Assembly: GCF_004785955.1 (NCBI RefSeq)
Contig: NZ_SJER01000009.1
Location: forward strand, 1 to 64,000
Direction of reading: 5' to 3'
Source: Halostella litorea
GTDB lineage: Archaea; Halobacteriota; Halobacteria; Halobacteriales; Natronoarchaeaceae
DNA: 64,000 nt
Under the pieces are notes generated by a model. The model was not told the DNA's origin. It did no database searches and saw only the letters and a program-made list of their open reading frames with translations. The translations under genes and the position numbers were made by a program. Shown here piece after piece: positions 1-64,000 of the stretch (positions are counted from its first letter, which is position 1; each line of letters begins with the position of its first letter).

Positions 1-15
1 AATTTGACGTCGTCT

Positions 16-903
16 TTACTGACCGGCTTCGGGTTCGGGCCCGTAGCGTGGCGTGCCGCACCGCTGACAGCCCCACATTGGCTGCCCGGTCCATTCGTCA
101 TCGGGGGCAGCCTCGAAATCGCGAAATCGATGCTTAGTCTCCCGATCACACTCCCGACACTCGAGGTGAGTTCTGTTTGGGTGCTCGCGTTGTGGCTGTT
201 CGGTATCGGTCTTGCCAACGGATTCCTGGAGCGCAATCGCCGGCACCAGCCAGAGGTCGTCGTCTGCGTCCTCACGTAGGCTTGCAAGACGCTCTTCGGA
301 GTGAACCCCACTCCCGGTTTCCTCGTAGAGGACCGTCGTGTGCTCGCCGTCGTGACAGGACTGCGTCGTCTCTGTCCACGCCGTCCGCTCACGAGCAGCC
401 GCGAGCAGCTGATTACCACATTCAGACGTGACCTGTGTCGCCGAGGGGAGCGAGGGCCACTGATCGACAAGCTGTGGGGCCGGTTCCTCGTCGAGATCAT
501 AGATTAGCTTGCAGTCATCGACTACTGGGTCATCATCTGCCCTCGCGAGGAGGGTGGCCGCAGCAGATCCCTTCCCGACGGCGCCGTAGAACGTCGACGC
601 CTCGACGAGCAGCTGGATAACGTGGAGGAGAGTCGTTTCGGCAGTCGATGTGTCCTGATCGTCGGCTGCTTCGAGATGGTTCGTGAGACAGAATCGGCAC
701 TTCGACTGGCCAGCGGGGATTGACGCTCCACAGGAAGCGCACTCGGTCTCATCTGCTGTCGGGCCATCTGGATAGTCCGTGTCGACGCCACCAGAGCGTT
801 GCCGCCGGGGCTCGCCACTACTACTGGCGAGTTGATCGTCGGGAACGTGGGTCGCTTCGCCGAGCGGTCGGAGGGCTTCGTAGTCGGCGTACTGGTCGGT
901 CAT
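16..903 (-). CDS. Zinc-ribbon protein, haloarchaeal plasmid type
   Basis: Acidic 295-residue protein of unknown function with two zinc-binding modules. The first is ECASCGA...CRFC, about residues 55-75, and the second is CREC...CQRCGTPRYG at the extreme C-terminus. The middle is helical and carries no motif I recognise. The ATG at 903 is chosen over the upstream in-frame codon because the residues between them are not conserved-looking and an ATG is available. Zinc-ribbon proteins of this layout are common on haloarchaeal plasmids and are usually left unnamed. The gene ends 15 bases from the window edge and is complete. A nucleic-acid or protein adaptor role would be a guess. Confidence 0.7.
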   Translation of the reverse strand: MTDQYADYEALRPLGEATHVPDDQLASSSGEPRRQRSGGVDTDYPDGPTADETECASCGASIPAGQSKCRFCLTNHLEAADDQDTSTAETTLLHVIQLLVEASTFYGAVGKGSAAATLLARADDDPVVDDCKLIYDLDEEPAPQLVDQWPSLPSATQVTSECGNQLLAAARERTAWTETTQSCHDGEHTTVLYEETGSGVHSEERLASLREDADDDLWLVPAIALQESVGKTDTEQPQREHPNRTHLECRECDRETKHRFRDFEAAPDDEWTGQPMWGCQRCGTPRYGPEPEAGQ

Positions 904-1003
904 AGAGTGATCTGGCCGTATCATGCTTCGTCTTCGGATTTAAACAATGGCTCTCACATCAATCAGCCTACAGACATACAAACGAAAATCAGCAGTGTGG
1001 GCG

Positions 1004-1930
1004 TTAGACAGCCAGTTCGTCCAGCGCATCGCGGTGGGTCCGCACGGTGACTACCGAGACGTTCGCAACGTCAGCGACGTCCGACTGGGTGAGCCACCGT
1101 CCGTCTTCGCGTCCGGCCTTGTACAGACAGGCTGCGGCGAACCCGGACGGCCGAACTCCCGTGGTTGCCCCGGTTGATTCCGATGCTTCTGCCAGCTGCC
1201 GAGCCCGCTGCCGGATTTGATCGGAGACGTCGAGCTCCGAGGCCAACTGCGGAACGAACGCACTGGGCGTCACCGGCTGGGCCGGCAGGCCAAGTTCCGT
1301 ATTCAGCGTCGTGTATGCGTTCGTCACCCGCGATTGCTCGACGCGCGCCGACTCGGTGATGTCGTCGAGCGTTCGCGGCCGCCCGTTACACCGACACGCG
1401 CCGTAGACACTCGCGGCGGCCATCGCCTCGATCGACCGGCCCTGCAGGAGGTCCTCGTTCTGAGCGCTACGGAATAGTTGGCAGGCCTGGTCACGGGTCG
1501 TCTCAGATAGTTCGAGCGCACTACTGATCCGGCGGACTTCACTAAGCCCGTGTGCGAGGTTGCGTTCAGCTTTCGACTGAAACCGCCCACGGGTCTGTTC
1601 ACGCCGCATCCGAGCGAGCCGCCGTCGCTTCTGTCCTGAGAGTTCGTTCCCGTTCGCATCGGTCCCGCGGCCGATCTCCGTCGATAACCCTCGATCGTGT
1701 CGTGCCGCCGTCAACGGAGCACCCGTGCGCTCCCGTTCGTCTACGTCGAACCCTCGCCACTCTGGCCCGTGGTCGATCCGCTGCTCGTCGATGACCAGGC
1801 CACAATCCTCGCAGATGGTTTCGACTGCGTTGGTGGTGACCCGGCCGTCGCACTCGGGACACTGGTTCGCACTCGATTCCGTTCGGACGTCTTCGTCAAA
1901 GCCAGTTTCGTAGATGTCTCTGGTTGCCAT
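1004..1930 (-). CDS. tfb: Transcription initiation factor IIB (TFB)
   Basis: Archaeal TFB bridges TBP at the TATA box and RNA polymerase. The 308-residue product has the N-terminal zinc ribbon (Cys24, Cys27, Cys40, Cys43, in CPEC and CEDCGLV). A B-finger/linker region follows (GPEWRGFD, then a basic stretch), then two cyclin-like repeats, about residues 110-200 and 205-300. The second repeat ends in a helix-turn-helix (QSDVADVANVSVVTVR). Length is normal for the family. The ATG at 1930 starts the usual MATRDIYE-type N-terminus; the open frame extends further upstream but the extension looks non-coding. Haloarchaea carry many TFB paralogues, often on plasmids, used for alternative promoter sets, so this copy may serve the element's own genes. 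Confidence 0.95.
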   Translation of the reverse strand: MATRDIYETGFDEDVRTESSANQCPECDGRVTTNAVETICEDCGLVIDEQRIDHGPEWRGFDVDERERTGAPLTAARHDRGLSTEIGRGTDANGNELSGQKRRRLARMRREQTRGRFQSKAERNLAHGLSEVRRISSALELSETTRDQACQLFRSAQNEDLLQGRSIEAMAAASVYGACRCNGRPRTLDDITESARVEQSRVTNAYTTLNTELGLPAQPVTPSAFVPQLASELDVSDQIRQRARQLAEASESTGATTGVRPSGFAAACLYKAGREDGRWLTQSDVADVANVSVVTVRTHRDALDELAV

Positions 1931-2025
1931 GGTTCTCACCGTGTTCAGGGAACTTGCCAGTACGGCAAGCCCCTCACCTATCGAGGGGTCAATAAACGCT
2001 ACGCGGTGTCGCACTCAATACTTCC

Positions 2026-2604
2026 TTAGAATTTCTTATCGCGACCGTCGTTGAATCCTTCCGAATCTAAGTACTGTCGTTCCTCGTCAGTGGTCGTGGC
2101 TTCTTCGTAGATTTCGTCCTCGCGTCGCCATTTCAGCCATCGGTACCACAGTCCGCTTAGTTTCGCTTCTGACTTCAGGTCATGCCGCTTGACGGCGAGT
2201 TCTTCAAATCTGTCTCGAAGCCATTCCTTGTCCCGATTTCCGTCCTTCAAATCGAGCTCGATGAAATCTTTAATCTCGTCGTGAAGCTCTTGGTAACTCC
2301 GACCCATGTCGTGGAGCTTTTCTGCGCGCTGCCCCGGCTTCCGGTTTGCTTTTGCGAGTGAAATAGTGCCTACGAGGAGGGAGAGCGAAACCATGCTCCA
2401 GAGTGGGATGGTTCGCCAGGCTAATCCATAGGTGAGGATTGCGCCCATGATCGCGGTGAGGACTGCTGAACCGACGTCGATCCAGCCCCAAAAACTGGCG
2501 GCTGTATAGAATCGTTTGAAGTTCCAGAGGTTGCTATTCTGTTCCTCTAATGCCCGATTGTAGATCCGGTTACGGAAATCGAGATCAACGTCATCGTCAT
2601 CCAT
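2026..2604 (-). CDS. Two-TM SLATT-like membrane protein, probable CBASS effector
   Basis: The 192-residue protein has a short acidic N-terminus, two adjacent hydrophobic helices (about residues 36-58 and 63-83) and a long cytosolic helical tail (KLHDMGRSYQELHDEIKDF onward). This matches the SLATT layout: two transmembrane helices plus a cytosolic helical part. SLATT proteins are established companions of SMODS/CD-NTase enzymes and are thought to form pores when the cyclic-nucleotide signal is made. The gene is the last of a five-gene operon and starts 22 bases after the CD-NTase-like gene ends, which fits an effector. The fold is inferred from topology and context. Confidence 0.7.
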   Translation of the reverse strand: MDDDDVDLDFRNRIYNRALEEQNSNLWNFKRFYTAASFWGWIDVGSAVLTAIMGAILTYGLAWRTIPLWSMVSLSLLVGTISLAKANRKPGQRAEKLHDMGRSYQELHDEIKDFIELDLKDGNRDKEWLRDRFEELAVKRHDLKSEAKLSGLWYRWLKWRREDEIYEEATTTDEERQYLDSEGFNDGRDKKF

Positions 2605-2626
2605 CCAGCATCACCTTCGTTGTTGT

Positions 2627-3709
2627 CTAGCTGAAGTCGTCTCCGTGGACGTCTTGCAGCTTTTCTTTCGCCTCCTCGGTCTTTCCTTCTTCTTGAAGCT
2701 GCTTCGCCTCTTCTAGTTTCTTCTTGGCCGACTTCGCTTTTTTCGCGGCTTCTCGACGCTCGCTACGGCTCATTCCCTGGTCGACCCGTTCATCATAGAC
2801 GGGCTCCTTTGTCTGGCTCTTGACCCGGTTGGGCAGGGTCTGGACAAATTCACGGGTCATTTCCTGGTAGGTGTCCGGGACCGGTTCACCGCGGCGGGCC
2901 TTCTCCTCGAAGTAATTGTAGACCATCGTCTCCATGTGGAATGAGCGCACGGGGACGTTGGTGGTCTCGGCCCATTTTTTCATTGTTCGGGTTAGCCCGG
3001 AGACTTTCCCATTGTGTGCTTGGTCCCGAGCATCGAACATCTGCTTGTACTTGCGGGGATTGGTGCCCTGCCACGACTGCCCGCCATGCGTATCCGGAAT
3101 GGCATAACCATCGCTTGCGTCGGTGAACAGGCCGAACATCCCCCGTGGATGGTCCGCATGGGGCACCTCACTATAGTGAAAGGCCGGTGCGATCTCGATG
3201 GTCGAATCATGGTACTTGACCTGGACGACGTTCTGATCGACCTTCACCTCGGTCTGTGAGAACCGGGGGTCGTTCTCGATACGCCGCTTGATAGCATTCA
3301 GACAGTTGCGTGGTCCATTTTCCTGTTCGATCCATTGCCGGTGTTCGTCAGCATCGAGAACGATCATCACGTCAGCGTCCGAATCCTCGCTCAAGGGAGC
3401 CGTCATTGTGCCCCGCGTGTAGGACCCGATTAGTTGGCTGTCCTCTATCTCCATGTCCTCGCTCAGAATATCGACGAGCACGTCGCGCCGATCAGAGATC
3501 GTCTCTGTCTGACGGTCAGTGATCTCGGTTTCCTCGACGTGATCCTCGTAACAATCCTCGACTTCGTCCTTCTCCGGTTCCTCTTTGGACTCCGGTTCGG
3601 GATCGCCGGAAATGGCGTCATGGAGTGCTTGGCCAGCTCCGCCGGTGTCTCCAGGTTCGCGGCCGCTATGTGAGTACGTCTGTCCGGTGGAATTGTAGCC
3701 GCCCCCCAT
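2627..3709 (-). CDS. CD-NTase (cGAS/DncV-like nucleotidyltransferase)
   Basis: The protein has 360 residues. A nucleotidyltransferase core begins near residue 65. It shows the helical GS motif GSYTRGT (Gly95-Ser96), the metal-binding pair Asp111-x-Asp113 (SDADVMIVL) and a third acid, Glu172, in IEIAPAF, the usual CD-NTase pattern. The first 60 residues are low-complexity and acidic, and the C-terminus (about 305-355) is a highly charged Lys/Glu helix. Members make cyclic di- or trinucleotides after phage infection. The ATG directly abuts the upstream stop (TAA at 3712-3710), so translation is probably coupled. With the SLATT gene it makes the core of a CBASS-like module. The nucleotide product cannot be read from sequence. 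Confidence 0.8.
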   Translation of the reverse strand: MGGGYNSTGQTYSHSGREPGDTGGAGQALHDAISGDPEPESKEEPEKDEVEDCYEDHVEETEITDRQTETISDRRDVLVDILSEDMEIEDSQLIGSYTRGTMTAPLSEDSDADVMIVLDADEHRQWIEQENGPRNCLNAIKRRIENDPRFSQTEVKVDQNVVQVKYHDSTIEIAPAFHYSEVPHADHPRGMFGLFTDASDGYAIPDTHGGQSWQGTNPRKYKQMFDARDQAHNGKVSGLTRTMKKWAETTNVPVRSFHMETMVYNYFEEKARRGEPVPDTYQEMTREFVQTLPNRVKSQTKEPVYDERVDQGMSRSERREAAKKAKSAKKKLEEAKQLQEEGKTEEAKEKLQDVHGDDFS

Positions 3710-4555
3710 TTATGCCGTCACCTCCTCACTGCTCGACCAGGCCATAATCGGCATCTGTCCACGTCCGAGCGCACCATTGATGTTGGCCTCCATCTGTGTG
3801 TAGCGTTCCTGTGATTGTTTGTAGGGAATGTCGCGGAGCTGGACTTCGTCAATCCAGCGTTGGCCTGCAGCGGCCACGATCTGTGGTGGAAGCTGTTCCA
3901 GTCGATGCGTGGCTTGCAGGCCGATAAGCATCACTTGAAGATCGGGTGCTTCGGAGACGACGGTTCGCAGATCCTCTTGGAGCTGGTAGAACCCGATGTT
4001 CGCCGTAAAGTACTGCGTACCGTAGAACACGCAATATCGGGCCCCGAGATACTGAAAGACCTGGTAGCAGAGCCGGCGCTCATGCGGCGTCTCACCTTTC
4101 AGCAGAGGAATGATCCGGGTTTTAGCGCCGTAGAGATTGCTGGCCATCCAGATCGTTCCTTTGAGGCATTGGAGCACGTGCTTTCGCCGAAGCAGCGGGT
4201 CGTTCTCCTTGTAAACGGGGTAGTCGCACGGGATGTGAAAGTCCGGTTGGAATTGCTGGATCAACGCGAGTTCGTCGTCCCATCCGAGGTCGGAGAGCAG
4301 GCGGTCGTTGATCGTCGTGGTCGTAATGACAGTGACACGCTCTCCGAAATAGGACTCAGCTGTTTCTCCCTTGTTGACTAACGTTTTTACAGCGGTTATC
4401 CGAAGCAGCACTGTCAACTGGCGGGGGTGGTCATTGTGGAAGCGATCGTGGGCTTCCTGTCGTTCGATGAGTAAGACAGGCCCAGTTGGTGCTTCGTCTG
4501 TCGATGCGATGTTGAATCCCTGGTGATTTTCAGTGGGGATCTGGTGTTGTGTCAT
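3710..4555 (-). CDS. Unknown protein with possible TGT-like TIM-barrel pattern
   Basis: The 281-residue protein sits in the CBASS-like operon directly before the CD-NTase. I do not recognise it with certainty. Several strand-end motifs recall tRNA-guanine transglycosylase (TGT/DpdA) barrels: FHIPCDYPVY near residue 102, a conserved-looking RIIPLLKG strand, a GARYCVFYGTQYF strand and a late VMLIGLQA strand followed by AAGQRWIDEV. Type IV CBASS operons, many of them archaeal, are known to carry a TGT-like protein (Cap10) along with QueC-like and OGG-like genes. No QueC-like or OGG-like partner is visible here. The similarity is a judgement by eye; a wholly different fold is possible. The Cys-rich zinc site of true TGTs is not evident. 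Confidence 0.4.
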   Translation of the reverse strand: MTQHQIPTENHQGFNIASTDEAPTGPVLLIERQEAHDRFHNDHPRQLTVLLRITAVKTLVNKGETAESYFGERVTVITTTTINDRLLSDLGWDDELALIQQFQPDFHIPCDYPVYKENDPLLRRKHVLQCLKGTIWMASNLYGAKTRIIPLLKGETPHERRLCYQVFQYLGARYCVFYGTQYFTANIGFYQLQEDLRTVVSEAPDLQVMLIGLQATHRLEQLPPQIVAAAGQRWIDEVQLRDIPYKQSQERYTQMEANINGALGRGQMPIMAWSSSEEVTA

Positions 4556-4563
4556 TGGTTAGA

Positions 4564-5277
4564 TCACTCTCCGAGGAGCGTCGTCTGATAATGCGGGTCG
4601 ATGAACCGAGAGAGGACGTTGTCCGCAACGTACTGTAACGCCTCTACCTGTTCCCGCATGGTCAGCGATTGTTCATACAGGATAACGATGCCGCGTTTAT
4701 CGAACCCGACCGTGATTTCAGTACCCTCGTTTGGCAGCTTTACCTTGACCTTGGAGACGGGTTCGCCTTCGTACCGGTCCCAGAAGTCCGTGGCTTTCAG
4801 GCTGCGCCGGTCTCGGCCTGAGATTTGCTCTGGCTCTGAGGTCTGCGTCGGGTTGAGGTCTGCTTTGACAATGTCCGGCGCCTGTTCGATGATCTGCTGG
4901 AGCGTGCTTTCTTCGAAGTTGAGGGTTTCGAGGGAGTAGCCGGGGACGAAATTGGTCTCAAGGAACTCTTGGAGTTCGTTTTCGACTTCCTTGTTGCAGT
5001 TACCGATGGCAACGAAGTCACCGCCTAGGAACACAACGGGGTGTTTCTCTAGGATCTTCGTTTCGTGTTCACCACCTAGCGTTTCGTATTCAAACTCTCG
5101 TTCAATCGCGTACTCGAACCAGAAGACGTCAGTCGCTACGCTGTCTAACGTCTCTGGAAGTGTTCCCCGGCCTAAGTCCGCGTTTGATTCTCGGGCTGAG
5201 AGCTGTGCAACTCGATCCTCGACGTCGTCCGTATCGAGATCGTCGTGGGGTGTTGGTATCAATTTGTAACTAGGCAT
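4564..5277 (-). CDS. Unknown acidic protein of the CBASS-like operon
   Basis: This 237-residue soluble protein has no motif I can name. It reads as alternating strands and helices with a beta-rich middle (VFWFEYAIEREFEYETLGG, then HPVVFLGGDFVAIGN) and a C-terminal mixed domain (ITVGFDKRGIVILYEQ). No transmembrane helix or signal peptide is seen. The ATG at 5277 is preferred because its ATGCCTAG overlaps the end of the upstream ATPase gene, a typical translational-coupling junction; an upstream in-frame start exists inside that gene. The gap to the next gene is 8 bases. Its place between the ATPase-wHTH and the TGT-like gene suggests an obligate partner of the operon. Confidence 0.6.
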   Translation of the reverse strand: MPSYKLIPTPHDDLDTDDVEDRVAQLSARESNADLGRGTLPETLDSVATDVFWFEYAIEREFEYETLGGEHETKILEKHPVVFLGGDFVAIGNCNKEVENELQEFLETNFVPGYSLETLNFEESTLQQIIEQAPDIVKADLNPTQTSEPEQISGRDRRSLKATDFWDRYEGEPVSKVKVKLPNEGTEITVGFDKRGIVILYEQSLTMREQVEALQYVADNVLSRFIDPHYQTTLLGE

Positions 5278-6382
5278 GGAATTCGCCCTCCTGCGCAATG
5301 CGGCGCTGCACTAAGGGTTTCACTGGGGCAGCCACCCGGTAAAACACGGACCGACCAGACTTCTCTTTCTCTAACAACGAATCATCGAAGAGATTCTGGA
5401 GATGGTACGAGATTGTGGACTTGTCCCGATCTAGGAGTTCGACCAATTCCGAAGGTCGACGTCCCTGCGGATGCCGGGCCAACAGCACATGTTTGAGGAT
5501 TAGCACCTGTTTTTCCGATAACTCGTAGATACGTTCCGCTGCACCGTCTAGGTGGAGCGTCCGTGCAGCTGCATCAACTGCACCAACGTCACTAAGCTCC
5601 AGGTCGTTGAGAAAGGTCTCTTTTAGTGTTTCACGGAGGAGTTGATGGAACAGGCCGGGAATACCAGAACTGCACTCGTAGATACGCTGGTACAGATCTG
5701 TGGATACTTCGATTGGGGCTGTACTGAACGCCTGCATCGTCGCATCCAATGCCGCGATCGTGGTCGATTCATCTAGCGGTGAAAGCTCCACCACCTGTGA
5801 GACCGTGAGCGTGTCGTTGATCTCGTCTTTCACCATATTCCATCGTTCAGGCGTCCATGTCGTCACGACGAACACATCTGCAATGCGGCTACTAATCGTT
5901 CCCAGCGAATGCTCAATCCGCTTATCCTCCTCGCAATCATCTAATAGGATGATGGCCTTCTCCAAGTCGCTGAGTTCAGCAAGAACACCGTCCCAATATG
6001 GTTCGCTCTCCTCTGTATCCTCCTTGAATTGGGCCGCGGAATACTCTCGGGACGGTAATCCGGTTTCTAGCTGGTCCAGCATATGCTGGATAGTCGCAAG
6101 AAGCTGGGTTTTCCCGATACCGGTTACTCCGACAATAGGGATATGATGAGGTCCCTCTCGTCGAGAGAAAAACCCGAGGAACTCAGCGATCTCCTCAAGC
6201 TGAGCGTCGTGGTTGGGTGCGTTTTCCGGTTGCTCCCGGAAATACTGTGACACGAACCCTTCTGTCACACGGTCGGGGCGGATATCTTGGTCCTGTAGCC
6301 AGGCCTCGTAGTTGCTGATATCGCCCTGTTGCCCGCGTGCAAATGCTTCTTCGAATCGATGCTGCTTATCGGAATCAACCAT
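5270..6382 (-). CDS. STAND/Orc-like P-loop ATPase with C-terminal winged helix
   Basis: The 370-residue protein has a P-loop at about residues 84-93 (VGVTGIGKTQ), a Walker B strand AIILLDDCEE near 150, and a sensor-like strand VFVVTTW. A helical lid follows, then a C-terminal winged helix (about 290-360, including RPSELVELLDRDKSTISYHL) of MarR/ArsR type. This order is that of haloarchaeal ATPase-wHTH regulators and of STAND sensors. It is the first gene of the five-gene operon, so it may sense infection or regulate the operon, or both. Start is the ATG at 6382, the only sensible one before the upstream promoter-like sequence. Confidence 0.7.
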   Translation of the reverse strand: MVDSDKQHRFEEAFARGQQGDISNYEAWLQDQDIRPDRVTEGFVSQYFREQPENAPNHDAQLEEIAEFLGFFSRREGPHHIPIVGVTGIGKTQLLATIQHMLDQLETGLPSREYSAAQFKEDTEESEPYWDGVLAELSDLEKAIILLDDCEEDKRIEHSLGTISSRIADVFVVTTWTPERWNMVKDEINDTLTVSQVVELSPLDESTTIAALDATMQAFSTAPIEVSTDLYQRIYECSSGIPGLFHQLLRETLKETFLNDLELSDVGAVDAAARTLHLDGAAERIYELSEKQVLILKHVLLARHPQGRRPSELVELLDRDKSTISYHLQNLFDDSLLEKEKSGRSVFYRVAAPVKPLVQRRIAQEGEFHA

Positions 6383-6430
6383 GGATTTCGTACAGTACCC
6401 CTTCTATTCAAACTGTCGTACTCTCCCCAA

Positions 6431-6440
6431 AGTAATAAAA
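6431..6440 (-). promoter_or_regulatory. Candidate TATA box for the CBASS-like operon
   Basis: On the minus strand the sequence TTTTATTACT lies about 50 bases before the ATG at 6382 and is the only AT-rich TATA-like element in an otherwise mixed region. A start about 26 bases downstream would leave a leader of roughly 25 bases. Evidence is position and composition only. Confidence 0.35.
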
Positions 6441-6645
6441 CACTAGGGTCAGTAACACGTCTAATCACAGCTCATTCCGCAAACACACCACATCACAGAC
6501 CCAATTTCGCACGGCAGGGGCGATTCACCCCACGGTTGTGGCTGCGCGCGCAGCGACCGCAGGGAGCGAGCACGGAGCGGAGGGTGGGGCGGCGGGGTCA
6601 GGGCCGGTCCGGCACACAGCAAAAAAAGAAGGCTGGGCTAACTGG

Positions 6646-7512
6646 CTATTTTTCCCACCACCGACCGCGCTCTGGGAATTCGATCCTCGACCAGCCCGTG
6701 ATCGCGAGACTGCACCGGCCCTGGTACCAGTTCTTCTTGACCGCTCTGAATCTGACCGTCTGCCCCTCTCGAACCACCGTTTTCCCGCTCTTCTCCCAGA
6801 CCGTGAATTTCGTGCGCCCGCTCTCGTCTTCGATGAGCCCGACTTGTTGAATTGAGTTGTCACTTGGAGCCCAGAGCTCAGTGATTTCACCCTGGACCGT
6901 CACTTCCCCGACGGGCACGTCCGGCACATCCGCGATGGGCACGATTGCACCGGGGACCGCCTTCTGCTCCTCCAACGTCTCCAGCACCGCCTTCGTCACG
7001 TCCTCTCCGCGCTGCACCTTCTCGGCCAACTGCTTCGCGACGACTGCTCTCGACCAGCCGCCCTGCACTTCGTCGCAGATCCGCATCGCCTGCTTGTTCA
7101 CCGCTGCGAGTTCGTCTTGCGTCAGTTTCTCCCGTGGATCCGTGCGCTCCACCGGTTCGGGCTCATCCAGGCCACACTGCTCGACGACGACCTCCCGCGT
7201 CCGCTTCGCGCGTCCCTCCTGTTGACTGAGTTCCGCCTGGGCACTGATGTGCTCCAGCTCGGCTTCCCGGGCCTCGATTCGCTCCTCCTGTTCGAGAGTC
7301 TTCCCGAACATGTGATCCGGGCCTTCCTTGACCCGCGCATCTGGGTGGTTGGAATCGACTTTCGCCTGCACTTCCATGTCGACCGTCGCCCGGAACTCCG
7401 GGGTCTCGTCGACGACTTCGAACCCATCCTCGTCGACCTCAACTTCATCGTGTTTCTCGAAAGCCTGTTCATCGACCGAAACTACTTCACTGGAGACGTT
7501 CTTACTTGACAT
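6646..7512 (-). CDS. OB-fold single-strand DNA-binding (RPA-like) protein
   Basis: The 288-residue protein has an acidic, coiled N-terminal half. The C-terminal half reads as one OB-fold (about residues 195-285): VGEVTVQGEITELW, then IQQVGLIEDESGRTKFTVWEKSG, then VREGQTVRFRAVKK and YQGRCSLAITGWS. That strand order is the classic RPA/SSB OB pattern. Haloarchaeal plasmids often carry such RPA-like proteins of about this length, thought to bind single-stranded DNA in replication or transfer. The gene stands alone. Downstream on the same strand is the promoter area of the CBASS-like operon, and upstream is a GC-rich hairpin region. Confidence 0.65.
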   Translation of the reverse strand: MSSKNVSSEVVSVDEQAFEKHDEVEVDEDGFEVVDETPEFRATVDMEVQAKVDSNHPDARVKEGPDHMFGKTLEQEERIEAREAELEHISAQAELSQQEGRAKRTREVVVEQCGLDEPEPVERTDPREKLTQDELAAVNKQAMRICDEVQGGWSRAVVAKQLAEKVQRGEDVTKAVLETLEEQKAVPGAIVPIADVPDVPVGEVTVQGEITELWAPSDNSIQQVGLIEDESGRTKFTVWEKSGKTVVREGQTVRFRAVKKNWYQGRCSLAITGWSRIEFPERGRWWEK

Positions 7513-8178
7513 TGGAACTCACTGGTTCCTGAAGGCGCTCACGCGCCCGACACCGCGATGCTACAACATCGCGGATTTCCTCGACGACAACAACCGACAG
7601 AACCATCTGCGCGCTCTCGCTCGCGCCTTCGCGAGCGCCCTGTGGGCGCGAGCGAGAGCGCGCCCGAGGCGGACGATCATCCAGCACCGCGCACCGACCC
7701 GCCCGGAGCGAGCGGCCAGCGGGATATGCCCGCTCGTGTCCGGCCCGATGTGCGGGTCCGTGTCCAGGGCGACTGTCGCCGAGAACGCGCGCCGCAGTGT
7801 GGCGCGCGACAGCGCAGGCGGCACAAAGCGCTGGAACGCGAAAGCCCGCAAGGGGCGCAACCGACGGGGATACCCGCTGGCGCCGAGGGCACATCCATTT
7901 TAGCCCGGAACGGGCGCGGGCGGTGCGGAGAGCGCCCGCACGCCCGGAATGGTCGGTCGCGAGCGACGCGGAGGGCGGAACGCGGCGAGCGGGGCGGGCC
8001 ATAACGGACACACCAGTCTAGCCGGCCGCGACACTCGGCGATCCAGCTACCGTCCTGGTGGACTCAGAAAGGGCGAGGCCGCCTCGGCCGTCCCCCGACC
8101 CCGCAAGCACCGCAGGCACGAGGCGCGCAGCGGTGGTCGCGGGATGCCGAGCGGCCGAGGGCTTTCAGAAACTGTATT
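7513..8178. other. GC-rich gene-poor stretch of about 670 bases
   Basis: Open frames run through this stretch on all strands, but only because GC content is extreme and stops are rare. Their products are rich in Arg, Pro and Ala and lack the acidic bias of every real gene here, so I call none. It contains the 19-bp inverted repeat at 7609-7663 and many short GC-rich self-complementary runs. It could be a replication or transfer origin, or simply a degenerate intergenic region. Confidence 0.5.
7609..7663. repeat. Perfect 19-bp inverted repeat with 17-nt spacer
   Basis: Arm 7609-7627 (GCGCGCTCTCGCTCGCGCC) is the exact reverse complement of 7645-7663. The spacer 7628-7644 is itself GC-rich. The hairpin would be very stable. 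It lies about 100 bases upstream of the OB-fold gene. It could be a single-strand origin, a nick-site hairpin or a terminator; haloarchaeal terminators are usually T-rich, and there is no T-run here. Confidence 0.85.
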
Positions 8179-8508
8179 TCAATCGTCGTGCTGCGCGTTC
8201 AATTCTGTCAGGAACTGGCCGGCTGCTGTCCCGATACGAACACCGTCGACGTTACGCATCTCGAGGTCATGCGTGGCAGTCCGAAAGGGGTGGTGGTCGA
8301 CGAGAACGCGATGGATAACAGTTCGGACGGGGCCGGTCCCGTACCTATCGACGACAGTAGCCATCATCTCGTCGAGATGTGCGTCCCGGTGCTCCGTCCG
8401 GGGATGCTGTGCGCGCTCGAGGATGAGTTCGACCACGTCATCAACTGATGCGTGCTCGGGATTCTTGGTTCGTTCACAAACGTCGTAGAGAGCGTCGTTA
8501 TCGGGCAT
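8179..8508 (-). CDS. Small conserved-looking haloarchaeal protein
   Basis: The 109-residue, acidic, mostly helical protein starts at the ATG at 8508. No catalytic motif is recognised. The first half (ERTKNPEHASVDDVVELILE) and the His-rich middle (HRVLVDHHPF) look ordered. It lies upstream of the PIN/RHH pair on neither transcript direction boundary I can define; a gap of 31 bases separates it from the PIN gene end. Amino-acid composition supports it being real. Confidence 0.5.
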   Translation of the reverse strand: MPDNDALYDVCERTKNPEHASVDDVVELILERAQHPRTEHRDAHLDEMMATVVDRYGTGPVRTVIHRVLVDHHPFRTATHDLEMRNVDGVRIGTAAGQFLTELNAQHDD

Positions 8509-8539
8509 TCCAAATCACTTCGAAGGATCCTCCACGGTG

Positions 8540-9052
8540 TCAGGGCTCCTTGAGCAATGAGCGAGCTCGCTGCACGTAACTGTTCGCGCCCCAGCTACGG
8601 GCGTCACTGATCGCATCGAGGAGCAGCCGCGCATCGGCAGCTGATAGGTGTTCAGCTCGAACGAGAACCGAGAGCAGCGTCGGTGTCGTGACGAGCCGAG
8701 TATCAGCGAGTGAGGCGTGGATCAAGCCAAGTTGGTTGAACTCGTCACAGAGGAAGAGCGTAGCATTGAGATCGTTCGCGAGCGTGACCGCCGCGTTTTC
8801 ACCGTCATCGAGGGGGAACTCGGCATCGAGGTCGACCGACTGTGTCGTGAATGACTCTGTTTGGTCGAGGACGGCGGACGCGGCGTGTCCATGGACGTCA
8901 TCGTACGAGGCGATCTCTTGGAGTTCATCGATGACCGCTGTTGGGACGACGACCTCGTACCGGGAGAGACAGAGTGCGAGTGGATCGGGGTCGTCGTCAG
9001 TAACGATCCCGAGACTCACGAGGGCGGAGGCGTCTGCGATAAGCCGCGACAT
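8540..9052 (-). CDS. PIN-domain protein, VapC-like toxin
   Basis: The 170-residue PIN-fold ribonuclease-like protein shows the acidic residues expected for a metal site: Asp7 (IADASAL), Glu43 (VIDELQEI), Glu85 (DDGENAAV) and Asp103 (FLCDEFN). PIN toxins cleave tRNA, rRNA or mRNA. The start ATG at 9052 directly abuts the TAG of the RHH gene upstream, as in toxin-antitoxin operons. At 170 residues it is longer than a classical VapC of about 130; the extra part is a helical C-terminus. The pair probably stabilises the element after plasmid loss or acts during infection. Confidence 0.85.
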   Translation of the reverse strand: MSRLIADASALVSLGIVTDDDPDPLALCLSRYEVVVPTAVIDELQEIASYDDVHGHAASAVLDQTESFTTQSVDLDAEFPLDDGENAAVTLANDLNATLFLCDEFNQLGLIHASLADTRLVTTPTLLSVLVRAEHLSAADARLLLDAISDARSWGANSYVQRARSLLKEP

Positions 9053-9355
9053 CTAAGCGTCGGCGACCTCGTCGATGAAGTCCTCGTCCAACTGCTGTTT
9101 CAACACGCGGAGGTTTGCCGCCTCCTCGGCGCCGACGAGCGCTTTGAGTTGATCGAAGGTAATCTCATCGTCGTAATAGGCGGCAGCGATCTCTTGGGTG
9201 AGTGCGTCGTCGTGAGCGGCGTCTTGGAGGTACTCCCGAAGCGCGGTCACGAGGATATCTGTTCGGTCTTCCCCGAGGACTGCGGCCAGTGCGTCGGCCC
9301 GGTCGATGAGCCGATCGGGGGCCCGAAACTGCACGCGCTTCTTATCGGTGCTCAT
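9053..9355 (-). CDS. RHH antitoxin paired with the PIN toxin
   Basis: The product has 100 residues from the ATG at 9355; upstream in-frame codons have non-acidic composition and are ignored. The N-terminus (KKRVQFRAPDRLIDRADALAAV, then EDRTDILVTALREYL) is a ribbon-helix-helix DNA-binding domain. The rest is a helical toxin-wrapping tail (YYDDEITFDQLKALVG). It is immediately followed by the PIN gene with no intergenic base. Antitoxins of this type repress their own operon as a complex with the toxin. Confidence 0.85.
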   Translation of the reverse strand: MSTDKKRVQFRAPDRLIDRADALAAVLGEDRTDILVTALREYLQDAAHDDALTQEIAAAYYDDEITFDQLKALVGAEEAANLRVLKQQLDEDFIDEVADA

Positions 9356-9426
9356 GATGTGTACATTGTGAGCCAACGCACTTAGCCGTTTTCGTGTGTA
9401 CGATGTGAGCCTCACTCGGCTAAGCG

Positions 9427-9753
9427 TCACTCGGCCACGAGGTGCTCCGTGAGGTCGCGCGTCCAGTACGTCGCGAGCCCACCAGGGCTACAGCGAGCAC
9501 ACAGTTGGAGCGGCCCCTCGAGATGGCCGAGTTCGACGCGGAACCGGGTAAGTGCCGCGAGGGCGCCGACGACCAGTCCGCACCCGTCGCAGGCGTGGTG
9601 GTCGCGCTCGTCGGGATCCGACCGCGTCTGGGTGGCGCAGTCGACACAGATTGGGTGCGTCACCCGTTCGTCTTTCCCCCACGTATGCGCCTCGCCCATC
9701 GCTGTACCAGGCGGTGAATCGCAGAACCCACACCCAGAAAGCGTCTGTTGCAT
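9427..9753 (-). CDS. Small zinc-finger protein with four Cys pairs
   Basis: The 108-residue protein has CGFC, CVDC, CDGCG and CARC, which should hold two zinc ions in a treble-clef or ribbon fold. Function is unknown. Its ATG overlaps the upstream stop by one base (TGATG at 9755-9751), so it is co-translated with the 96-residue gene. It is probably one of the small regulators common on haloarchaeal plasmids. Confidence 0.6.
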   Translation of the reverse strand: MQQTLSGCGFCDSPPGTAMGEAHTWGKDERVTHPICVDCATQTRSDPDERDHHACDGCGLVVGALAALTRFRVELGHLEGPLQLCARCSPGGLATYWTRDLTEHLVAE

Positions 9754-10043
9754 CAGTTGTCCTCCGCGTCGGCGTCGGTGGCGGCCTGCCAGCCACGATG
9801 GAACACGGCGAGCTGGGTGATCGACTTGAAGGGCTTGCTACTGGGCTCGTGGACGAGAATGCGTTGGTCAGGGATCGGCGCCACCACATCGTCCTCGACG
9901 AGGTCGCCAACGAGACGGCGGGCAGTCGCCTCGTCGATGTCCGCCGTCGCGACTCGGGACGCATCCCGGTCCTGTGCAACGAGTTCGGTTTCGAGCCGGT
10001 CGTAGTCGCCTGTCGTGTCGTCGATGATATCAGGTCCAGTCAT
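9753..10043 (-). CDS. Small acidic protein of unknown function
   Basis: The 96-residue protein contains a segment DIDEATARRLVGDLVEDDVV that reads like a winged-helix half, followed by a beta hairpin (QRILVHEPSSKPF). It forms a two-gene unit with the downstream zinc-finger gene through a TGATG overlap. No named family is recognised. Composition is typical for haloarchaeal coding sequence. The approximately 180 bases upstream (10044-10225) hold no gene I can support. Confidence 0.5.
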   Translation of the reverse strand: MTGPDIIDDTTGDYDRLETELVAQDRDASRVATADIDEATARRLVGDLVEDDVVAPIPDQRILVHEPSSKPFKSITQLAVFHRGWQAATDADAEDN

Positions 10044-10225
10044 GGAAGCTCACGCTCTGGACGCGCTTCGAGCGCGCCTCACGCCTCCTGGCGCCGATAG
10101 ACACACCTGCGGTGCGGGCATGATGTCCTACGTCAGCTATCTGCCTCCAGCTAGCCGTTCCTGGTTGGAAGGGAGCATGACGCTACTCCAACACCTACTG
10201 TAAGCCACCCCTTGCTGTCGGTCTG

Positions 10226-10714
10226 TTAGAGTGCGATCACGAGCCCGGTCACGAGTGTCACGAGTCCGAGTGCCAGCCACGTCGTCCGCGCTGCAAGGCG
10301 CTGCCAAACCCGCCTCCCCAGCTGGCGGAGTTGATCACGGAGGGCTGCCCGCCGTTCTGTTTCGAGGACCGCGACTTCGTCGTAGTAATCGCGGCGCTCT
10401 GCGGGAAGCGTCCGGAGTGTCGTCTGGCACTCACTGCAGGTGTATTCGAACTCTGCACGGACGTGCTGGCGGCGGAATTCTTGCTCGCCGCTCTCGTCGT
10501 AGCCTGTGATCTCGTACACGAGGAGTTTCGAGACGAATCGACGGTTCCCGCACTCTGGACATTGGTTCATCCTGAGCGTTGGTGTTCCATCCTCGCTGCT
10601 CGTATCGTCTGGCCAGGATGTCTGTGACTCTGTGTCCTCGGTCTCTCGGGGTGGCCTCGTGTGGTTTTCTGACGGCGATGCACTCGCTGTCTCGGAGTTA
10701 CTGAACGTGGACAT
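10226..10714 (-). CDS. Zinc-ribbon protein with C-terminal membrane anchor
   Basis: The 162-residue protein has a disordered Ser/Thr/Glu-rich N-terminus (1-45), a zinc ribbon (CPECGNRRF, later CSECQTTL, about residues 52-100), a basic amphipathic helix, and a single C-terminal TM helix (about 142-161) ending in IAL. This tail-anchored topology puts the ribbon in the cytosol. Function is unknown. It stands alone between gaps of about 25 and 127 bases. Confidence 0.6.
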   Translation of the reverse strand: MSTFSNSETASASPSENHTRPPRETEDTESQTSWPDDTSSEDGTPTLRMNQCPECGNRRFVSKLLVYEITGYDESGEQEFRRQHVRAEFEYTCSECQTTLRTLPAERRDYYDEVAVLETERRAALRDQLRQLGRRVWQRLAARTTWLALGLVTLVTGLVIAL

Positions 10715-10841
10715 GGGTTCACCTGTGACTGCACTCAGCTGACTCCAGGCTGGACACCACGGCGACTCTCGTGGTGGTGCCCATCGTGCTGAGCGCCGTC
10801 ACCCTTGGTCGGCGCGATAAACGCCACTGCGGGGGAGTCGT

Positions 10842-11276
10842 CTAGTCGTCCCACAGTACTGCAATCCGGTCTTCGACCTCGTCGAGGACCAGTTGCAGGA
10901 CATCACGATGATCGGTCGGCCAAGAGTCATCGTCACCAGGCGTCGGGGCGGTGGGCGGGGGATGGAAGTGGTCGCGCGTATTGTGGGGGTTCGGATGCCG
11001 ATCCCATCGACATTCCCAGGTGTGCTCCGAATGGACCTCTCGATAGTGGATTGTGAAGTCGTCGTTCGTGTACCAGCGGACAGTCAGGGTTGCGTCGTCG
11101 ACGGGCGCTGGGTAGTATGACGATGCAAAGACGACCTGAAGCTCGAGATGGCCGCTTGCATCCGTGATGGCCGCGTGGGAGACTTGTCCGGTGGCTTGGA
11201 GCCGTGTCTGAAGGAACTCAAGGATGGGACGATCGATGGGGGCAGGGCTCCCGCCATCGCCTGTCGGTGGCACCAT
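10842..11276 (-). CDS. TumE-like (DUF6516) putative toxin
   Basis: The 144-residue protein has a beta-rich core: LELQVVFASSYYP, then TLTVRWYTNDDFTIHYRE, then the pattern WECRWDRHPNPHNTRDHFH. The run of Tyr/Trp, Arg-Trp-Asp and a cluster of His residues followed by Pro resembles the TumE (DUF6516) family, proposed as the toxin half of TumE/TumA pairs. The gene lies 8 bases after a wHTH gene on the same strand, as expected for such a pair. Family assignment is by eye and moderately secure; the toxic activity is inference. Confidence 0.55.
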   Translation of the reverse strand: MVPPTGDGGSPAPIDRPILEFLQTRLQATGQVSHAAITDASGHLELQVVFASSYYPAPVDDATLTVRWYTNDDFTIHYREVHSEHTWECRWDRHPNPHNTRDHFHPPPTAPTPGDDDSWPTDHRDVLQLVLDEVEDRIAVLWDD

Positions 11277-11284
11277 CGAGCCGG

Positions 11285-11818
11285 CTACCCGGATGCCTGT
11301 TCGCGCTCGCCATCCGTGCGTTGCTGGCGTGCGCGCTCGTAGCGGGCACGCTCCTCGCGGGCGGTCGCCCAGTCGGCGAGGTCGCTGTACACGTCGTCGA
11401 TGGTCCGTTCGTCGCTGGCTTCCGCGGCGGCGACGGCGTCGACGGCGGCCGGTGACGCGGCGTCGTACGCCTCCTCATACTCGGTGATGCGCGTCGTCAG
11501 CTCACGAACGCGGTCCTGGAGTTCCTCGACAGAATGGTCGGCTGCGAGCTGGTTGATGCGTCGCCACTCGAAGTACGCGTCATTACGCTCGTAGGTGGCT
11601 GGGTGGCCGTCGTGCCGGGTAACGATGCCGAGATCGTCGAACCAGCCCAGATACTTCCGGGCGGTCTTGGGGTCACAGTCGGCGCTGTCGGCGATCGCGC
11701 TCGCCGCCGTCGGCTCGCGGGTCTGCAGGATGGTGCCGTAGACGCGTTGTTCGACGTCGTCGCTGCTGAACGCGTCCTCAAAGGGAGGTGGCCCATCGGC
11801 GGCGTCTGTCTCGGACAT
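11285..11818 (-). CDS. Winged-helix protein (DUF7342-like), partner of TumE-like gene
   Basis: The 177-residue protein has a winged helix at about residues 22-85 (EQRVYGTILQTREPTAASAIADSADC, then a recognition helix PKTARKYLGWFDDLGIV). A long helical coil follows, ending in a charged tail. It resembles the haloarchaeal DUF7342 regulators. As first gene of a two-gene operon with the TumE-like gene it is a plausible antitoxin or repressor. A TTAACCAAC inverted repeat sits 105-145 bases upstream. Confidence 0.6.
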   Translation of the reverse strand: MSETDAADGPPPFEDAFSSDDVEQRVYGTILQTREPTAASAIADSADCDPKTARKYLGWFDDLGIVTRHDGHPATYERNDAYFEWRRINQLAADHSVEELQDRVRELTTRITEYEEAYDAASPAAVDAVAAAEASDERTIDDVYSDLADWATAREERARYERARQQRTDGEREQASG

Positions 11819-11922
11819 ACTCAGAATTGCAGGTCTAAGGATATAGTTCTTACTTCGAGGAATAGTTTCCCGAACAACAGTATCCTGCGATAGCCCCCAT
11901 TTTGCGGCGAGATTGAGCGTAG

Positions 11923-11963
11923 TTAACCAACAAACAGCGCAATATAGCGAGAACGTTGGTTAA
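11923..11963. repeat. TTAACCAAC inverted repeat, possible operator
   Basis: TTAACCAAC at 11923-11931 is inverted as GTTGGTTAA at 11955-11963 with a 23-base spacer. The same element recurs at 25818-25858. Here it lies between the wHTH gene (start 11818) and the end of the primase gene (12030), in a short AT-richer intergenic stretch. Confidence 0.6.
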
Positions 11964-12029
11964 TACTTCTATCTCGCGGAACCAGAACTCTCGAGGGAGG
12001 GCTTCTCGGATGAAGGTGATGCGGCGCTA

Positions 12030-13292
12030 CTACTCGGACTGGCCACCGAAGAATCGACTCAACATAGAGGGTGATTCTGAATCGTCATCGGTCTCTCTCG
12101 CAGTACCGGAGTCTTCCTCGTGAGACTGCGCAGTCTCCCGGTCACGGGTTGCGAGTTCGTCGGTGAGCCGCTCGACCTCTGCTTCGAGAGTCTCGATCCG
12201 CTCCGTCTTCTGTTCGAGTGTTGCTTCGAGCTCGTCGACGCGCTCGCTCAACAGTCGGTTTTTCTCCGTCAGGTACGCACGACTCCGGTCTGCCTCGTCA
12301 GGTGTCCCGCCAGCTGTGACCTCGTCAGGTGTGCCGTGGGGATCTGCGGCGTCGTCGCCGGCGTCCGGGTTGTAGAACTCCGATGTGGTCGCAATCGCTC
12401 GCTCGATGGTCTTCTCGCCGTAGGTCGACCCGTCAGCGTAGTGAACCTCGTCCCATTTCTCGCGGTGGAGTCCCGACTGGCGGAACAGGTGATCCATCTG
12501 CGTCTGGTCGCCGCCGGTCCAGAATGCAAGCAAACAGCACAGCGCCATGTCGGCCTCGGACTGACTGTCGTAGCCGACCGTATTCCCGTTCCAGAGCCGC
12601 TCGAACTTCTCGCCGTTCGATGCGTTTCGCGCTTTTTCGAGGAGGTCCTCGTCTTCGAGGTCGACGTCGACGTCGGCTGCGTCGGTCGTCGGTGACCGGG
12701 CGTCAGTGCCATCACGCTGTTCGGACTCGGAGGCTGTGTCACGCTCTGTGTCCTGGACGTACTCGCGGTGAATCGCTGTGAGCGCGTCCTGCCGGCGTGC
12801 AACGCGTGTTGGTGTCCACTCGACGTGGTCGCCAGTGACGGTGAAAAAGCGTGCCGTGTCGTACAATTCGATGCTCCCGCGCCGGTTCCGCCCCTCGGGG
12901 AGTGCGCCAGTGATCAGGACGTGATAGCCGGTACCGGACGGTGACACCTCGGTGTAGGAGTCGAGTCGCTCAATGATGTCCAGCGCCGCGTCGTCGACGT
13001 CGTCTGTCTCGGGATCGCGGCAGTCGTCCAGATCGATGCCGACGATGGAGTCGTCGTCAGTAAACACGAACCCAATACCATCGGCGTGCTCTGTCTCGCT
13101 GTAGTCGAGTGCTGTCTCGAAACTCGCCCAGGTCTCCGACTCTGTTGCTGACGCGAACCCCCCAGCCCCTGGCGTCACCGGAATCTTCGTCGGTTTGCCG
13201 TCTCGCTCCTCCTCGCGCCAGCACACCCACTGGTCGCGTTCGCGTAACGTCTCCGGAATCGCCTCCGGCTCGTTGACGATGGGGTCACTCAT
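12030..13292 (-). CDS. NrS-1-type primase-polymerase
   Basis: The 420-residue protein has an N-terminal primase-polymerase domain (about residues 15-165). It shows DQWVCWREE near the start, KIPVTPGAGGFASATE, the acidic metal site GIDLDDC near residue 90, SPSGTGYHVL, and RFFTVTGDHV. These are features of the AEP primase-polymerase fold of the phage NrS-1 polymerase group. A helical domain (about 200-300) with AFWTGGDQTQMDHLFRQSGL follows, as in that group, then a leucine/Glu-rich coiled coil (about 330-390). It probably primes and extends plasmid DNA. Start is the ATG at 13292; the longer frame uses only a GTG six bases upstream. Iteron-like repeats lie just upstream. Confidence 0.8.
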   Translation of the reverse strand: MSDPIVNEPEAIPETLRERDQWVCWREEERDGKPTKIPVTPGAGGFASATESETWASFETALDYSETEHADGIGFVFTDDDSIVGIDLDDCRDPETDDVDDAALDIIERLDSYTEVSPSGTGYHVLITGALPEGRNRRGSIELYDTARFFTVTGDHVEWTPTRVARRQDALTAIHREYVQDTERDTASESEQRDGTDARSPTTDAADVDVDLEDEDLLEKARNASNGEKFERLWNGNTVGYDSQSEADMALCCLLAFWTGGDQTQMDHLFRQSGLHREKWDEVHYADGSTYGEKTIERAIATTSEFYNPDAGDDAADPHGTPDEVTAGGTPDEADRSRAYLTEKNRLLSERVDELEATLEQKTERIETLEAEVERLTDELATRDRETAQSHEEDSGTARETDDDSESPSMLSRFFGGQSE

Positions 13293-13415
13293 CCTCACGT
13301 AGCACCTCGCATGGCTCTCACTGGCTCTGAGCCAGCACAGAACTCACTCTGCTGTACGTCGCGATCCAATCCCTTGGTCCCAACGGGGACCCCCCGTTCT
13401 ATCCTAGTTGGTTGT

Positions 13416-13593
13416 TGGGTGGAACACCCGCTATAGCAGGTTAAAAATCGCTGGACGTGAGCGTGTTCCACCCATTTCGGCCGTTTCGTAGCTGTTCCAC
13501 CCATTGAAGATTTGGGTGGAACATGCCGCAGCCGGGTGATTTCCGACCTTCGAGTTTGATTGGATGAGGTCATGATTCAGCTTGGGTGGAACA
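13416..13593. repeat. Five 11-bp iteron-like repeats TGGGTGGAACA
   Basis: Exact copies lie at 13416-13426, 13513-13523 and 13583-13593 on the plus strand and at 13464-13474 and 13493-13503 on the minus strand. They fill the 351-base gap between the HerA-like gene and the primase-polymerase gene, which otherwise has no gene I can support. Cis position next to a primase-polymerase fits a replication origin or an autoregulatory operator. Confidence 0.8.
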
Positions 13594-13643
13594 GGTCTCA
13601 AGAAGTCCCGATGATATCGGGAATTGGACCGTGTACGTCCATT

Positions 13644-16600
13644 TCATGGCTGAAAGTCCTCTTCAGACCGGATGCGGACACCAGTGTAATGCGGGACGGG
13701 TTCCCCGCCGATTCGCTTCTTCGTGGAGTCCACCTTGATGTGGGTGTTGAGCTTCCGGGTGAACCAGCTCTTATTCAGCGGATCGTCGATGCCGTGTGCC
13801 TCTGCCCAGTCGTTGTAGAGACCGAATACATCGTCTTTCGGCACGGCTTCATCCGCGTCTTCGACGAGATATTCGTCGACAAACGCTTCGAACGACGGTG
13901 GCGATTGGTCTTCCTCGACTGTCTCATCGGCCTGGTCGGTCTGACTGGGTGGTTCGTCAGCGGCCGCTGATTCAGGCGATGCGGGACGGAATGCCCCGTC
14001 AGTGATTGCTGAGAGTGGCCGCTTCTCACCGTCTTCATACACGACCGATTCCGCCTCATCGTGAAGGATAACGATGCCGTACGTCGAACGTGTGTAGTCT
14101 GGTACGGGGAGTTCGGCTTCGGGGACAAATGGCTTCTTGATGCGCACCCAGTCGTCCTCAAACGCCGATTTCGTCTCGTAGACGTGTTGCTCACCGTGCT
14201 CGTATACCACGTACTCGTCGGCAGCGTGGTCGTAGCTGTAGATGGCTGGAACACGGTCCTTCGAGAGTTTTTCAAGCGACGGGAGGCGGATGTGTTCCGT
14301 CCCGCTGGCATCACGAAGGACGATCTCGTCGCTATCACGCTGCCAGATGTTCTGGGTCCCGTTCTCGTCGTCGGTCGCCGGTCGCACGGCCGTCACTCCA
14401 CCTTCTTCGGTCGCTCCACCGTTGAACGTGAGATTCGAGTCAGTCGTGTAGAACCGTGTCTCATCATTCTGGAGAGTACGGACGGGTGGTGTGAGAATGC
14501 CGTCGACACGCTCGGCCCACTCAGTTTCGTCGTTTCCTGGGCGAACGACAAACAGCGGGATATCCCCTGCTTCTTGGGCTTTCCGGAGATTCGTGAGCAC
14601 CTTTGCGGGATTCTCGGGTGTCGTCGTTTCGACTTCGATGGCGAATCGGTCTGCAACGTCGGGGTGGCTCGCCCTCGCGTCAGGTTTCTCGCCGCCATCC
14701 TGTGTGAGGATCGAGACGGTGAAGCCGAGTGCGGTGAGCTCCTCTTCGATCTGGCGGAGTGCTGTGTCGTGGACACTCCCACCAGCGGCCTGCACGCTAC
14801 CAGTATCGGGTGTCGAGACATCCTCTCCGGCGTCAGTGAGCCGGATGCGGAGCTCGTCGGCGTCGATATCGACGGTCGTATCGAGGTATCGTGATCGTTC
14901 TCGAATGTCCGCGAGGGCATCATACGATGGCGGCTCGGCGTCGACGTCGTCGAAGAGCCGTCTGAGTTCGTCGTCAACTGCTTCAACGGCCACCCAGCCG
15001 TTTTCCTCACGGCAGCCCTCTCGAAGCTGCAGACTCCGAACCACGTTCGCAATCGCGACGTCCAGGTCATCGCTCCCGATATCGAGCACCCCGTGTCCGT
15101 CGGTCGGTGTTCTCGTTGTTGAGGCGTCTGTTGCGGCCGGCACGCCGTGTTCGTCACTGATGTGCTCGTGCATCGAGGAGAGCGTCTCAGTGAACTCCTC
15201 CTCTTCACGCTCAGTGAGCGGGAATTCACTCTCGGGGTGGCCCGGTGGAATCGGGAGTGGTTCGAGACTGAACGGATATGGTCCTGTTTCACCGAACGTA
15301 GGGCTTGGCAGACTGGCGATCCACTCTCCGCGCGGCAACGAACGAATCCGATTAGCGAAATCTGTGGGGTCCATTTCTTCGTGGGCCATCGCTCGCGCCA
15401 GTTCCCGGTCGACGTTGATTTTCCCGATGAGTGAACTGCCGATGTTGTTCAGAGCGTTCAGGTAGATCTTCCGCCCACCTTCAGCCTCCATCTGTTCGGG
15501 GAACTGCATCGACAGGCCAACAGAGAGCCGGAATCCCCGGCCTTTCTCAAGGAGATCATTCATGATGTCGGAGACCACGACCGATGCTGCCTCGTCGACG
15601 AGCAAGTTCACGACGTAGTCGTCGGAGTGCTGGGAGAGGGCCTGTTTGCGGTCCTTGAGAGCTGCATCGAGATTGGTCAGGATCACACCGGTCATAATCC
15701 GGGCGGCGTCGTCGCGGAGGTCGCCGAGGTCGAAGAGAATGACCGTATCCTCGTCGAGGACATCTCGAAAGTCGAACTGGTTCTCGGTATTGTTGAAGAT
15801 CTGCCGCAGGTGCGTATCCTGTGAAATGTACGCAAGGCGGTTTCCGACACCGCCCATCACGTTCGCGAAGGTGTTCGAATCTAACTGGAGCTGCCGTCGA
15901 ATCGTCCGGGTGACTTCCTCGTCGCTCGACCGTGGAGCGTCGCCGATGTTCTCGTTCGGTGGCCCGGCTTCCCAGAGCTGGTCGACGACGTGTTCGAGCT
16001 GTCGGTGGGCGAAATAGTCCGTCGACGCTCGGTACAGCCCGTTCTCACGCCCGTATTCCTCGTCGAACAGTGCCTTGATGAGTGTCTTGATGAGAGTTGG
16101 GGCCACAGTCGCCCGCTCGTAGCGGTCGGTTCCCATCACGAGCTTCAAAATCTCTTCGTAGTGGTCGGCCTTCCGTTGGACGGCGTCTTCGCGGCGCCGT
16201 CCGCTCTCCATCGACGGTTCGAGATCGAAAAACGAGAACCCGGGGAGGACGTCCGGGATTGGGAAGTGGACGACGTTCTCTTCGAGGTCGGTCATTCCGA
16301 ACCGACGCGCGTGAGCCCGCATATAATTCTGGGCCATATCGTCGTTCTTCGGGATGATGAGGATCGTCGGCCCCTCGGTGTTGTCGTACAGCGACAGCAT
16401 ATCGTTGATGAGGGCTTTCGACTTCCCAGAACCGGTTGTTCCGAACCGGCCGAAATGAGTGGGCAGCAGTCCGGGTGGAATGTGTGTCGGCACGTCTTCG
16501 GCCTCGCCGGTGTCGTCGAGGGCATACCCGATTGCCATCCCGTCTCGGAACTCACTCATGAGGTCTTGGTGCGGACGGGGCAACGGATTCCGACTCTGCT

Positions 16601-17954
16601 GTTCCGCACGCGTCCCACGTGTCCCCTCGACAGTAAGCTGTTCCGAGGAGGGGACGAGTACGAAGTTCGCGAGTTCTCGGCCACTCAGGACGAACTCCGG
16701 TCGAGTCGTCCCGCGGCCAGTCGTGATCTCACGATCCAAGAGCCGCTGCAGCGCCGCTCGTGCGTTTCGGTCTTTCGTAGCTGCCCGGAAGCCGCTGTCG
16801 CGTACCCGTTCGGCCGCAACCTCATAGTACGGCCCGTCAAGCGGGTCGAATACCGGAACAAGTGATTGCATTCGCTCATCGAGATCATCGCGACCGTCAC
16901 CACCGGAGGGAATCCCGATTGCTCGGATGTTCGCGGTGAACGATCGCTTCGGATTTTTCGCCTCGATTGCCGCGACACGTTTTGCAACCGCGTCGCTAAG
17001 CTGGTTTCTGTCCCGGCTCTCCGGCTGATCGTCGAGTTCGAAGAGGGAGCCAATAATCTCCTGAGCGAGTGTGTCTCGTCCGTCGATGACGTCCTCCTTG
17101 CGAAGGTCGGCATCGGACTGCCAGCTCTCGTGTCGTTGGAAGACGACTTGGAACGCTACTGGTGCTGTCGCCTCCATCAGGTGGTCGACGAGCGACGCGA
17201 GCGCACCTCCTGGCTGATCGACGGCTGGGAGTTCCGCTTCGTCGTCGGCAGTAAATGGCGAGAGTGAGGTCATCCAGTCTTGCTTCCGAGTCGCCGACCC
17301 TTGCCACCGCACGCCGAGTGGGGAGACGGATTCGGTCGCTGGCCGTGCGAGTATCGTCCCCTCCGATGTTACCGTTGGTTTGGCAAGTGTCGTGAATGGC
17401 TCATCCTCGGGAATCGCATCTGGTGGGGCGAGTTCGAGGGCAGTATCGCCGATCTCGATGAAGTGGTCGGGAAACTGGTCGCCGACCGTTCCTCCATCCG
17501 CGACTGATTCGGCGTCCCCTGGCCCCGCTTGACTGTTGTCGTCAGTGCCACGTTCGTATTGCTCATCAGGACTGAACTCGTACGAGAGCTCGTCCGACTC
17601 ATAGTGCTCGACGAATGTCTCGCGGTCGAATTCGACAGGCTGTACGAGTCGAGATGCGACGTCGACCTCGGTACGCTCGATGTCGAAGGTCCCGGGATAG
17701 ATCGACCGGAGCCGTTTCTCCAGGGTATCCAGATGGTCGTCGGCACCGTAGTAGAATTCGACGGGGTCATCTTTCCCCTCGCTCAGCGCGAGAAATTCGA
17801 ATCGTAGCGGTGTGTCGCTGTGTAGCGGATTGAGTGTGTCAACTAGTCCTGTCGAGTCCGTTGAGGTCAGTTTGTGGAGGCTCTCCAGTGCCTGCGGCAG
17901 ACGCTCCGGATTGAGCCGTTCGGAGGTTGGCGTCACGCGAAGGTACTCACGCAT
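13644..17954 (-). CDS. HerA/TraG-like conjugation ATPase with C-terminal fusion
   Basis: A large 1436-residue protein. The start ATG at 17954 overlaps the VirB4 stop (ATGCGTGA). A long N-terminal region is followed by a P-loop (RFGTTGSGKSKAL, near residue 505) and a Walker B (VNLLVDEAAS, near 783), then a RecA-like motor end (SVGLSMQFPEQM), as in HerA/VirD4 coupling ATPases. Past residue 1060 come two extra parts. One is a segment with GFTVSILTQDGGEKPDA and FAIEVETTT that resembles a restriction-endonuclease-like fold. The other is a C-terminal winged helix (LYNDWAEAHGID, LNKSWFTRKLN) resembling the one at the end of D5-like primase-helicases. It probably delivers or pumps DNA into the transfer channel; the role of the fused domains is unknown. 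Confidence 0.8.
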   Translation of the reverse strand: MREYLRVTPTSERLNPERLPQALESLHKLTSTDSTGLVDTLNPLHSDTPLRFEFLALSEGKDDPVEFYYGADDHLDTLEKRLRSIYPGTFDIERTEVDVASRLVQPVEFDRETFVEHYESDELSYEFSPDEQYERGTDDNSQAGPGDAESVADGGTVGDQFPDHFIEIGDTALELAPPDAIPEDEPFTTLAKPTVTSEGTILARPATESVSPLGVRWQGSATRKQDWMTSLSPFTADDEAELPAVDQPGGALASLVDHLMEATAPVAFQVVFQRHESWQSDADLRKEDVIDGRDTLAQEIIGSLFELDDQPESRDRNQLSDAVAKRVAAIEAKNPKRSFTANIRAIGIPSGGDGRDDLDERMQSLVPVFDPLDGPYYEVAAERVRDSGFRAATKDRNARAALQRLLDREITTGRGTTRPEFVLSGRELANFVLVPSSEQLTVEGTRGTRAEQQSRNPLPRPHQDLMSEFRDGMAIGYALDDTGEAEDVPTHIPPGLLPTHFGRFGTTGSGKSKALINDMLSLYDNTEGPTILIIPKNDDMAQNYMRAHARRFGMTDLEENVVHFPIPDVLPGFSFFDLEPSMESGRRREDAVQRKADHYEEILKLVMGTDRYERATVAPTLIKTLIKALFDEEYGRENGLYRASTDYFAHRQLEHVVDQLWEAGPPNENIGDAPRSSDEEVTRTIRRQLQLDSNTFANVMGGVGNRLAYISQDTHLRQIFNNTENQFDFRDVLDEDTVILFDLGDLRDDAARIMTGVILTNLDAALKDRKQALSQHSDDYVVNLLVDEAASVVVSDIMNDLLEKGRGFRLSVGLSMQFPEQMEAEGGRKIYLNALNNIGSSLIGKINVDRELARAMAHEEMDPTDFANRIRSLPRGEWIASLPSPTFGETGPYPFSLEPLPIPPGHPESEFPLTEREEEEFTETLSSMHEHISDEHGVPAATDASTTRTPTDGHGVLDIGSDDLDVAIANVVRSLQLREGCREENGWVAVEAVDDELRRLFDDVDAEPPSYDALADIRERSRYLDTTVDIDADELRIRLTDAGEDVSTPDTGSVQAAGGSVHDTALRQIEEELTALGFTVSILTQDGGEKPDARASHPDVADRFAIEVETTTPENPAKVLTNLRKAQEAGDIPLFVVRPGNDETEWAERVDGILTPPVRTLQNDETRFYTTDSNLTFNGGATEEGGVTAVRPATDDENGTQNIWQRDSDEIVLRDASGTEHIRLPSLEKLSKDRVPAIYSYDHAADEYVVYEHGEQHVYETKSAFEDDWVRIKKPFVPEAELPVPDYTRSTYGIVILHDEAESVVYEDGEKRPLSAITDGAFRPASPESAAADEPPSQTDQADETVEEDQSPPSFEAFVDEYLVEDADEAVPKDDVFGLYNDWAEAHGIDDPLNKSWFTRKLNTHIKVDSTKKRIGGEPVPHYTGVRIRSEEDFQP

Positions 17955-20154
17955 CGTCGTCACCTCCCGCTGCGCCACCATCAGTCTCTGCTGGCGTCTG
18001 CTCAGGTGGGCGTTGTCCATTGTCGGTCGCTCGGCTTTCAATATCGTCTTGGAACGCCTGCACGTCCGCGTCCACGGCGTTCTCACCAGTCCCGGGGAGT
18101 GAGGCTCGCCGTTGCTCGGTTGGCTCGAAGTCGATGACCTGCTTCTCCTTGGGCATCGCTTTGACCTGGATCCCACGCCACTCGCCGTCGACGCCAACCA
18201 GTGCTTCGGAGAAGCCGGCGTCCTCGTTGCCCGGCACAGCATCCTGGACGAACCGCATCTGCGCGTAATTCAGCCCGAACTCGTCGGCCCACTCCTTGTC
18301 CATCCCGTCGAGGCGGTGGAACTGCTTGACGGCACACTGATCGAGGATCGCCTCGCTTTCGGCGTGCTCGAAGAACTCGTCGACGGTCTGGGTGACCAGC
18401 CGGATCGAGAGGTCGTGGTGGCGGTGGTGCCGGAACACCGTCTCGAGGAACGCCAGACTCGCGGCGTCCTGCATGATGTAGCGCGCCTCGTCGATGTAGA
18501 ACACGACCTCCTTCTCCGAGACCTTCGCCCGTTCGTACACCAGCGAGATGAGTAGCTGCATCGTCAGTGCCGTGCTGCTGTCGACGCTGCCCTCCTGCTG
18601 GGCGAGGTCGAGGTAGATGACCTTCTCGTCCCGGATGTCGAAATCCGATTCTTGGCCGAGGTTGGCGTGGCGACCGTCGTCCTCGAAGGGGCGCAGCTGA
18701 TCGAGGAGCCACGTCGCGTCCTCTTTGATCTTCCCTGCCTCTTCGTCGGATCGAACGACGAACTCCTCAGGGTCGTCGACCATGTCCTCGAAGACGTCCA
18801 TCATATCACGGATGGTCGGACTCGGATTGCTGTGCGTCGAGATGTCGTCGGTGATGCCGTTGCGCTGGTAGGCACGTTTGAGGGCGAGTTCGAGCGTGGT
18901 GCGCCGGTCTCCCAGTGAGATGCCCCGGAGGGCAAAGAAGTTCGTCAGGAAGCTCATCGCGTCGTCGAGTTTCTCGTTGAACGGGCTCGCGTCCTCGCCC
19001 ATCGCCCGCTGGACGTGTTCGGGCGTCTCCCGAATCTCCAAGGGGTTCAGCCCGAGCGTCCCGCCGACTGTGATCCGCTTGGCGTCGAGCGCCTCCGAGA
19101 CACCGGCCCAGTTGTTCAGCGGCTCGAGGATGATGCCGATACGGTCCTTACTCTGCTCGATGGAGCGGATGAAGTTCTGCTTCGAACTGAACGACTTCCC
19201 CGACCCCGTGTCGCCGACGGTGAACATCGCGTACCCGTTGTCCCGCGCGAACGGGTCGATGACCACGGGACTCTGGTTATCTTTGTGAATCCCGAACTCG
19301 ACGCCGCCCTCCTCGAGAATCGTCGCGTTGTGCGGCGAGGACAGCAACGCGCCGACGGCGCCGCCGAGCGCAATCGATGTCCGCCCGAATTCGTTGTCGC
19401 CGATGGGCGCGGCGGATTGGAGGGCGAGATCCTGCCGACAGATAGCCGTCTTCGGCGTGAGGTTCGCCGGGTCGTCGCGGAGCGCGCTCTTGACCGTCTG
19501 GACGGCATCTCTGAGTTCGTCTTTCTCGTCGGCCCGCACGGTGATGAACATCCCTTGGTCGAAGACGTTCGCGCCGTTCTCGACGGCCTTGTACGTCGCT
19601 GCGGCCTCGTTGGCGCGCTCTTGGAGATAGGCGCTCCGGATACTCTGTTCGAGGTCAGCATCGACCTGGAGGTCGTCAGCGATGTCCTGCAGTTCGTTCC
19701 GGGCCCGCTCCTGATTTTTCGGCGTGATGTGGGCCGTCAGATCGAACTGGACATCGGTCATCTCGAAGAGGTCGCTCAGATACCCGTCGTTGGGATAGTC
19801 GGCATAGTTAGCGATGTAGAGTGTCGTCGTCCACTGTTCGCCGACCCGTGCGGCTCGCGTTTCCCACTCGACAGCTCCGGGAGCGGTGACGGTCTTGTGC
19901 GACTCGGAGATGTCGTCGAGGAGCTTGCGTTCGGCCTCGCCTTCTTCGAGTGTCTCCTCGTCGAGGACATCGGTAAAGTCCACGTCTGGTTCATCATCCG
20001 CAGTGAAGCGGTCCCAGAGGTACTTACTGCCGACGCCAAGGCCGAGACCCACTGCAAGGGCTAGTACTGCACTCTCTGCTGGTGTCAGGTTCTGGAGCCA
20101 CCCGGCGACGGAGCCAAGCGCGCCACCACCGGTCTGGAGGGTCACGTTACGCAT
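17947..20154 (-). CDS. virB4: VirB4-like conjugation ATPase
   Basis: The 735-residue protein has one N-terminal TM helix (about 25-46), an N-terminal VirB4 domain, a P-loop GDTGSGKS at about residues 314-321, a Walker B strand VVFYIDEARYIMQD near 560, and a C-terminal RecA-like end (RLVTQTVDEFF). VirB4 powers type IV secretion and pilus assembly. The ATG at 20154 is chosen because it overlaps the previous stop (ATGCGTAA), the same style of junction as at the 3' end. An N-terminal membrane helix on VirB4 is common in archaea. The neighbouring genes encode the membrane partners. Confidence 0.9.
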   Translation of the reverse strand: MRNVTLQTGGGALGSVAGWLQNLTPAESAVLALAVGLGLGVGSKYLWDRFTADDEPDVDFTDVLDEETLEEGEAERKLLDDISESHKTVTAPGAVEWETRAARVGEQWTTTLYIANYADYPNDGYLSDLFEMTDVQFDLTAHITPKNQERARNELQDIADDLQVDADLEQSIRSAYLQERANEAAATYKAVENGANVFDQGMFITVRADEKDELRDAVQTVKSALRDDPANLTPKTAICRQDLALQSAAPIGDNEFGRTSIALGGAVGALLSSPHNATILEEGGVEFGIHKDNQSPVVIDPFARDNGYAMFTVGDTGSGKSFSSKQNFIRSIEQSKDRIGIILEPLNNWAGVSEALDAKRITVGGTLGLNPLEIRETPEHVQRAMGEDASPFNEKLDDAMSFLTNFFALRGISLGDRRTTLELALKRAYQRNGITDDISTHSNPSPTIRDMMDVFEDMVDDPEEFVVRSDEEAGKIKEDATWLLDQLRPFEDDGRHANLGQESDFDIRDEKVIYLDLAQQEGSVDSSTALTMQLLISLVYERAKVSEKEVVFYIDEARYIMQDAASLAFLETVFRHHRHHDLSIRLVTQTVDEFFEHAESEAILDQCAVKQFHRLDGMDKEWADEFGLNYAQMRFVQDAVPGNEDAGFSEALVGVDGEWRGIQVKAMPKEKQVIDFEPTEQRRASLPGTGENAVDADVQAFQDDIESRATDNGQRPPEQTPAETDGGAAGGDDDA

Positions 20155-21268
20155 CGTGTGGATCCTCCCGGCGCGAGTGGCCGATGATCGATTGGTCGCG
20201 AACCACACGCTCCGCCTCGTCGTAGTCGTGTTCGCGGCCGTTCCAGAAGTCCATATTCAGAACGAACAGCTCGACCGTGCTGAGTCGACGTGCGGACCAC
20301 CCCGACGCCTGCTGGATGAACTCGGATCGCACGTCGTTCACGCGACTGTCGAGCTTCTCGAACATCTGCGCACGACGTTCGACGTCGGTAAGGTCCTCGC
20401 GGCGGGTGACGAACGGGTTGAACAGGAACCCGATGACGGGGAACTGGGTCAGCTTCTCTGCGGGGGTGCCCTCGTCGCGGAAGCGGTCGTAGACCTCTAT
20501 CGGACTGACTTCAACGCCGATGTAGTACCGGACCTGCTGAATACCCCGGTCACGCATCTCCTTCGGCCGTGTCTCTCGGTACTCTTCGAGGAGTTCCCGG
20601 AAAATCGGGTTCTCCGTGACGTCTTCGTCCGTGAGTCGATCCTCGATGGTCTCGGTGATCTGCTCGACCGGGAAGGAACGGGTTGTGGCGTGGAGTTTGA
20701 GCTTCGAGTCCAGCTCTTTGTTAGCGAACTCTTCGCCGGCGTCCTGGAGCTGCGCCCAGTCGTCGGACATCGCGAAGTCCATGTTGGCCGGATCGATCTC
20801 GATAAACGCCTCCATCGCGCCGTCTTCACGCTGGATGGCACCAGCACCCGGCCACGCCCGCTTGATGTTCGTGAGGTCCTGCGTTCGCTCGTCCGGCTTG
20901 AACGGCGTGTAGTTCGCGAGTCCGCCTTCGTTGCGCTCTGACTCGTTGGTACTCGTGTCGGCGTCGGCGGGCGCACTGAACGTGATCTGAGGTCGCTTGA
21001 GGTACCGATAGACGTCTTTGGTCCACGTCCAAGCGTTCAGGTGGGTTGGTGAGACGTAGATGACGGCAACGCCAAAGCCAAGCCCGCCAGCGACGAACGG
21101 GAGGGCAAGCGACTCGATCCCGGTGAGGCCAGCGATAAACAGCCCAATAATTGGGAAGGCGATGAGCATGCCGACGTCCCCTTCCTCAATATTGAGATAC
21201 GGGATGCGACTCTCCTCGCCGAACTGATCCATGATGCGCCGTGCGGCCGCGTCTTGATCTGCTGACAT
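20147..21268 (-). CDS. PrgI/VirB4 N-terminal-like membrane protein of T4SS
   Basis: The 373-residue protein has two adjacent TM helices near the N-terminus (about 32-52 and 56-75). The motif THLNAWTWTKDVYRYLKR follows, then a long soluble domain (about 120-373) similar in layout to the N-terminal domain of VirB4/TraC (MEAFIEIDPANMDFAMSDD onward). It looks like a split VirB4 N-terminus joined to a PrgI-type membrane domain, a known arrangement in archaeal and Gram-positive conjugation systems. It overlaps the VirB4 gene by 8 bases, so the two are very likely a functional pair. Confidence 0.75.
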   Translation of the reverse strand: MSADQDAAARRIMDQFGEESRIPYLNIEEGDVGMLIAFPIIGLFIAGLTGIESLALPFVAGGLGFGVAVIYVSPTHLNAWTWTKDVYRYLKRPQITFSAPADADTSTNESERNEGGLANYTPFKPDERTQDLTNIKRAWPGAGAIQREDGAMEAFIEIDPANMDFAMSDDWAQLQDAGEEFANKELDSKLKLHATTRSFPVEQITETIEDRLTDEDVTENPIFRELLEEYRETRPKEMRDRGIQQVRYYIGVEVSPIEVYDRFRDEGTPAEKLTQFPVIGFLFNPFVTRREDLTDVERRAQMFEKLDSRVNDVRSEFIQQASGWSARRLSTVELFVLNMDFWNGREHDYDEAERVVRDQSIIGHSRREDPHDA

Positions 21269-21270
21269 TG

Positions 21271-22386
21271 TTAGTGGATTCCTCGATCAAACTCCATCCC
21301 ACGGTCGTCACTCGCCGATTCCGCTGTCGCACCACCTGGGTCATTCTCTGTCCGACGGTACGATGGCGTGTCGCCATCGTTTCCTCCATGCCCACCGCGG
21401 GCAGCCGCTTTTTGCGCGACGGCATGACCGGCAGCGGCTTTCGGCCCCCACCGAGCGGCGGTCGTCGCGACGCCGGCGCCACCGACGTAGGCTCCAGCGG
21501 CGACACCGCCAACGAGTGCTGCGCCTTTCGTCGCACCGCCGACGACTTTGGCCGTCAACGGGGTCGCGTATTTGAACGTCTTCCACGTGATGTAGAGGGC
21601 GACCAGCGGAAGAGACGCAGCGACGAGATATTTGAGGAATGCTGTTCCTGGTGTGAGCGTTCCACCGCTGTAGATCAAATCGTATCCCTTGAGGACCATC
21701 GCAGCTGGGAGCGGGAGGACAGCCAACGGGACAAACCGTTTGCAGAATCCCATCGCGATATCGGATACGACCGGAATGTTTCCGTAGGCCAGTGCAAATG
21801 CAATCGGCATTCCGTACAGGTAGACATAGAGCAGGATCATCCGGATGTAGAACAGCGCCTCCAGCGCCCACATCGAAATTCCACCAATCACGGCGAACAA
21901 TAGCCCCAGTCCTGGGTTTGTGATGGCTGCACCCAAGAACTGAAGCATTGCCGAGGCTACGGAGGAAAGCTCCGGCATCAGTGCAATGGTGAACCCGTCG
22001 ACGAGGTAGAGCGCAAGAGTTCCAACCCAATACCACGTAATGATTAGAAAGGCACCGACCCAGGCCGTCTTCTTCGTTTTTCGGGCTTCGTAGGTACTTC
22101 CAATATTGAAGATTCGAACCGTGTGACGCCCCTGGACGCTCATCACGAGGAGCAAAAGAGCGACCAGCATGATTTCGCCGCCGATGAGAGCATCGTGAAT
22201 CGCTGGCCAGGGTGCGTTGGTTGGTTCACCGAAGACAAATGCTCCGTTCGTCTCTGGGGTCGGAGTTCCGAACATCCCCTCCGACAGAGTCTCATACCCC
22301 GACCTGAGACCGTCGATAAACAGCCCGATGAACCAATCAACGACGCCTTTGATACCCTCAAGGACGACGTCAATGAGATCAACCAT
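21271..22386 (-). CDS. VirB6/TrbL-like inner-membrane channel protein
   Basis: The 371-residue protein has about six to seven TM helices between residues 65 and 270 (for example GGEIMLVALLLLVMSVQ and LGLLFAVIGGISMWALEALF). An N-terminal amphipathic segment precedes them and a Gly/Ala-rich, then charged, cytosolic C-terminus follows (residues 275-371). This is the usual TrbL/VirB6 topology: multi-spanning core and long soluble tail. It lies directly between a lipoprotein and the VirB4-associated genes, two bases from its neighbours on each side, consistent with the channel of the conjugation machine. Confidence 0.75.
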   Translation of the reverse strand: MVDLIDVVLEGIKGVVDWFIGLFIDGLRSGYETLSEGMFGTPTPETNGAFVFGEPTNAPWPAIHDALIGGEIMLVALLLLVMSVQGRHTVRIFNIGSTYEARKTKKTAWVGAFLIITWYWVGTLALYLVDGFTIALMPELSSVASAMLQFLGAAITNPGLGLLFAVIGGISMWALEALFYIRMILLYVYLYGMPIAFALAYGNIPVVSDIAMGFCKRFVPLAVLPLPAAMVLKGYDLIYSGGTLTPGTAFLKYLVAASLPLVALYITWKTFKYATPLTAKVVGGATKGAALVGGVAAGAYVGGAGVATTAARWGPKAAAGHAVAQKAAARGGHGGNDGDTPSYRRTENDPGGATAESASDDRGMEFDRGIH

Positions 22387-22388
22387 CG

Positions 22389-23225
22389 TCAGGCCTCCGT
22401 GATCGTGACCTCACAGTCAGTCATCTCGTCAGACCCGGAATACTGGACATCGTAGGTATTCGTGACCCGATTGCTACTGACTTGAGTCTCGACGATAACC
22501 GTGAACTGCCCGCTGTTACCATCCGGAGAACACCCCATTCCGTCCTCACTCTCTGAACCGAACGGGAACGAATTACTGAACAGGTCGGCTGTCTCGCCAG
22601 GGGAGACTACTACCCGGTCTGTTTCGTGCATTCCACTGCCTCTGGGGTTCTCAATTGGATTGGGAACGTCCCCGGAGAAGATTAGTTCAGTTATCGCTTC
22701 TGGACCGCTTCCTGTGTTCTCTACCGTGACGAATGCCTCGCCATTCTTGATCCGGTCAGTCTCGCTCTCACCATAGACCTCATCCCACGGCTTATCTGGA
22801 TTATTCCGATAGAGTCCGACATCCTGTATCTGGATCTCTGGACGCAGTTCAGTCGTGGTCTCGACTACTGTCTCCTCGCCCTTCAGTGCGACAATCCGGT
22901 ACTCACCGGGTGCATACGCGGTGCCAATCTCGAACGAGACCTGTTGAACCCCTGCGGCTACGTCACGCTTCCCGAATAGTTCTCCATTCGGTTGGATGAG
23001 GTTGACTTTGTCGACGTCTGCGTCTGCAGAGAGTTCGACGACGAGTGTGGTTCCCTCGACAGCGATACGCGTGAGTGGGCCGTTGCCATCTGGAGAGGTC
23101 GTTCCGTCACCAGGCGTCCCAGAACCGCCATTGTCGTTCAGACAGCCCGCGACGCTCACGAGGGCAGCACCTGCGACTGTTCGGAGGGCGGTTCGCCGAC
23201 TGATCTGTGGGTGGTTTCTAGTCAT
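22389..23225 (-). CDS. Tat-exported lipoprotein of the conjugation operon
   Basis: The 278-residue protein starts at the ATG at 23225, which is followed by a twin-arginine signal (SRRTALRTVAGAALV) and a lipobox ending VAGC. The mature part begins with a disordered Gly/Ser/Asp linker and continues as beta-sandwich-like repeats (TTLVVELSADADVDKV, AYAPGEYRIVALKG). Tat lipoproteins are anchored on the outside of haloarchaeal membranes. A surface component of the transfer apparatus is likely. The open frame extends upstream, but only ATG 23225 gives the signal peptide. Two bases separate it from the upstream gene stop. Confidence 0.8.
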   Translation of the reverse strand: MTRNHPQISRRTALRTVAGAALVSVAGCLNDNGGSGTPGDGTTSPDGNGPLTRIAVEGTTLVVELSADADVDKVNLIQPNGELFGKRDVAAGVQQVSFEIGTAYAPGEYRIVALKGEETVVETTTELRPEIQIQDVGLYRNNPDKPWDEVYGESETDRIKNGEAFVTVENTGSGPEAITELIFSGDVPNPIENPRGSGMHETDRVVVSPGETADLFSNSFPFGSESEDGMGCSPDGNSGQFTVIVETQVSSNRVTNTYDVQYSGSDEMTDCEVTITEA

Positions 23226-23227
23226 GA

Positions 23228-24964
23228 CTATGGGTTCCGTTGGAAGATGTCGTCTGGACCGAGCATTCGGAGGAGCCGCTTGCCTGCGTAGAACATCACA
23301 AGAAACGGGATGAGCTGCCAGCCAACCTCGAAAATGAACGCGAACCAACCGTCGATGGTGCCGAGCGGATGCCACCGAGCTGTTGCCGTCGCACTCACAT
23401 ACGCGGGGTCGTGCCCGAGCCACGAACCCGGATGGTACCGTGCCGTGTAGATACCCGGCTCGTCGATCGTCACGATCGCCACCCCGGAGGCGTTGGTCTC
23501 GACGCGTTGCTCCGCGATGGTGATGTACCCGTTGCGAGTGTTCCCACCGATTGGATATCGTCGGTCGGGATCGCTGAGCACGATTGGGGCGCCGGTCTCG
23601 TTGTCTCGGAGTTCGATGCGGAGTGTGGCCTGACTTTCGTTCTGCTGGAGAACCTCAACAGTCAGATTACTGCGCCGGAGCTGCCGCTCTGAGCCAGCGT
23701 CAGGTGCCACAATCGAGGCGTTCACGCCCCGCACGATCCCCGCTACCTGGAGCGCGTCGCGGTCGACGTTCTCCGCGCGAACCGCAACACCGTACGTCGT
23801 CGTGTACGACTGGTTGACGATGTCGATGTTGATGTTCTCACCGAGAGTGCCGTCCGGAGACGGTCGGTCAGTTCCCCAGGTGTCGATGATCTCTGGGCCA
23901 TCGCGAACTGGTTCGGCACGCGGGCCGATTCGCGACGGGTACGCGTGAACATAGACAGGAATCGCATCCGACTCGACGGTGGCGCTGTCGGTCCGGTTCG
24001 ACCTGACGAGCGTATCCCAGTCGGTGTTCCGAGCGGTGTAGAACCGCCAGACGCCACGCACTCGTGCGCTTCCATTCTCCGTCAGCGTGTACCCCTGCCA
24101 CGGTCGAGACTGGAAAATAGCCACACCGGCGTCACCATTGGGATACTCGGCGTAGTAGGGGTACGCCGAGAGGTCGTAGATCTCGACAGCGATCGAATCC
24201 GAGACGTTGAGCGACTCGGTTCGGTACGTGACCTCAACATCGGTCTCGTCGCCTCGGTCGATTCGCGTGGTCTTCTTCAGCCGGACGCTGATCTCGGCTT
24301 CGAGTGTGAGGTTTGCACTCCAGTCGTCCTCGATCTGGTAGTCGAGGGCCGGCGTGTGCGAGCCGTCGCGCTCGACGATGGTTTCGCCGTCCTTCTGCAA
24401 TCGAACCTCCTCGACCTCGGTGCTCGCGAGCGACCACTCGATCGTCGTGTTCCCCGAGGAGCTTCCGTTCGGGACGCGAACGCGATAGTCGACGAGCCCC
24501 CGCATCGTGCCGTTCGGCGCGATATAGAGCGGGGTCTCACCCGACTCCAAGTGACCTCGCGTCGACGGCTGCACTGCGAACACTGTGGCGTGGGCGTCCT
24601 CGATAAACACGCCATCTTCGAGCGACGCGTGGCGCGGATGCACGGACGTATCCGACCCACCGGCTTCGAGATCAGCGAAGTCGTTTCGCGTCCACGTTGC
24701 AGCTGTCGCCGGCGGGCGCGTGAACGTGATGTCCGTCCCGTTTGCGAGCTGGTGCATCGCGGTCCGGCTCTCGCCGTAGCGCTGCTGGTACTCCTCTTGG
24801 GTGATGTAGTTGTCCGCGTCGCGAGACCACAGCGTGGCTGATTCATTCTCAGTGAGCCCATTTCCCTCCGTGCCTGGCCGTGGCGGGCTTGCAGTGACGA
24901 GACCTGTGACTAAACTCGTCACGAACAGGGCGGCCATTAGCACGGAGAGCTCTCGTTGTGTCAT
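23228..24964 (-). CDS. Secreted, C-terminally anchored conjugation-module protein
   Basis: The 578-residue protein has an N-terminal signal peptide (about residues 5-25, LMAALFVTSLVTGLVTA), a long extracellular beta-rich region with many Asn-x-Ser/Thr sites, and a C-terminal TM helix (about 544-563). A short basic/aromatic tail follows. The domain repeats (VRLQKDGETIVERDG, EPGIYTARYHPGSW) look like Ig-type folds. It is a haloarchaeal conserved-type protein with no named family that I know. Position between pilin-like and lipoprotein genes suggests a surface part of the mating apparatus, such as an adhesin or pore ring. Confidence 0.65.
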   Translation of the reverse strand: MTQRELSVLMAALFVTSLVTGLVTASPPRPGTEGNGLTENESATLWSRDADNYITQEEYQQRYGESRTAMHQLANGTDITFTRPPATAATWTRNDFADLEAGGSDTSVHPRHASLEDGVFIEDAHATVFAVQPSTRGHLESGETPLYIAPNGTMRGLVDYRVRVPNGSSSGNTTIEWSLASTEVEEVRLQKDGETIVERDGSHTPALDYQIEDDWSANLTLEAEISVRLKKTTRIDRGDETDVEVTYRTESLNVSDSIAVEIYDLSAYPYYAEYPNGDAGVAIFQSRPWQGYTLTENGSARVRGVWRFYTARNTDWDTLVRSNRTDSATVESDAIPVYVHAYPSRIGPRAEPVRDGPEIIDTWGTDRPSPDGTLGENINIDIVNQSYTTTYGVAVRAENVDRDALQVAGIVRGVNASIVAPDAGSERQLRRSNLTVEVLQQNESQATLRIELRDNETGAPIVLSDPDRRYPIGGNTRNGYITIAEQRVETNASGVAIVTIDEPGIYTARYHPGSWLGHDPAYVSATATARWHPLGTIDGWFAFIFEVGWQLIPFLVMFYAGKRLLRMLGPDDIFQRNP

Positions 24965-24992
24965 GGGGGCTCGCGACGGGGATGGTAGTCGC

Positions 24993-25415
24993 CTACCAGG
25001 GGGCGAGGTCGACGCACTGCGCCAACGGGAGGTTCATCATCGACCCAGCGACGGTGTAGAGTGGGCCGAGGGCGACGAGGACGACCGCGGACTTCATCGC
25101 CGACCGTTTGTGCCGCTTGAGGCCCTTCTTCTGCTCGGGCGTGATCGTGAACATCTCGATAAGGGAGTCAGCCTGCCACACGACTGCGAGGCCGACAATG
25201 CCCAGCGCCGTGGTAAGCTGGAAGAAGCCCTCGATCATGCTGGGAAGGTTGTCCGCACTACAGACGGCATTCGTCTGTGCGGCGGCGGGTTCCACAGCGA
25301 ACAGGCTCAGGGCGACGACGATGAACATAGCTTGCCTGGGAAGCCTACTCGATGCCGTGGACTGGCTGTCGAGGCGATTCGAAGCCGTCTCGGAGGGCGT
25401 ATTGTCCTGTGACAT
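24993..25415 (-). CDS. VirB2/TrbC-like pilin
   Basis: The 140-residue protein has an N-terminal hydrophobic signal (about residues 28-46 ending AAAQ) and two further TM helices (about 64-83 and 108-127) joined by a basic loop (KKGLKRHKRSAMKS). Two TM helices with a positively charged loop after a signal peptide is the VirB2/TrbC pilin layout. First of the core conjugation genes, upstream of the membrane and ATPase genes on the same strand. Confidence 0.65.
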   Translation of the reverse strand: MSQDNTPSETASNRLDSQSTASSRLPRQAMFIVVALSLFAVEPAAAQTNAVCSADNLPSMIEGFFQLTTALGIVGLAVVWQADSLIEMFTITPEQKKGLKRHKRSAMKSAVVLVALGPLYTVAGSMMNLPLAQCVDLAPW

Positions 25416-25421
25416 AGCGGG

Positions 25422-25670
25422 TTACTCCTCTGCGTCGTCGACGAGTGCTTTCAGATCAGCGTAGCGGTTGGTCTCGTCGACGATCTCGTCTTTCGTGTAG
25501 CCCTGTTCGCGGGCCCGTTCGAAGAGATCTCGAAGCTCGTCGGGGTCGACGTCGCGAAGCTCCATCTCATCTCGGAGGGCGCGGCGATAGAGGGCGGACC
25601 CGTTGATATGGCTGTTCCACGTCAGGTACAGATCATCGATGTCTTCGATGGTGACTGCCCGTGTGATCAT
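25422..25670 (-). CDS. Small acidic protein preceding the pilin gene
   Basis: The 82-residue protein starts from the ATG at 25670. It is all-helical and acidic, with two helical halves (IEDIDDLYLTWNSHING and DELRDLFERAREQGYTKDEI). No family is recognised. It ends 6 bases before the pilin start, so it is probably the first gene of the conjugation operon. A role as chaperone, adaptor or regulator is only possible. Confidence 0.5.
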   Translation of the reverse strand: MITRAVTIEDIDDLYLTWNSHINGSALYRRALRDEMELRDVDPDELRDLFERAREQGYTKDEIVDETNRYADLKALVDDAEE

Positions 25671-25817
25671 ATGTGCGGGGTGGGTATGCACCGGTTGAGC
25701 CCCGGTCCATGGTGGTGCGATAGCTAGAAGATCGGTATATGCTTTCTGGCCACCAACTGGTGCAAAAATCTAAAGTAAATTATAACCGGAGAGTTCGTTC
25801 ACCTTGCAAAGGTACTG

Positions 25818-25858
25818 TTAACCAACAACGGGGTTAGATGCCGTTGTCTGTTGGTTAA
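25818..25858. repeat. TTAACCAACA inverted repeat upstream of the conjugation operon
   Basis: TTAACCAACA at 25818-25827 is inverted as TGTTGGTTAA at 25849-25858 with a 21-base spacer. It lies between the exonuclease VII small-subunit gene and the conjugation operon, about 150 bases ahead of the ATG at 25670. It matches the repeat at 11923-11963, so one regulator may bind both. Confidence 0.65.
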
Positions 25859-25873
25859 GGTTGGAATGGCGCT

Positions 25874-26056
25874 CTACTCGAGTTCCACGACCTCTCCACG
25901 CCCGTTGTCAAGGATTTCTCGCACCTCGGCCAAGAGTTCCTGACCTTCCTCGTGGAGCCTTGTCCCTTCATCGAGGTCACACTCGTCCGCATCGAGCTGC
26001 TCAATGATTTCTTCGACACGGGCCAGCCGGTCGTGGATCTCTTGGTCGTTTGCCAC
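25874..26056 (-). CDS. xseB: Exonuclease VII small subunit
   Basis: The 60-residue, two-helix protein (DQEIHDRLARVEEIIEQLD, then CDLDEGTRLHEEGQELLAEV) matches XseB in length and pattern. XseB binds the large subunit and supports processive degradation of single-stranded DNA. The start is taken as GTG at 26056, 2 bases after the XseA stop; a TTG further upstream lies inside XseA. The gene order (large then small) is as in bacterial xse pairs. Confidence 0.85.
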   Translation of the reverse strand: MANDQEIHDRLARVEEIIEQLDADECDLDEGTRLHEEGQELLAEVREILDNGRGEVVELE

Positions 26057-26058
26057 GC

Positions 26059-27111
26059 TTAGATCACCCCCAACCAAAGCCCAGTGATGGCCAACAACAG
26101 CAACAACAGCACAGCGATTGCGGCCTTGTAGTAGACCGGCGGGAGCCCCTCGGGTACGGCCGCCTCGTCGACTGCTTCGGCGAGTTCCTGTTCGTGTTCG
26201 TGCTCCTGCTGAAAGGTATCGTACGCAGCGTCGAGTTGCTGTGCCAGCGGCTTGACTTCGCCCGCCAAGAACTCCTCGCGGGAATTCACGATATACTCGC
26301 CGGCGGCCGTCGGCGTGATCGTTGCCACATCCGCGACCTGATCGGCGATTAACCGGTCGTCAGTATGCCCGATCGCCGTGACGATCGGGGTGTTTGCGGT
26401 GAAGATAGCTTCCGCGACCCGCTCGGTGTTGAACGCCTGGAGGTTCGAATCACTCCCGCCGCCACGGCCGACGATGATTGAGTCGACCTCTTCGGAGCGG
26501 TCGAGATGGTGGATACCGTTCGCGATGGATGTGGGCGCTTCCGACCCCTGGACGGTGGCGTCCTTCACCAGGATGTCGACGGTAGGGTCCTGTTCATGGA
26601 TCGCGTTCTGGATGTCATAGCGGGCATCGCCACGGAGGGAGGTTACGACCCCAACCCGCTCTGGAAACGCCGGCGGGCGCTGTTTCTGCTCGTCGTCGAA
26701 CCAACCACGTTCTTCGAGTTCGCTTCGCAGTCGCTCGACGGCAGCCGCTTGGTCGCCGTCGCCGACGACGATCACTTCCCACGGTTTGAGGTCGATTTTC
26801 CCGCCCTCTGTCCAGTAGTCGATATCGCCTTCGAGGATGACCTCCGTCCCGTCCTCGAGGTCAGCGTCCATCTTCTGATAGCGGTTCGTCCAGAGCATAC
26901 AGGGAAGCTCGGCGTCGCCGTCGGTGAGAGTGAAATAGAGGGCGGTACTGTTCTGATGGAGATCCGTGACCTCGCCAATACAGCGGACGCCATTGAGGGC
27001 AGGCGTGTCCTGGACGACCGACGCAATCCGGTCGTTCAGCTGTGACACGCTGAGGACCTCTCCTGCATCGGGGTCGACCGCCTGCCGTTCAGTATCCGGT
27101 GCGTCCGCCAT
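26059..27111 (-). CDS. xseA: Exonuclease VII large subunit, membrane-anchored
   Basis: The 350-residue protein has an N-terminal OB-fold (about 19-105, VRCIGEVTDLHQN onward). The catalytic domain shows RVGVVTSLRGDARYDI and the hallmark IIVGRGGGSDSNLQAFN (near residue 215), then AIGHTDDRLIADQVAD. It is shorter than E. coli XseA (about 456) because the long coiled coil is reduced to about 50 residues. The C-terminus is a TM helix (about 326-348, AAIAVLLLLLLAITGLWL). ExoVII degrades single-stranded DNA. Placement beside the conjugation genes suggests processing of transferred strands at the membrane; I infer this from the anchor and context. Confidence 0.9.
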   Translation of the reverse strand: MADAPDTERQAVDPDAGEVLSVSQLNDRIASVVQDTPALNGVRCIGEVTDLHQNSTALYFTLTDGDAELPCMLWTNRYQKMDADLEDGTEVILEGDIDYWTEGGKIDLKPWEVIVVGDGDQAAAVERLRSELEERGWFDDEQKQRPPAFPERVGVVTSLRGDARYDIQNAIHEQDPTVDILVKDATVQGSEAPTSIANGIHHLDRSEEVDSIIVGRGGGSDSNLQAFNTERVAEAIFTANTPIVTAIGHTDDRLIADQVADVATITPTAAGEYIVNSREEFLAGEVKPLAQQLDAAYDTFQQEHEHEQELAEAVDEAAVPEGLPPVYYKAAIAVLLLLLLAITGLWLGVI

Positions 27112-27186
27112 CTCCGTTTCCTAACTTCTGAACAGGAACCTCAAAAAGCTACGTTCGAGTGCCGGGGTGGGCTGCGTTACGCAGGC

Positions 27187-27354
27187 CTACAGGTCGCGGG
27201 GCTGGACCGTCTTCCGGTCGTTGGCCTCGGCACGCTCTGCGGCGTCGTCGAGCAGTTCGGCGACCTCTTCGTTGAGGTCATCGTAGAAATCCGCCGAGAC
27301 ATTATTGTCCGAAAGTGCGTCCTTCACGGCTGCTTTGACGATTAGGTCAGACAT
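27187..27354 (-). CDS. Small DUF1931-type histone-fold protein
   Basis: The 55-residue protein reads MSDLIVKAAVKDAL...VSADFYDDLNEEVAELL and ends KTVQPRDL. That is the pattern of haloarchaeal DUF1931 histone-fold proteins: a first helix with LIVKAAVK, a middle helix and the C-terminal RKTVQPRDL strand. They are DNA-binding-like but their role is little known. The ATG at 27354 has a TATA box 30 bases upstream, suggesting a leaderless transcript. The gene is short and easily missed. Confidence 0.75.
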   Translation of the reverse strand: MSDLIVKAAVKDALSDNNVSADFYDDLNEEVAELLDDAAERAEANDRKTVQPRDL

Positions 27355-27379
27355 TCCATCGCGGAATTCTCCTGTCCAC

Positions 27380-27387
27380 TATATAAA
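27380..27387 (-). promoter_or_regulatory. TATA box of the histone-fold gene
   Basis: On the minus strand TTTATATA, centred about 30 bases before the ATG at 27354, fits a haloarchaeal TATA box for a leaderless mRNA. Confidence 0.55.
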
Positions 27388-27488
27388 GGTTCGAAGTTCT
27401 CACGTGGGCTTCCTGACCAGTATTGCCGAATTCGCCTCTGAGTACCAGAGAGAACATATGCCATCCCTCAAAAACAGGGAACAGACGG

Positions 27489-27785
27489 ATGCACGATCTA
27501 ACTGGGTTCCAGCGGGACATCTTGTACGTAACCACCGGGCTTGAGGAACCACACGGGCTCGCAATCAAGGACGAACTCGACGACTATTACGAGCAGGAGA
27601 TCAACCACGGCCGCCTCTATCCGAATCTCGACGATCTCGTCAACAAAGGACTGCTCGAGAAGGGTGAACTCGACAAGCGGACTAACGTGTACACGGTCAC
27701 GCAACGCGGATCGCGGGAGATCGAGGCGCGACGTGAGTGGGAAAGCCAGTATTTAGAAGACGTGAACGCACCCACTACGTCGTAG
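27489..27785 (+). CDS. PadR-like winged-helix regulator
   Basis: The 98-residue protein opens MHDLTGFQRDILYVTTGLEEP. The wing pattern GLAIKDELDDYYEQEINHGRLYPNLDDLV with KGLLEKGELDKRTNVYTVT follows. This is the small PadR-type regulator seen repeatedly in haloarchaeal viruses and plasmids. The ATG at 27489 is chosen; the upstream open frame is basic and not coding-like. The gene opens the island that follows and is transcribed away from the conjugation module, so it may regulate one of the two. Confidence 0.8.
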   Translation: MHDLTGFQRDILYVTTGLEEPHGLAIKDELDDYYEQEINHGRLYPNLDDLVNKGLLEKGELDKRTNVYTVTQRGSREIEARREWESQYLEDVNAPTTS

Positions 27786-27863
27786 GATCTGGCGAGTAGA
27801 ACTCAATAGCTCTATTGTAGTCTGTTAGAAGAAAGCCAAACTGAACACTCCAGCCAATCAGCC

Positions 27864-28577
27864 CTAACCCAGATCACCGAAGAGTTCCTCATGCCGTTCT
27901 TCCAACCGTTGAATCGTCTCCTCGCGCTTACCCATTGCATCCTCCCGGTGATCCTGAAGCGCCTCAAAGAACCAGGAATAGAAGTCGTTCAGAACGTCTT
28001 GGTAAGAGTGCATCTCCGCCTGGATATCAATCTCTTCACCCAATTCCGCAAGATACTCTCTCGGCTCTGGGTCGAAATCACCGTGATTCAGCAGTTCATC
28101 TCGCGACACAACGATACCAAACCGAACCCCTTCCTCCTCCTCGAATAGAGTAATGTCAATCGAGGGGAGGCGGCTCTTCACCATGAAATGCCGAAGCTGC
28201 TGGAGAAACTCCCACCGTGTTTCGATATCGTGCTTCCGCTTGCCCTTCTCATAGATGTCATCAAATTCGTTCGTACCGTACTTGTCCGCCCGCTTGATCC
28301 GTTGCGTCTGCTTGATGAGCGTGTAGACCGACACAACGTAGTTGTGATACCGGCGTAGATACTCCTGGAGAAACGCATCCATATCGCCTTTGTCCTTCTT
28401 CAACTGGATATTCAATCCCTGCTCTCGAAACCATTGATCCAGCTCGTTCACTTCCTCAAAATTCCGATTCACCGTGTATACTGACCGTTTCAACCGACGG
28501 AGTTCATTCGCGATTTCCGTTCCCTCGGTCTCTTCCAAATCCTGCAAAATATCTCGGAAGGTGGGGTTGTCGTCCAT
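27864..28577 (-). CDS. Helical protein of unknown function, possibly HEPN-like
   Basis: The 237-residue protein starts from the ATG at 28577. It is almost wholly helical. The segment FLQEYLRRYHNYVVSVYTLIKQTQRIKRAD resembles HEPN-type four-helix proteins, but the catalytic Rx4-6H is not cleanly seen. No TM helix. It is divergently transcribed from the next gene with about 55 bases between starts, so expression may be coordinated. Family unknown; a defence role is only suggested by location. Confidence 0.5.
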   Translation of the reverse strand: MDDNPTFRDILQDLEETEGTEIANELRRLKRSVYTVNRNFEEVNELDQWFREQGLNIQLKKDKGDMDAFLQEYLRRYHNYVVSVYTLIKQTQRIKRADKYGTNEFDDIYEKGKRKHDIETRWEFLQQLRHFMVKSRLPSIDITLFEEEEGVRFGIVVSRDELLNHGDFDPEPREYLAELGEEIDIQAEMHSYQDVLNDFYSWFFEALQDHREDAMGKREETIQRLEERHEELFGDLG

Positions 28578-28632
28578 ACCCGTGTTTGTGGCGGAGTAGT
28601 TATTAATCACTTCAGCAAGAAGCACGCAGCAA

Positions 28633-28962
28633 ATGGATTTCTACGTACCACACAACGGTGATGTAGACGACGAAGAGCTGTACCAAGACATCGTCTACTA
28701 CCTCGAGGAGCATCTTAGCCATTCAGTACAAACCGACACGAGGTACAGCTATCTTCGGTTCAAAGACGATGGCGACATCTATGAAGCAGAGGTCGGAGAG
28801 GTGTTCGACCCAGTTGATGAAGTTGTTGTAGCCATATTTGAGGGTGGGTTCGTGTTCTACATCTGCACCCAGAACAAGGGAACGCCTGGTTCGGACGAGG
28901 GGCCGATTATTGTGGAGAAGGGCGGGACGGTTCTCTATCACCGAGAGTTCGATGACTACTGA
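28633..28962 (+). CDS. Small acidic protein, unknown function
   Basis: The 109-residue, acidic, mixed alpha/beta protein has SYLRFKDDGDIYEAEVGEVFDP followed by a strand-rich half (VVVAIFEGGFVFYICTQNKG). No recognised family. It is followed by a membrane-protein gene on the same strand (57 bases to its ATG at 29020), so the two may form an operon. A TTATTAATCA element about 30 bases before the ATG could be its TATA box. Confidence 0.55.
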   Translation: MDFYVPHNGDVDDEELYQDIVYYLEEHLSHSVQTDTRYSYLRFKDDGDIYEAEVGEVFDPVDEVVVAIFEGGFVFYICTQNKGTPGSDEGPIIVEKGGTVLYHREFDDY

Positions 28963-29019
28963 TTGCAATTGTCTCGACGGGATGAGCCGTTTAGACTGCG
29001 TGATATCAACATATCGAGC

Positions 29020-29613
29020 ATGATTGACCCGAGTATCCTTTTCAGCAACATTCTCGGTGGCATCATCGCCCTCATCGTCGCCGTGGGAGTGTCTAGATGG
29101 GAGTTCAACAGACAAGCAAAGGAGAAGAAACAGAACTGGTACAGAGCTGTTCACAACACCTGTGTTCGGGCCTACGGCAGTCGAGATGTTGACCACCGGG
29201 GCGTTGATGACGCGAAACTGACTGAGTACGCGCAGTTGTACCAGGCGTTCGCCGAGCAAATCGAGACTAACCTCGCGGAAGCCCCAACGGACGAAGTGAA
29301 TTTGCCGTTGTTTAATGCCCTCCAGAATATCCAATTAGGGTGTATCAGGTTCGCGCTTGAAGTTGACACGCCGAACCCGCATAAGCAGTTTCTGCACAGT
29401 CGCCACGAAACGATTATTGATTTCTGCCAGATTGCGATGTACCTCATCGAGTTCGAGAAGGAACCAGACATCGAGTATCTCCACGAATTAGAGGGAGAGG
29501 AACTGGAGGAAGGGAAGGAAAAGTACGAGAAATTCAGTGAAGGGACGTTGTACGAGGAGCAGAACGACCGGGTGAGAGAGACGATGCGAAAACTGAGCAA
29601 GTTAGACGAGTAG
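29020..29613 (+). CDS. Single-TM membrane protein of the small island
   Basis: The 197-residue protein starts from the ATG at 29020. An N-terminal TM helix (about residues 5-26, ILFSNILGGIIALIVAVGV) is followed by a basic patch and a long cytosolic helical domain that ends in charged residues. One TM helix plus helical tail is typical of small effector proteins in defence loci, but no family is recognised. The 268 bases after it (29614-29881) contain no gene I see. Confidence 0.55.
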   Translation: MIDPSILFSNILGGIIALIVAVGVSRWEFNRQAKEKKQNWYRAVHNTCVRAYGSRDVDHRGVDDAKLTEYAQLYQAFAEQIETNLAEAPTDEVNLPLFNALQNIQLGCIRFALEVDTPNPHKQFLHSRHETIIDFCQIAMYLIEFEKEPDIEYLHELEGEELEEGKEKYEKFSEGTLYEEQNDRVRETMRKLSKLDE

Positions 29614-29881
29614 TCGGCTACTGAGGCCAGAACCCAATGTTGACTTAGATTGTCGCTTCTTCTCTCTTAGAGTTTGATTCTCGACACACAGACGTGGTAT
29701 ACCCATCCTGTATGACTTCGAATATTGGTTCAACACAGGAAGAATGAAAGAAATAAAACCATATACTGAACTCACCCTCTATATTCAGACACCACTCCTG
29801 GCAATCTCAAGGGGTTTCAACAGAGCCAACTCCATATAAAAACGGGACTGCTTTATCCACTTCCCACGAATACACATTGAG

Positions 29882-30769
29882 ATGGCTCGGCTCGTCTTCT
29901 ATCATCACCCACAGGCCGAGAATTTTTCACTCAAATATAGCTCGGCATCGGTAGCAGAGATCCGGTCTCAGCGGGACCAATCCAACGAGTCGACAAAGCT
30001 CATCGGGTACCCCTTCGAAACACCGGTCTATGTGCTCTACGAAGGCGATACAGAGATCGAATCAGCCCAAGACATCGACTTCGATCAGGAATGGCTGAGC
30101 GACCGTATTCGTGACCTTCCTCGTGCTGGGCAAGTTGTCACATTCCGATTAGTAGAGTTGCTCGAAGCCGCTGTCGATGTTCGAGATGAGGATGAGTTTC
30201 GGCTCTACAAGGAGTTCGAACCACAAAAGATCCAGCAGGCACTCAATCACGTATCCTGGGAAGCACCACTCCCGACCGTCGCCGGAGAGGTGCTGTCGAA
30301 TTTGATTCTCCGACATTCCCTCCCGAATGCGAATCATCGAACTGGCATCGCGATGCTACAGTTCTGTATTGAGAGTGTGGACCCGGATTTTGAGATGCCA
30401 CGAACACACGTCGACGACGATACTTGGCGAGAGTGGGTCAATCCCTACATCGTCGATTCCAAGCGGCTCATCACGGTCCGCCGGAACAATCTCCGTTTCA
30501 AGCAACTCGAAGATTTGGACGTCGATCTCGTCGAACGGAAAGACGGGATCCAAATCCGATTAGCCGAGTTCGAGTTGGATATGCACTGGCGAGAAGCCCT
30601 TTCGCAGTACGCTGAGCAGCATGAATCCCACTGTACGGACTTCGCAGATGCAGTCCTCAAACGTGCAGAGCGGGACGATCTGCTCGACTGTCAAGGACCA
30701 ACGAAACAAGAGTTCATCACGTATCTGGAGGACGGACTCGTCGAACGGGACTTCAGAGAAATGTTCTGA
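29882..30769 (+). CDS. Fic/Doc-like protein with variant motif
   Basis: The 295-residue protein contains, in a helical Fic-like region, the sequence HSLPNANHRT at residues 145-154. This fits the Fic/Doc signature (H-x-F/L-x-x-A/G-N-x-R). Such enzymes transfer AMP, UMP or phosphate to proteins and can act as toxins (Doc). The N-terminus (1-100) and C-terminus are helical and unlike standard Fic proteins. An AT-rich element upstream (about 29831-29841) may be the TATA box. No antitoxin-like gene overlaps it, unless the convergent 34-residue gene is one. Confidence 0.6.
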   Translation: MARLVFYHHPQAENFSLKYSSASVAEIRSQRDQSNESTKLIGYPFETPVYVLYEGDTEIESAQDIDFDQEWLSDRIRDLPRAGQVVTFRLVELLEAAVDVRDEDEFRLYKEFEPQKIQQALNHVSWEAPLPTVAGEVLSNLILRHSLPNANHRTGIAMLQFCIESVDPDFEMPRTHVDDDTWREWVNPYIVDSKRLITVRRNNLRFKQLEDLDVDLVERKDGIQIRLAEFELDMHWREALSQYAEQHESHCTDFADAVLKRAERDDLLDCQGPTKQEFITYLEDGLVERDFREMF

Positions 30770-30874
30770 TCAGTCGCGAAGCTCGGCGACCGACTGACCG
30801 ACCTCACGGACGTGTTCACTTCGCTCGAGGTCAAGTTCCTCGGCGAGGTAGTCAACCGTCTCTTCGAGGCTCAT
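30770..30874 (-). CDS. 34-residue microprotein (copy 1)
   Basis: The product begins MSLEETVDYLAEELDL and ends VAELRD. Initiation at ATG 30874 and stop at 30770-30772, directly convergent with the Fic-like gene's TGA. It shares the first MSL, the central RSE, the ExG and VAxL positions with the 34-residue ORF at 50701-50805, of exactly the same length. Conservation between two loci and the acidic composition suggest a real small gene. It may be an antitoxin, small regulator or leader. Confidence 0.5.
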   Translation of the reverse strand: MSLEETVDYLAEELDLERSEHVREVGQSVAELRD

Positions 30875-30949
30875 ATTGGAAAGAAGTCTGCCGAGCGGTA
30901 TAAACCTAGTGCTGACGCAGCAATGTAGCTCATCAGGGAAAGCGCCTCA

Positions 30950-31087
30950 TTACGTAAGACTATCAATCTCTTCTAGTGCCTCAGTTGCGACGTCGCCAAC
31001 TTCACCAGCTTCTATATGTGTGTAACGCTCTCTCACCATCTCCTCGGAGTTATCCAAGTAACGAGCTTTCAAGAGCCGCTGGAGAAT
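30950..31087 (-). pseudogene. C-terminal remnant of a tyrosine recombinase-like gene
   Basis: The minus strand holds 45 codons open to a stop at 30950-30952, preceded by an in-frame TAG at 31088. The encoded LLKARYLDNSEEMVRERY followed by THIEAGEVGDVATEALEEI strongly resembles the end of haloarchaeal integrases, where the nucleophile Tyr sits in a motif such as ...VRERYTHI. The 5' part is missing. It lies just outside the McrBC-like operon, consistent with a past integration or recombination at the island edge. Confidence 0.6.
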
Positions 31088-31160
31088 CTATCGTGCGCCG
31101 TCCGTCGTAATCGACGGCGGCCGAATGTCCTCATCGAGCGCCAGCAGGATTTTGAACGGG

Positions 31161-31170
31161 ATTTTATATA
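31161..31170 (+). promoter_or_regulatory. TATA box for the McrBC-like operon
   Basis: ATTTTATATA at 31161-31170 is centred about 28 bases ahead of the ATG at 31194. The spacing fits a leaderless haloarchaeal transcript. Confidence 0.6.
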
Positions 31171-31193
31171 CTGCGGACTACCTGTATTCGATA

Positions 31194-32423
31194 ATGAGTG
31201 ACTCGTCGGACGACTATACACTTGAAGATGCGAAAGACGAAGTCGGAATTCTTCGCCGTGTAACCGACGACGTCGTCGAAGCAATCCGGAATGCAGAGAG
31301 CGAAGACGTACTGGAGTTTTTGATCGAGGACGAGAAACTCGACGTGGTCCACGACGGTGAACGTGGTCTGGGTCGGGTTCGACGTGCTGTGCTTGAGTCA
31401 CCGTTGGCTTCAGACCGTCTCAAGCGCGTCGTGAGTCTCCGCGGTGATGAAACGCCCGAAGAGATACTCGTTCCGAAAGATGTCGAACGCAACGCCAAAG
31501 TCGCGCTTGAAGCCGGGAAGCCCGTCGTCCTGTACGGACCGACCGGAACAGGGAAGACGACCTTCGCCAAGCAGCTCGCCCGTGAGACCGGCATCGGGTA
31601 CGCTCTCAACACTGCGACCCCCTCGTGGACGCCGTCGGACATCATCGGCGGGATCAGCCCGGACTACACCGGTGACTCGCTAAGCTACCGGACGAAACTC
31701 GGCTGCGTGTCCGAAGCCGTTCAGCGTGCCCGCCGATTCGACGTCGAGTACGGCGTCATCCTCGACGAGATCACGCGAGCCGACATCTCGAAGATCTTCG
31801 GTCCACTGTACACCGCCATCGAGAATCCCCATCAGACCATCTTCGAGACCGACGAGGGGGAGACTATCGAACTGGACGAGCGGGTGAACATCATCTGTAC
31901 GATGAACATGTCCGACCGGACGGTAAACGAACTCGACAACGCGATCACCCGCCGGTTCGCCATGATTGAGCTGGACGAGTACGAGGAGGACAAGCGGCGA
32001 CAGCTGTTCAAAGACTGGATCACCACGCACGTCACCGACCACACGGATCTCGGAGAAAGCGAGATCCTCCGCCTGTTCGAGCGGGACTATCAAGGGATCA
32101 ACCACGGCCACGAATCGACGTCACAAGGGTCGATCATGCGCTTCGGCCCGATGCATTATCGCGACGTCGCCGTCTTCCTTGGCGTCGGCTGTCGAGAAGG
32201 CGGAGAGTACGAGTATGACCAGAAAGATGCGGTCGGACAGGCGTTCCGGACGTACATCGTTCCGCGACTCCTGAACGCCGCCGCATTCCCGCAGATCGAG
32301 CGAATCGCGGAACACTACCGCGCGATGAACGGCGAGTTCGAGGAGTTCGATCTCGCCCCTGCTGCTGAGCTCGCCGAACGGGAACTCGAACAGGAGCGTC
32401 GCCAGATGGGCTCCTACGAGTAA
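31194..32423 (+). CDS. McrB/MoxR-like AAA+ ATPase
   Basis: The 409-residue AAA+ protein has a Walker A GPTGTGKT at residues 115-122, a Walker B YGVILDEI at about 186-193, a sensor CTMNMSDR, and NAITRRFAMI with an arginine-finger-like RRF. The MoxR/McrB layout is clear; McrB drives DNA translocation for the restriction nuclease McrC. There is no recognisable N-terminal DNA-binding module, only a helical 90-residue stretch. The start ATG at 31194 is chosen over a longer upstream frame because of the TATA box. Its TAA overlaps the McrC-like ATG by one base (TAATG). Confidence 0.85.
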   Translation: MSDSSDDYTLEDAKDEVGILRRVTDDVVEAIRNAESEDVLEFLIEDEKLDVVHDGERGLGRVRRAVLESPLASDRLKRVVSLRGDETPEEILVPKDVERNAKVALEAGKPVVLYGPTGTGKTTFAKQLARETGIGYALNTATPSWTPSDIIGGISPDYTGDSLSYRTKLGCVSEAVQRARRFDVEYGVILDEITRADISKIFGPLYTAIENPHQTIFETDEGETIELDERVNIICTMNMSDRTVNELDNAITRRFAMIELDEYEEDKRRQLFKDWITTHVTDHTDLGESEILRLFERDYQGINHGHESTSQGSIMRFGPMHYRDVAVFLGVGCREGGEYEYDQKDAVGQAFRTYIVPRLLNAAAFPQIERIAEHYRAMNGEFEEFDLAPAAELAERELEQERRQMGSYE

Positions 32424-34183
32424 TGAGCACCGTTGACGAAGTCTACGAGTATGGGCAGGACACCTTCAACGTCCCCGAACGCGGGGAGATCCGGATAGAG
32501 GGCTGTCCGTCGTCCATCGGGGACCAGCTTCGTCGCGCGTCATTCACACAAGAGAGTCCCGGCGTCTTCACGAAGAGTCAGGCGGCGCTCGACGGCGAGC
32601 AGGAGTACGAGGTCGTCACGGTGACCGTAGACGGCGACGAGAACGAGGTACTCCACGTCGAGGCGACGGACATCATCGGTGTCGTGAGCCTCACGCCGTC
32701 GTCAAAGGTCCAGGTCGATCCGAAGATCGACTGGGAGCACATCTTCGATATGCTGCTGGCGGTCTACGACCAGAACCGCTCCATCGAATATCACGGGATC
32801 CCGCTGCAGGACTTCCTCTCCGACGACATCCATCTCGACGATATCTTCGTTGTGCTGGCGATCAACTACCTCGATGGGTTAGAGACGATCCACCGGCAGG
32901 GGTACATCCGCGACTTGGTTATCCGACGGCTCGACAGTCTGGACGGTCGGGGAGAGATCGACGTCGAACAGACGCTTATGAACCACGCGCGGGGGACGCT
33001 GGAACCACACTGGATCCGTAACGAAACCGAGTACGACAACGCCGCGAACTCGCTGCTCCACTACGCGGGGAAGACGCTGCTTCGGCTCTTTCGACAGAAC
33101 TCTCACGAGAACGACCACCCTGCGTACGACCGTATCTTCTCAGAGGTTCACCGAGAGGTGGAGCGCCTGGAGAGTATGGGTGTTAACAGCGGGTTAGATC
33201 GGATGGACGCGTATCGACGTCTCTCGCTTAGCGACCTTCCGAAGCAGCGACGGTACTACCAGAAGGCGTTCGACGTCGCCAAGGCAGTGATGTCATCGTC
33301 ACTCGGCCAGCAACTCCGAGACGGCCCGCGAGAACTGGTCGTGGACTACGTTTTGAATATGGAGTCGCTGTTCGAGCAGTACTCCCAGGTCGTCATTGAG
33401 CGGGAGCTCTCGTATATCAAGTCCTACGACCACCTCGGCGGCCTCAACGACGTGACGCCTGTCCGATCACCGTCCGTGAACCCGTTCGAGGGTGAGGGCC
33501 AGATCTACCACGAACCGGACCACGCGCTACAAGAGGGCGACGAGACACTAGCTGTGCTAGACTCGAAATACTACGCAGAAGGCCACGACCCAGTGAAGGA
33601 GTCGCCGTCTCGGTCTCGGTTGTTCAGCTACGCCTACCTCCTGCACGCTGACCGGCTCGCATTCCTGTGTCCGCTACTCGAACCGAAACGTCGCCGAGTC
33701 GCCCAGACCGGAGCTGAACTGCAGATCGTCTCACCCGAGCAGTCGTTCACTCTGGAAGGATACGGCGACGTCGTCCACAGCTACCTACACGACGTCCTCG
33801 TCAAGAAATCTGCTGAACTCGAAGCCTTCCGCGCCGTCGCAGAGAATCGCCTGTGTCTCGACGGCGTCGAAGAGACTGCCCTGTGCGAAGCGACATCGAT
33901 GAGCGGTCCGTTTACGTTCAAGGATACTCGGGACTTCTCGCTTCGCGTCCTCAAGGCCGCTGCCGACGAACACTCGTGGGAAGTTCGCAATCGATACGAC
34001 CTAGAGCAAGACGGTGACTGGACGCGAGAACAGATCGAGACGCGCTGTGAACAGCGCTACGAGCATACGACGACATGCGTACCGGTGTTCTGCCGCGAGC
34101 ACGGGCAGGAGTGGATCGATCTCTATTTCCTCCAGAATGGTTCCGATGAAGTGGAGAAAGAGGGACCGCTGAAACTGCTCTGA
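32423..34183 (+). CDS. McrC-like PD-(D/E)XK nuclease subunit
   Basis: The 586-residue protein has a beta-rich N-terminus, a long helical middle, and a C-terminal nuclease-like pattern. In the last, YHEPDHAL is followed by TLAVLDSKYYAEG near residue 375, the D...(D/E)xK signature of PD-(D/E)XK enzymes. McrC is the endonuclease partner of McrB and cuts modified DNA. The gene overlaps the McrB-like stop by one base, so the two are co-translated. It is longer than E. coli McrC (about 350), as for many fused archaeal versions. What modification it recognises cannot be told. Confidence 0.75.
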   Translation: MSTVDEVYEYGQDTFNVPERGEIRIEGCPSSIGDQLRRASFTQESPGVFTKSQAALDGEQEYEVVTVTVDGDENEVLHVEATDIIGVVSLTPSSKVQVDPKIDWEHIFDMLLAVYDQNRSIEYHGIPLQDFLSDDIHLDDIFVVLAINYLDGLETIHRQGYIRDLVIRRLDSLDGRGEIDVEQTLMNHARGTLEPHWIRNETEYDNAANSLLHYAGKTLLRLFRQNSHENDHPAYDRIFSEVHREVERLESMGVNSGLDRMDAYRRLSLSDLPKQRRYYQKAFDVAKAVMSSSLGQQLRDGPRELVVDYVLNMESLFEQYSQVVIERELSYIKSYDHLGGLNDVTPVRSPSVNPFEGEGQIYHEPDHALQEGDETLAVLDSKYYAEGHDPVKESPSRSRLFSYAYLLHADRLAFLCPLLEPKRRRVAQTGAELQIVSPEQSFTLEGYGDVVHSYLHDVLVKKSAELEAFRAVAENRLCLDGVEETALCEATSMSGPFTFKDTRDFSLRVLKAAADEHSWEVRNRYDLEQDGDWTREQIETRCEQRYEHTTTCVPVFCREHGQEWIDLYFLQNGSDEVEKEGPLKLL

Positions 34184-34207
34184 ACAGTAGTTTCGTCCGA
34201 CAGTCTC

Positions 34208-34213
34208 TTTATA
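34208..34213 (+). promoter_or_regulatory. TATA box for the 786-residue gene
   Basis: TTTATA at 34208-34213 lies about 30 bases before the ATG at 34242 (leaderless spacing) in the short gap after the McrC-like gene. So the third gene may have its own promoter as well as read-through. Confidence 0.5.
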
Positions 34214-34241
34214 CCTGGTTTCACACTAATCAGATAGTTGA

Positions 34242-36602
34242 ATGAGTAACGAGATGACATCACATGACCCCCTTTCGAACGATGACGGGTTCTGGGGTCT
34301 ACTGCTCGGGAAGAAATATGATAAAATCCCGGAGTCAGAACGGACGCTCGAAAATCTCGTATCGGAGTTCTACGTTGGGCGAACGAAACGGATTGATTCC
34401 CGTTTTGAGTCAGTCGCCGACTTACTCGCAGAATTAAAGGACCGATCACCAGATCGTGCACAACAGCTTCTACTCACCATCTGGGCAGAGGAAAAATGGG
34501 CGCAAAAGAGCAGCGGCGGCAACGGTTTCCAGGTGGAAACTAATTTCGAGGACGAACTTCGCCGACTCGAAGATGAGGGTCTCTTCGTCGAAGAGTTGAT
34601 TGACGGTTTTACACTGGTGTGGCCGAGCAAAGAGGTTCGTGTGACCACTCGGGAAGACGACCGTGTCCGAAGTCGCTTGTTCGAGCGCGCCCACCCACTA
34701 TTCGTTCGGAAAAATGATGGTGGTGAGGTAGAGGTACGAGGTGCAAAGAGTCGAATCAAGAAGTTCTCAAAGACCTTTACGGATAGTGATGGAGTTGACA
34801 AAATAGAGCGATCACAAACGACTCAGCACGTCATCGATGGACTTGCGTCAATCTTCAACGATGAGATTGAGGCGCTCACACTCACCGAGGTGGAGTTCCA
34901 ACGAACCTATCTCCCCGATGGATCATCCCTCTCCCTCAGCAACCCTACGGGAGTTCGAAATGATCTCAACTCAGAAGCCGTCTTTCAGGAACTAGTCGAT
35001 CTACAGAGCTTATCCGAACTGTCCCATCTCGGCTTCAACCACAACAAGACGGGAAAGAAGGTCGAGCTGAAAGTAGAGCGTGAAGAAACAGGATTTTACT
35101 TTGAGATCCAGGATCGGTACCTTCCCGAGTCAGAAAAGGAGGCAATTCGATTACTGATCGAGGACAAATTGGGCATCTCGTTCGATAGCATCTATCCATA
35201 TGACGTCCAGCTACGAGATTCATACATCTTCCACCAGATTCTCACTGGGGCAGTTGAGACGTATAACCGATATTTTGAGGATTTACCGGAAGAAGAACAG
35301 GCACTTCTGAACGAATTCATCGACGTAACCGAGATTGACACATTTGAGTGTTATCGCTGTCACGAGGTATATGAGGAAGAAAAACCGGACGAATGCGACG
35401 AATGTGAAGGTGATAGTTTCAGGGACGACATCCGTCGGGAGGTCAGCGTAGACGATGAGGCGATCCATGAAGCAGCATTTGAGTCGCTAAAAGAGATCCG
35501 TGATACGCTTTCAGATAATGGCATCAACTTCTTGGACGTCTCAATCGATGCGTATGAGACGAAACACAACGACTACATCCGAGCCACATTCCAAGAAGTG
35601 GCGAGTGCAGGAAAAGAAGCCAACACACACCGATATGAGTACATCAACTATTGTCTCGGAAACGGCCGCCTTCCTCGACGAATTAATCAATACCTGCTAA
35701 ACTCGGTTCTCGTCGTTTACGGGAAAGCGTATCTCAACGGGCGAGAGCACTTCGGGACTATTGACCTACACGACCTGTTGGTGACTGATTCTCCAGAGGA
35801 TCTTCTTACCTCAGCGATTCGTGACAGCAAGTCCCAGTTCAGAAACCGAATTATTGGCCGGGCTGACGAAGCGTTCGAACGCCTTCAGGACCTACATCAG
35901 CGCGGTGCAGCAGGCGAATTCGACGATCTCTCACAGGAGGAGCGGGAGGAACTGAAGGAGGATTACGATTACAACGAGTTTGAACGGGACGTGTTCTATC
36001 TCCTGAAATTTATGTTCCTCTTCACCGAGCGGTGGGGACGAGAAGGAGAGACGGAAACAGATGGCTGTCTCGTAATTCCTGAAGACGACGGTTACTTCAT
36101 CGCAAGTTACGACCCGAAACTCACCTACACAAAGAAGGGATACGATCTCGATGCCGGTGAGAAGAACAAAGCTGCTTGGTACATGGTTACGGAAAATCTC
36201 GGTGGTGCTCTCTCAGTTTCGCTCTCAGATGACGAAAACCTGGACGCCCACCTCTTCGTCTCGAATAACTTCCGAGAAGGTCAATTCCCCTATGTCGCCT
36301 CTCGTGTACAGGAGTGGTTCGAGCAGAGTGAGGATGTGGAGAAGGAAGAGATTCCAGTTGCATTCCTCCCTCTCGAATCATTGTTGTCGCTGTACGATAC
36401 CTTCGACCGACACTACGATCCGATAATCGAATACCCTTCAGTGAAAGCTGCATTTAGAAGGGCATTCATAGAGAAGATCAGGAGCGGAGAGGACGGATAC
36501 TCTGTTGTGGACACCGACGCCTGCGACGCCGTCGAAGAACGAGTACTGCAGGCCTTGAAAGGGACTACCCGGAGTAGAACTCTCAAAGACCATACTGAAT
36601 AG
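34242..36602 (+). CDS. Large nuclease-like protein with zinc ribbon
   Basis: The 786-residue protein has no named family that I recognise. A helical N-terminal half is followed by a zinc ribbon at about residues 368-390 (CYRCHEVYEEEKPDECDEC). A C-terminal region near 620-650 reads YFIASYDPKLTYTKKGYDLD then AGEKNKAAWYM. That is a strand with Asp-Pro-Lys followed by a helix with Glu/Lys, as in PD-(D/E)XK endonucleases. It follows the McrB/McrC pair with a 58-base gap and its own TATA box. It may be the third component of that system, or an independent restriction nuclease. The nuclease fold is an inference from pattern. Confidence 0.55.
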   Translation: MSNEMTSHDPLSNDDGFWGLLLGKKYDKIPESERTLENLVSEFYVGRTKRIDSRFESVADLLAELKDRSPDRAQQLLLTIWAEEKWAQKSSGGNGFQVETNFEDELRRLEDEGLFVEELIDGFTLVWPSKEVRVTTREDDRVRSRLFERAHPLFVRKNDGGEVEVRGAKSRIKKFSKTFTDSDGVDKIERSQTTQHVIDGLASIFNDEIEALTLTEVEFQRTYLPDGSSLSLSNPTGVRNDLNSEAVFQELVDLQSLSELSHLGFNHNKTGKKVELKVEREETGFYFEIQDRYLPESEKEAIRLLIEDKLGISFDSIYPYDVQLRDSYIFHQILTGAVETYNRYFEDLPEEEQALLNEFIDVTEIDTFECYRCHEVYEEEKPDECDECEGDSFRDDIRREVSVDDEAIHEAAFESLKEIRDTLSDNGINFLDVSIDAYETKHNDYIRATFQEVASAGKEANTHRYEYINYCLGNGRLPRRINQYLLNSVLVVYGKAYLNGREHFGTIDLHDLLVTDSPEDLLTSAIRDSKSQFRNRIIGRADEAFERLQDLHQRGAAGEFDDLSQEEREELKEDYDYNEFERDVFYLLKFMFLFTERWGREGETETDGCLVIPEDDGYFIASYDPKLTYTKKGYDLDAGEKNKAAWYMVTENLGGALSVSLSDDENLDAHLFVSNNFREGQFPYVASRVQEWFEQSEDVEKEEIPVAFLPLESLLSLYDTFDRHYDPIIEYPSVKAAFRRAFIEKIRSGEDGYSVVDTDACDAVEERVLQALKGTTRSRTLKDHTE

Positions 36603-36674
36603 GGTGCGGTCGATTCTGCGCCCCTTTTCGAAATAGTACAACACTACATAGGAGGTTATGACCAGTACTGAGGA

Positions 36675-37058
36675 TTAAAACGGCGCGACGAGCCACTCCC
36701 CACCTTCTTTCCGTTCAAGTTGTGGACCAAAGACCTGCTGAAGCGAGTAGAGTTCGTCATCGTACCGAAGGTCGTAGGTCTTTCCGCTTCGGTGAAACGA
36801 CCCTTCGATGACGAACTGTATCGTGGGACTTTGATACTCTAGATCGTTCGCACGCTGATCCATCTCACGGGCGAGTTCGTTCGCCAGATCCTCGTCACTC
36901 AGGGCATCCGAGAGTCCGACGACACTCACTTTCTCGGGAACATCATCTTCCTTGAGCCGCTGGAGGAACTCCTTCACGGGGATCTGGTGTTCGAAGGTCT
37001 CGTAGGCACCTTCAATGACGAGATTGTACTGTCCGGGTATTTGTCCGGGGGCTGCCAT
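36675..37058 (-). CDS. Small acidic alpha/beta protein, unknown function
   Basis: The 127-residue protein has two similar halves. In each, a strand (YNLVIEGAYETFEH, then IQFVIEGSFHRSGKTYDL) is followed by helical or loop residues. The repeated IEG segments suggest an internal duplication. No named family. It is convergent with the 786-residue gene and lies downstream of the GmrSD-like gene on the same strand, 118 bases away. Start at the ATG at 37058. Confidence 0.5.
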   Translation of the reverse strand: MAAPGQIPGQYNLVIEGAYETFEHQIPVKEFLQRLKEDDVPEKVSVVGLSDALSDEDLANELAREMDQRANDLEYQSPTIQFVIEGSFHRSGKTYDLRYDDELYSLQQVFGPQLERKEGGEWLVAPF

Positions 37059-37176
37059 TACCTATAGCACGTCGCCGAGGGGTCAAAAAGGGGTGCGGTA
37101 CCTCAATCGTCCCGTCGGAGGTCTTGCAGGGAGTTAACGCGTCGAAGTGCATTATACCGATCGCGGTAGTTGGGCG

Positions 37177-39306
37177 TTAGGTCGGGAGATCAATGCCAAG
37201 CGCCTCGTCGGTGGGCGACCAGGTATGCTTGTTCTGCTCAGCGAGGCCAACGTTCTGGAGACGGCTCAGAATTGAACCTACCTCATTTCGTTCTGTACCG
37301 TTCGAATTCGGTTCATCGAATGGTGAGTCCGGAAGCTCGGTCGCGTCTCCGTGAATAACACGACGAACCGCGCCACCTGTGTTCTGGCGGAGTGCCTTGA
37401 GAACGAACTGTTCCTCCTTCGTAAGCCGGTCAATCGCGTCCGCCGGCTCTTCGATGTCTCCAAGACGTGTCTCGGGCGTCGCCCATTCGTCGAGGACAAA
37501 GTCGATTATCGTCTCCTCGCGGTCCTCGATATTTTCCACGGACCACTCGTCGTAGTCGTTCTGGATATCCCATTGCACCCAGAGCTTCGACTCCACGTAT
37601 CCCTCATCACACTTGATCTCGAATGTAGCGTTCCCCCACTTCGAGTTCCACGGTCTGCTCGCAAGCGTGAGATTCCCGAGTCGATCAACGTATGCGCCGT
37701 ACCGCGCTTCAGGACTGGGATACTCGTCGGCATCCCCGAGAGGTAGTTCGTCGGGACTCTGTGGCCAAATGTGTTCGACCGTGTATTCATTGCTCATTGC
37801 TTCCGTGAGCGATGGTCCACCACGCTCACCCTTCTCGTCAGCTCGGTGTTCGTTGTAGAAGTAGAAGAGATACCGGAGGTCCTGCGAGCTCGCTTTCGAG
37901 TACAGATCCGCGGCTGAAAGGGATCGTCGGAACTGCGAGTCGTCCTCGTATCGATTCATTAGGGAGACGACTTTGCTCACCCAGATATCGGCTGGACTGT
38001 CTTCGCTGATGTTTCGCGTGCGGACGTAGAGGCTGGACTCACCGGTGTGACTTCGATGGTTACCAATCGAGTAAACGCGGAAGATGTACGTCTCAATCGC
38101 GTTCAGGAGCTCCTGCCTGCCATCGTCATCAAGATTCGGCCACGCTTTGAGGAGCAACGGGTAGAACTTCGTCGCGTGACGGAGGCGGTGTATTCGCTGA
38201 ACGAGGGTCGAAATTTCGTCATCAGCGGTACAGTCTAACACCCTCGATAACGCGTTGAATCCGCGTTCCAAGCTGTTGGTGTAGTCTTTGATGTATTCCA
38301 AGCACGCTCGTGGATCTTCCTGTCGAAGCTTGCGGATGTGCTCTTTCAGCTCGCTAAGGAAGGCGGGATCACTGTACTCGTCGGAGTTCGACCAGTCAAA
38401 ATACGAAATGAAGTGGTAGCGCTGGACTGCGTCATCGCTAATATCGGTGACGTACGGTGACTCCAGCATCGTCTGGTGGTCGTTGTACATCTCCCCGAAC
38501 GATTGTCGGATTCGGCGGATGGTCGCTTGTGCCTCGCTCTCAGTATCCGCAGCGAGGTATGCCATCCGCATCAGGAACGACTTCGTCTTGTCGAACGTAG
38601 AGAGCGACCGACCTCGGTCGTTGACGCTATCGAAGATGAGCGTCGCCTTCTCGGGATTGGCTGCGTCAACAACGTACACCATCAGTTCGAGTTCGAGGAT
38701 GGTCTCCCAGAGTTGCTTGAGTTCCGTAGCGACGTCCACGGGATCGACATCGGGGGATGCGGTGAGATCGTCGAGTTGGTCGTCGAAGTATTCCTTCGCC
38801 TCGATCATCTTCCGCTGAGACGGGCGATCCGGTTCGTGAACGTCGTGGCCCGTGAGTAGCCATTCGAGGTACTTGTTGTCCTCCTCGTCGAGGAGCTGGA
38901 GCTGATAGATGTTGTCCTCAACGAGAAGTGTCTCGCGCATCTCTTCGACGTCGGCGAGTATCTCGGCCTCGTGATCCGTTTCCGGTGCGATTTCCTCCAG
39001 ACACTCCGTCATCGAGCGAACCAGCAGCGCAAGCGAGGTGAGCCGTTGTTGGCCGTCGATAAGGAGGTTGATGGGTTTTTCTCTCGAAGAGCCGTAGCCA
39101 CCGGTACTCCCACCGCTTTCCGTTTCGTCCGTCTTCTGGATGATGATCGTCCCGAAGTAGTGCTGTTTGTCCGGCGGAAGCGTGTAGAGATCAGTCCAGA
39201 GGTCATCCCACTCCGGTTCAGTCCACGAGTAGTAGCGCTGATACTCCGGAACGTGGAACACCCCTGCTGTCGTCAGTTCCTCTAACGACTTCTTTCCCGA
39301 TTCCAT
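37177..39306 (-). CDS. GmrSD-type DUF262/HNH restriction protein
   Basis: The 709-residue single-chain protein has an N-terminal DUF262 domain: FHVPEYQRYYSW near residue 17 and the hallmark INLLIDGQQRLTSL near 78, the nucleotide-binding/hydrolysing core. A long helical middle follows, then a C-terminal DUF1524 HNH-type nuclease (TVEHIWPQSP near 515, DRLGNLTLASRPWNSKWGN). Fused GmrS-GmrD proteins are type IV restriction enzymes against modified (for example glucosylated) DNA. After the HNH there is an extra winged-helix-like tail (EEQFVLKALRQNTGG). A possible frame-shifted extension follows the stop. It stands with McrBC-like genes in the island. Confidence 0.85.
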   Translation of the reverse strand: MESGKKSLEELTTAGVFHVPEYQRYYSWTEPEWDDLWTDLYTLPPDKQHYFGTIIIQKTDETESGGSTGGYGSSREKPINLLIDGQQRLTSLALLVRSMTECLEEIAPETDHEAEILADVEEMRETLLVEDNIYQLQLLDEEDNKYLEWLLTGHDVHEPDRPSQRKMIEAKEYFDDQLDDLTASPDVDPVDVATELKQLWETILELELMVYVVDAANPEKATLIFDSVNDRGRSLSTFDKTKSFLMRMAYLAADTESEAQATIRRIRQSFGEMYNDHQTMLESPYVTDISDDAVQRYHFISYFDWSNSDEYSDPAFLSELKEHIRKLRQEDPRACLEYIKDYTNSLERGFNALSRVLDCTADDEISTLVQRIHRLRHATKFYPLLLKAWPNLDDDGRQELLNAIETYIFRVYSIGNHRSHTGESSLYVRTRNISEDSPADIWVSKVVSLMNRYEDDSQFRRSLSAADLYSKASSQDLRYLFYFYNEHRADEKGERGGPSLTEAMSNEYTVEHIWPQSPDELPLGDADEYPSPEARYGAYVDRLGNLTLASRPWNSKWGNATFEIKCDEGYVESKLWVQWDIQNDYDEWSVENIEDREETIIDFVLDEWATPETRLGDIEEPADAIDRLTKEEQFVLKALRQNTGGAVRRVIHGDATELPDSPFDEPNSNGTERNEVGSILSRLQNVGLAEQNKHTWSPTDEALGIDLPT

Positions 39307-39556
39307 ATGGTCGTGTGTTCGGAGGAGGTAGAAAGTTCCCGGGGTGGTATTCGCTCAAAGAGCCACCCAGTTAACCATCCAAAGTGCTATTTCACGGCGT
39401 GGCTAATCAACTATCGAGCGCAACGGTGCTGCGTAGAGCCTGTGTGACCATGTCCCGGAAGCCTTGCGGTGCAAGCCAATAGGCGTCGAAGACGGACGTG
39501 GGTACAGGAAACGCACTGATTTTTCGATTCTACGGTACGGAGAGCTGCTACCGGGC

Positions 39557-42283
39557 TCAGTAGCTCGTGATATCCCGATCTCCGAGCACCCGCGTGTACG
39601 TGTCGTCGCCGGTCACGTCCGCGAGCCGTCCCGCGAGTTCACGCAGATCGTCATCGACGTCCCACTTTTCGACGTAGTTCTGGACCGCCTGGCCCTTCTC
39701 GTAGCGGTACCGGAGGAACTGGAGCTTGTCGAGGTTCGAGAGGTGGTCGCCGCCGTCGCCGTTGACGTGCTCCTGGATGTACGCTTGGCGCTTCTCGTTG
39801 TCCCACGTGCCGAGTTCGAAGCCGTCGTTCTGGTTGTACAGGCGCATCTCCTTGAGCTCCTCCGGCGTGGCGTTCGTCCCGCGACAGAGCTTGTTGACGT
39901 CGTCGTACGAAGGGTTGTCCGTATCCAGCAGATCAACAAACACATCTTCAACGCCAATATCGCTGGCATCTTGGATGATACCGTAGATCTCCTGAACGAC
40001 TTCCTTCGCACTCATGACCTCACCGTCCCGCTGAACCTTTCCGTGGTGTTTGGAATATTCTCGGAAACAGTCGCCCATTTCCATCACGCCAATATCGCCT
40101 TGTGAGAGGTTTCGCCCTTCTTCGAGTCTCCTACGAGTTCGTCTTGCAGTCCGGTATATTTCCCGGCGAAGAGAATCCCAGCTCATCGCAGTCGTCTCTT
40201 CAGCAGGGCGAGCAACGACTAGGATATCGAATGAAACTGCTTTTCCAATTACGTTATTTCCAAATTTCACCTGATCTGCGCTAATGGGATACGTAGCCGT
40301 CACCTCAAATCCAACATCGCATAGTGCTTCCAGCAATTCACCCCACGACTCAGAGTCGCTATGGTGGTACGTGAAGGATAGTACACCATCTTTCTTCAAC
40401 ATGCGCTTGATATTGGCAAACCCTTGTTTGATTTCTGACTCAAATTCTTCAGGCCCCTTTCCTTGAGCAGGATTTGCTACTATACTGGACTCACTATCTG
40501 TCAGTTCGGGCTCAAATTCATCATACTCGTCTTGAAGTATGAGGCGTTGCCAGACATAGAAATAGTTAGACAACTCAGAATATATAACATTATCATAGTA
40601 GGGTGGGTCAGTTATTACCGCATCAAAGAGTTCATCAGTTTCCAGATCGCGCATATCGCCACAATGAAGAGTGAAATCTTCGCCAATTGGCGTGTTGAAT
40701 TCCCCTGTTTCTACTGTATCTGGCTCTGACAAAGACGGGTCCGTAATGAACTCGGGCTTTTCATCCTCTTTAGGGTATTTTATATATCGCTCTGTTGGGG
40801 AACGTGCATACTCACACCCCCGAATAATCATATCCCAAGTAGACTGGAATGTACCGATACCGTACTCTGTACCCCATAAGTTCCCCTCCGCAGGCTTATG
40901 AGGCGGATCAAACGAATTTGTATTAAACATATTAACAGAATGGTTCCGGCCTGCGTTGTAGCCAATCATCATACTGTTATAATTGAGAGACTCGGTGAAC
41001 GCCAGAAGAAGATACTCACGTGCCTGCTTGTGCTCAACTTGGCTGATTTCCTTCAGGAGGGTACTTAAGCAGAGAAGCTGACGGCTATTGTACATATCTG
41101 TCCACTCTTCATAGCCCTTCTTCAGGACGTTAAATCCGCCACCGATCCCTCCCTCAAAGGCGGAACTATCTGTTTTGATCCCAACCGGTATCTTGCCATC
41201 TGGAATATACCTAGTGAGGTCTTTGCTGCTCTCCCACTCTGATTCAGCAGTTTGGTACAGCTCCCGGTCACTGGCGGACGCCGGTTTGTAAGACTTTATT
41301 GCCTCTTTACCCATCCCTTCATCATCACAGGTAGGGCAATAATATTCGATAGCATACAGACGCTTGTCAAAACCTCCTCTTTCGTCAATTCTATCAATTA
41401 TTCCATATCGCTGACCACAGGAGCGGCAAGAATACTTTCCATCAGATACCGTCCCTTCTTCTGGCACAAACGTATTTCCGCATTTACAAGAGCACTTCTC
41501 CCGCCAGTCGTCAACCAAAATCACAGACTCACATTCCGGACAGTAGACGTGGTACTTGTCTTTATTATCGTATCGACCCTTTCCTACCCTAAAGTCATTG
41601 AACAGAGGGACCATCTCACCGCAGGACGTACAATCCAACTCTTTAGCCCACAAGTAGTACATTACATCCGCACGGTGATCGCCATTCGGGCAGTCAGTCT
41701 CGTAATATTGTGTTATCTTATCAGCTACGCGTTCCTGTAATTTGTCGAACTCCTGTTCTAGTTTCTCAATGTTAGCTTGCCCTGCTTCCAACTGCTTCTT
41801 AGTAATGAACCAAGCTACGGGGTTGAGATCGTTCCCTACGACCTCAGCACCGAATCTCGAAGCCTCAACTAGAGAGGTTCCACCCCCCATAAACGGATCT
41901 AAAACGCGTTTGTTCTCTACAGTTACGTCCTTGGGGTAGAGTTCCCACAGATCCTCCGGATCATCCAATGAAACAGATTCGACAAGCGAATGGATTTCCT
42001 CGGCCGAGGATGAAAAACTGTCTAGTTTTTCATTCTCTTGAGTGGGATCAGTAACCTTGATTTCTGATTCATTATCCAGAAGTGAATAAAGGGAAACAGC
42101 CCGGAACACGCAACCCAGACGACGAGCCCACCATTTGTGCATAGTGTAGACAGGGCGATACCATTGCTTAGCTCGTCCCTCTTTTTCACCGATATCGTTT
42201 ATCAATTCAATTGGGAACCCGCGTTCAATGGGGAGTTCCGTTCGCTCCTGCCGGCCCTGTGAAGGTCCAGATTGCTCAGACAT
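39557..42283 (-). CDS. DUF1156 DNA methyltransferase
   Basis: The 908-residue protein has an N-terminal DUF1156 segment (MHKWWARRLGCVFRAV), methyltransferase motif I DPFMGGGTSLVEA (near residue 128) and a long insertion with several CxxC zinc pairs (CTSCGE, CPEC, CSCKCG, CRSCG, CPTC). The catalytic motif IV DPPYYDNV follows near 557, of the adenine/cytosine amino-methyltransferase class. DUF1156 methylases are known components of methylation-linked anti-phage loci with DUF499 ATPases and helicases, as here. Base composition inside the gene shifts: the part around 40.4-41.9 kb is AT-richer than its 3' end. No specificity subunit is seen. Confidence 0.85.
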   Translation of the reverse strand: MSEQSGPSQGRQERTELPIERGFPIELINDIGEKEGRAKQWYRPVYTMHKWWARRLGCVFRAVSLYSLLDNESEIKVTDPTQENEKLDSFSSSAEEIHSLVESVSLDDPEDLWELYPKDVTVENKRVLDPFMGGGTSLVEASRFGAEVVGNDLNPVAWFITKKQLEAGQANIEKLEQEFDKLQERVADKITQYYETDCPNGDHRADVMYYLWAKELDCTSCGEMVPLFNDFRVGKGRYDNKDKYHVYCPECESVILVDDWREKCSCKCGNTFVPEEGTVSDGKYSCRSCGQRYGIIDRIDERGGFDKRLYAIEYYCPTCDDEGMGKEAIKSYKPASASDRELYQTAESEWESSKDLTRYIPDGKIPVGIKTDSSAFEGGIGGGFNVLKKGYEEWTDMYNSRQLLCLSTLLKEISQVEHKQAREYLLLAFTESLNYNSMMIGYNAGRNHSVNMFNTNSFDPPHKPAEGNLWGTEYGIGTFQSTWDMIIRGCEYARSPTERYIKYPKEDEKPEFITDPSLSEPDTVETGEFNTPIGEDFTLHCGDMRDLETDELFDAVITDPPYYDNVIYSELSNYFYVWQRLILQDEYDEFEPELTDSESSIVANPAQGKGPEEFESEIKQGFANIKRMLKKDGVLSFTYHHSDSESWGELLEALCDVGFEVTATYPISADQVKFGNNVIGKAVSFDILVVARPAEETTAMSWDSLRREIYRTARRTRRRLEEGRNLSQGDIGVMEMGDCFREYSKHHGKVQRDGEVMSAKEVVQEIYGIIQDASDIGVEDVFVDLLDTDNPSYDDVNKLCRGTNATPEELKEMRLYNQNDGFELGTWDNEKRQAYIQEHVNGDGGDHLSNLDKLQFLRYRYEKGQAVQNYVEKWDVDDDLRELAGRLADVTGDDTYTRVLGDRDITSY

Positions 42284-42442
42284 TATTCAGTATATAGAAG
42301 CGATTACGCAGGAGCCCCATAAGTGTGCGTTCTTTCAGCGGTAGAGAGACACCCGGGAATCCACCCCTGAGTCTGAGAGTGATCTAAGCTTGATCAGGTT
42401 GAAAGTACATGGTTTGATACAGGCAAAGGTCAGACAGATAGT

Positions 42443-43603
42443 ATGGCCGCCCCAGCGTGGTTTTATTCAACGATTGCTCAGGCATCGGCAGCAATTATCG
42501 GCCTGACAATTGCGTTTACAGTCTCTACTCATTTGAGCCGAAGGGAACGCCGGCGTAGGCGTACTGATAAAGCACGAGAAGAGGCAATCGAACTCAAACA
42601 GCGGTATCAGCCGCTAATGGACACAATCGCACGGACAGTCAGAGAAAATGCAGATGTTAATGTTGACAACACACGCTACGAGTTAGAAGACGTCTCTTCA
42701 GTTGAATCATGGGCCAGTAATAAGAATACACCAGTCTCTGCGCAAATCTGGGCACTCACCTCGGGGATTTCACATACCCTCTCGGATTTTACTGTACTTT
42801 CCGCAGAACCCACACGCGAGCAGTTAGCAAAATTGCAGAATGCCGTCCAAGAACTCGAATACAGTCTGCTCTACCGCGATAATGGAAACGATAGAATTCT
42901 CTATACAGAGATAACGGGTCAACCACCCGAAGAAGCGGATGGATTCTATTATCACGATGACATACTGGAAGACGCTGATCAGATCAGTGCGTGGTTAGAC
43001 AGAAATCGACGAACACGAGACGAGAACATTGCAGGTGCCCGCCCAGAGGACTTGACAGGGAAGAATATTTTCTCCCTTGTGACGATAATGGAAATCCTCG
43101 ATTCGGACCTAGATAGCTTCGGAGTTAATGCCGTAGAAAGTGACTTGACGGCGGACTTCCTGCAGCGCAACTTCGGATCACATGTTCTTTCTACCAGTGC
43201 GAGACTCGCAGTTTTTGGTATCTTCCTGCCAATGCTGTTTCTAATCAGTTCACCAGATCTTTCGTTGCCGATGCAGGTTGTCGAAGCCATCCCCTCGATA
43301 TTCTTCGACGTAATCGATGGTTCCCATATCCTACTTAATCTACTTGCCCAGATCACAATACTCTCTGCAAGTGCGTTCTACACGGTTCGGCTCTTCACCA
43401 TTATGAGACTAGATATGAACACGACTGTCCCCACAATGGGAGAGCTTCTAGGAGTTGACAACGGAGACGAGTCAAGTACTGAATCAGATACGACCTCTGA
43501 GAATGGACGATTGGCGAGATTGCTACGGTATGTTGCTCAGTGGGCTCAGATGAAATCCCTCCCCAAAGATCTTCAGGACGATATCCAAGAAACCGGATCG
43601 TAG
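42443..43603 (+). CDS. Membrane protein beside the DUF1156 gene, possible effector
   Basis: The 386-residue protein has an N-terminal TM helix (about residues 12-28, SAAIIGLTIAFTVS) followed by a very basic coiled segment (RRERRRRRTDKARE). A soluble helical domain follows, then two C-terminal TM helices (about 252-270 and 294-314), ending in a charged tail. It is divergent from the methylase gene and convergent with the DUF499 gene. The topology is that of membrane effectors in defence systems, but the family is not recognised. Function is inferred from location only. Confidence 0.5.
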   Translation: MAAPAWFYSTIAQASAAIIGLTIAFTVSTHLSRRERRRRRTDKAREEAIELKQRYQPLMDTIARTVRENADVNVDNTRYELEDVSSVESWASNKNTPVSAQIWALTSGISHTLSDFTVLSAEPTREQLAKLQNAVQELEYSLLYRDNGNDRILYTEITGQPPEEADGFYYHDDILEDADQISAWLDRNRRTRDENIAGARPEDLTGKNIFSLVTIMEILDSDLDSFGVNAVESDLTADFLQRNFGSHVLSTSARLAVFGIFLPMLFLISSPDLSLPMQVVEAIPSIFFDVIDGSHILLNLLAQITILSASAFYTVRLFTIMRLDMNTTVPTMGELLGVDNGDESSTESDTTSENGRLARLLRYVAQWAQMKSLPKDLQDDIQETGS

Positions 43604-43617
43604 CACTCCCAATAACG

Positions 43618-46600
43618 CTACTTTTGGAAGGTGATCTCGATCTTTAGGCTCGACGCCTCTTCCGGCATCCGCTCAAACAGGTCCTGCACCTTCGTGTAGT
43701 CCTGTTCGGACCGCAACGTCAAGCTGACCTGCGTCCGCTCAACGTCGGCGGTCCCCTGAAGAGCACCGGGAACACCCTCCCTGTCGGGCAGCATGAAGGT
43801 GACATCGCCGTACTCGACGCTCCCCGTCTGGTGGTTGTTTCGCCACTTGCTCCGCATCGCAGCGACGTCGTCGCCGTTGTACTCGAAGCGCCACGTATCA
43901 GCCTCTGTGTCGGCCTTCCGGAACGGATAGCCGGGCACCCAGTCGGTGGCCTTGTCCGACCCGGTTGTGTTGACCACGTACTCCGGTTCCTCGTCCTTCC
44001 CGATGTTCTCCAGCAGGAACGTCCGCACCATGTACTCGGTGACGCTGTCGTCGAAGCGGTCGGTGACCTTGTTGACGGTGAACTGGTCACCCGGTTCCAA
44101 GTCCTCGATGTACGCCAGAATCTGGTCACCGATTCGGTCGGACACCGTCGGGACAATCTTGACGGTGGTCGGCTCGCGATCGCCGAGCGATCCGAGATAC
44201 CGACCGCCGGCCTCCAGCACGTAGTCGTCGACGAGGAACTCGTTGACCGCCTCACGAGCAACCGATTCGGTCTCGTCTGGTGGCAGGAACACCGCTTCGT
44301 CCGACCGAACTTCCCCGATGATCGTGTCGAGATTCGCGTACCCGTCGTCGTCGATATGCTCCTCGATACGGTCCACGAGGGACGACGCACCGACGACCTC
44401 CGCACCGCCAACGTCGCGAAGCGTCGCGTCGGACTGCGGCTTGTCGAGGATCTCGTTCCCTTTCACGATGACGTACTGGTCCTCACGGGCGAGCCGGCCG
44501 ATAGCCCGCATCACAACATCGTGACTGTCGCCGTCGATCCAGATCTCGCCGTCCTCAACGAGTTCCAGTTCGAAGTCGCCGATATCGAGCGCAGTCGTCC
44601 CGCTCCCGAAGCGCTGGCGGAGCTCCTGCTCAGCGTCATCGACACCCCACACGTCCACGTCATCCTGCTGAACGAGTACAGTGTCCAGCGAGCTTCCGGA
44701 AAGGTCGTCGCGGAATCCGCCAGTATCACGGGCGAGTACCGGCTTGCCGTCGAGCGCTTCGACGGTTGCGTTCAACACGTCGTTGGCACTGCCAGGAATC
44801 GGGAGTTCCGGGTCACGGAGGAACTGCTCGTAGATATCCTCGACCGATATTTCCCCACGTCGCTCCAGAAGGTCCTCGGCGATGTCCCAGACGTGCGACT
44901 GGAGGTCGAACGGGTCAGCTGCCGCAGAGTCCGCAATGTTCGAGGCGTCGAGTTCCGCCTCGTCGAGGACGAAGACATCGAGATCCATCGGCTCCACTTT
45001 CGCCCACTCGTCATCGTCCATCAGATTGTCGCCGTCGATCACATCGCCGTACAGGAGTTGAAGCTCTTCACGGAGCTCGTTCTCCTCCTGCTCCATCATA
45101 CTGCGAATCGATGTGCGGATTTCGTCGTCGAGAGACTCGTCGGCAAGTACCTGTCGCGCGCCCTCGATGTACCGTGCCTTGTCGATATACCGTGTGCCGG
45201 ACTCGATGGCCTTGTCTCCCGAGGGCTGGACGAACACGAGTGTGTTGCGCCACTCGCGTCCACGACCGTCGTTCGTGATGACCTTCTTCACTTCGTCCTT
45301 GGTCCACTGGCCGTCCTTCACGACGACCTTCACCTCACGGTCGTCCGGGATATCCCGCATATCGTTCGTCCGGAACCCGACTGGGTGCGCGTTCGAGCCG
45401 AAGATATCCGTGATGAAGTCCGCGATCTCGGCCTTCGCTGACGTCTCGGACACATCCACGGCTGCGTTCCGGATGAGTGCGTTCGGGTTCTGCCGGTCGC
45501 GGATGGCGTACTTCCCGTTCAGCTTATGGAGGTGCCATGCAACGCCGTGCAATCGTTCGAGGTTGAGGACGACGTCGGAGACGAGATCACCTGTCTGGTA
45601 GGCACCTATCACGATCTCCGACACCTCCGCACCCTCGCCTTCGCTCGGCTTCAACGAGTAGAGGAGAATCGTGTTCAGGATGCGACGACCGTGGGGCACT
45701 TCATCCGTGTCAACACGACTTTTGATGTCACCGGTAGCGGCGTTCAGTCGTTCGTAGTTGATCTTCGCCAGTTCGTCCTCAAACTCGATGGCGTCGATGT
45801 CGCCGTGTGTGATCAGGTCCGTCTGATCCTGCATCTGCAAGAGGACCTTCGAGAAGAGGTAGATCATCCCGCGCGTGTTCTGGTTGCCCTCATCGGCGTA
45901 GTAGCGTGTCTCGAGGGCATCCAGAAGCACAGGGTGGAACGGATAGAGATCGTGCATCTCCGACAGCAAGTCGTCGGGGAGATCAACGTGCCCGTCGGCT
46001 TGGTCATATGCGTCGAAGTACCCGTTGACGATCTCGCGGGCCGCACTCTCGTTTACGGAGTCGATCAGGCGGTGGCGCAGGACCTCGCGCTTGTCCACCT
46101 GGTTGTTCATGTTGACCTCGACCGCCTGTTCCCGATTCAGAATGTCGTGAACCTCAGATCCTTCGCGGAGCACCGAGACGATCGTGTAGAGTTCGAGATC
46201 CGAGAGCGCGGTCGATTCGAGCAGTGACTGGAGGAAGGCCTTGTTCGCGCTCTTTCGGTCACCCTGAAGCGTATCGAACCAGTCCTCTAATTCGTCCACG
46301 AAGAATGCGACCGTGGTGTCGCCGACAGCCTCCTGAATCGTCTGCATATCGGGATAGCCACCCGACTCGAACGTTCCAGGATCGTAATCGAGCGCCTCGA
46401 AGAACGGCTCCCAGAGGTACTCGTACTGTTCGTTCTGCATCGCAACCGTGATCGGCGTCGCCGACTCCGGAAGCGCAGCGTCGAACCCTTCAACCGAATC
46501 ACTTGCCCACGCAGCCGCGGCGTCGGGATCGTCGAAACAGTGGTACAGTGCCACCATCTGGTGAGACTTCCCACTGCCGTACGGGCCATAGAGAATGTGC

Positions 46601-46833
46601 GTGCCACGTGGGTCGTCCCCAGTCAAGGAATCACGAAGAATCGAAAGGGCCTCCCGAAGGCCCTGAGTCATCAGCGTCCGTTCGAAAAAGAGTGCTGCGT
46701 CAGACTCGAACTCGTCATCGTCATCAACATTGTAGAGTTTTACCTGCCCATCGATCTGTCCTTCTTCCCGAAGCTCGCGGCTGAGAGTCACCGTGTCTTC
46801 GAGCGTATTTGGTAAGGATCCCGTCTGTGCCAT
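43618..46833 (-). CDS. DUF499-type P-loop ATPase
   Basis: The 1071-residue protein has an N-terminal P-loop (ILYGPYGSGKSH, about residues 80-91) and a Walker B-like strand TTVAFFVDELEDW near residue 175. A long C-terminal half follows with winged-helix-like repeats and a terminal beta domain (VSLTLRSEQDYTKVQDLFE). DUF499 ATPases are the motor protein of DUF1156-linked defence loci and are distantly related to the PglY/BrxC ATPases of BREX. Start ATG at 46833 is preferred over a TTG/GTG upstream. A TTTATT element about 35 bases before it could be the TATA box. Confidence 0.8.
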   Translation of the reverse strand: MAQTGSLPNTLEDTVTLSRELREEGQIDGQVKLYNVDDDDEFESDAALFFERTLMTQGLREALSILRDSLTGDDPRGTHILYGPYGSGKSHQMVALYHCFDDPDAAAAWASDSVEGFDAALPESATPITVAMQNEQYEYLWEPFFEALDYDPGTFESGGYPDMQTIQEAVGDTTVAFFVDELEDWFDTLQGDRKSANKAFLQSLLESTALSDLELYTIVSVLREGSEVHDILNREQAVEVNMNNQVDKREVLRHRLIDSVNESAAREIVNGYFDAYDQADGHVDLPDDLLSEMHDLYPFHPVLLDALETRYYADEGNQNTRGMIYLFSKVLLQMQDQTDLITHGDIDAIEFEDELAKINYERLNAATGDIKSRVDTDEVPHGRRILNTILLYSLKPSEGEGAEVSEIVIGAYQTGDLVSDVVLNLERLHGVAWHLHKLNGKYAIRDRQNPNALIRNAAVDVSETSAKAEIADFITDIFGSNAHPVGFRTNDMRDIPDDREVKVVVKDGQWTKDEVKKVITNDGRGREWRNTLVFVQPSGDKAIESGTRYIDKARYIEGARQVLADESLDDEIRTSIRSMMEQEENELREELQLLYGDVIDGDNLMDDDEWAKVEPMDLDVFVLDEAELDASNIADSAAADPFDLQSHVWDIAEDLLERRGEISVEDIYEQFLRDPELPIPGSANDVLNATVEALDGKPVLARDTGGFRDDLSGSSLDTVLVQQDDVDVWGVDDAEQELRQRFGSGTTALDIGDFELELVEDGEIWIDGDSHDVVMRAIGRLAREDQYVIVKGNEILDKPQSDATLRDVGGAEVVGASSLVDRIEEHIDDDGYANLDTIIGEVRSDEAVFLPPDETESVAREAVNEFLVDDYVLEAGGRYLGSLGDREPTTVKIVPTVSDRIGDQILAYIEDLEPGDQFTVNKVTDRFDDSVTEYMVRTFLLENIGKDEEPEYVVNTTGSDKATDWVPGYPFRKADTEADTWRFEYNGDDVAAMRSKWRNNHQTGSVEYGDVTFMLPDREGVPGALQGTADVERTQVSLTLRSEQDYTKVQDLFERMPEEASSLKIEITFQK

Positions 46834-46900
46834 CTTGATACTTAAACAAACCTCAGTGGCACCCAATAAACACTATGGTCCCGCGAATTCAGCAGCTTTG

Positions 46901-47461
46901 TTAGTAGTCTTCAGCCATATCGGGAGGAATCGGAGTGTGGGTGCAATTCGGCCGACTAGGGATTGTTACGGGCGTGTCGTAGTTCTCTTTATCATACCGT
47001 TCTTTCAATCGGTTAAGTAGCGGGTCAATTTCCCACGTGTCGCCAGCTAGTTTCCTGGTACACTCTGACCCTCTGTTTTCGTGTGGCGAATGTGGAATAT
47101 AGCATTCTGAGTACCCGAGTTCCTTCAGTTGTAGAAATGCCCCGTGGTTGTAGAAGCGAACAGCTTGCATTCGAATCAAGGCCTCATTCCAATCGCTGCT
47201 AAACGTATTATTATCGTGTGAATGCGGCGATTCGCGCCGTGGAAGCTCCTGTAGAACACGTTCGTATGCCTCTTGATATTCAATTTCGCAGTCAAAGAAG
47301 TCGAGGAGAATATCTCGTGCATTTTGTTCTCGGTCACCGCCTTCTACCCTCTTTCCATAGATTGGGCGACCAGGAATGATATCGGCGATCTGCGTTTGAA
47401 GGGCATCGTTACTTCGGATTGCTTCGGGGATTTCTAAGTAGTGACTGGCCCACTGGGTCAT
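46901..47461 (-). CDS. Unknown protein with MuF-like C-terminal pattern
   Basis: The 186-residue protein has no certain family. Its C-terminal half (NEALIRMQAVRFYNHGAFLQ, then SECYIPHSPHENRGSECTRK, then VTIPSRPNCTHTPIPP) resembles the end of phage Mu gpF-like head proteins, where Cys-x2-Cys or Cys-x-Lys with W and a PxxHPNC motif holds a zinc site. It lies between the DUF499 ATPase and SNF2 genes in the island; such domains in cellular genes are sometimes polymorphic-toxin parts. Confidence in the likeness is low. Confidence 0.4.
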   Translation of the reverse strand: MTQWASHYLEIPEAIRSNDALQTQIADIIPGRPIYGKRVEGGDREQNARDILLDFFDCEIEYQEAYERVLQELPRRESPHSHDNNTFSSDWNEALIRMQAVRFYNHGAFLQLKELGYSECYIPHSPHENRGSECTRKLAGDTWEIDPLLNRLKERYDKENYDTPVTIPSRPNCTHTPIPPDMAEDY

Positions 47462-47615
47462 CTTTGATTACCTACCCTAATGTTATTTCACACCCACTTA
47501 GTGATTCGGTGGGAGTTCAGCTGCATATTTTCACTTCCGAAATGGAGACACAGCTGCCTGGTTGCTGATTTGTAGTCACAAAACGTATTTCACGCACACC
47601 TGCTTCTACGAACAT

Positions 47616-49370
47616 ATGAGCGGGTACGACCTCGTCGATATCGAGGTCACACACGAATCTGCTGACGATCTTCTGGATTCACTGTCTGAGGACGGTACTG
47701 ATGGGAGTCATCTGCAGAGTATCCAGGCACTCCGTCTGCAAGCAGGCCAACCAGATTCAGAACTCCGGTCACTGAAAGAGTTGGACGAGAACGCCGTCAA
47801 ACTTCTCGAACACCAAGTGGATGCAGCCTACCGGGCTCTCTTCGAAATGGACGGAAAAGCACTCCTGGCTGACGAGGTCGGTCTCGGGAAGACCATCGAG
47901 GTCGGGATGATTCTCAAAGAGATGCACTTCCGTGAAACGGACGAATCCGTCCTCATCCTCACTCCTGCACAGTTGGCCAAACAGTGGCAGGCTGAACTCC
48001 GAGAGAAATTCGGTCTTGACTTCGTCTGCAACTACGACGACGAATTCGAAGATTTCGACGCCCACGATTACATCATTGCAAGCATCGATACTGCGAAGAG
48101 CGAGCGACATCGTCAGACGGTTCTTGACCGCAACTGGGACGTTCTGGTACTCGACGAGGCCCACTACGTCAAAAACGAAGAGACGGACCGTTACGACCTG
48201 ATTGACCGACTTTCCTACAACTACGCGTTCTTCCTGACGGCGACGCCGATTCAGAACGAATTGACTGACCTGTACAACGTCGTCTCGCTACTCCGCCCTG
48301 GGCTATTCGGCACACGCGACGTCTTCCACCACTACTTCGTGAACAGCAATCAGGAGACACTGGTGAATCGAGACGAGCTACAGGATCGGTTGAACAAAGT
48401 GATGATCCGGAACCGACGGGAAGACACAGATATCGATTTCACAGATCGGACTATCGACACACGGACGTTCGATCCCACCCCGAAGGAACGTGAACTCTAC
48501 CAGGCAGTCTCCGACTACGTCAAAGGTGCGTACAGTCAGGACCAAGGCCAGAAGCTCGTATTGATGCTCCTTCAGAAGGAGGTCGTCAGCAGCCCGGTCG
48601 CACTCAAGAAGACCATCGAGAAGCGACTCTACGACCAGTCGGAGCTCACGCACGCAGACGAACTGGAGTCGATCTTAGATCTGATCGATGAGATCGATAC
48701 CGTGACCAAACAGGAACGGCTCTTGGATATCGTCGAAGAAGCCCGCGACAACGTTGAGATGGGGAGAGTCATCGTCTTCACTCAGTTCCGAGCAACCCAA
48801 CAGCAGATCCTCGACAGACTCGCCTCGGAGGGATACACAGTACACGCATTCCACGGCGGGCACTCAAGCAGCGAGAAGGAGCAAATTGTCGAAGACTTCG
48901 AAGAAGAGGGAGGAATCCTCGTCTCAACCGACGCTATGAGTGAAGGCCGTAACCTACAGTTTTGCAATATATTAGTCAATTTAGACTTGCCGTGGAATCC
49001 GATGCGTGTTGAACAACGTATCGGACGCGTACACCGGATCGGCCAGAAGCGAGACGTATTCATCTTCAACATGGCGTTGAAAGATACAGTCGAAGAGTAC
49101 GTACTGGAACGGTTGTACCACAAGATCGATCTCTTCCAGCAGAGCGTCGGAGAACTGAGTTCAATCTTGAGCCGCTTGGAAGAGTCGGGAACAAGCTTCG
49201 AAGACGAGATCTTCGAACGGTTGGTGGCCGCTGATTCCGAAGTCGATCTTGAGAACGACTTCGATGCGATGGCAGTTGACCTCCAGGAACAGCGCGAACT
49301 CGCCGACAAACTTGAGGAGTTCAATAGCGGTGTGTTCGAAGGATTCGATCTGGGGGAGAGCGATGACTGA
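47616..49370 (+). CDS. SNF2/RapA-like helicase of the methylation-linked cassette
   Basis: The 584-residue SWI2/SNF2 protein has Walker A ADEVGLGKT at about 85-93, DEAH motif VLDEAHYVKN near 183, SATP-like TATPIQNELTDL, motif V STDAMSEGRNLQF, and motif VI QRIGRVHRIGQKR. It matches the RapA/HepA branch in length and in its C-terminal coil. In DUF1156/DUF499 defence loci an SNF2 helicase is a standard component, likely remodelling or translocating on target DNA. Its start ATG at 47616 is chosen; the upstream frame is not coding-like. Its end overlaps the next gene (ATGACTGA). Confidence 0.9.
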   Translation: MSGYDLVDIEVTHESADDLLDSLSEDGTDGSHLQSIQALRLQAGQPDSELRSLKELDENAVKLLEHQVDAAYRALFEMDGKALLADEVGLGKTIEVGMILKEMHFRETDESVLILTPAQLAKQWQAELREKFGLDFVCNYDDEFEDFDAHDYIIASIDTAKSERHRQTVLDRNWDVLVLDEAHYVKNEETDRYDLIDRLSYNYAFFLTATPIQNELTDLYNVVSLLRPGLFGTRDVFHHYFVNSNQETLVNRDELQDRLNKVMIRNRREDTDIDFTDRTIDTRTFDPTPKERELYQAVSDYVKGAYSQDQGQKLVLMLLQKEVVSSPVALKKTIEKRLYDQSELTHADELESILDLIDEIDTVTKQERLLDIVEEARDNVEMGRVIVFTQFRATQQQILDRLASEGYTVHAFHGGHSSSEKEQIVEDFEEEGGILVSTDAMSEGRNLQFCNILVNLDLPWNPMRVEQRIGRVHRIGQKRDVFIFNMALKDTVEEYVLERLYHKIDLFQQSVGELSSILSRLEESGTSFEDEIFERLVAADSEVDLENDFDAMAVDLQEQRELADKLEEFNSGVFEGFDLGESDD

Positions 49371-50526
49371 CGCTTCGATTTCTGTCACGCAATCTGTGGT
49401 AGAGCAGTTCACAGAACGGTATCTCCGATCTATCGGCTGTTCCATCGAGCGAAGTGACGATCGCTGGCTGGTGTCGGTACCCGATGACACAGACACCGAG
49501 ATTACCCACGGGAGACACACACTCATCCGGGGGGAGGGTACTCCAGACGATGACGATGATAGAACGAAACGGCTGCATCCAGAGAGTGCGTTCTTTCAAC
49601 AGCTACTCCGTGAGGCGGGTGAACGATCGCCGTCTGGCAAGCTGTCGATAGAGAGTGAATCTGACATCGAGAGTCCGGAGTGGATCCAAAACGGCGCTGT
49701 CGAGGTACAGAGCGCACAGTTCACTCCGTACTACGACCGCACAGCCATCGTGGTTCTCTTTCGTGTCGGTATCGAGACCGTCAGTGAATACCAGCAAGAG
49801 CTTCTCCGCGCCATCGCTGTAGACGCGCGGTCAGAGGAGAGCCTTCCAAAGCTGGCGGAGACATTCCTCGACACCACCACAGTAGAGACCGAGACGGCCT
49901 CTGATGGCGCTGTACAGCTGACCAAGACAGATGTGCGACCTCTCCTCGAAACAGCTCGGGAACTGTTGCTGGAAAGCGTACAGGGGCAGCTCGACGACAT
50001 TCATCGAGAAGCCTCGCGTGCGGCAGATTCAGAAGTTGAAGAGTACCGTCAGATGCAACAACAGCGTATCCAGGAGCTACAGGAAGAACACTCGAACCTG
50101 TCGTCGAAGATCAACGATCTGAGTGAGAAGATCAACACAGGAGACGAGGATTCACGCGTCCGGGCGTTGCGAGAACGGAAAAAACTCAAATCGGAGTACG
50201 AGGAACTCGACGAGACGCTCAGCGAATTACAGGAGCGCCGTGACAGTGGATTCCCCAATCGACAACGAGAAATCCGAGAGCGGCACTCACTCGACGTGCA
50301 GGTCACACCGCTTACTCTGACGGAAGTTGAGTACGAGCGAGGCGAGATCGATTTCGAACTTATCGACGGTAGCATACATCAAACCGTCACTCTCGGATAC
50401 GGGAGTGGGATCGGTGTAGTCGATACTGTTCGATGTTCGTCGTGTGAACGCGAACTCACCGAACGCAACCCGCTTCAAACGATTTCAGATGGACTCAAAT
50501 GCCAGAGTTGTACCAAAGAGCGGTGA
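49363..50526 (+). CDS. Coiled-coil zinc-ribbon partner of the SNF2 helicase
   Basis: The 387-residue protein has an N-terminal alpha/beta domain (about 1-180), a coiled coil (about 220-320, RIQELQEEHSNLSSKINDL onward) and a C-terminal zinc ribbon (CSSCERELTER...CQSC). It overlaps the SNF2 gene by 8 bases and is co-translated, so it is probably its dedicated partner for DNA or substrate recognition. No named family. Start ATG 49363; the longer frame extends into the SNF2 gene only. Confidence 0.65.
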   Translation: MTDASISVTQSVVEQFTERYLRSIGCSIERSDDRWLVSVPDDTDTEITHGRHTLIRGEGTPDDDDDRTKRLHPESAFFQQLLREAGERSPSGKLSIESESDIESPEWIQNGAVEVQSAQFTPYYDRTAIVVLFRVGIETVSEYQQELLRAIAVDARSEESLPKLAETFLDTTTVETETASDGAVQLTKTDVRPLLETARELLLESVQGQLDDIHREASRAADSEVEEYRQMQQQRIQELQEEHSNLSSKINDLSEKINTGDEDSRVRALRERKKLKSEYEELDETLSELQERRDSGFPNRQREIRERHSLDVQVTPLTLTEVEYERGEIDFELIDGSIHQTVTLGYGSGIGVVDTVRCSSCERELTERNPLQTISDGLKCQSCTKER

Positions 50527-50700
50527 TACGGCGACCCCTCGATAGTTCAATAGAGCAAAGCCCCGGAGCGAATAGAGCCAGTACACTGATTAGTCAAGGA
50601 AGCCGCCGAACGAGTTGGATATCTGGAACTGAAGGCAACGTCAGGGCTACCGAAGTGAGAATTTGCTGAAAAGATTCGAAACCTCGGTGAAGTGGCGCTG

Positions 50701-50805
50701 TTAGTCTTGGAGGGTGGCAACTGTTCGGCCCGTTTCCTCGGCCTCTTCGCTGCGCGACATATTGTACGTCGCGAGCGCTTCTTCAACCGCCTCATCAAGA
50801 CTCAT
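50701..50805 (-). CDS. 34-residue microprotein (copy 2)
   Basis: The product begins MSLDEAVEEALATYN and ends VATLQD, from ATG 50805 to TAA at 50701-50703. It has exactly the length of the ORF at 30770-30874 and shares MSL, x-E-x-V, RSE, E-x-G, VA-x-L and a final Asp with it, about 14 of 34 positions. It is 198 bases from the preceding stop and 199 from the AddA-like gene's end. Such sharing is unlikely by chance for a non-coding stretch. Confidence 0.5.
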   Translation of the reverse strand: MSLDEAVEEALATYNMSRSEEAEETGRTVATLQD

Positions 50806-51004
50806 TGGTCGACCTAATTTTGACTCTTCTACCGTATAAACGCATGCATGGCACCAGACAAGTAACAAGCAGCCTCAGTTCATCTCGGTCGGTGCTGAGT
50901 GCGCGGATGTTCTTCTCTGCTCTGAGGAATCCGTTGCCGCCGAACAACTTGGCTCCGAACGAATTCCGGTTATGTCCAAGGAGATATCTGGATCTGCGGT
51001 ATGA

Positions 51005-53866
51005 CTACTCGAGAACGCTGGCTTCTGAACGCTGTTCTTGACTAATCAGCGCGACTAGGTCCGCTTTCGAGAGTGGGTCAATATCAACACGGACCCCTTG
51101 TGCAGTATAGAAGATCCCTGCGGTCACTTCTCGACCAGAGAACCATTCATTTAGCACGTGATAGTACACGCTGAGTTGCTTCCGATACTCATCCTCGGCG
51201 TGTCGCCCGAGGTCGGTTTTGAAGTCGATAATCTCGACGGTATCGGGACGAAGGTGAACGAGGTCGACGATTCCTGAGATGGTGACCTGCTCTCCGTCGA
51301 CAGCGAGTGGCAGATACGCATCCTCCTCAACTCGCAGCTCACCATCGAGCGAGTCTATGAACGACTTGATGTGACGCTCGTCGTCGTTCGAGGGTTCGAC
51401 ATCCCCCTCCAGTACGTACCGCTCAGCGAATTCGTGGGTCTGCGTTCCGAACGCGGTCCCTCTTCCGTCGTCGACGTCCTCGAACACATCGTCGCGCATG
51501 AGCGTGTGCGGCGAGTGTCCGACCGGGCCGTCCGGCGTCGGCACGGAAATCTGCAAGTGTGCCTGCGTCGTCTCGTCGATGTCGTCTTCCTGAATGTCGG
51601 GCTCCAGTTCCTCGATGTCGACCGGGAGCTCTTCAATGAACGTGTTCGGGCTCTCGGCTGCAGCGAACACGAGATGGCTCTCAGCCCGCGTCATCGCGAC
51701 GTAGAGCAAGCGTCGCTCTTCGTCGTATCCACGCGGCAGACACTTCCGGAGGACGTCAGTCCGCCAGTTGTCGTGAATATGTGGATACCCGTGATCATCG
51801 GCGTAGAGCTTTCGCTGGCGTAGTCCAATCGGATCGTCGAACGCGATCGCGTTACTGTTCCCGCCTGACGGTGGGAAGCAATGGGAGTTCATGTTCGCGA
51901 GCACGACAATAGGGTGCTCGAGTCCCTTGGCCGCATGGATGGTCTGGACCGTCACCGAATTCATCCCAGCGCTCGCGTGGACCTCGTGGGTGCTTCCGTC
52001 CTCGATGCCGCGTTCGATGAATCGGATGAGGTCACCTCGTGTCAATGTCGTCGCGCTGTGGACGGACTGAATCGTCGTCAGCAGCACGTCGGCGTAGGCC
52101 CCGTCGTAGTCGTACTGGGAGAATACACGCTGGGCAACCCCACCGACCGTCTCCAGGGCCGCAAGCTTCGACTTGAACGCCTGCATGTTGGTGGGGTACT
52201 CCTCGCTATCGAGGACGTGTTTGACCTCGTCGAGCGTGTAGCCAGCTTCTTCAAGCACGACTGCCCATCCCCGCTCCGCGTCGGATTCGAGAATTCGCAG
52301 CCACGCCAGGAGAAGCTTCGCCGGGTCAGACCGGAACAACTCGATGCCTCCTTCGTACGCCATCGGTAATCCATACGCCTCAGCGACAGAGAGGAGTTCT
52401 CGGCCGAAGTCACGAGTCCGGGTGAGGACGGCGATATCACCGTACTCTGGCAGACGAAGTTCCCCATCCTCCTCGACCTGATACGTATCGTTCCCGACGA
52501 TCTCCTGAATCTTGGTCAGAACGGCTTCGTGTTCGTCTTCGTGTTGAATCGACTCTATCTGAGAGTTCTCGTGCGAGGCGTTCGAGGAGAGTGACACAAT
52601 TCTATCTCGCACGGCCGTCTCGTCGACATCGTCTGTGCTCGCCGCAGGCGTCACTAGGCTGTGCTCGGAGAAGTCGAGGATGGCCTGCGTCGAGCGGTAG
52701 TTCTCGACCAGTTCGATATCGATGATCGGGCGGGTCGCCCACGATACTCGCTCATGATCCTCGTTGAGTTCGTCGACGAACCGATCCAGCCGGGATTCGA
52801 ACTCAGTAATGTTCTCGACGGCGGCGTACTGGAACGAGTAGATGCTCTGTTTCCAGTCACCGACGACACAGACGTTGTTCGTGTTCGCGAGCAGGAGTGC
52901 GAGTTTGAACTGGATCTCGCTGGAGTCCTGGAACTCGTCGATCATCACGTACTCGAACGCGACATCGTCGCGGAGTCGGTGGTCGTCACAGAGCAGGACG
53001 AACGCGAACAGCTGCAGGAAGCTGAAGTTGAGGTAGTTCCGACTGAGTGCGAATTCAAGATACTCGTGGTAGACGTCGTGAACGAAGTTCTTGAGGCCCT
53101 CTCGCTGTTCGTCAAACACCAGCTGTGCGACGCCATCAGGAACCTGCTTCTCACCCCATCCGCCACGGATCTCGTCTTCCTCGGGCGCGTCTGGGAGGTA
53201 GCATTTGTCGTTGCCGTAGCCGCCGAGTTTCGAGCGTAGCTTGGACTGCTTGTTCCCGTCGTTCCGGGGCTGGTTCAGCTCGTCGAAGATCTCGCGGAAC
53301 GTCTCGAAATCACCGTCCAGATGCCGCTCGCCGTTCCGGTACCAGCCATCGGCCGTCGGGAAGACACCTTTCGCCGCAAGCTGATGGATTAACCCGAGGA
53401 GTTCGACTGGTTCCTCGACGGCGCGGAAGAAGTCGTCGTACTCGGGGTGGTCGTCGCTGAACCGACGGATAAACTCGCGGAACTGCACCTTCTCGACGTT
53501 CTCGTCTTCGAGGACACGCGTAGACCCCGTAATCCGGTCGTCGATACCGAGGAGCGTCGGTGCCTCGAAGCCGTGTTCCATGAGGATGTCGTGACAGAGG
53601 CTGTGGAACGTCTGGATCGGTGCGTCCGAGAGTTCACGCATCCCGTAGTCACAGTGGGCGACGATTCGGTCCTTCATCTCCGTCGCCGCGTTGTTGGTGA
53701 ACGTCACGAGGAGGACGTCCTCAGGCTCGACGTCGTCTTGGTCGACGATTTCGGCGTAGCGACGGGTGACGGTGAACGTCTTTCCAGTCCCTGCGCCGGC
53801 GTCGACGACGTGGATGCCCTGTTTGCTGTCGATGAGGTCTTGCTGTTGGTCGTTTGGTGCAGTCAT
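51005..53866 (-). CDS. AddA/UvrD-like helicase-nuclease
   Basis: The 953-residue UvrD superfamily-1 helicase has a P-loop DAGAGTGKTFT (about 22-32), motif II MIDEFQDSS near 308, a motif IV-like region (ENYRSTQAIL), TIHAAKGLEHP, and ERRLLYVAMTRAES. A C-terminal PD-(D/E)XK nuclease follows (VEIIDFKTDLGRHAEDEYR, near 880). This is the AddA layout. Together with the following AddB-like gene, overlapping by four bases (ATGA), it should form a helicase-nuclease that resects double-stranded DNA ends. In this island it is probably part of the defence cassette rather than chromosomal repair. Confidence 0.9.
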   Translation of the reverse strand: MTAPNDQQQDLIDSKQGIHVVDAGAGTGKTFTVTRRYAEIVDQDDVEPEDVLLVTFTNNAATEMKDRIVAHCDYGMRELSDAPIQTFHSLCHDILMEHGFEAPTLLGIDDRITGSTRVLEDENVEKVQFREFIRRFSDDHPEYDDFFRAVEEPVELLGLIHQLAAKGVFPTADGWYRNGERHLDGDFETFREIFDELNQPRNDGNKQSKLRSKLGGYGNDKCYLPDAPEEDEIRGGWGEKQVPDGVAQLVFDEQREGLKNFVHDVYHEYLEFALSRNYLNFSFLQLFAFVLLCDDHRLRDDVAFEYVMIDEFQDSSEIQFKLALLLANTNNVCVVGDWKQSIYSFQYAAVENITEFESRLDRFVDELNEDHERVSWATRPIIDIELVENYRSTQAILDFSEHSLVTPAASTDDVDETAVRDRIVSLSSNASHENSQIESIQHEDEHEAVLTKIQEIVGNDTYQVEEDGELRLPEYGDIAVLTRTRDFGRELLSVAEAYGLPMAYEGGIELFRSDPAKLLLAWLRILESDAERGWAVVLEEAGYTLDEVKHVLDSEEYPTNMQAFKSKLAALETVGGVAQRVFSQYDYDGAYADVLLTTIQSVHSATTLTRGDLIRFIERGIEDGSTHEVHASAGMNSVTVQTIHAAKGLEHPIVVLANMNSHCFPPSGGNSNAIAFDDPIGLRQRKLYADDHGYPHIHDNWRTDVLRKCLPRGYDEERRLLYVAMTRAESHLVFAAAESPNTFIEELPVDIEELEPDIQEDDIDETTQAHLQISVPTPDGPVGHSPHTLMRDDVFEDVDDGRGTAFGTQTHEFAERYVLEGDVEPSNDDERHIKSFIDSLDGELRVEEDAYLPLAVDGEQVTISGIVDLVHLRPDTVEIIDFKTDLGRHAEDEYRKQLSVYYHVLNEWFSGREVTAGIFYTAQGVRVDIDPLSKADLVALISQEQRSEASVLE

Positions 53867-56451
53867 CGCGACTCACCTTCCAGGATGCAATCGCGGTTGT
53901 CCACGTACCGATAGTTTGGATCGCCACCGAGTCCCTGAACCGGAAAGCGCTCATCACCGGCACGACGGTCGTTCAACTCCGATAGGCGATCTTGGACGAA
54001 CTGCTCGAATGCATCCACATCGCCGGTGAAATAGTTCTGGTTGCGAATACGGAGCAAGTGTCTCAGGGCCTGCTTGCAGCCGTTTTTCACGTACTTGTAG
54101 TCCCCGACATCAGCGATCAGTCGTTCTGTGATCGCGTCGCCGAATTCCGATTCGATGAGTTCGTCGCTGTCGCTGGTGTCCGGGAACTCATACCTATCCA
54201 CCACAGCCCGGTAGATTTCGTACGTCGACTTCGAGAAGGTCTTATTACAGTCGTTCGCGGCGTCTTCCTGCAGTTCCGTGAAGACATCTGGGCTCGCGAT
54301 GTATTCCTCGAAGGTGACTGGATAGTGGGTCACCGTAGTGAGGCAGTCTTCGAGAGAACCATTCCCAGTCACCACATCATCAAGCGTTTCGAGGAAGTGG
54401 AAGAACGTGAATCGCAGTTCCTCATCCGGGTGCTCAGTCCGCTGGTGAGCGAGGTACAGCAACGCCTGGAAGTTCGGTTTGTCGCTCGGTGGATCAAGCG
54501 CCGAATGCTTTACAATCGAGTATGCTGACTTCTTTGAGCCACTCTTGTAGTCGAGGAGTCGGCTCGGGCTGTGAACGAGGTCGATCTTACCCTTTAGCCC
54601 GAGATCAGTGTTCTCGAACCAGCGTTCAGTGTGCGACGCATCGATGGGGCGGTCGTAATACTCGGCGAAGAAGTTCTCTCCCCAACCACCGTCAGGCGTC
54701 ACCAGGCCGTCACCGTGAGGCAGGTTTGCATCGAGGAACTCGACGATGGTCTGGAGGCCGACGCGGTACTTGGTGAGTCTGACCTCCCGATCGACGCCTC
54801 GGAGGAACGGGTCGACCTCGTCGAGAATGACTGCGGCGACCTCATCGAGTGTGTCCGTCGTGATGGCGTCCGGATGTGAGACGTAGAACTCTGCGAAGTC
54901 GTGGAACAGGTTCCCTTCTCTGAAGTGCTCCTTGTCCGGGTTGTCGACGAGTCGACTGAAGAAATAATCGCGGGGGGAGTTGACGTAGGTGTTCAGGCTC
55001 GACTGGCTGAGTGCGGTGACGTCCTCGGGGGAGACATCGAGTGGTTCTTTTTCGAATCCGTCCTGTGTCGTTCGAGACGCCCGTGAATGCTGCAGTGAGT
55101 CCAAATCACTGAATCGGTCGAACTCCTCATCGAACAGTTCCTCGAAGTATAGACACGGGGTGACGGGCGTTCCACCGGCGGTGTCCTGCACGAGGTAGTA
55201 CTGGTCGACGCCGTTCTGCAGGAGGAGTTGGAACTGCCGGATGTTCCGCTCGAACTCCTGATCTCGGTCGACCCACGGGCGACGAGGCGACGAATGTGTC
55301 CAACCTTCGTCAAGGCCGAGGTAGAACACGACGGCGCGGTCGACGTGAGCAGCCGATTTTGCATCTGCCAATAGGACACCTTCGTTCTCCCGATCCACAG
55401 GCACTTCATACGACTGTAGATAGAACTCGAGACGGTCAACTGCCGGTTCGGTGACGGCGTCATCGAGGAGGCCGAGCGTCGCGAGTTCCTCTCTGAAGGC
55501 GTCGATAGAGGCGTCCGTGACTGCTTCGTATTCGTCGATGGCCTCCTCGAATGTGCGGGCACGAATCTCATCACGGAACTCAAGGAGCCAGTCTACTTCC
55601 GGGTGGTCGAGGTCGTAGAGACGCTTCTCGTCGTGCTCGATGTCGACGGGCATCCCGAGCTGGGTGAGGAGTGGTCGAACGTCGCCTACTCGTGTATCTC
55701 GGCCAGCGTGAGCACTTCGAAGGAGCTGTAAGAATGCGCGGTGACGGGCATCGTCGTTGAACCCCGGACCGCCGTAGTATGGAATCTCTGCCGCTTCCAG
55801 CGCCGACTCAATGAGCGAGGAATACTGACTGGCTGCATCGAGGACGACAGCCACGTCATCGGCGTTCTCCGGTGTGACCGTATCGAGGACCGCGTCGACG
55901 ATTGCGGCCGGTGAATCGAGAATGCGGAAGGATGGATGATCGAATAACCCCTCGGTGAACGGGTCGACCGTCTCGTAGTCTGGGGGAAGGATCGAGCGTT
56001 CGAGTTCGGTAAGCTGCTTGAAGCCGACAACAGCGACCGACGTGTCGGCTTCGATACTGTACTCAGTGAGACGGTTAGACGTCGTGTCCATCTCTGCGAT
56101 ACAGTCGACAGCAGTGTGCGTTGCCGTCGTCGCGAACTGCTCGTAGTCCAGAATAGCGTCAGCCGTCCCCTGATACTCCCAGCACTGGAGGATGTTCCCG
56201 ACCGCATAGGACGTCTCCTTCCAGTTGAGATCAGTCGTCTCAATGATTTCGAGAAATGCGAGTCGATCCTCGGCTTGTTCTCGGCGTCGAGCAGCCAGGC
56301 GCCGTGGTGTAATCGCGAACGGCCCGAAGTGGGGTTGATCAAGACGCCGGTTCAGGGCACTCGCCATCGGCGCATCCGGCACGAGCACAAGGTCGAAATC
56401 CTTGCATTCCTCGTAGAGAGAATCGATAGACTTCGCTCGTGTAATTGACAC
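53863..56451 (-). CDS. AddB-like PD-(D/E)XK nuclease
   Basis: The 862-residue protein starts with a GTG at 56451, as no ATG is well placed. An inactivated-helicase-like body (no P-loop seen) is followed by a C-terminal nuclease core LGLKGKIDLVHSPSRLLDYK near residue 635, the D...DxK motif of PD-(D/E)XK enzymes. An iron-sulphur cluster of the AddB type is possible: Cys at 519-ish is not clear, while CNKTFSKSTYEIYR and CKQALRHLLRI are near the end. It pairs with the AddA-like gene; the two form a resection or restriction complex. It overlaps that gene by four bases. Confidence 0.75.
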   Translation of the reverse strand: MSITRAKSIDSLYEECKDFDLVLVPDAPMASALNRRLDQPHFGPFAITPRRLAARRREQAEDRLAFLEIIETTDLNWKETSYAVGNILQCWEYQGTADAILDYEQFATTATHTAVDCIAEMDTTSNRLTEYSIEADTSVAVVGFKQLTELERSILPPDYETVDPFTEGLFDHPSFRILDSPAAIVDAVLDTVTPENADDVAVVLDAASQYSSLIESALEAAEIPYYGGPGFNDDARHRAFLQLLRSAHAGRDTRVGDVRPLLTQLGMPVDIEHDEKRLYDLDHPEVDWLLEFRDEIRARTFEEAIDEYEAVTDASIDAFREELATLGLLDDAVTEPAVDRLEFYLQSYEVPVDRENEGVLLADAKSAAHVDRAVVFYLGLDEGWTHSSPRRPWVDRDQEFERNIRQFQLLLQNGVDQYYLVQDTAGGTPVTPCLYFEELFDEEFDRFSDLDSLQHSRASRTTQDGFEKEPLDVSPEDVTALSQSSLNTYVNSPRDYFFSRLVDNPDKEHFREGNLFHDFAEFYVSHPDAITTDTLDEVAAVILDEVDPFLRGVDREVRLTKYRVGLQTIVEFLDANLPHGDGLVTPDGGWGENFFAEYYDRPIDASHTERWFENTDLGLKGKIDLVHSPSRLLDYKSGSKKSAYSIVKHSALDPPSDKPNFQALLYLAHQRTEHPDEELRFTFFHFLETLDDVVTGNGSLEDCLTTVTHYPVTFEEYIASPDVFTELQEDAANDCNKTFSKSTYEIYRAVVDRYEFPDTSDSDELIESEFGDAITERLIADVGDYKYVKNGCKQALRHLLRIRNQNYFTGDVDAFEQFVQDRLSELNDRRAGDERFPVQGLGGDPNYRYVDNRDCILEGESR

Positions 56452-56502
56452 GGACTATCGGACTCAGGTGGCTTTCAAAAATGTGTCGTCAGAACAGTCC
56501 AA

Positions 56503-58335
56503 TCAGAAGTTCGGGATGATTCCGATAGATAGCGGAAGTAGGGGGTAAACGAACGAAAGAGAGATGATGATGAGAGTGACTATTGTCGCTCCTCTGCTAA
56601 AATAGTCGTAACCACTGTGGCCGAACGGTCCATCAGTGGGAGCAAAAGAAAGGGTTGCAAGCACTACACCAGAGACCGCTAACGCAAGTGACTGCGGTTG
56701 TCCGAACGAAAATGCAAACCCAGACCAGATTGCCAATCCACACCAGACGGTGAGTAGAGCGTAGAAAACCCTTCGAAGTTGGGTTTGTGCCCGCTGACGT
56801 TGCGTTTCAGCTAACCCCACGTATGCTGATTTCCGGTCTTCCAGATCACCAAACCGGAATAGATCCTTGTTGAACCGGCGGATATGCTTCTCATAGAAGT
56901 CATAGTCGTTCTTCACCTCAGTGATTGTGTCGTCCAGATCCTCAATTCTTCCTTGAATGAGGGGGAGGTAGAACCCAACAATCACAATAAGAACAAAAAT
57001 CGAAAACGGTGGCACCAGATCTCGGTCGCTCCATCGAAGTACCAAGAAGATGTTCGCGACGATTGCACCAAGGAGTGTGAACGTCAATCGTTGGATATCT
57101 TGTGAGGTTTCATTGGCTGCCGACGAAAGCCTCTCAGTCAATCCAGCCATCAAAGTCTGCGTGTCTTCAAGTACATCACTTAGAGCTTCGAAATTTTCTT
57201 CGACAGCAGATACCTGGAGGTCCTGATAACTCGATTTAACGTCTTCAATGACCTCAGGGAGCATCTCGATGCCACGCTCCGTACCTCGACAATGTTCAGT
57301 TATCGCCAGCTGCCAGAGATCTCGAAATGCGTCTTTTTTCTCTTCAGCTTCAAACGATTGATGAAGGTCTCTAATCGCACAGATTCCACTCTTGCCCCAC
57401 TCTGCACATTGCTCAGACAAGTCAATCCGGGGGTTGAATTCAGGTTCACTAGAGAATTGGAACTGCATCGTCTGACCGTCACGGTCAACAGCTGCGGAAA
57501 GAACTCCTAAGAGAGAATACGCATAGAGAGGAGAAACTTGTTCACTGTCGCAGGTTTCCCAGAGGCCCTCAACTATCGATGGATGGATTGGTGAAAGATC
57601 TCCACGCCAGTGAGTGAACTTTCGGGAAGCAGACATAGAGTCAAAATATTGATCGGCAGCCTCCTCAAGTTCCTCCTTTGGGAGTGTTTCGACGCTACTC
57701 GCGGTCCACATTGGAACGGGGAAGACCTCATCTGGAGCATCCTGGAGAAAGAGAAAGACAGGGAAGGATTCGTATTCGAAGAGCTCAGCTGCAACCTCAT
57801 GTGGGCTGCGGCTTCCGATCCATTCGAATAAATCCGACGGCGTCCACCAGAGGAGAGGGTTCAAATCTAAATCAAAAATGAACTCATCGCCGAGAAGTTC
57901 AGAGGCAATTCGCCCTTTCTGAAGGCCGATTTCGATAGTGACGGTAGTACTCGCATCGGTGAGTTCTGAGGCAAATTCATAAAGCAAGCCAGCGGCGTTC
58001 CGTATTTCGTCTGGATAGTACCGGTCAAACCCTCGGCGATAAAAATCGACATCGACGGCAGGTTCCAGATCGCGGTCAGCGAGCGCCTCTAGACCTTCGT
58101 CGTTTACGCTGAGTTCTCTCCCAGACAATTCGAACAACCGCTGATCATCAGCTATCAAGCGAAAGCCGCTAAAATACGCAGGAAACGAATCCCAAGCCTC
58201 GAATAGATTTTTGAATGTGTCCTCGGACAGAGAGCTGACCTCAGTATTTACCGAGAGATTAGAGATGGCTTCATCATTGACTGATCCGGTACTCGAAACT
58301 GCGACTATCCTTTGAATGAACTCGCGAGGCGTCAT
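56503..58335 (-). CDS. Large membrane protein, probable effector
   Basis: The 610-residue protein has a soluble N-terminal domain of about 400 residues. About five TM helices follow in the C-terminal third (TLLGAIVANIFLVL, FSIFVLIVIVGFYLPLI, VFYALLTVWCGLAIWSGF, ALAVSGVVLATLSF, IVTLIIISLSFVYPLL), with a charged coil between TM2 and TM3. No family is recognised. It lies downstream of the 371-residue gene by only 9 bases and so forms a pair with it. A sensor plus membrane-depolarising effector is a natural reading but unproven. Confidence 0.55.
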   Translation of the reverse strand: MTPREFIQRIVAVSSTGSVNDEAISNLSVNTEVSSLSEDTFKNLFEAWDSFPAYFSGFRLIADDQRLFELSGRELSVNDEGLEALADRDLEPAVDVDFYRRGFDRYYPDEIRNAAGLLYEFASELTDASTTVTIEIGLQKGRIASELLGDEFIFDLDLNPLLWWTPSDLFEWIGSRSPHEVAAELFEYESFPVFLFLQDAPDEVFPVPMWTASSVETLPKEELEEAADQYFDSMSASRKFTHWRGDLSPIHPSIVEGLWETCDSEQVSPLYAYSLLGVLSAAVDRDGQTMQFQFSSEPEFNPRIDLSEQCAEWGKSGICAIRDLHQSFEAEEKKDAFRDLWQLAITEHCRGTERGIEMLPEVIEDVKSSYQDLQVSAVEENFEALSDVLEDTQTLMAGLTERLSSAANETSQDIQRLTFTLLGAIVANIFLVLRWSDRDLVPPFSIFVLIVIVGFYLPLIQGRIEDLDDTITEVKNDYDFYEKHIRRFNKDLFRFGDLEDRKSAYVGLAETQRQRAQTQLRRVFYALLTVWCGLAIWSGFAFSFGQPQSLALAVSGVVLATLSFAPTDGPFGHSGYDYFSRGATIVTLIIISLSFVYPLLPLSIGIIPNF

Positions 58336-58344
58336 TTAAATGAG

Positions 58345-59460
58345 CTAGAACAGGTCTCGGATGTCAGGAACATTAGACAGGTCATCTACTAAGGAGCGCT
58401 TCCCGTTCCCACTTCCGACTGTGAGTTCTGGCTGTAGATCAGATAGTAGCAAATAGAACTGATCTCCATCTCGCGCGAGTTGGACGTTATTACTTTCACG
58501 CAACTCACTTATTGATACGCGGATCGATTTTCCTGCAATTCGAACACTAACGTCTCCCTGATCAACGTCTACCTCCGTTCCATCGGCATCATCCAACGTA
58601 ATTGGGCCTCCATCAGTGAAGTCCTGATACGTGGGATAAGCAGCCGAGGTTTCATTTTCGCTGGCACGTTGCTTGATTGCAGACTCAACTAGTTCGTCCG
58701 GGTGCGGAGCTGCTTTGAGATTCAGGAACCCGTACCAATACTTGGCGTAGTGTTGCGCACCTCCCTCCTGATACAGCTGTGCACTATCTTCGTCTATGTG
58801 CTCCTCGTATTTGTCGTACTTAGGGTAGACGACGCTTTTGTCCGTCTCTTCTTGGATAACGCGCTCGTTTTCGGTGAATACTGCTTCTGTGTCTTCGTGG
58901 TCGAGATCGATTTCGTGGGCGCCTTCTAAGTAGGGAGTTTTTAGAATCGCCGCGAAGGTTTCGTCGTACTCGCTGAATTGGGTATAGATGAGAAGGTCCG
59001 ATACAGAGCGTGCTTCATTAAGGTAAAGCTGGGAAAGAGACTCTCCAACACTTTCGATGTCACTCCCATCTCGAACTCTTTCAAGTAATTCTACAGTCGT
59101 ACGGTCCTCATCCTCAAGATTTACCGATGCACTACGAGCAGCATCCGTGAAGGAGTGGTTGCGAGCATTCTTCGTGTCGTCACTATTGTAACGTCGCCCG
59201 AGTGTGTCCCGCAGCATACTTGCGACGATCCGCTCGGCTTCTGCACCAGCGTCAGTAACTAGATCGTCTTCATCAAGCGTGCCAACAAGATCCGGGTTCG
59301 GATTTTCGATTTCTTCACCCATTTCGCAACTGAATACGGCAACAGACTCGACATCCACCATTTTTTGTAATTCAATAATAGCCGTGGTCAAATGTCTATC
59401 GGAGAAGATGACATATTGTGACCACAATCTCAATCCCCCGAGATATGTGTATAGCGGCAT
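58345..59460 (-). CDS. Soluble partner of the large membrane protein
   Basis: The 371-residue protein starts from the ATG at 59460; a GTG start lies 15 bases upstream. It is acidic and mixed alpha/beta. The first half has two helical regions, and a beta-rich C-terminal segment (GDVSVRIAGKSIRVSISELRE) follows. No named motif, no TM helix. It is the first gene of a two-gene operon with the 610-residue membrane protein. This soluble-plus-membrane pairing recalls two-gene systems such as Kiwa, but I see no sequence likeness to KwaA or KwaB and do not claim it. Confidence 0.55.
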   Translation of the reverse strand: MPLYTYLGGLRLWSQYVIFSDRHLTTAIIELQKMVDVESVAVFSCEMGEEIENPNPDLVGTLDEDDLVTDAGAEAERIVASMLRDTLGRRYNSDDTKNARNHSFTDAARSASVNLEDEDRTTVELLERVRDGSDIESVGESLSQLYLNEARSVSDLLIYTQFSEYDETFAAILKTPYLEGAHEIDLDHEDTEAVFTENERVIQEETDKSVVYPKYDKYEEHIDEDSAQLYQEGGAQHYAKYWYGFLNLKAAPHPDELVESAIKQRASENETSAAYPTYQDFTDGGPITLDDADGTEVDVDQGDVSVRIAGKSIRVSISELRESNNVQLARDGDQFYLLLSDLQPELTVGSGNGKRSLVDDLSNVPDIRDLF

Positions 59461-59500
59461 ATAGTTTATTCCCACTGCTCATTTCATCGCACAATTTTGC

Positions 59501-59537
59501 GTGGGTTTAGCAGACTGAATTGGTCTGCCCAACCCAC
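59501..59537. repeat. Inverted repeat like a recombinase core site
   Basis: GTGGGTTTAGCAGAC (59501-59515) faces GTCTGCCCAACCCAC (59523-59537) with a 7-base spacer TGAATTG. Thirteen of fifteen positions match in the inverted arms. Two inverted arms of about 13-15 bases around a 6-8 base spacer is the architecture of tyrosine-recombinase core sites. It lies 144 bases upstream of a tyrosine recombinase gene. Confidence 0.7.
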
Positions 59538-59680
59538 AAACTGATAAGGAATCCGACTGAAACGCTGAACGACTCGAATATGCCACTCTTAGAATCGCCA
59601 TACTGGGCCGCGACCAGGTTTCTAACCGAATTCTGCACCAATCCAATTTCGGACGGTCAAGCCCTCCAGAGATCGCTACA

Positions 59681-60988
59681 ATGAGTCGGTCGGATGCCGA
59701 GCAGGAGGGCAAGACCGACGCTGAGCGGGTGCCATCATTCGATGGTGTCCGATGGACCTCGTGCTCGCTCGAGGACTTCACGGGCCTGTACTGGGACGAG
59801 ATTGCCCCCTGCCTCGAAGCAGAGGGTATCGATCCGAGAGGCGAGAAGCCGACCCACCAGTGGTTTCGGGATCACGATGCGCGGTCATTCCTCGCGGCTC
59901 TCCGTCGCCATCACGACCGCTCATTCGGGGAGTTCTGGAACGAGGACCTCGAGCTCGGTGATGATGAAGAGGGCTACACATGGGCAACAACGGATGATGC
60001 AACAATCGACGCCCTTGAACAGTTCCTCAACCGGCGGAAATCACGATACAGCCTTGCGACGTCGTCCGTCGACGCGCTGCGAACGCGACTGAATCTCTAC
60101 GTCCGTGCTTATCGAGAGGGAAATGGGACAGATGACCTCCTTACACCAATTCAACGAGATCAAGAGAATCCAGACTACGAAGCCGTTGACGCGTGCTATG
60201 CAGCATTCGACTGGTTGAACGAGGGAACTAAACGCGAATACAGCGCCCAGACTCTCCAGCGTGTGCGGCGCGTCGTCGACGCCTGGTATCAGCATCTGGT
60301 CGGTCGACGGATCGCCTCGATGAACCCTGCGAGCGGCCTCTACGACGAATTCAAGTGGGAAGTCGAAGATTCCCCCACGCCTTCGCTTTCAGCGAATCAG
60401 ATTCGGAAGTTGATGCAGGCGTCGGAGACAACACGAGAACAGCTGCTCGTGGTGGCGTTAGCTGGCTGGGGACTTCGAGCGAGTGAGGTCGCCGCACTCC
60501 ATGTATCGCAGTTCCACCGTGACGTTCCCGAAGACGACATCCCCTTCATCACGTTCGAGAGCCGCAAGAACGGGCCCGGTGAGGTGTCTCTCCTGTACGG
60601 AATGCACGTGCTCGACTCCCGAATCGACGAGCTAGCGGAAGACGATACGTGGACTGGATACCTATTCCCCTCCTCTCAGGGAGAAACGCCGTACGTGACC
60701 CGAGATACAATCCGGAATTGGTTCCAAAATCTTGCAATAGAAGCAGATCTCCCCGAGCGGATCAAGGGTGAACGACCAAGTCCACAGCTCTGTCGTCGAT
60801 TCTGGTACGATACCTATACAGCAGTCCTCGAAGGCGTTCTCGAAGGTGTCGACGAAATCGCTGCAGAGCAAGGTAGTAGCGATCCTCAGGTAGTGATGCA
60901 AAACTACCTATCTGACTCGCGTGCTCGCCGAGTCCGACGAGAGTTCATGCGAGACCAACTTAACGCAGCCTTCGGAGAGAGAACGTAA
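59681..60988 (+). CDS. Tyrosine recombinase (plasmid resolution/integrase type)
   Basis: The 435-residue protein has an N-terminal helical SAM-like domain (about 100-210) and a C-terminal catalytic domain. It has Arg266 (WGLRASEVAAL), Lys296 (FESRKNG), an Arg372 box in SPQLCRRFW and the nucleophile Tyr409 (VMQNYLSD). The usual His of the HxLR box is Gln369 and the following GH is GSS, so the His residues are substituted, as seen in some archaeal members. It probably resolves plasmid multimers or integrates the element. The 5' inverted repeat at 59501-59537 may be its site. Upstream 100 residues are family-specific. Confidence 0.8.
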   Translation: MSRSDAEQEGKTDAERVPSFDGVRWTSCSLEDFTGLYWDEIAPCLEAEGIDPRGEKPTHQWFRDHDARSFLAALRRHHDRSFGEFWNEDLELGDDEEGYTWATTDDATIDALEQFLNRRKSRYSLATSSVDALRTRLNLYVRAYREGNGTDDLLTPIQRDQENPDYEAVDACYAAFDWLNEGTKREYSAQTLQRVRRVVDAWYQHLVGRRIASMNPASGLYDEFKWEVEDSPTPSLSANQIRKLMQASETTREQLLVVALAGWGLRASEVAALHVSQFHRDVPEDDIPFITFESRKNGPGEVSLLYGMHVLDSRIDELAEDDTWTGYLFPSSQGETPYVTRDTIRNWFQNLAIEADLPERIKGERPSPQLCRRFWYDTYTAVLEGVLEGVDEIAAEQGSSDPQVVMQNYLSDSRARRVRREFMRDQLNAAFGERT

Positions 60989-61039
60989 CATCAACCCATC
61001 TGTCGAGCCATTCCAAATGTCTGTCCTCGGTTGGTGACT

Positions 61040-61440
61040 GAATCAATGAGTCACAGAGTCACAGATTCAATGAAGTATTGATTTCTGGAAGTTAAGAATC
61101 AAAGAGTCCATGATCTATAGCGTCATTTGCCATCATGGAGAGAGCCAATTCACCGACTCATAGAATCATTGAGTCACTGAATCAGTGAGTGCCTGAAGCA
61201 TTGAGTTGAGGACTCAGGAACACCAGACCTGCATCACGAAATTATTGAATCAATGAATCAGTGAAATCCCGACATTGTGAATCATTGAATCGGTGAGTCA
61301 ATGATTCAAAGACAGTGCTCGAAAAAGAGATGATCATAACTCTCAGCCCCTCAAACACCGATATCCGACAGATTCGCATTGAAAGAGATACAACTGAGTG
61401 TCTGACATGGATTTATGAGTCATTGATTCAATGATCGAAC
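61040..61440. repeat. Arrays of phased 8-bp repeats, probable partition centromere
   Basis: Consecutive octamers beginning GA, with consensus GARTCANT, run head to tail at 61040-61119 (10 units), 61155-61218 (8), 61247-61318 (9) and 61417-61440 (3). Examples are GAATCAAT, GAGTCACT, GAATCAGT and GATTCAAT. Degenerate units keep the GA and the 8-bp phase. The region contains no gene. The last array begins right at the TATA-like element of parA, so the arrays could be both centromere and operator. Confidence 0.85.
61410..61417 (+). promoter_or_regulatory. Candidate TATA box of parA, embedded in octamer repeats
   Basis: GATTTATG, roughly 25-32 bases before the ATG at 61442, gives leaderless spacing. 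It directly abuts the repeats at 61417-61440, so a protein bound there would block TFB/TBP. This suggests autoregulation. Confidence 0.5.
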
Positions 61441-61441
61441 T

Positions 61442-62353
61442 ATGACCGAGTCACCTCGTGGATGGGGCGTCACACCATCGACTGGCATCCCCACGATCGC
61501 CTTCGGTAACCAGAAAGGCGGGACTGGAAAGACAACGGCAACGATCAACAGTGCCGCGGCGCTGGCCACTCGCGACCACGATGTTCTTGCAATCGATATG
61601 GACCCACAAGCCGACATGACGAAAGGGCTTGGTCTGGGTCCGGGCGACGACAACGATCCATCAAGCCCGAAGAACGAACTCCCCAACACACTAGTCACCG
61701 ATGACGAGAACCTGCTAGACGTACTCGTCGACAATCCGCGCACGCACGATACTAGTCTTTCAGAGATCGTGATCGAAGCCGACGAGTACGACCATCTGAA
61801 CTTCGACTTAATCCCCAGTCACAAGGACATGGGCCTTGCTCGAGATTGGATGGACGATGCGAATGCCCGTCTCTCGCTGAAGCTCGCCCTCGAAGAGATG
61901 GTTGACGACGGATATGATTACGATTTTATCTTAATCGATTGCCCTCCCGACCTCTCAGTCCTGACGGACGCGGCGTTCATCGCGGCTCAGAACGTCTTCC
62001 TGGCTGCACAGACTCAAGCAACATCACGGGATGCACTCGACGATCTGTGGGACCAGCTGGAGTCCATCGAGGACAACCAGCAGATTGAGATCGCAATCGT
62101 CGGACTCCTGGCGAACATGTACCGGGACGACGGTCAGTCGCAAAAGTTCCTCAACTCCTTCGACGAGTCCTTCGCGTCAATGGCACCGATTTTCAAGCTC
62201 CCGATGCGAGTGGCAGTTCAGCGCGCGTGGGACAACGGACGAGACATTTTCGAATGGGAAGACCCGAACGACCAACAAGTAGAGCAGGACCTCTTCCTAG
62301 AAGTTGCGGAGACGATGGAACGAGCGTTTGACAAAACGCAGGTGGAGGCGTAA
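61442..62353 (+). CDS. parA: ParA-like partition ATPase
   Basis: The 303-residue protein has a deviant Walker A motif (GNQKGGTGKTTATINSA, about residues 20-36) and DMDPQADMTKGLG after it. Walker A' and B segments are DFILIDCPPDL near residue 160 and DAAFIAAQNVFLAAQT. This is the Soj/ParA type without an N-terminal HTH (type Ib-like). It moves the plasmid by ATP-driven dynamics with its partner. Phased repeats precede it and a small partner gene follows, 2 bases after its stop, as in a compact par locus. Confidence 0.9.
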   Translation: MTESPRGWGVTPSTGIPTIAFGNQKGGTGKTTATINSAAALATRDHDVLAIDMDPQADMTKGLGLGPGDDNDPSSPKNELPNTLVTDDENLLDVLVDNPRTHDTSLSEIVIEADEYDHLNFDLIPSHKDMGLARDWMDDANARLSLKLALEEMVDDGYDYDFILIDCPPDLSVLTDAAFIAAQNVFLAAQTQATSRDALDDLWDQLESIEDNQQIEIAIVGLLANMYRDDGQSQKFLNSFDESFASMAPIFKLPMRVAVQRAWDNGRDIFEWEDPNDQQVEQDLFLEVAETMERAFDKTQVEA

Positions 62354-62355
62354 GA

Positions 62356-62808
62356 ATGCCCCGGGGAATGGACGAGCGGTTCGAGGATCCCTCAGACGAG
62401 GTAGATGAGGAGGACGCGGTCGCAGACGAGGAGACCACAGAGACGTCGGAGGAATCGGAAGAACAGGGTCGTGAAACTGCGGCAGCAACCGAGGATCGAT
62501 CAGATCAGCAGAGAGCCGCATCCACGACTGATACTGATTCGTCGACCAGTGAGGCAGGAGAGACAGATGACGAACCGCTGAACATCCGCGAAGATTGGGA
62601 TTCAGCCACGATATACGTTGAGCCGGAGCAAAGCGAGGACATCGAGATCACGTTCACTCGCCTGAAAAAGCAGCTCAAACGCGAGGACATCACGCTGGAG
62701 AAAAACAAGCACTTCTACCGCGGTGTTTTCGAGGTAGCGTTTGGCGAGCACCAGGAGGAAACGAAGGAGAAGATTCGCGAACTCGCCAAGGAAGACGTCG
62801 ATCAGTGA
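62356..62808 (+). CDS. Small acidic partner of ParA (ParB/RHH-like)
   Basis: The 150-residue protein has a very acidic, probably disordered N-terminus (1-75) and a C-terminal domain. The segment ITFTRLKKQLKREDITLEKN followed by HFYRGVFEVAFGEHQEET resembles a compact DNA-binding fold with a strand and two helices, possibly a ribbon-helix-helix type. It sits 2 bases after parA. Small RHH partners of ParA are known on plasmids where the centromere is an array of short repeats, as seen here. Its stop (TGA) overlaps another octamer run. Confidence 0.65.
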   Translation: MPRGMDERFEDPSDEVDEEDAVADEETTETSEESEEQGRETAAATEDRSDQQRAASTTDTDSSTSEAGETDDEPLNIREDWDSATIYVEPEQSEDIEITFTRLKKQLKREDITLEKNKHFYRGVFEVAFGEHQEETKEKIRELAKEDVDQ

Positions 62809-62830
62809 ATCACAGATTCACAGAATCTCG
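62807..62830. repeat. Octamer repeats directly after the ParA partner gene
   Basis: GAATCACA, GATTCACA and GAATCTCG run at 62807-62830 in the 8-bp phase of the upstream arrays. The parAB-like pair is thus flanked on both sides by the same repeat family. Confidence 0.7.
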
Positions 62831-63137
62831 AATGATGTGAGGTTTTTCCGGCATCGATATGAGGGACTCAGTATCGACCTCCTCTCCCCTTTGAACAGAA
62901 GTTGAGGCTGGTGTTCGCAGTGCATACGGTATTGGTGGTATCTGGATGCTGTTTCACGGTCGAAGAAAGTGACATCTAGCGCGCCATACTTGCCCCGATC
63001 GCACTCGCAAGCAGTCGCATGGAGCAGCCGCTACCAGAAACACATGGCAGGCGTCCTCTCAAAGGACCGCGCGGACGAGGATCATCTCAGTCGAAAATGG
63101 ATTACTCACCACCGAGTAGCACGTGTTTTATATCAAG
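62831..63137. other. Region without a supported gene after the partition locus
   Basis: Open frames here are short and lack acidic bias. One plus-strand frame (about 62969-63181) is basic and I do not call it. Nothing else is seen. Confidence 0.4.
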
Positions 63138-63476
63138 TTACTTGGGATCAGTATCGTTGTTGTCCTCCGAATCTTGACTGATGTCTTTCTCCTCGTCAAC
63201 CTTTTTTATAACATCTGCACCCCAGCCACCGCTCACTCTTCCGATTCCCTTTTGGATTTTACACCATTCCTTGAATGACCGACTGGGATCCGAAACAGGC
63301 GGTCTGGGATGACCGGTACGGGGAAACTCAACCGGGTTAACCCGGCCAGGCAAAAGGTCAATGCGGGAAGTAGGATCAAAGTCACCGTTCAAGATCTCCT
63401 CGAAGGTTTGATCAAGGACATCTTCCGGGACATCGTATCGTGCAGTTGGCCGAAAACTTTCCAGATATTGAGCGTG
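63138..63476 (-). pseudogene. 5'-truncated gene, C-terminal part
   Basis: The minus frame is open from 63476 (just after an in-frame TGA) to a stop at 63138. It codes for a haloarchaeal-looking, acidic peptide, with FRPTARYDVPEDVLDQTFEE followed by ILNGDFDPTSRIDLLPG and a charged tail. No ATG lies in the 5' part; TTG is the earliest start and removes the conserved-looking head. It is probably the tail of a gene whose front is lost. Family unknown. Confidence 0.5.
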
Positions 63477-63544
63477 TCATAGAACTCTTCACATACTATG
63501 GTCAGTTTGAGTACTATTATAGCAGGTTACTTGCTTAGATACGC

Positions 63545-63559
63545 GTGCACTAGGTGCAC
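63545..63559. promoter_or_regulatory. Palindromic site, downstream of the CopG-like gene
   Basis: GTGCACTAGGTGCAC is a 15-bp near-perfect palindrome at 63545-63559, just past the end of the CopG-like gene. A related palindrome lies upstream of the gene. Confidence 0.55.
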
Positions 63560-63574
63560 AACGTTTAGAACCGG

Positions 63575-63775
63575 TTAGAGTGTGCCCTTTCGTTTCCGAA
63601 TAATGATTTCTCGCACCCGTTCAACGTGGTTCGTCTCGGATTGAACGAATGCTGTGAGGATGGCTTCGACGATCTCGGAGCGGCTGACTCCGAGATCGTC
63701 ACACTCAGCGACCAGTTCATCCACTTCTCGCACGATCTCCTCGTCAACAGCGACTCCAAACTTCTCTTTCGCCAT
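63575..63775 (-). CDS. CopG/RHH-like small DNA-binding regulator
   Basis: The 66-residue protein reads KFGVAVDEEIVREVDELVAE then SRSEIVEAILTAFV. This is a ribbon-helix-helix fold: a short strand, two helices. It ends with a basic tail (REIIIRKRKGTL). RHH repressors of this size control copy number or toxin operons and commonly bind palindromic sites. Here sites lie on both sides of its gene, one overlapping its likely promoter. Confidence 0.75.
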   Translation of the reverse strand: MAKEKFGVAVDEEIVREVDELVAECDDLGVSRSEIVEAILTAFVQSETNHVERVREIIIRKRKGTL

Positions 63776-63798
63776 AGCTACAACAAGCTAAGAACAGC

Positions 63799-63813
63799 GT
63801 GCACCAAGTGTAC
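63799..63813. promoter_or_regulatory. Palindromic operator upstream of the CopG-like gene
   Basis: GTGCACCAAGTGTAC at 63799-63813 lies 24-38 bases before the ATG at 63775, where the core promoter is expected. It matches the downstream palindrome in 12 of 15 positions, so autoregulation by the RHH protein is likely. The remaining bases to the window end hold no supported gene. Confidence 0.6.
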
Positions 63814-64000
63814 GGCGCTTCCAATTCGTTACAGCTGATTCAGCAAATCATGAGACCTCTTCTATGACACCCTCGATATTGGTTATCCAGTTCAGACTCT
63901 ATGTAATCCAGGTAGAGCAGTGTCCCCAACCAATATCTCAGAACCTGGTCGAACTTCGACTCATTCAACGTGGAGATGCACTTGGTCCAGCCACTGCCCA

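What the first reader, a model, noticed from the sequence alone, without database searches (positions are those of the whole stretch)
39557..56451. Methylase, ATPase, SNF2, AddAB-like cassette: candidate combined defence system
One 17-kb block brings together a DUF1156 methyltransferase, DUF499 ATPase, SNF2 helicase with a zinc-ribbon coiled-coil partner and an AddA/AddB-like helicase-nuclease. DUF1156/DUF499/SNF2 loci are known as predicted methylation-linked anti-phage loci; adding an AddAB-like resection unit and several membrane proteins is new to me. The methylase may mark self DNA while the helicase-nuclease destroys unmarked DNA. There is no PglZ and no specificity subunit.
Basis: partly seen in the sequence, partly recalled or inferred. 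Interest (0 to 1): 0.75.

Follow-up and report, generated by a model that had tools for sequence, protein, structure and literature searches.

The report
Methylase–McrBC defence system beside AddAB pair
A salt-loving archaeon carries a seven-gene block that probably marks its own DNA and destroys foreign DNA with an McrBC-type nuclease; the neighbouring AddAB-like helicase-nuclease is a separate, exchangeable neighbour rather than part of the system.

Summary
In 194 haloarchaeal genomes the genes that travel together are McrB, McrC, a 127-aa protein, the DUF1156 methylase, the DUF499 ATPase, the short SNF2 helicase and its coiled-coil/Zn-ribbon partner (window 31125-50526). McrC lies within 20 kb of 29 of 30 close DUF499 homologues and 0 of 14 distant ones; the coiled-coil partner of 29/30; the 127-aa protein of 28/30. 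Their divergences run in parallel (DUF499-McrC rho 0.94, 28 loci). AddAB does not follow (rho 0.07, 11 loci; 0.16 in the nine linked loci), and near-identical AddAB occurs with 51%-different DUF499 and the reverse.

AddAB-like pairs nevertheless sit within 40 kb of 15/30 DUF499-McrBC loci and 20/40 PglZ (BREX) loci, but only 4/57 strong HsdR and 2/83 Cas1 loci: a loose neighbour of BREX-type islands.

Best reading: a BREX-related (DUF499/Hma-type) restriction system in which McrBC takes the place of the fused nuclease or PglZ. A new variant of a known kind; function inferred, not tested.

The parts
31125..32423 (+). McrB-like AAA+ GTPase (432 aa)
   Evidence: AAA_5 1.8e-17; Walker A GPTGTGKT and NMSD (NxxD) conserved in 25 aligned sequences
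32423..34183 (+). McrC-like PD-(D/E)XK nuclease subunit (586 aa)
   Evidence: PF10117 1.7e-10; PD...LDSK conserved in 27 aligned sequences; within 20 kb of 29/30 close DUF499 loci
34242..36602 (+). 786-aa protein of unknown family, variable cargo
   Evidence: no Pfam match over its cut-off, none in PADLOC; in 3 of 99 segments
36675..37058 (-). conserved 127-aa protein downstream of the methylase, no known family
   Evidence: 28 of 30 places at >=39% identity lie near a close DUF499; no convincing Pfam or PADLOC match
37177..39306 (-). GmrSD/DUF262-type type IV restriction protein, variable cargo
   Evidence: GmrSD_N 3.3e-31, GmrSD_C 9e-17; cluster in 6 of 99 segments
39557..42283 (-). DUF1156 DNA methylase, HmaB-like
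   Evidence: PF06634 31.4 bits (cut-off 24), N6_N4_Mtase 31.3 bits; HmaB 5.3e-32; DPPY conserved in 41 aligned sequences
42443..43603 (+). putative membrane protein (by eye), cargo specific to this locus
   Evidence: singleton cluster; no family over cut-off; an HNH endonuclease is annotated at this place in the Haloglomus relative
43618..46866 (-). DUF499 AAA+ ATPase, HmaC-like (likely start about 46833)
   Evidence: PF04465 40.4 bits (cut-off 23); HmaC 4.6e-18; start in the close relative
46901..47461 (-). 186-aa protein, variable
   Evidence: cluster in 4 of 99 segments; no family
47562..49370 (+). short SNF2 helicase, DrmD/BrxH-like, no fused nuclease (likely start about 47616)
   Evidence: SNF2-rel_dom 5.4e-36; DrmD 7.7e-85, BrxHI 2.1e-72, HmaA 7.2e-57
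49363..50526 (+). coiled-coil/Zn-ribbon partner of the SNF2 helicase (387 aa; overlaps it by 8 bases)
   Evidence: within 20 kb of 29/30 close DUF499 loci; two-helix coiled coil at pLDDT 82-93, rest of the model poor
51005..53866 (-). AddA-like UvrD helicase + PD-(D/E)XK nuclease; neighbour, not part of the unit
   Evidence: UvrD-helicase 3.7e-51, PDDEXK_1 3.9e-07; independent divergence
53863..56451 (-). AddB-like PD-(D/E)XK protein; neighbour, not part of the unit
   Evidence: PDDEXK_1 8.8e-12; matches in 88 of 194 genomes, 85 of 94 places not within 40 kb of a close DUF499
56503..59475 (-). P9 and P10, two accessory genes upstream of AddB
   Evidence: replaced by c53-c52 in other islands with the same AddAB; no family over cut-off
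59681..60988 (+). integrase-like protein, near the edge of the mobile island
   Evidence: Phage_integrase 4.9e-04, below the curated cut-off; a site-specific integrase is annotated in the Haloglomus relative

Best explanation
Window 31125-50526 is a restriction-like defence system of the DUF499-centred BREX-related (Hma) kind, in a haloarchaeal variant whose nuclease is McrBC. Three gene groups: DUF499 - methylase - 127-aa protein; SNF2 - coiled-coil partner, divergent from it; McrB-McrC, converging on it. Shown: gene order, co-occurrence, parallel divergence, and intact motifs in the methylase, both motors and McrC. Inferred: the methylase N6-methylates host sites; the DUF499 ATPase and a split RapA/BrxHII-like SNF2 motor scan DNA; on unmodified invader DNA they recruit or license McrBC, which cuts with nucleotide hydrolysis. 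GmrSD, the 786-aa protein and the membrane protein are cargo. AddAB is an independently evolving, facultative neighbour that could degrade cut ends.
For: In 194 genomes McrC lies within 20 kb of 29/30 close DUF499 loci (0.38 expected for random positions), 0/14 distant DUF499, 0/40 PglZ, 0/57 HsdR, 1/83 Cas1; coiled-coil partner 29/30, 127-aa gene 28/30; in reverse (within 25 kb) 29/35, 29/29 and 28/30 of the places kept. The order ZnRCC< SNF2< DUF499> MTase> 127-aa> McrC< McrB< recurs; SNF2-ZnRCC lies beyond McrB in a sub-group. Distances: DUF499 vs McrC 0.94, 127-aa 0.92, partner 0.91, McrB 0.90, SNF2 0.78 (0/500 permutations each), vs AddB 0.07 (146/500). Catalytic motifs are conserved. Six of the 14 distant DUF499 loci were looked at: all six have a weakly PglZ-like gene and a methylase, four have a relative of the 127-aa gene, and this McrC is near none of the 14, as expected if McrBC replaces PglZ.
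Against: No functional data. McrBC is classically modification-dependent (known), an odd partner for a protective methylase. McrBC is a separate converging group, and the methylase itself is inverted in several loci (G030, G032, G081 C6, G088, G135). Six of 35 McrC places have no close DUF499 nearby and one DUF499 (G142) has no partner in the 53 kb read. The 29/29 for the partner follows after 14 of 43 rows were dropped. Parallel divergence can also arise from joint transfer of linked but independent systems. The PglZ-like call rests on one protein (PADLOC 5.1e-06; Pfam 19.1 bits, below cut-off 25). The partner as the split C-terminal half of a RapA-like helicase rests on layout: profile comparison was weak and fold search returned coiled coils.
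Confidence: 0.66

Rival explanations
1. One reading: DUF1156/DUF499/SNF2 plus AddAB form one system, the methylase marking self DNA and the AddAB-like helicase-nuclease destroying unmarked DNA.
For: AddAB-like pairs of two lineages lie within 40 kb of 15/30 close DUF499 loci (0.66 expected), far above HsdR 4/57 and Cas1 2/83; nuclease and helicase motifs conserved; AddAB, partner, SNF2 and DUF499 together at >=96% identity in Halorubrum, Haloglomus and Halobacterium loci and at 84-98% in Halonotius, as far as those loci reach.
Against: Half the close DUF499 loci lack AddAB within 40 kb; 85 of 94 AddB places are not within 40 kb of one. AddAB distances do not track DUF499 (rho 0.07, 11 loci; 0.16, 9 loci). 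The same AddAB stands beside a BREX operon in G141 and, by shared gene clusters, G169.
Confidence: 0.08
2. AddAB is an optional helper of BREX-superfamily islands in haloarchaea: it degrades DNA cut or stalled by PglZ- or McrBC-type effectors, and is shuffled between them.
For: Within 40 kb of 15/30 close DUF499 and 20/40 PglZ loci against 4/57 strong HsdR and 2/83 Cas1 (Fisher DUF499 vs HsdR 9.4e-6, vs PglZ 1.0); with all 109 HSDR_N rows 6/109; partner swapping.
Against: 76 of 94 AddB places are within 40 kb of neither close DUF499 nor PglZ; 0 of 14 distant DUF499 loci have either lineage within 40 kb. Relatedness of loci and plasmid or island location are uncontrolled; AddAB could be the mobile island's own gene or a general repair enzyme.
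Confidence: 0.35
3. Mark-and-destroy: the methylase tags foreign or replicating viral DNA and the methyl-dependent McrBC cuts the tagged DNA.
For: A DUF499-methylase locus co-diverges with a type IV-type nuclease that has canonical NxxD McrB and active-looking McrC motifs.
Against: Host DNA would need protection from its own methylase; related DUF499 and BREX systems are thought to methylate self DNA.
Confidence: 0.12
4. Two independent systems (a DUF499/Hma-type system and a McrBC type IV system) that merely stay together as neighbours, McrBC serving as back-up against modified viruses.
For: Separate converging gene groups; a plasmid island pairing BREX with a type IV enzyme is in print (PMC8565348, seen only as a search listing with the start of its abstract), and GmrSD is named as such a partner in PMC12839542 (section 35, part 1).
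Against: 29/30 linkage, recurring order, and this McrC branch largely confined to it (29/35).
Confidence: 0.22

Closest known systems
DUF499-centred BREX-related (BR) systems / Hma (PMC12839542: sections 27, 28, 29, 33 and part 1 of 35 read; PMC8565338: four passages)
   Same: DUF499 ATPase, DUF1156 N6-methylase and a Swi2/Snf2 helicase in one locus
   Different: helicase lacks a fused PD-(D/E)XK or HKD nuclease and stands as two genes (SNF2 + coiled-coil protein); no PglZ found; McrBC and a 127-aa protein are near-constant partners
BR type 3 (DUF499-methylase-helicase-PglZ-iSTAND)
   Same: helicase without fused nuclease; four of six distant haloarchaeal DUF499 loci looked at, all with a weakly PglZ-like gene, share a relative of the 127-aa gene
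   Different: here McrBC instead of PglZ
McrBC type IV systems; branches linked to methylases or a DISARM-like system (PMC11090510: sections 6 and 7 read)
   Same: McrB NxxD GTPase and McrC nuclease near a methylase and an SNF2 helicase
   Different: DUF499 and the 127-aa gene; that paper's legend names YprA, SWI2/SNF2 and PglX, and defers these branches to a later paper
BREX / DISARM helicases BrxHI, BrxHII, DrmD
   Same: SNF2 core scores best with DrmD and BrxHI profiles; the degenerate-nuclease plus coiled-coil C-terminus described for BrxHII resembles the partner's layout
   Different: two genes instead of one; no PglZ match in the genome; other BREX/DISARM genes were not searched for
AddAB / RecBCD-type helicase-nucleases
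   Same: UvrD helicase with PD-(D/E)XK domain plus a PD-(D/E)XK partner, adjacent overlapping genes
   Different: patchy and mobile in haloarchaea; two lineages (862/953 aa and about 1110/1277 aa)

Membership tests
DUF499-centred BR / Hma system | DUF499 ATPase | tested here: met
   PF04465 40.4 bits, cut-off 23
DUF499-centred BR / Hma system | DUF1156 N6-methylase | tested here: met
   PF06634 31.4 bits, cut-off 24; DPPY; N6 activity itself not testable here
DUF499-centred BR / Hma system | Swi2/Snf2 helicase in the locus | tested here: met
   found within length limits in 27 of 29 loci
BR type 1 | C-terminal PD-(D/E)XK nuclease fused to the helicase (79% of members) | tested here: not met
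   SNF2 protein of 602 aa without a nuclease family; none in the partner
BR type 2 | HKD nuclease fused to the helicase, and stand-alone DUF3780 | tested here: not met
   no HKD/PLD nuclease family in the SNF2 protein, no DUF3780 among the 20 genes scanned
BR type 3 | PglZ in the core locus | tested here: not met
   no PF08665 match at E<=1e-5 in G000, none among the 20 genes scanned at E<=0.1
BR type 3 | iSTAND component | tested here: inconclusive
   127-aa protein matched no family; its single-sequence model was unusable, pLDDT 37.7
McrBC | McrB GTPase with Walker A and NxxD | tested here: met
McrBC | McrC with PD-(D/E)XK motif | tested here: met
   PF10117 40.8 bits, cut-off 23.9; motif
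McrBC | modification-dependent, GTP-driven cleavage | not testable with these tools
   biochemistry
AddAB | SF1 helicase with C-terminal RecB-type nuclease plus PD-(D/E)XK partner | tested here: met
AddAB | Chi-regulated end resection | not testable with these tools
   biochemistry

The most novel reading that the evidence does not exclude
A fourth effector class of DUF499 systems in which a methyl-dependent McrBC nuclease is wired to the system's own methylase, so that methylation tags DNA for destruction (or licenses McrBC) instead of only protecting self, with AddAB as an exchangeable clean-up enzyme shared with BREX.
Probability: 0.13. Interest if true: 0.85.

Novelty: new variant of a known kind. 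Interest (0 to 1): 0.57.

Why it matters
It turns an over-wide guess into a defined seven-gene unit whose parts diverge together, and asks a sharp question: why would a methylase-bearing BREX-related system use McrBC, an enzyme known for cutting methylated DNA? It also extends the pattern that DUF499 systems swap nuclease effectors (PD-(D/E)XK, HKD, PglZ, now probably McrBC), and shows a loose, testable association of AddAB-like pairs with BREX-type islands in haloarchaea.

Tried and rejected
AddAB as a core part: rejected on co-occurrence, divergence and partner swapping. AddAB linkage as pure chance: also rejected (15/30 against 0.66 expected for random positions in a 3.5-Mb genome). Membrane and accessory proteins as parts: rejected, not constant. 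PbeC as a relative of the coiled-coil partner: only weak matches in the coiled coil, and PbeC is described as SMC-like (PMC6459918, passages). RapA-type helicase C-terminus by profile: best E 0.0014 with probability 17% for one of four long helicases, nothing for the other three; not shown. Fold search of the partner: no hit at E<=0.001; the VIA rows are coiled coils around residues 201-312; RapA was not in the rows shown, which proves nothing. PDB sequence searches gave nothing usable. Scans of viral contigs returned no relative of the 127-aa protein or the partner. Phylum-wide draw: this McrC family in 10 of 246 genomes, all 10 in the same order; how many of the 246 lie outside the order is not shown.

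Rows dropped before the counts: DUF499 30 close + 14 distant of 45 rows (one 53-residue fragment dropped); AddB 94 of 107 rows (short pieces dropped); second lineage 43 from 45 rows (one fragment dropped, two pieces joined); McrC 35 from 37 rows (three pieces of one gene counted once); partner 29 of 43 rows (28 at 35% identity or more, plus G124 at 29% with one stop inside; dropped: a contig-end fragment in G049 and 13 rows at 23-55% in long, short or broken frames, among them short pieces in G191 about 27 kb from its McrC); 127-aa gene 30 of 34 rows (four at 30-33% told apart, all beside distant DUF499); HsdR 57 of 109 rows (strong ones; with all 109 the count within 40 kb is 6); Cas1 83 of 85; PglZ all 40. 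Loci are not independent: G030/G088 and G110/G134 are near-duplicates; with one of each removed and all HsdR rows the Fisher value is 9.2e-7, still without control for phylogeny or replicon. The 11-locus AddAB comparison includes G003 and G065, where AddAB lies more than 100 kb away; one search uses only the nine linked loci.
Full report
What is in the window. The window is the first 64 kb of a 95,938-base contig (C8) of a 3.75-Mb genome. A 38-kb stretch of the Haloglomus halophilum plasmid NZ_CP101167.1 (DUF499 99.4% identical) carries the same core gene series, from an integrase through AddAB, SNF2, DUF499, methylase, DUF262 and McrC to exonuclease VII genes, with some cargo changed, so the source is a haloarchaeon. 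The SNF2 partner at 49363-50526(+) overlaps the SNF2 gene by 8 bases and is conserved. Further left are a GmrSD gene, a 127-aa gene, McrC and McrB. PADLOC profiles name the methylase HmaB (5.3e-32), the ATPase HmaC (4.6e-18), and the helicase DrmD (7.7e-85) ahead of BrxHI (2.1e-72) and HmaA (7.2e-57).

Which genes travel together. I searched the same 194 genomes of the class with five window proteins, one relative and three Pfam families. DUF499 matches fall into 30 places at 44% identity or more and 14 near 30% (one fragment dropped). I fetched neighbourhoods of the 30 and mapped them. The order ZnRCC< SNF2< DUF499> MTase> 127-aa> McrC< McrB< recurs, with different cargo genes between; the methylase is inverted in several loci, and in a sub-group two methylases flank DUF499 and SNF2-ZnRCC lies on the far side of McrB. 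Counts within 20 kb: McrC at 29 of 30, coiled-coil partner at 29 of 30, 127-aa gene at 28 of 30; G142 has none. In reverse (within 25 kb), 29 of 35 McrC, 29 of 29 partner and 28 of 30 127-aa places kept are near a close DUF499; dropped rows are listed under Tried and rejected. Against other anchors McrC is near 0 of 14 distant DUF499, 0 of 40 PglZ, 0 of 57 HsdR and 1 of 83 Cas1. Random positions would give 0.38 of 30.

Do they diverge together? Pairwise protein distances across loci correlate: DUF499 with McrC 0.94 (28 loci), 127-aa 0.92, partner 0.91, McrB 0.90, SNF2 0.78, none reached in 500 label permutations. AddB and AddA correlate with each other (0.97) but not with DUF499 (0.07 and 0.05; 146 and 165 of 500 permutations reach it; 11 loci). 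In the nine loci where AddAB is within 40 kb, DUF499-McrC is 0.88 and DUF499-AddB 0.16. Direct swaps: the window and G085 have AddB 4% apart but DUF499 51% apart; the window and G098 have DUF499 6% apart but AddB 51% apart. AddAB 94-96% like the window's stands beside a BREX operon in G141 (PglZ 6e-184, BrxC 0, BrxB 2.3e-71), and a 92-95% copy beside the same gene clusters in G169; upstream of AddB the pair P10-P9 alternates with c53-c52. AddAB is therefore a separate, exchangeable element.

The AddAB link that remains. Two lineages of AddAB-like pairs exist: the window's (862/953 aa; AddB matches in 88 of 194 genomes) and a longer one (about 1110/1277 aa; 41 of 194). The longer pair also lies beside DUF499 in Haloprofundus halobius (64% identical to the query) and, at 31%, in Halosimplex aquaticum and Halobacterium salinarum plasmids, the last beside a distant DUF499. 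Either lineage is within 40 kb of 15 of 30 close DUF499 loci and 20 of 40 PglZ loci, but 4 of 57 HsdR (6 of 109 with the weak rows), 2 of 83 Cas1 and 0 of 14 distant DUF499 in the 194 genomes. Fisher gives 9.4e-6 against HsdR and 1.0 against PglZ; loci are related and replicon type is not controlled, so these are indications. 76 of 94 AddB places are near neither anchor. This is a loose association with BREX-type islands.

How it probably works. Motifs for catalysis are conserved: McrB GPTGTGKT and NMSD (NxxD), McrC PD...LDSK, DUF499 GPYGxGKS, SNF2 DEVGLGKT and DEAH, methylase DPPY. Published work groups DUF499 ATPase, DUF1156 methylase and Swi2/Snf2 helicase as BREX-related systems whose nuclease is a fused PD-(D/E)XK (type 1), HKD (type 2) or PglZ (type 3) (PMC12839542, sections read). 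None of these was found here and McrBC is near-constant, so I infer that McrBC is the effector. Of the 14 distant DUF499 loci I looked at six: all have a gene of one family that is weakly PglZ-like (one member tested: PADLOC 5.1e-06, below Pfam's cut-off) and a methylase, and four have a relative of the 127-aa gene; this fits a swap of PglZ for McrBC but does not prove it. The coiled-coil partner has a mixed N-terminal region, a two-helix coiled coil and a C-terminal cysteine cluster; [quoted passage not shown] I read the pair as a split helicase of that type, on layout only; profile and fold comparisons did not establish it. Homologues of SNF2 and partner also occur together elsewhere, the partner resembling the N-terminal third of a 1095-1185-aa protein.

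Is it known? Papers holding both DUF1156 and DUF499: one, PMC12839542, whose main text has no 'mcrb' or 'mcrc' (supplements not read). COG1743 with McrB: one, PMC7641849, whose three passages shown describe COG1743-DUF499-SWI2/SNF2-nuclease without McrBC in that operon. PMC11090510 notes McrBC branches linked to methylases and to a DISARM-like system and defers them. Further searches (20 of 26 papers listed; 5; 0; 3; 2; 15 of 27 listed) showed no title or abstract start describing this unit, but most of those papers were not opened, and subscription papers and supplements were not searched. I class it as a new variant of a known kind. On re-checking I lowered confidence in the best reading from 0.68 to 0.66, because the PglZ-swap argument rests on six of 14 loci and one weak profile match.

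Noticed in passing
window 2026-4555(-): Oligonucleotide cyclase (SMODS; PADLOC Cyclase 4.3e-161), a 2TM effector-like protein (5.7e-10) and a TGT-family protein (5.9e-136) side by side: a likely CBASS-type operon.
   Followed up: partly
window 13644-22386(-): TrbL/VirB6-like protein (6.8e-136) with weak TraG/TrwB/HerA-like ATPase matches: a conjugation-like module of the replicon.
   Followed up: no
window 26059-27111(-): Exonuclease VII large subunit (1.1e-51); the Haloglomus plasmid relative also has xseB beside it.
   Followed up: no
window 29882-30769(+): Protein of unknown family (c17) found at the edge of several AddAB islands: next to AddA in G085, G141, G169 and L032, but beyond McrB in the window.
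   Followed up: partly
L211 7348-19081: Halobacterium salinarum pKBTZ03_58: distant DUF499, a 310-aa gene, a methylase-sized gene, a 129-aa gene, then a PD-(D/E)XK and UvrD pair of the longer AddAB lineage.
   Followed up: partly
L208 1976-11577: A Piwi-domain (Argonaute-type) gene is annotated beside the longer AddAB-like pair next to the DUF499-McrBC locus in Haloprofundus halobius.
   Followed up: no
L187-L191: SNF2 (55-58% identical) followed by 1095-1185-aa proteins whose N-terminal third resembles the coiled-coil partner; a PbeA-like helicase (4.5e-40) lies nearby in L188.
   Followed up: partly
L078/L158, L155-L157, L159, L160, L162: Sub-group in which two DUF1156-type methylases flank DUF499.
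   Followed up: no
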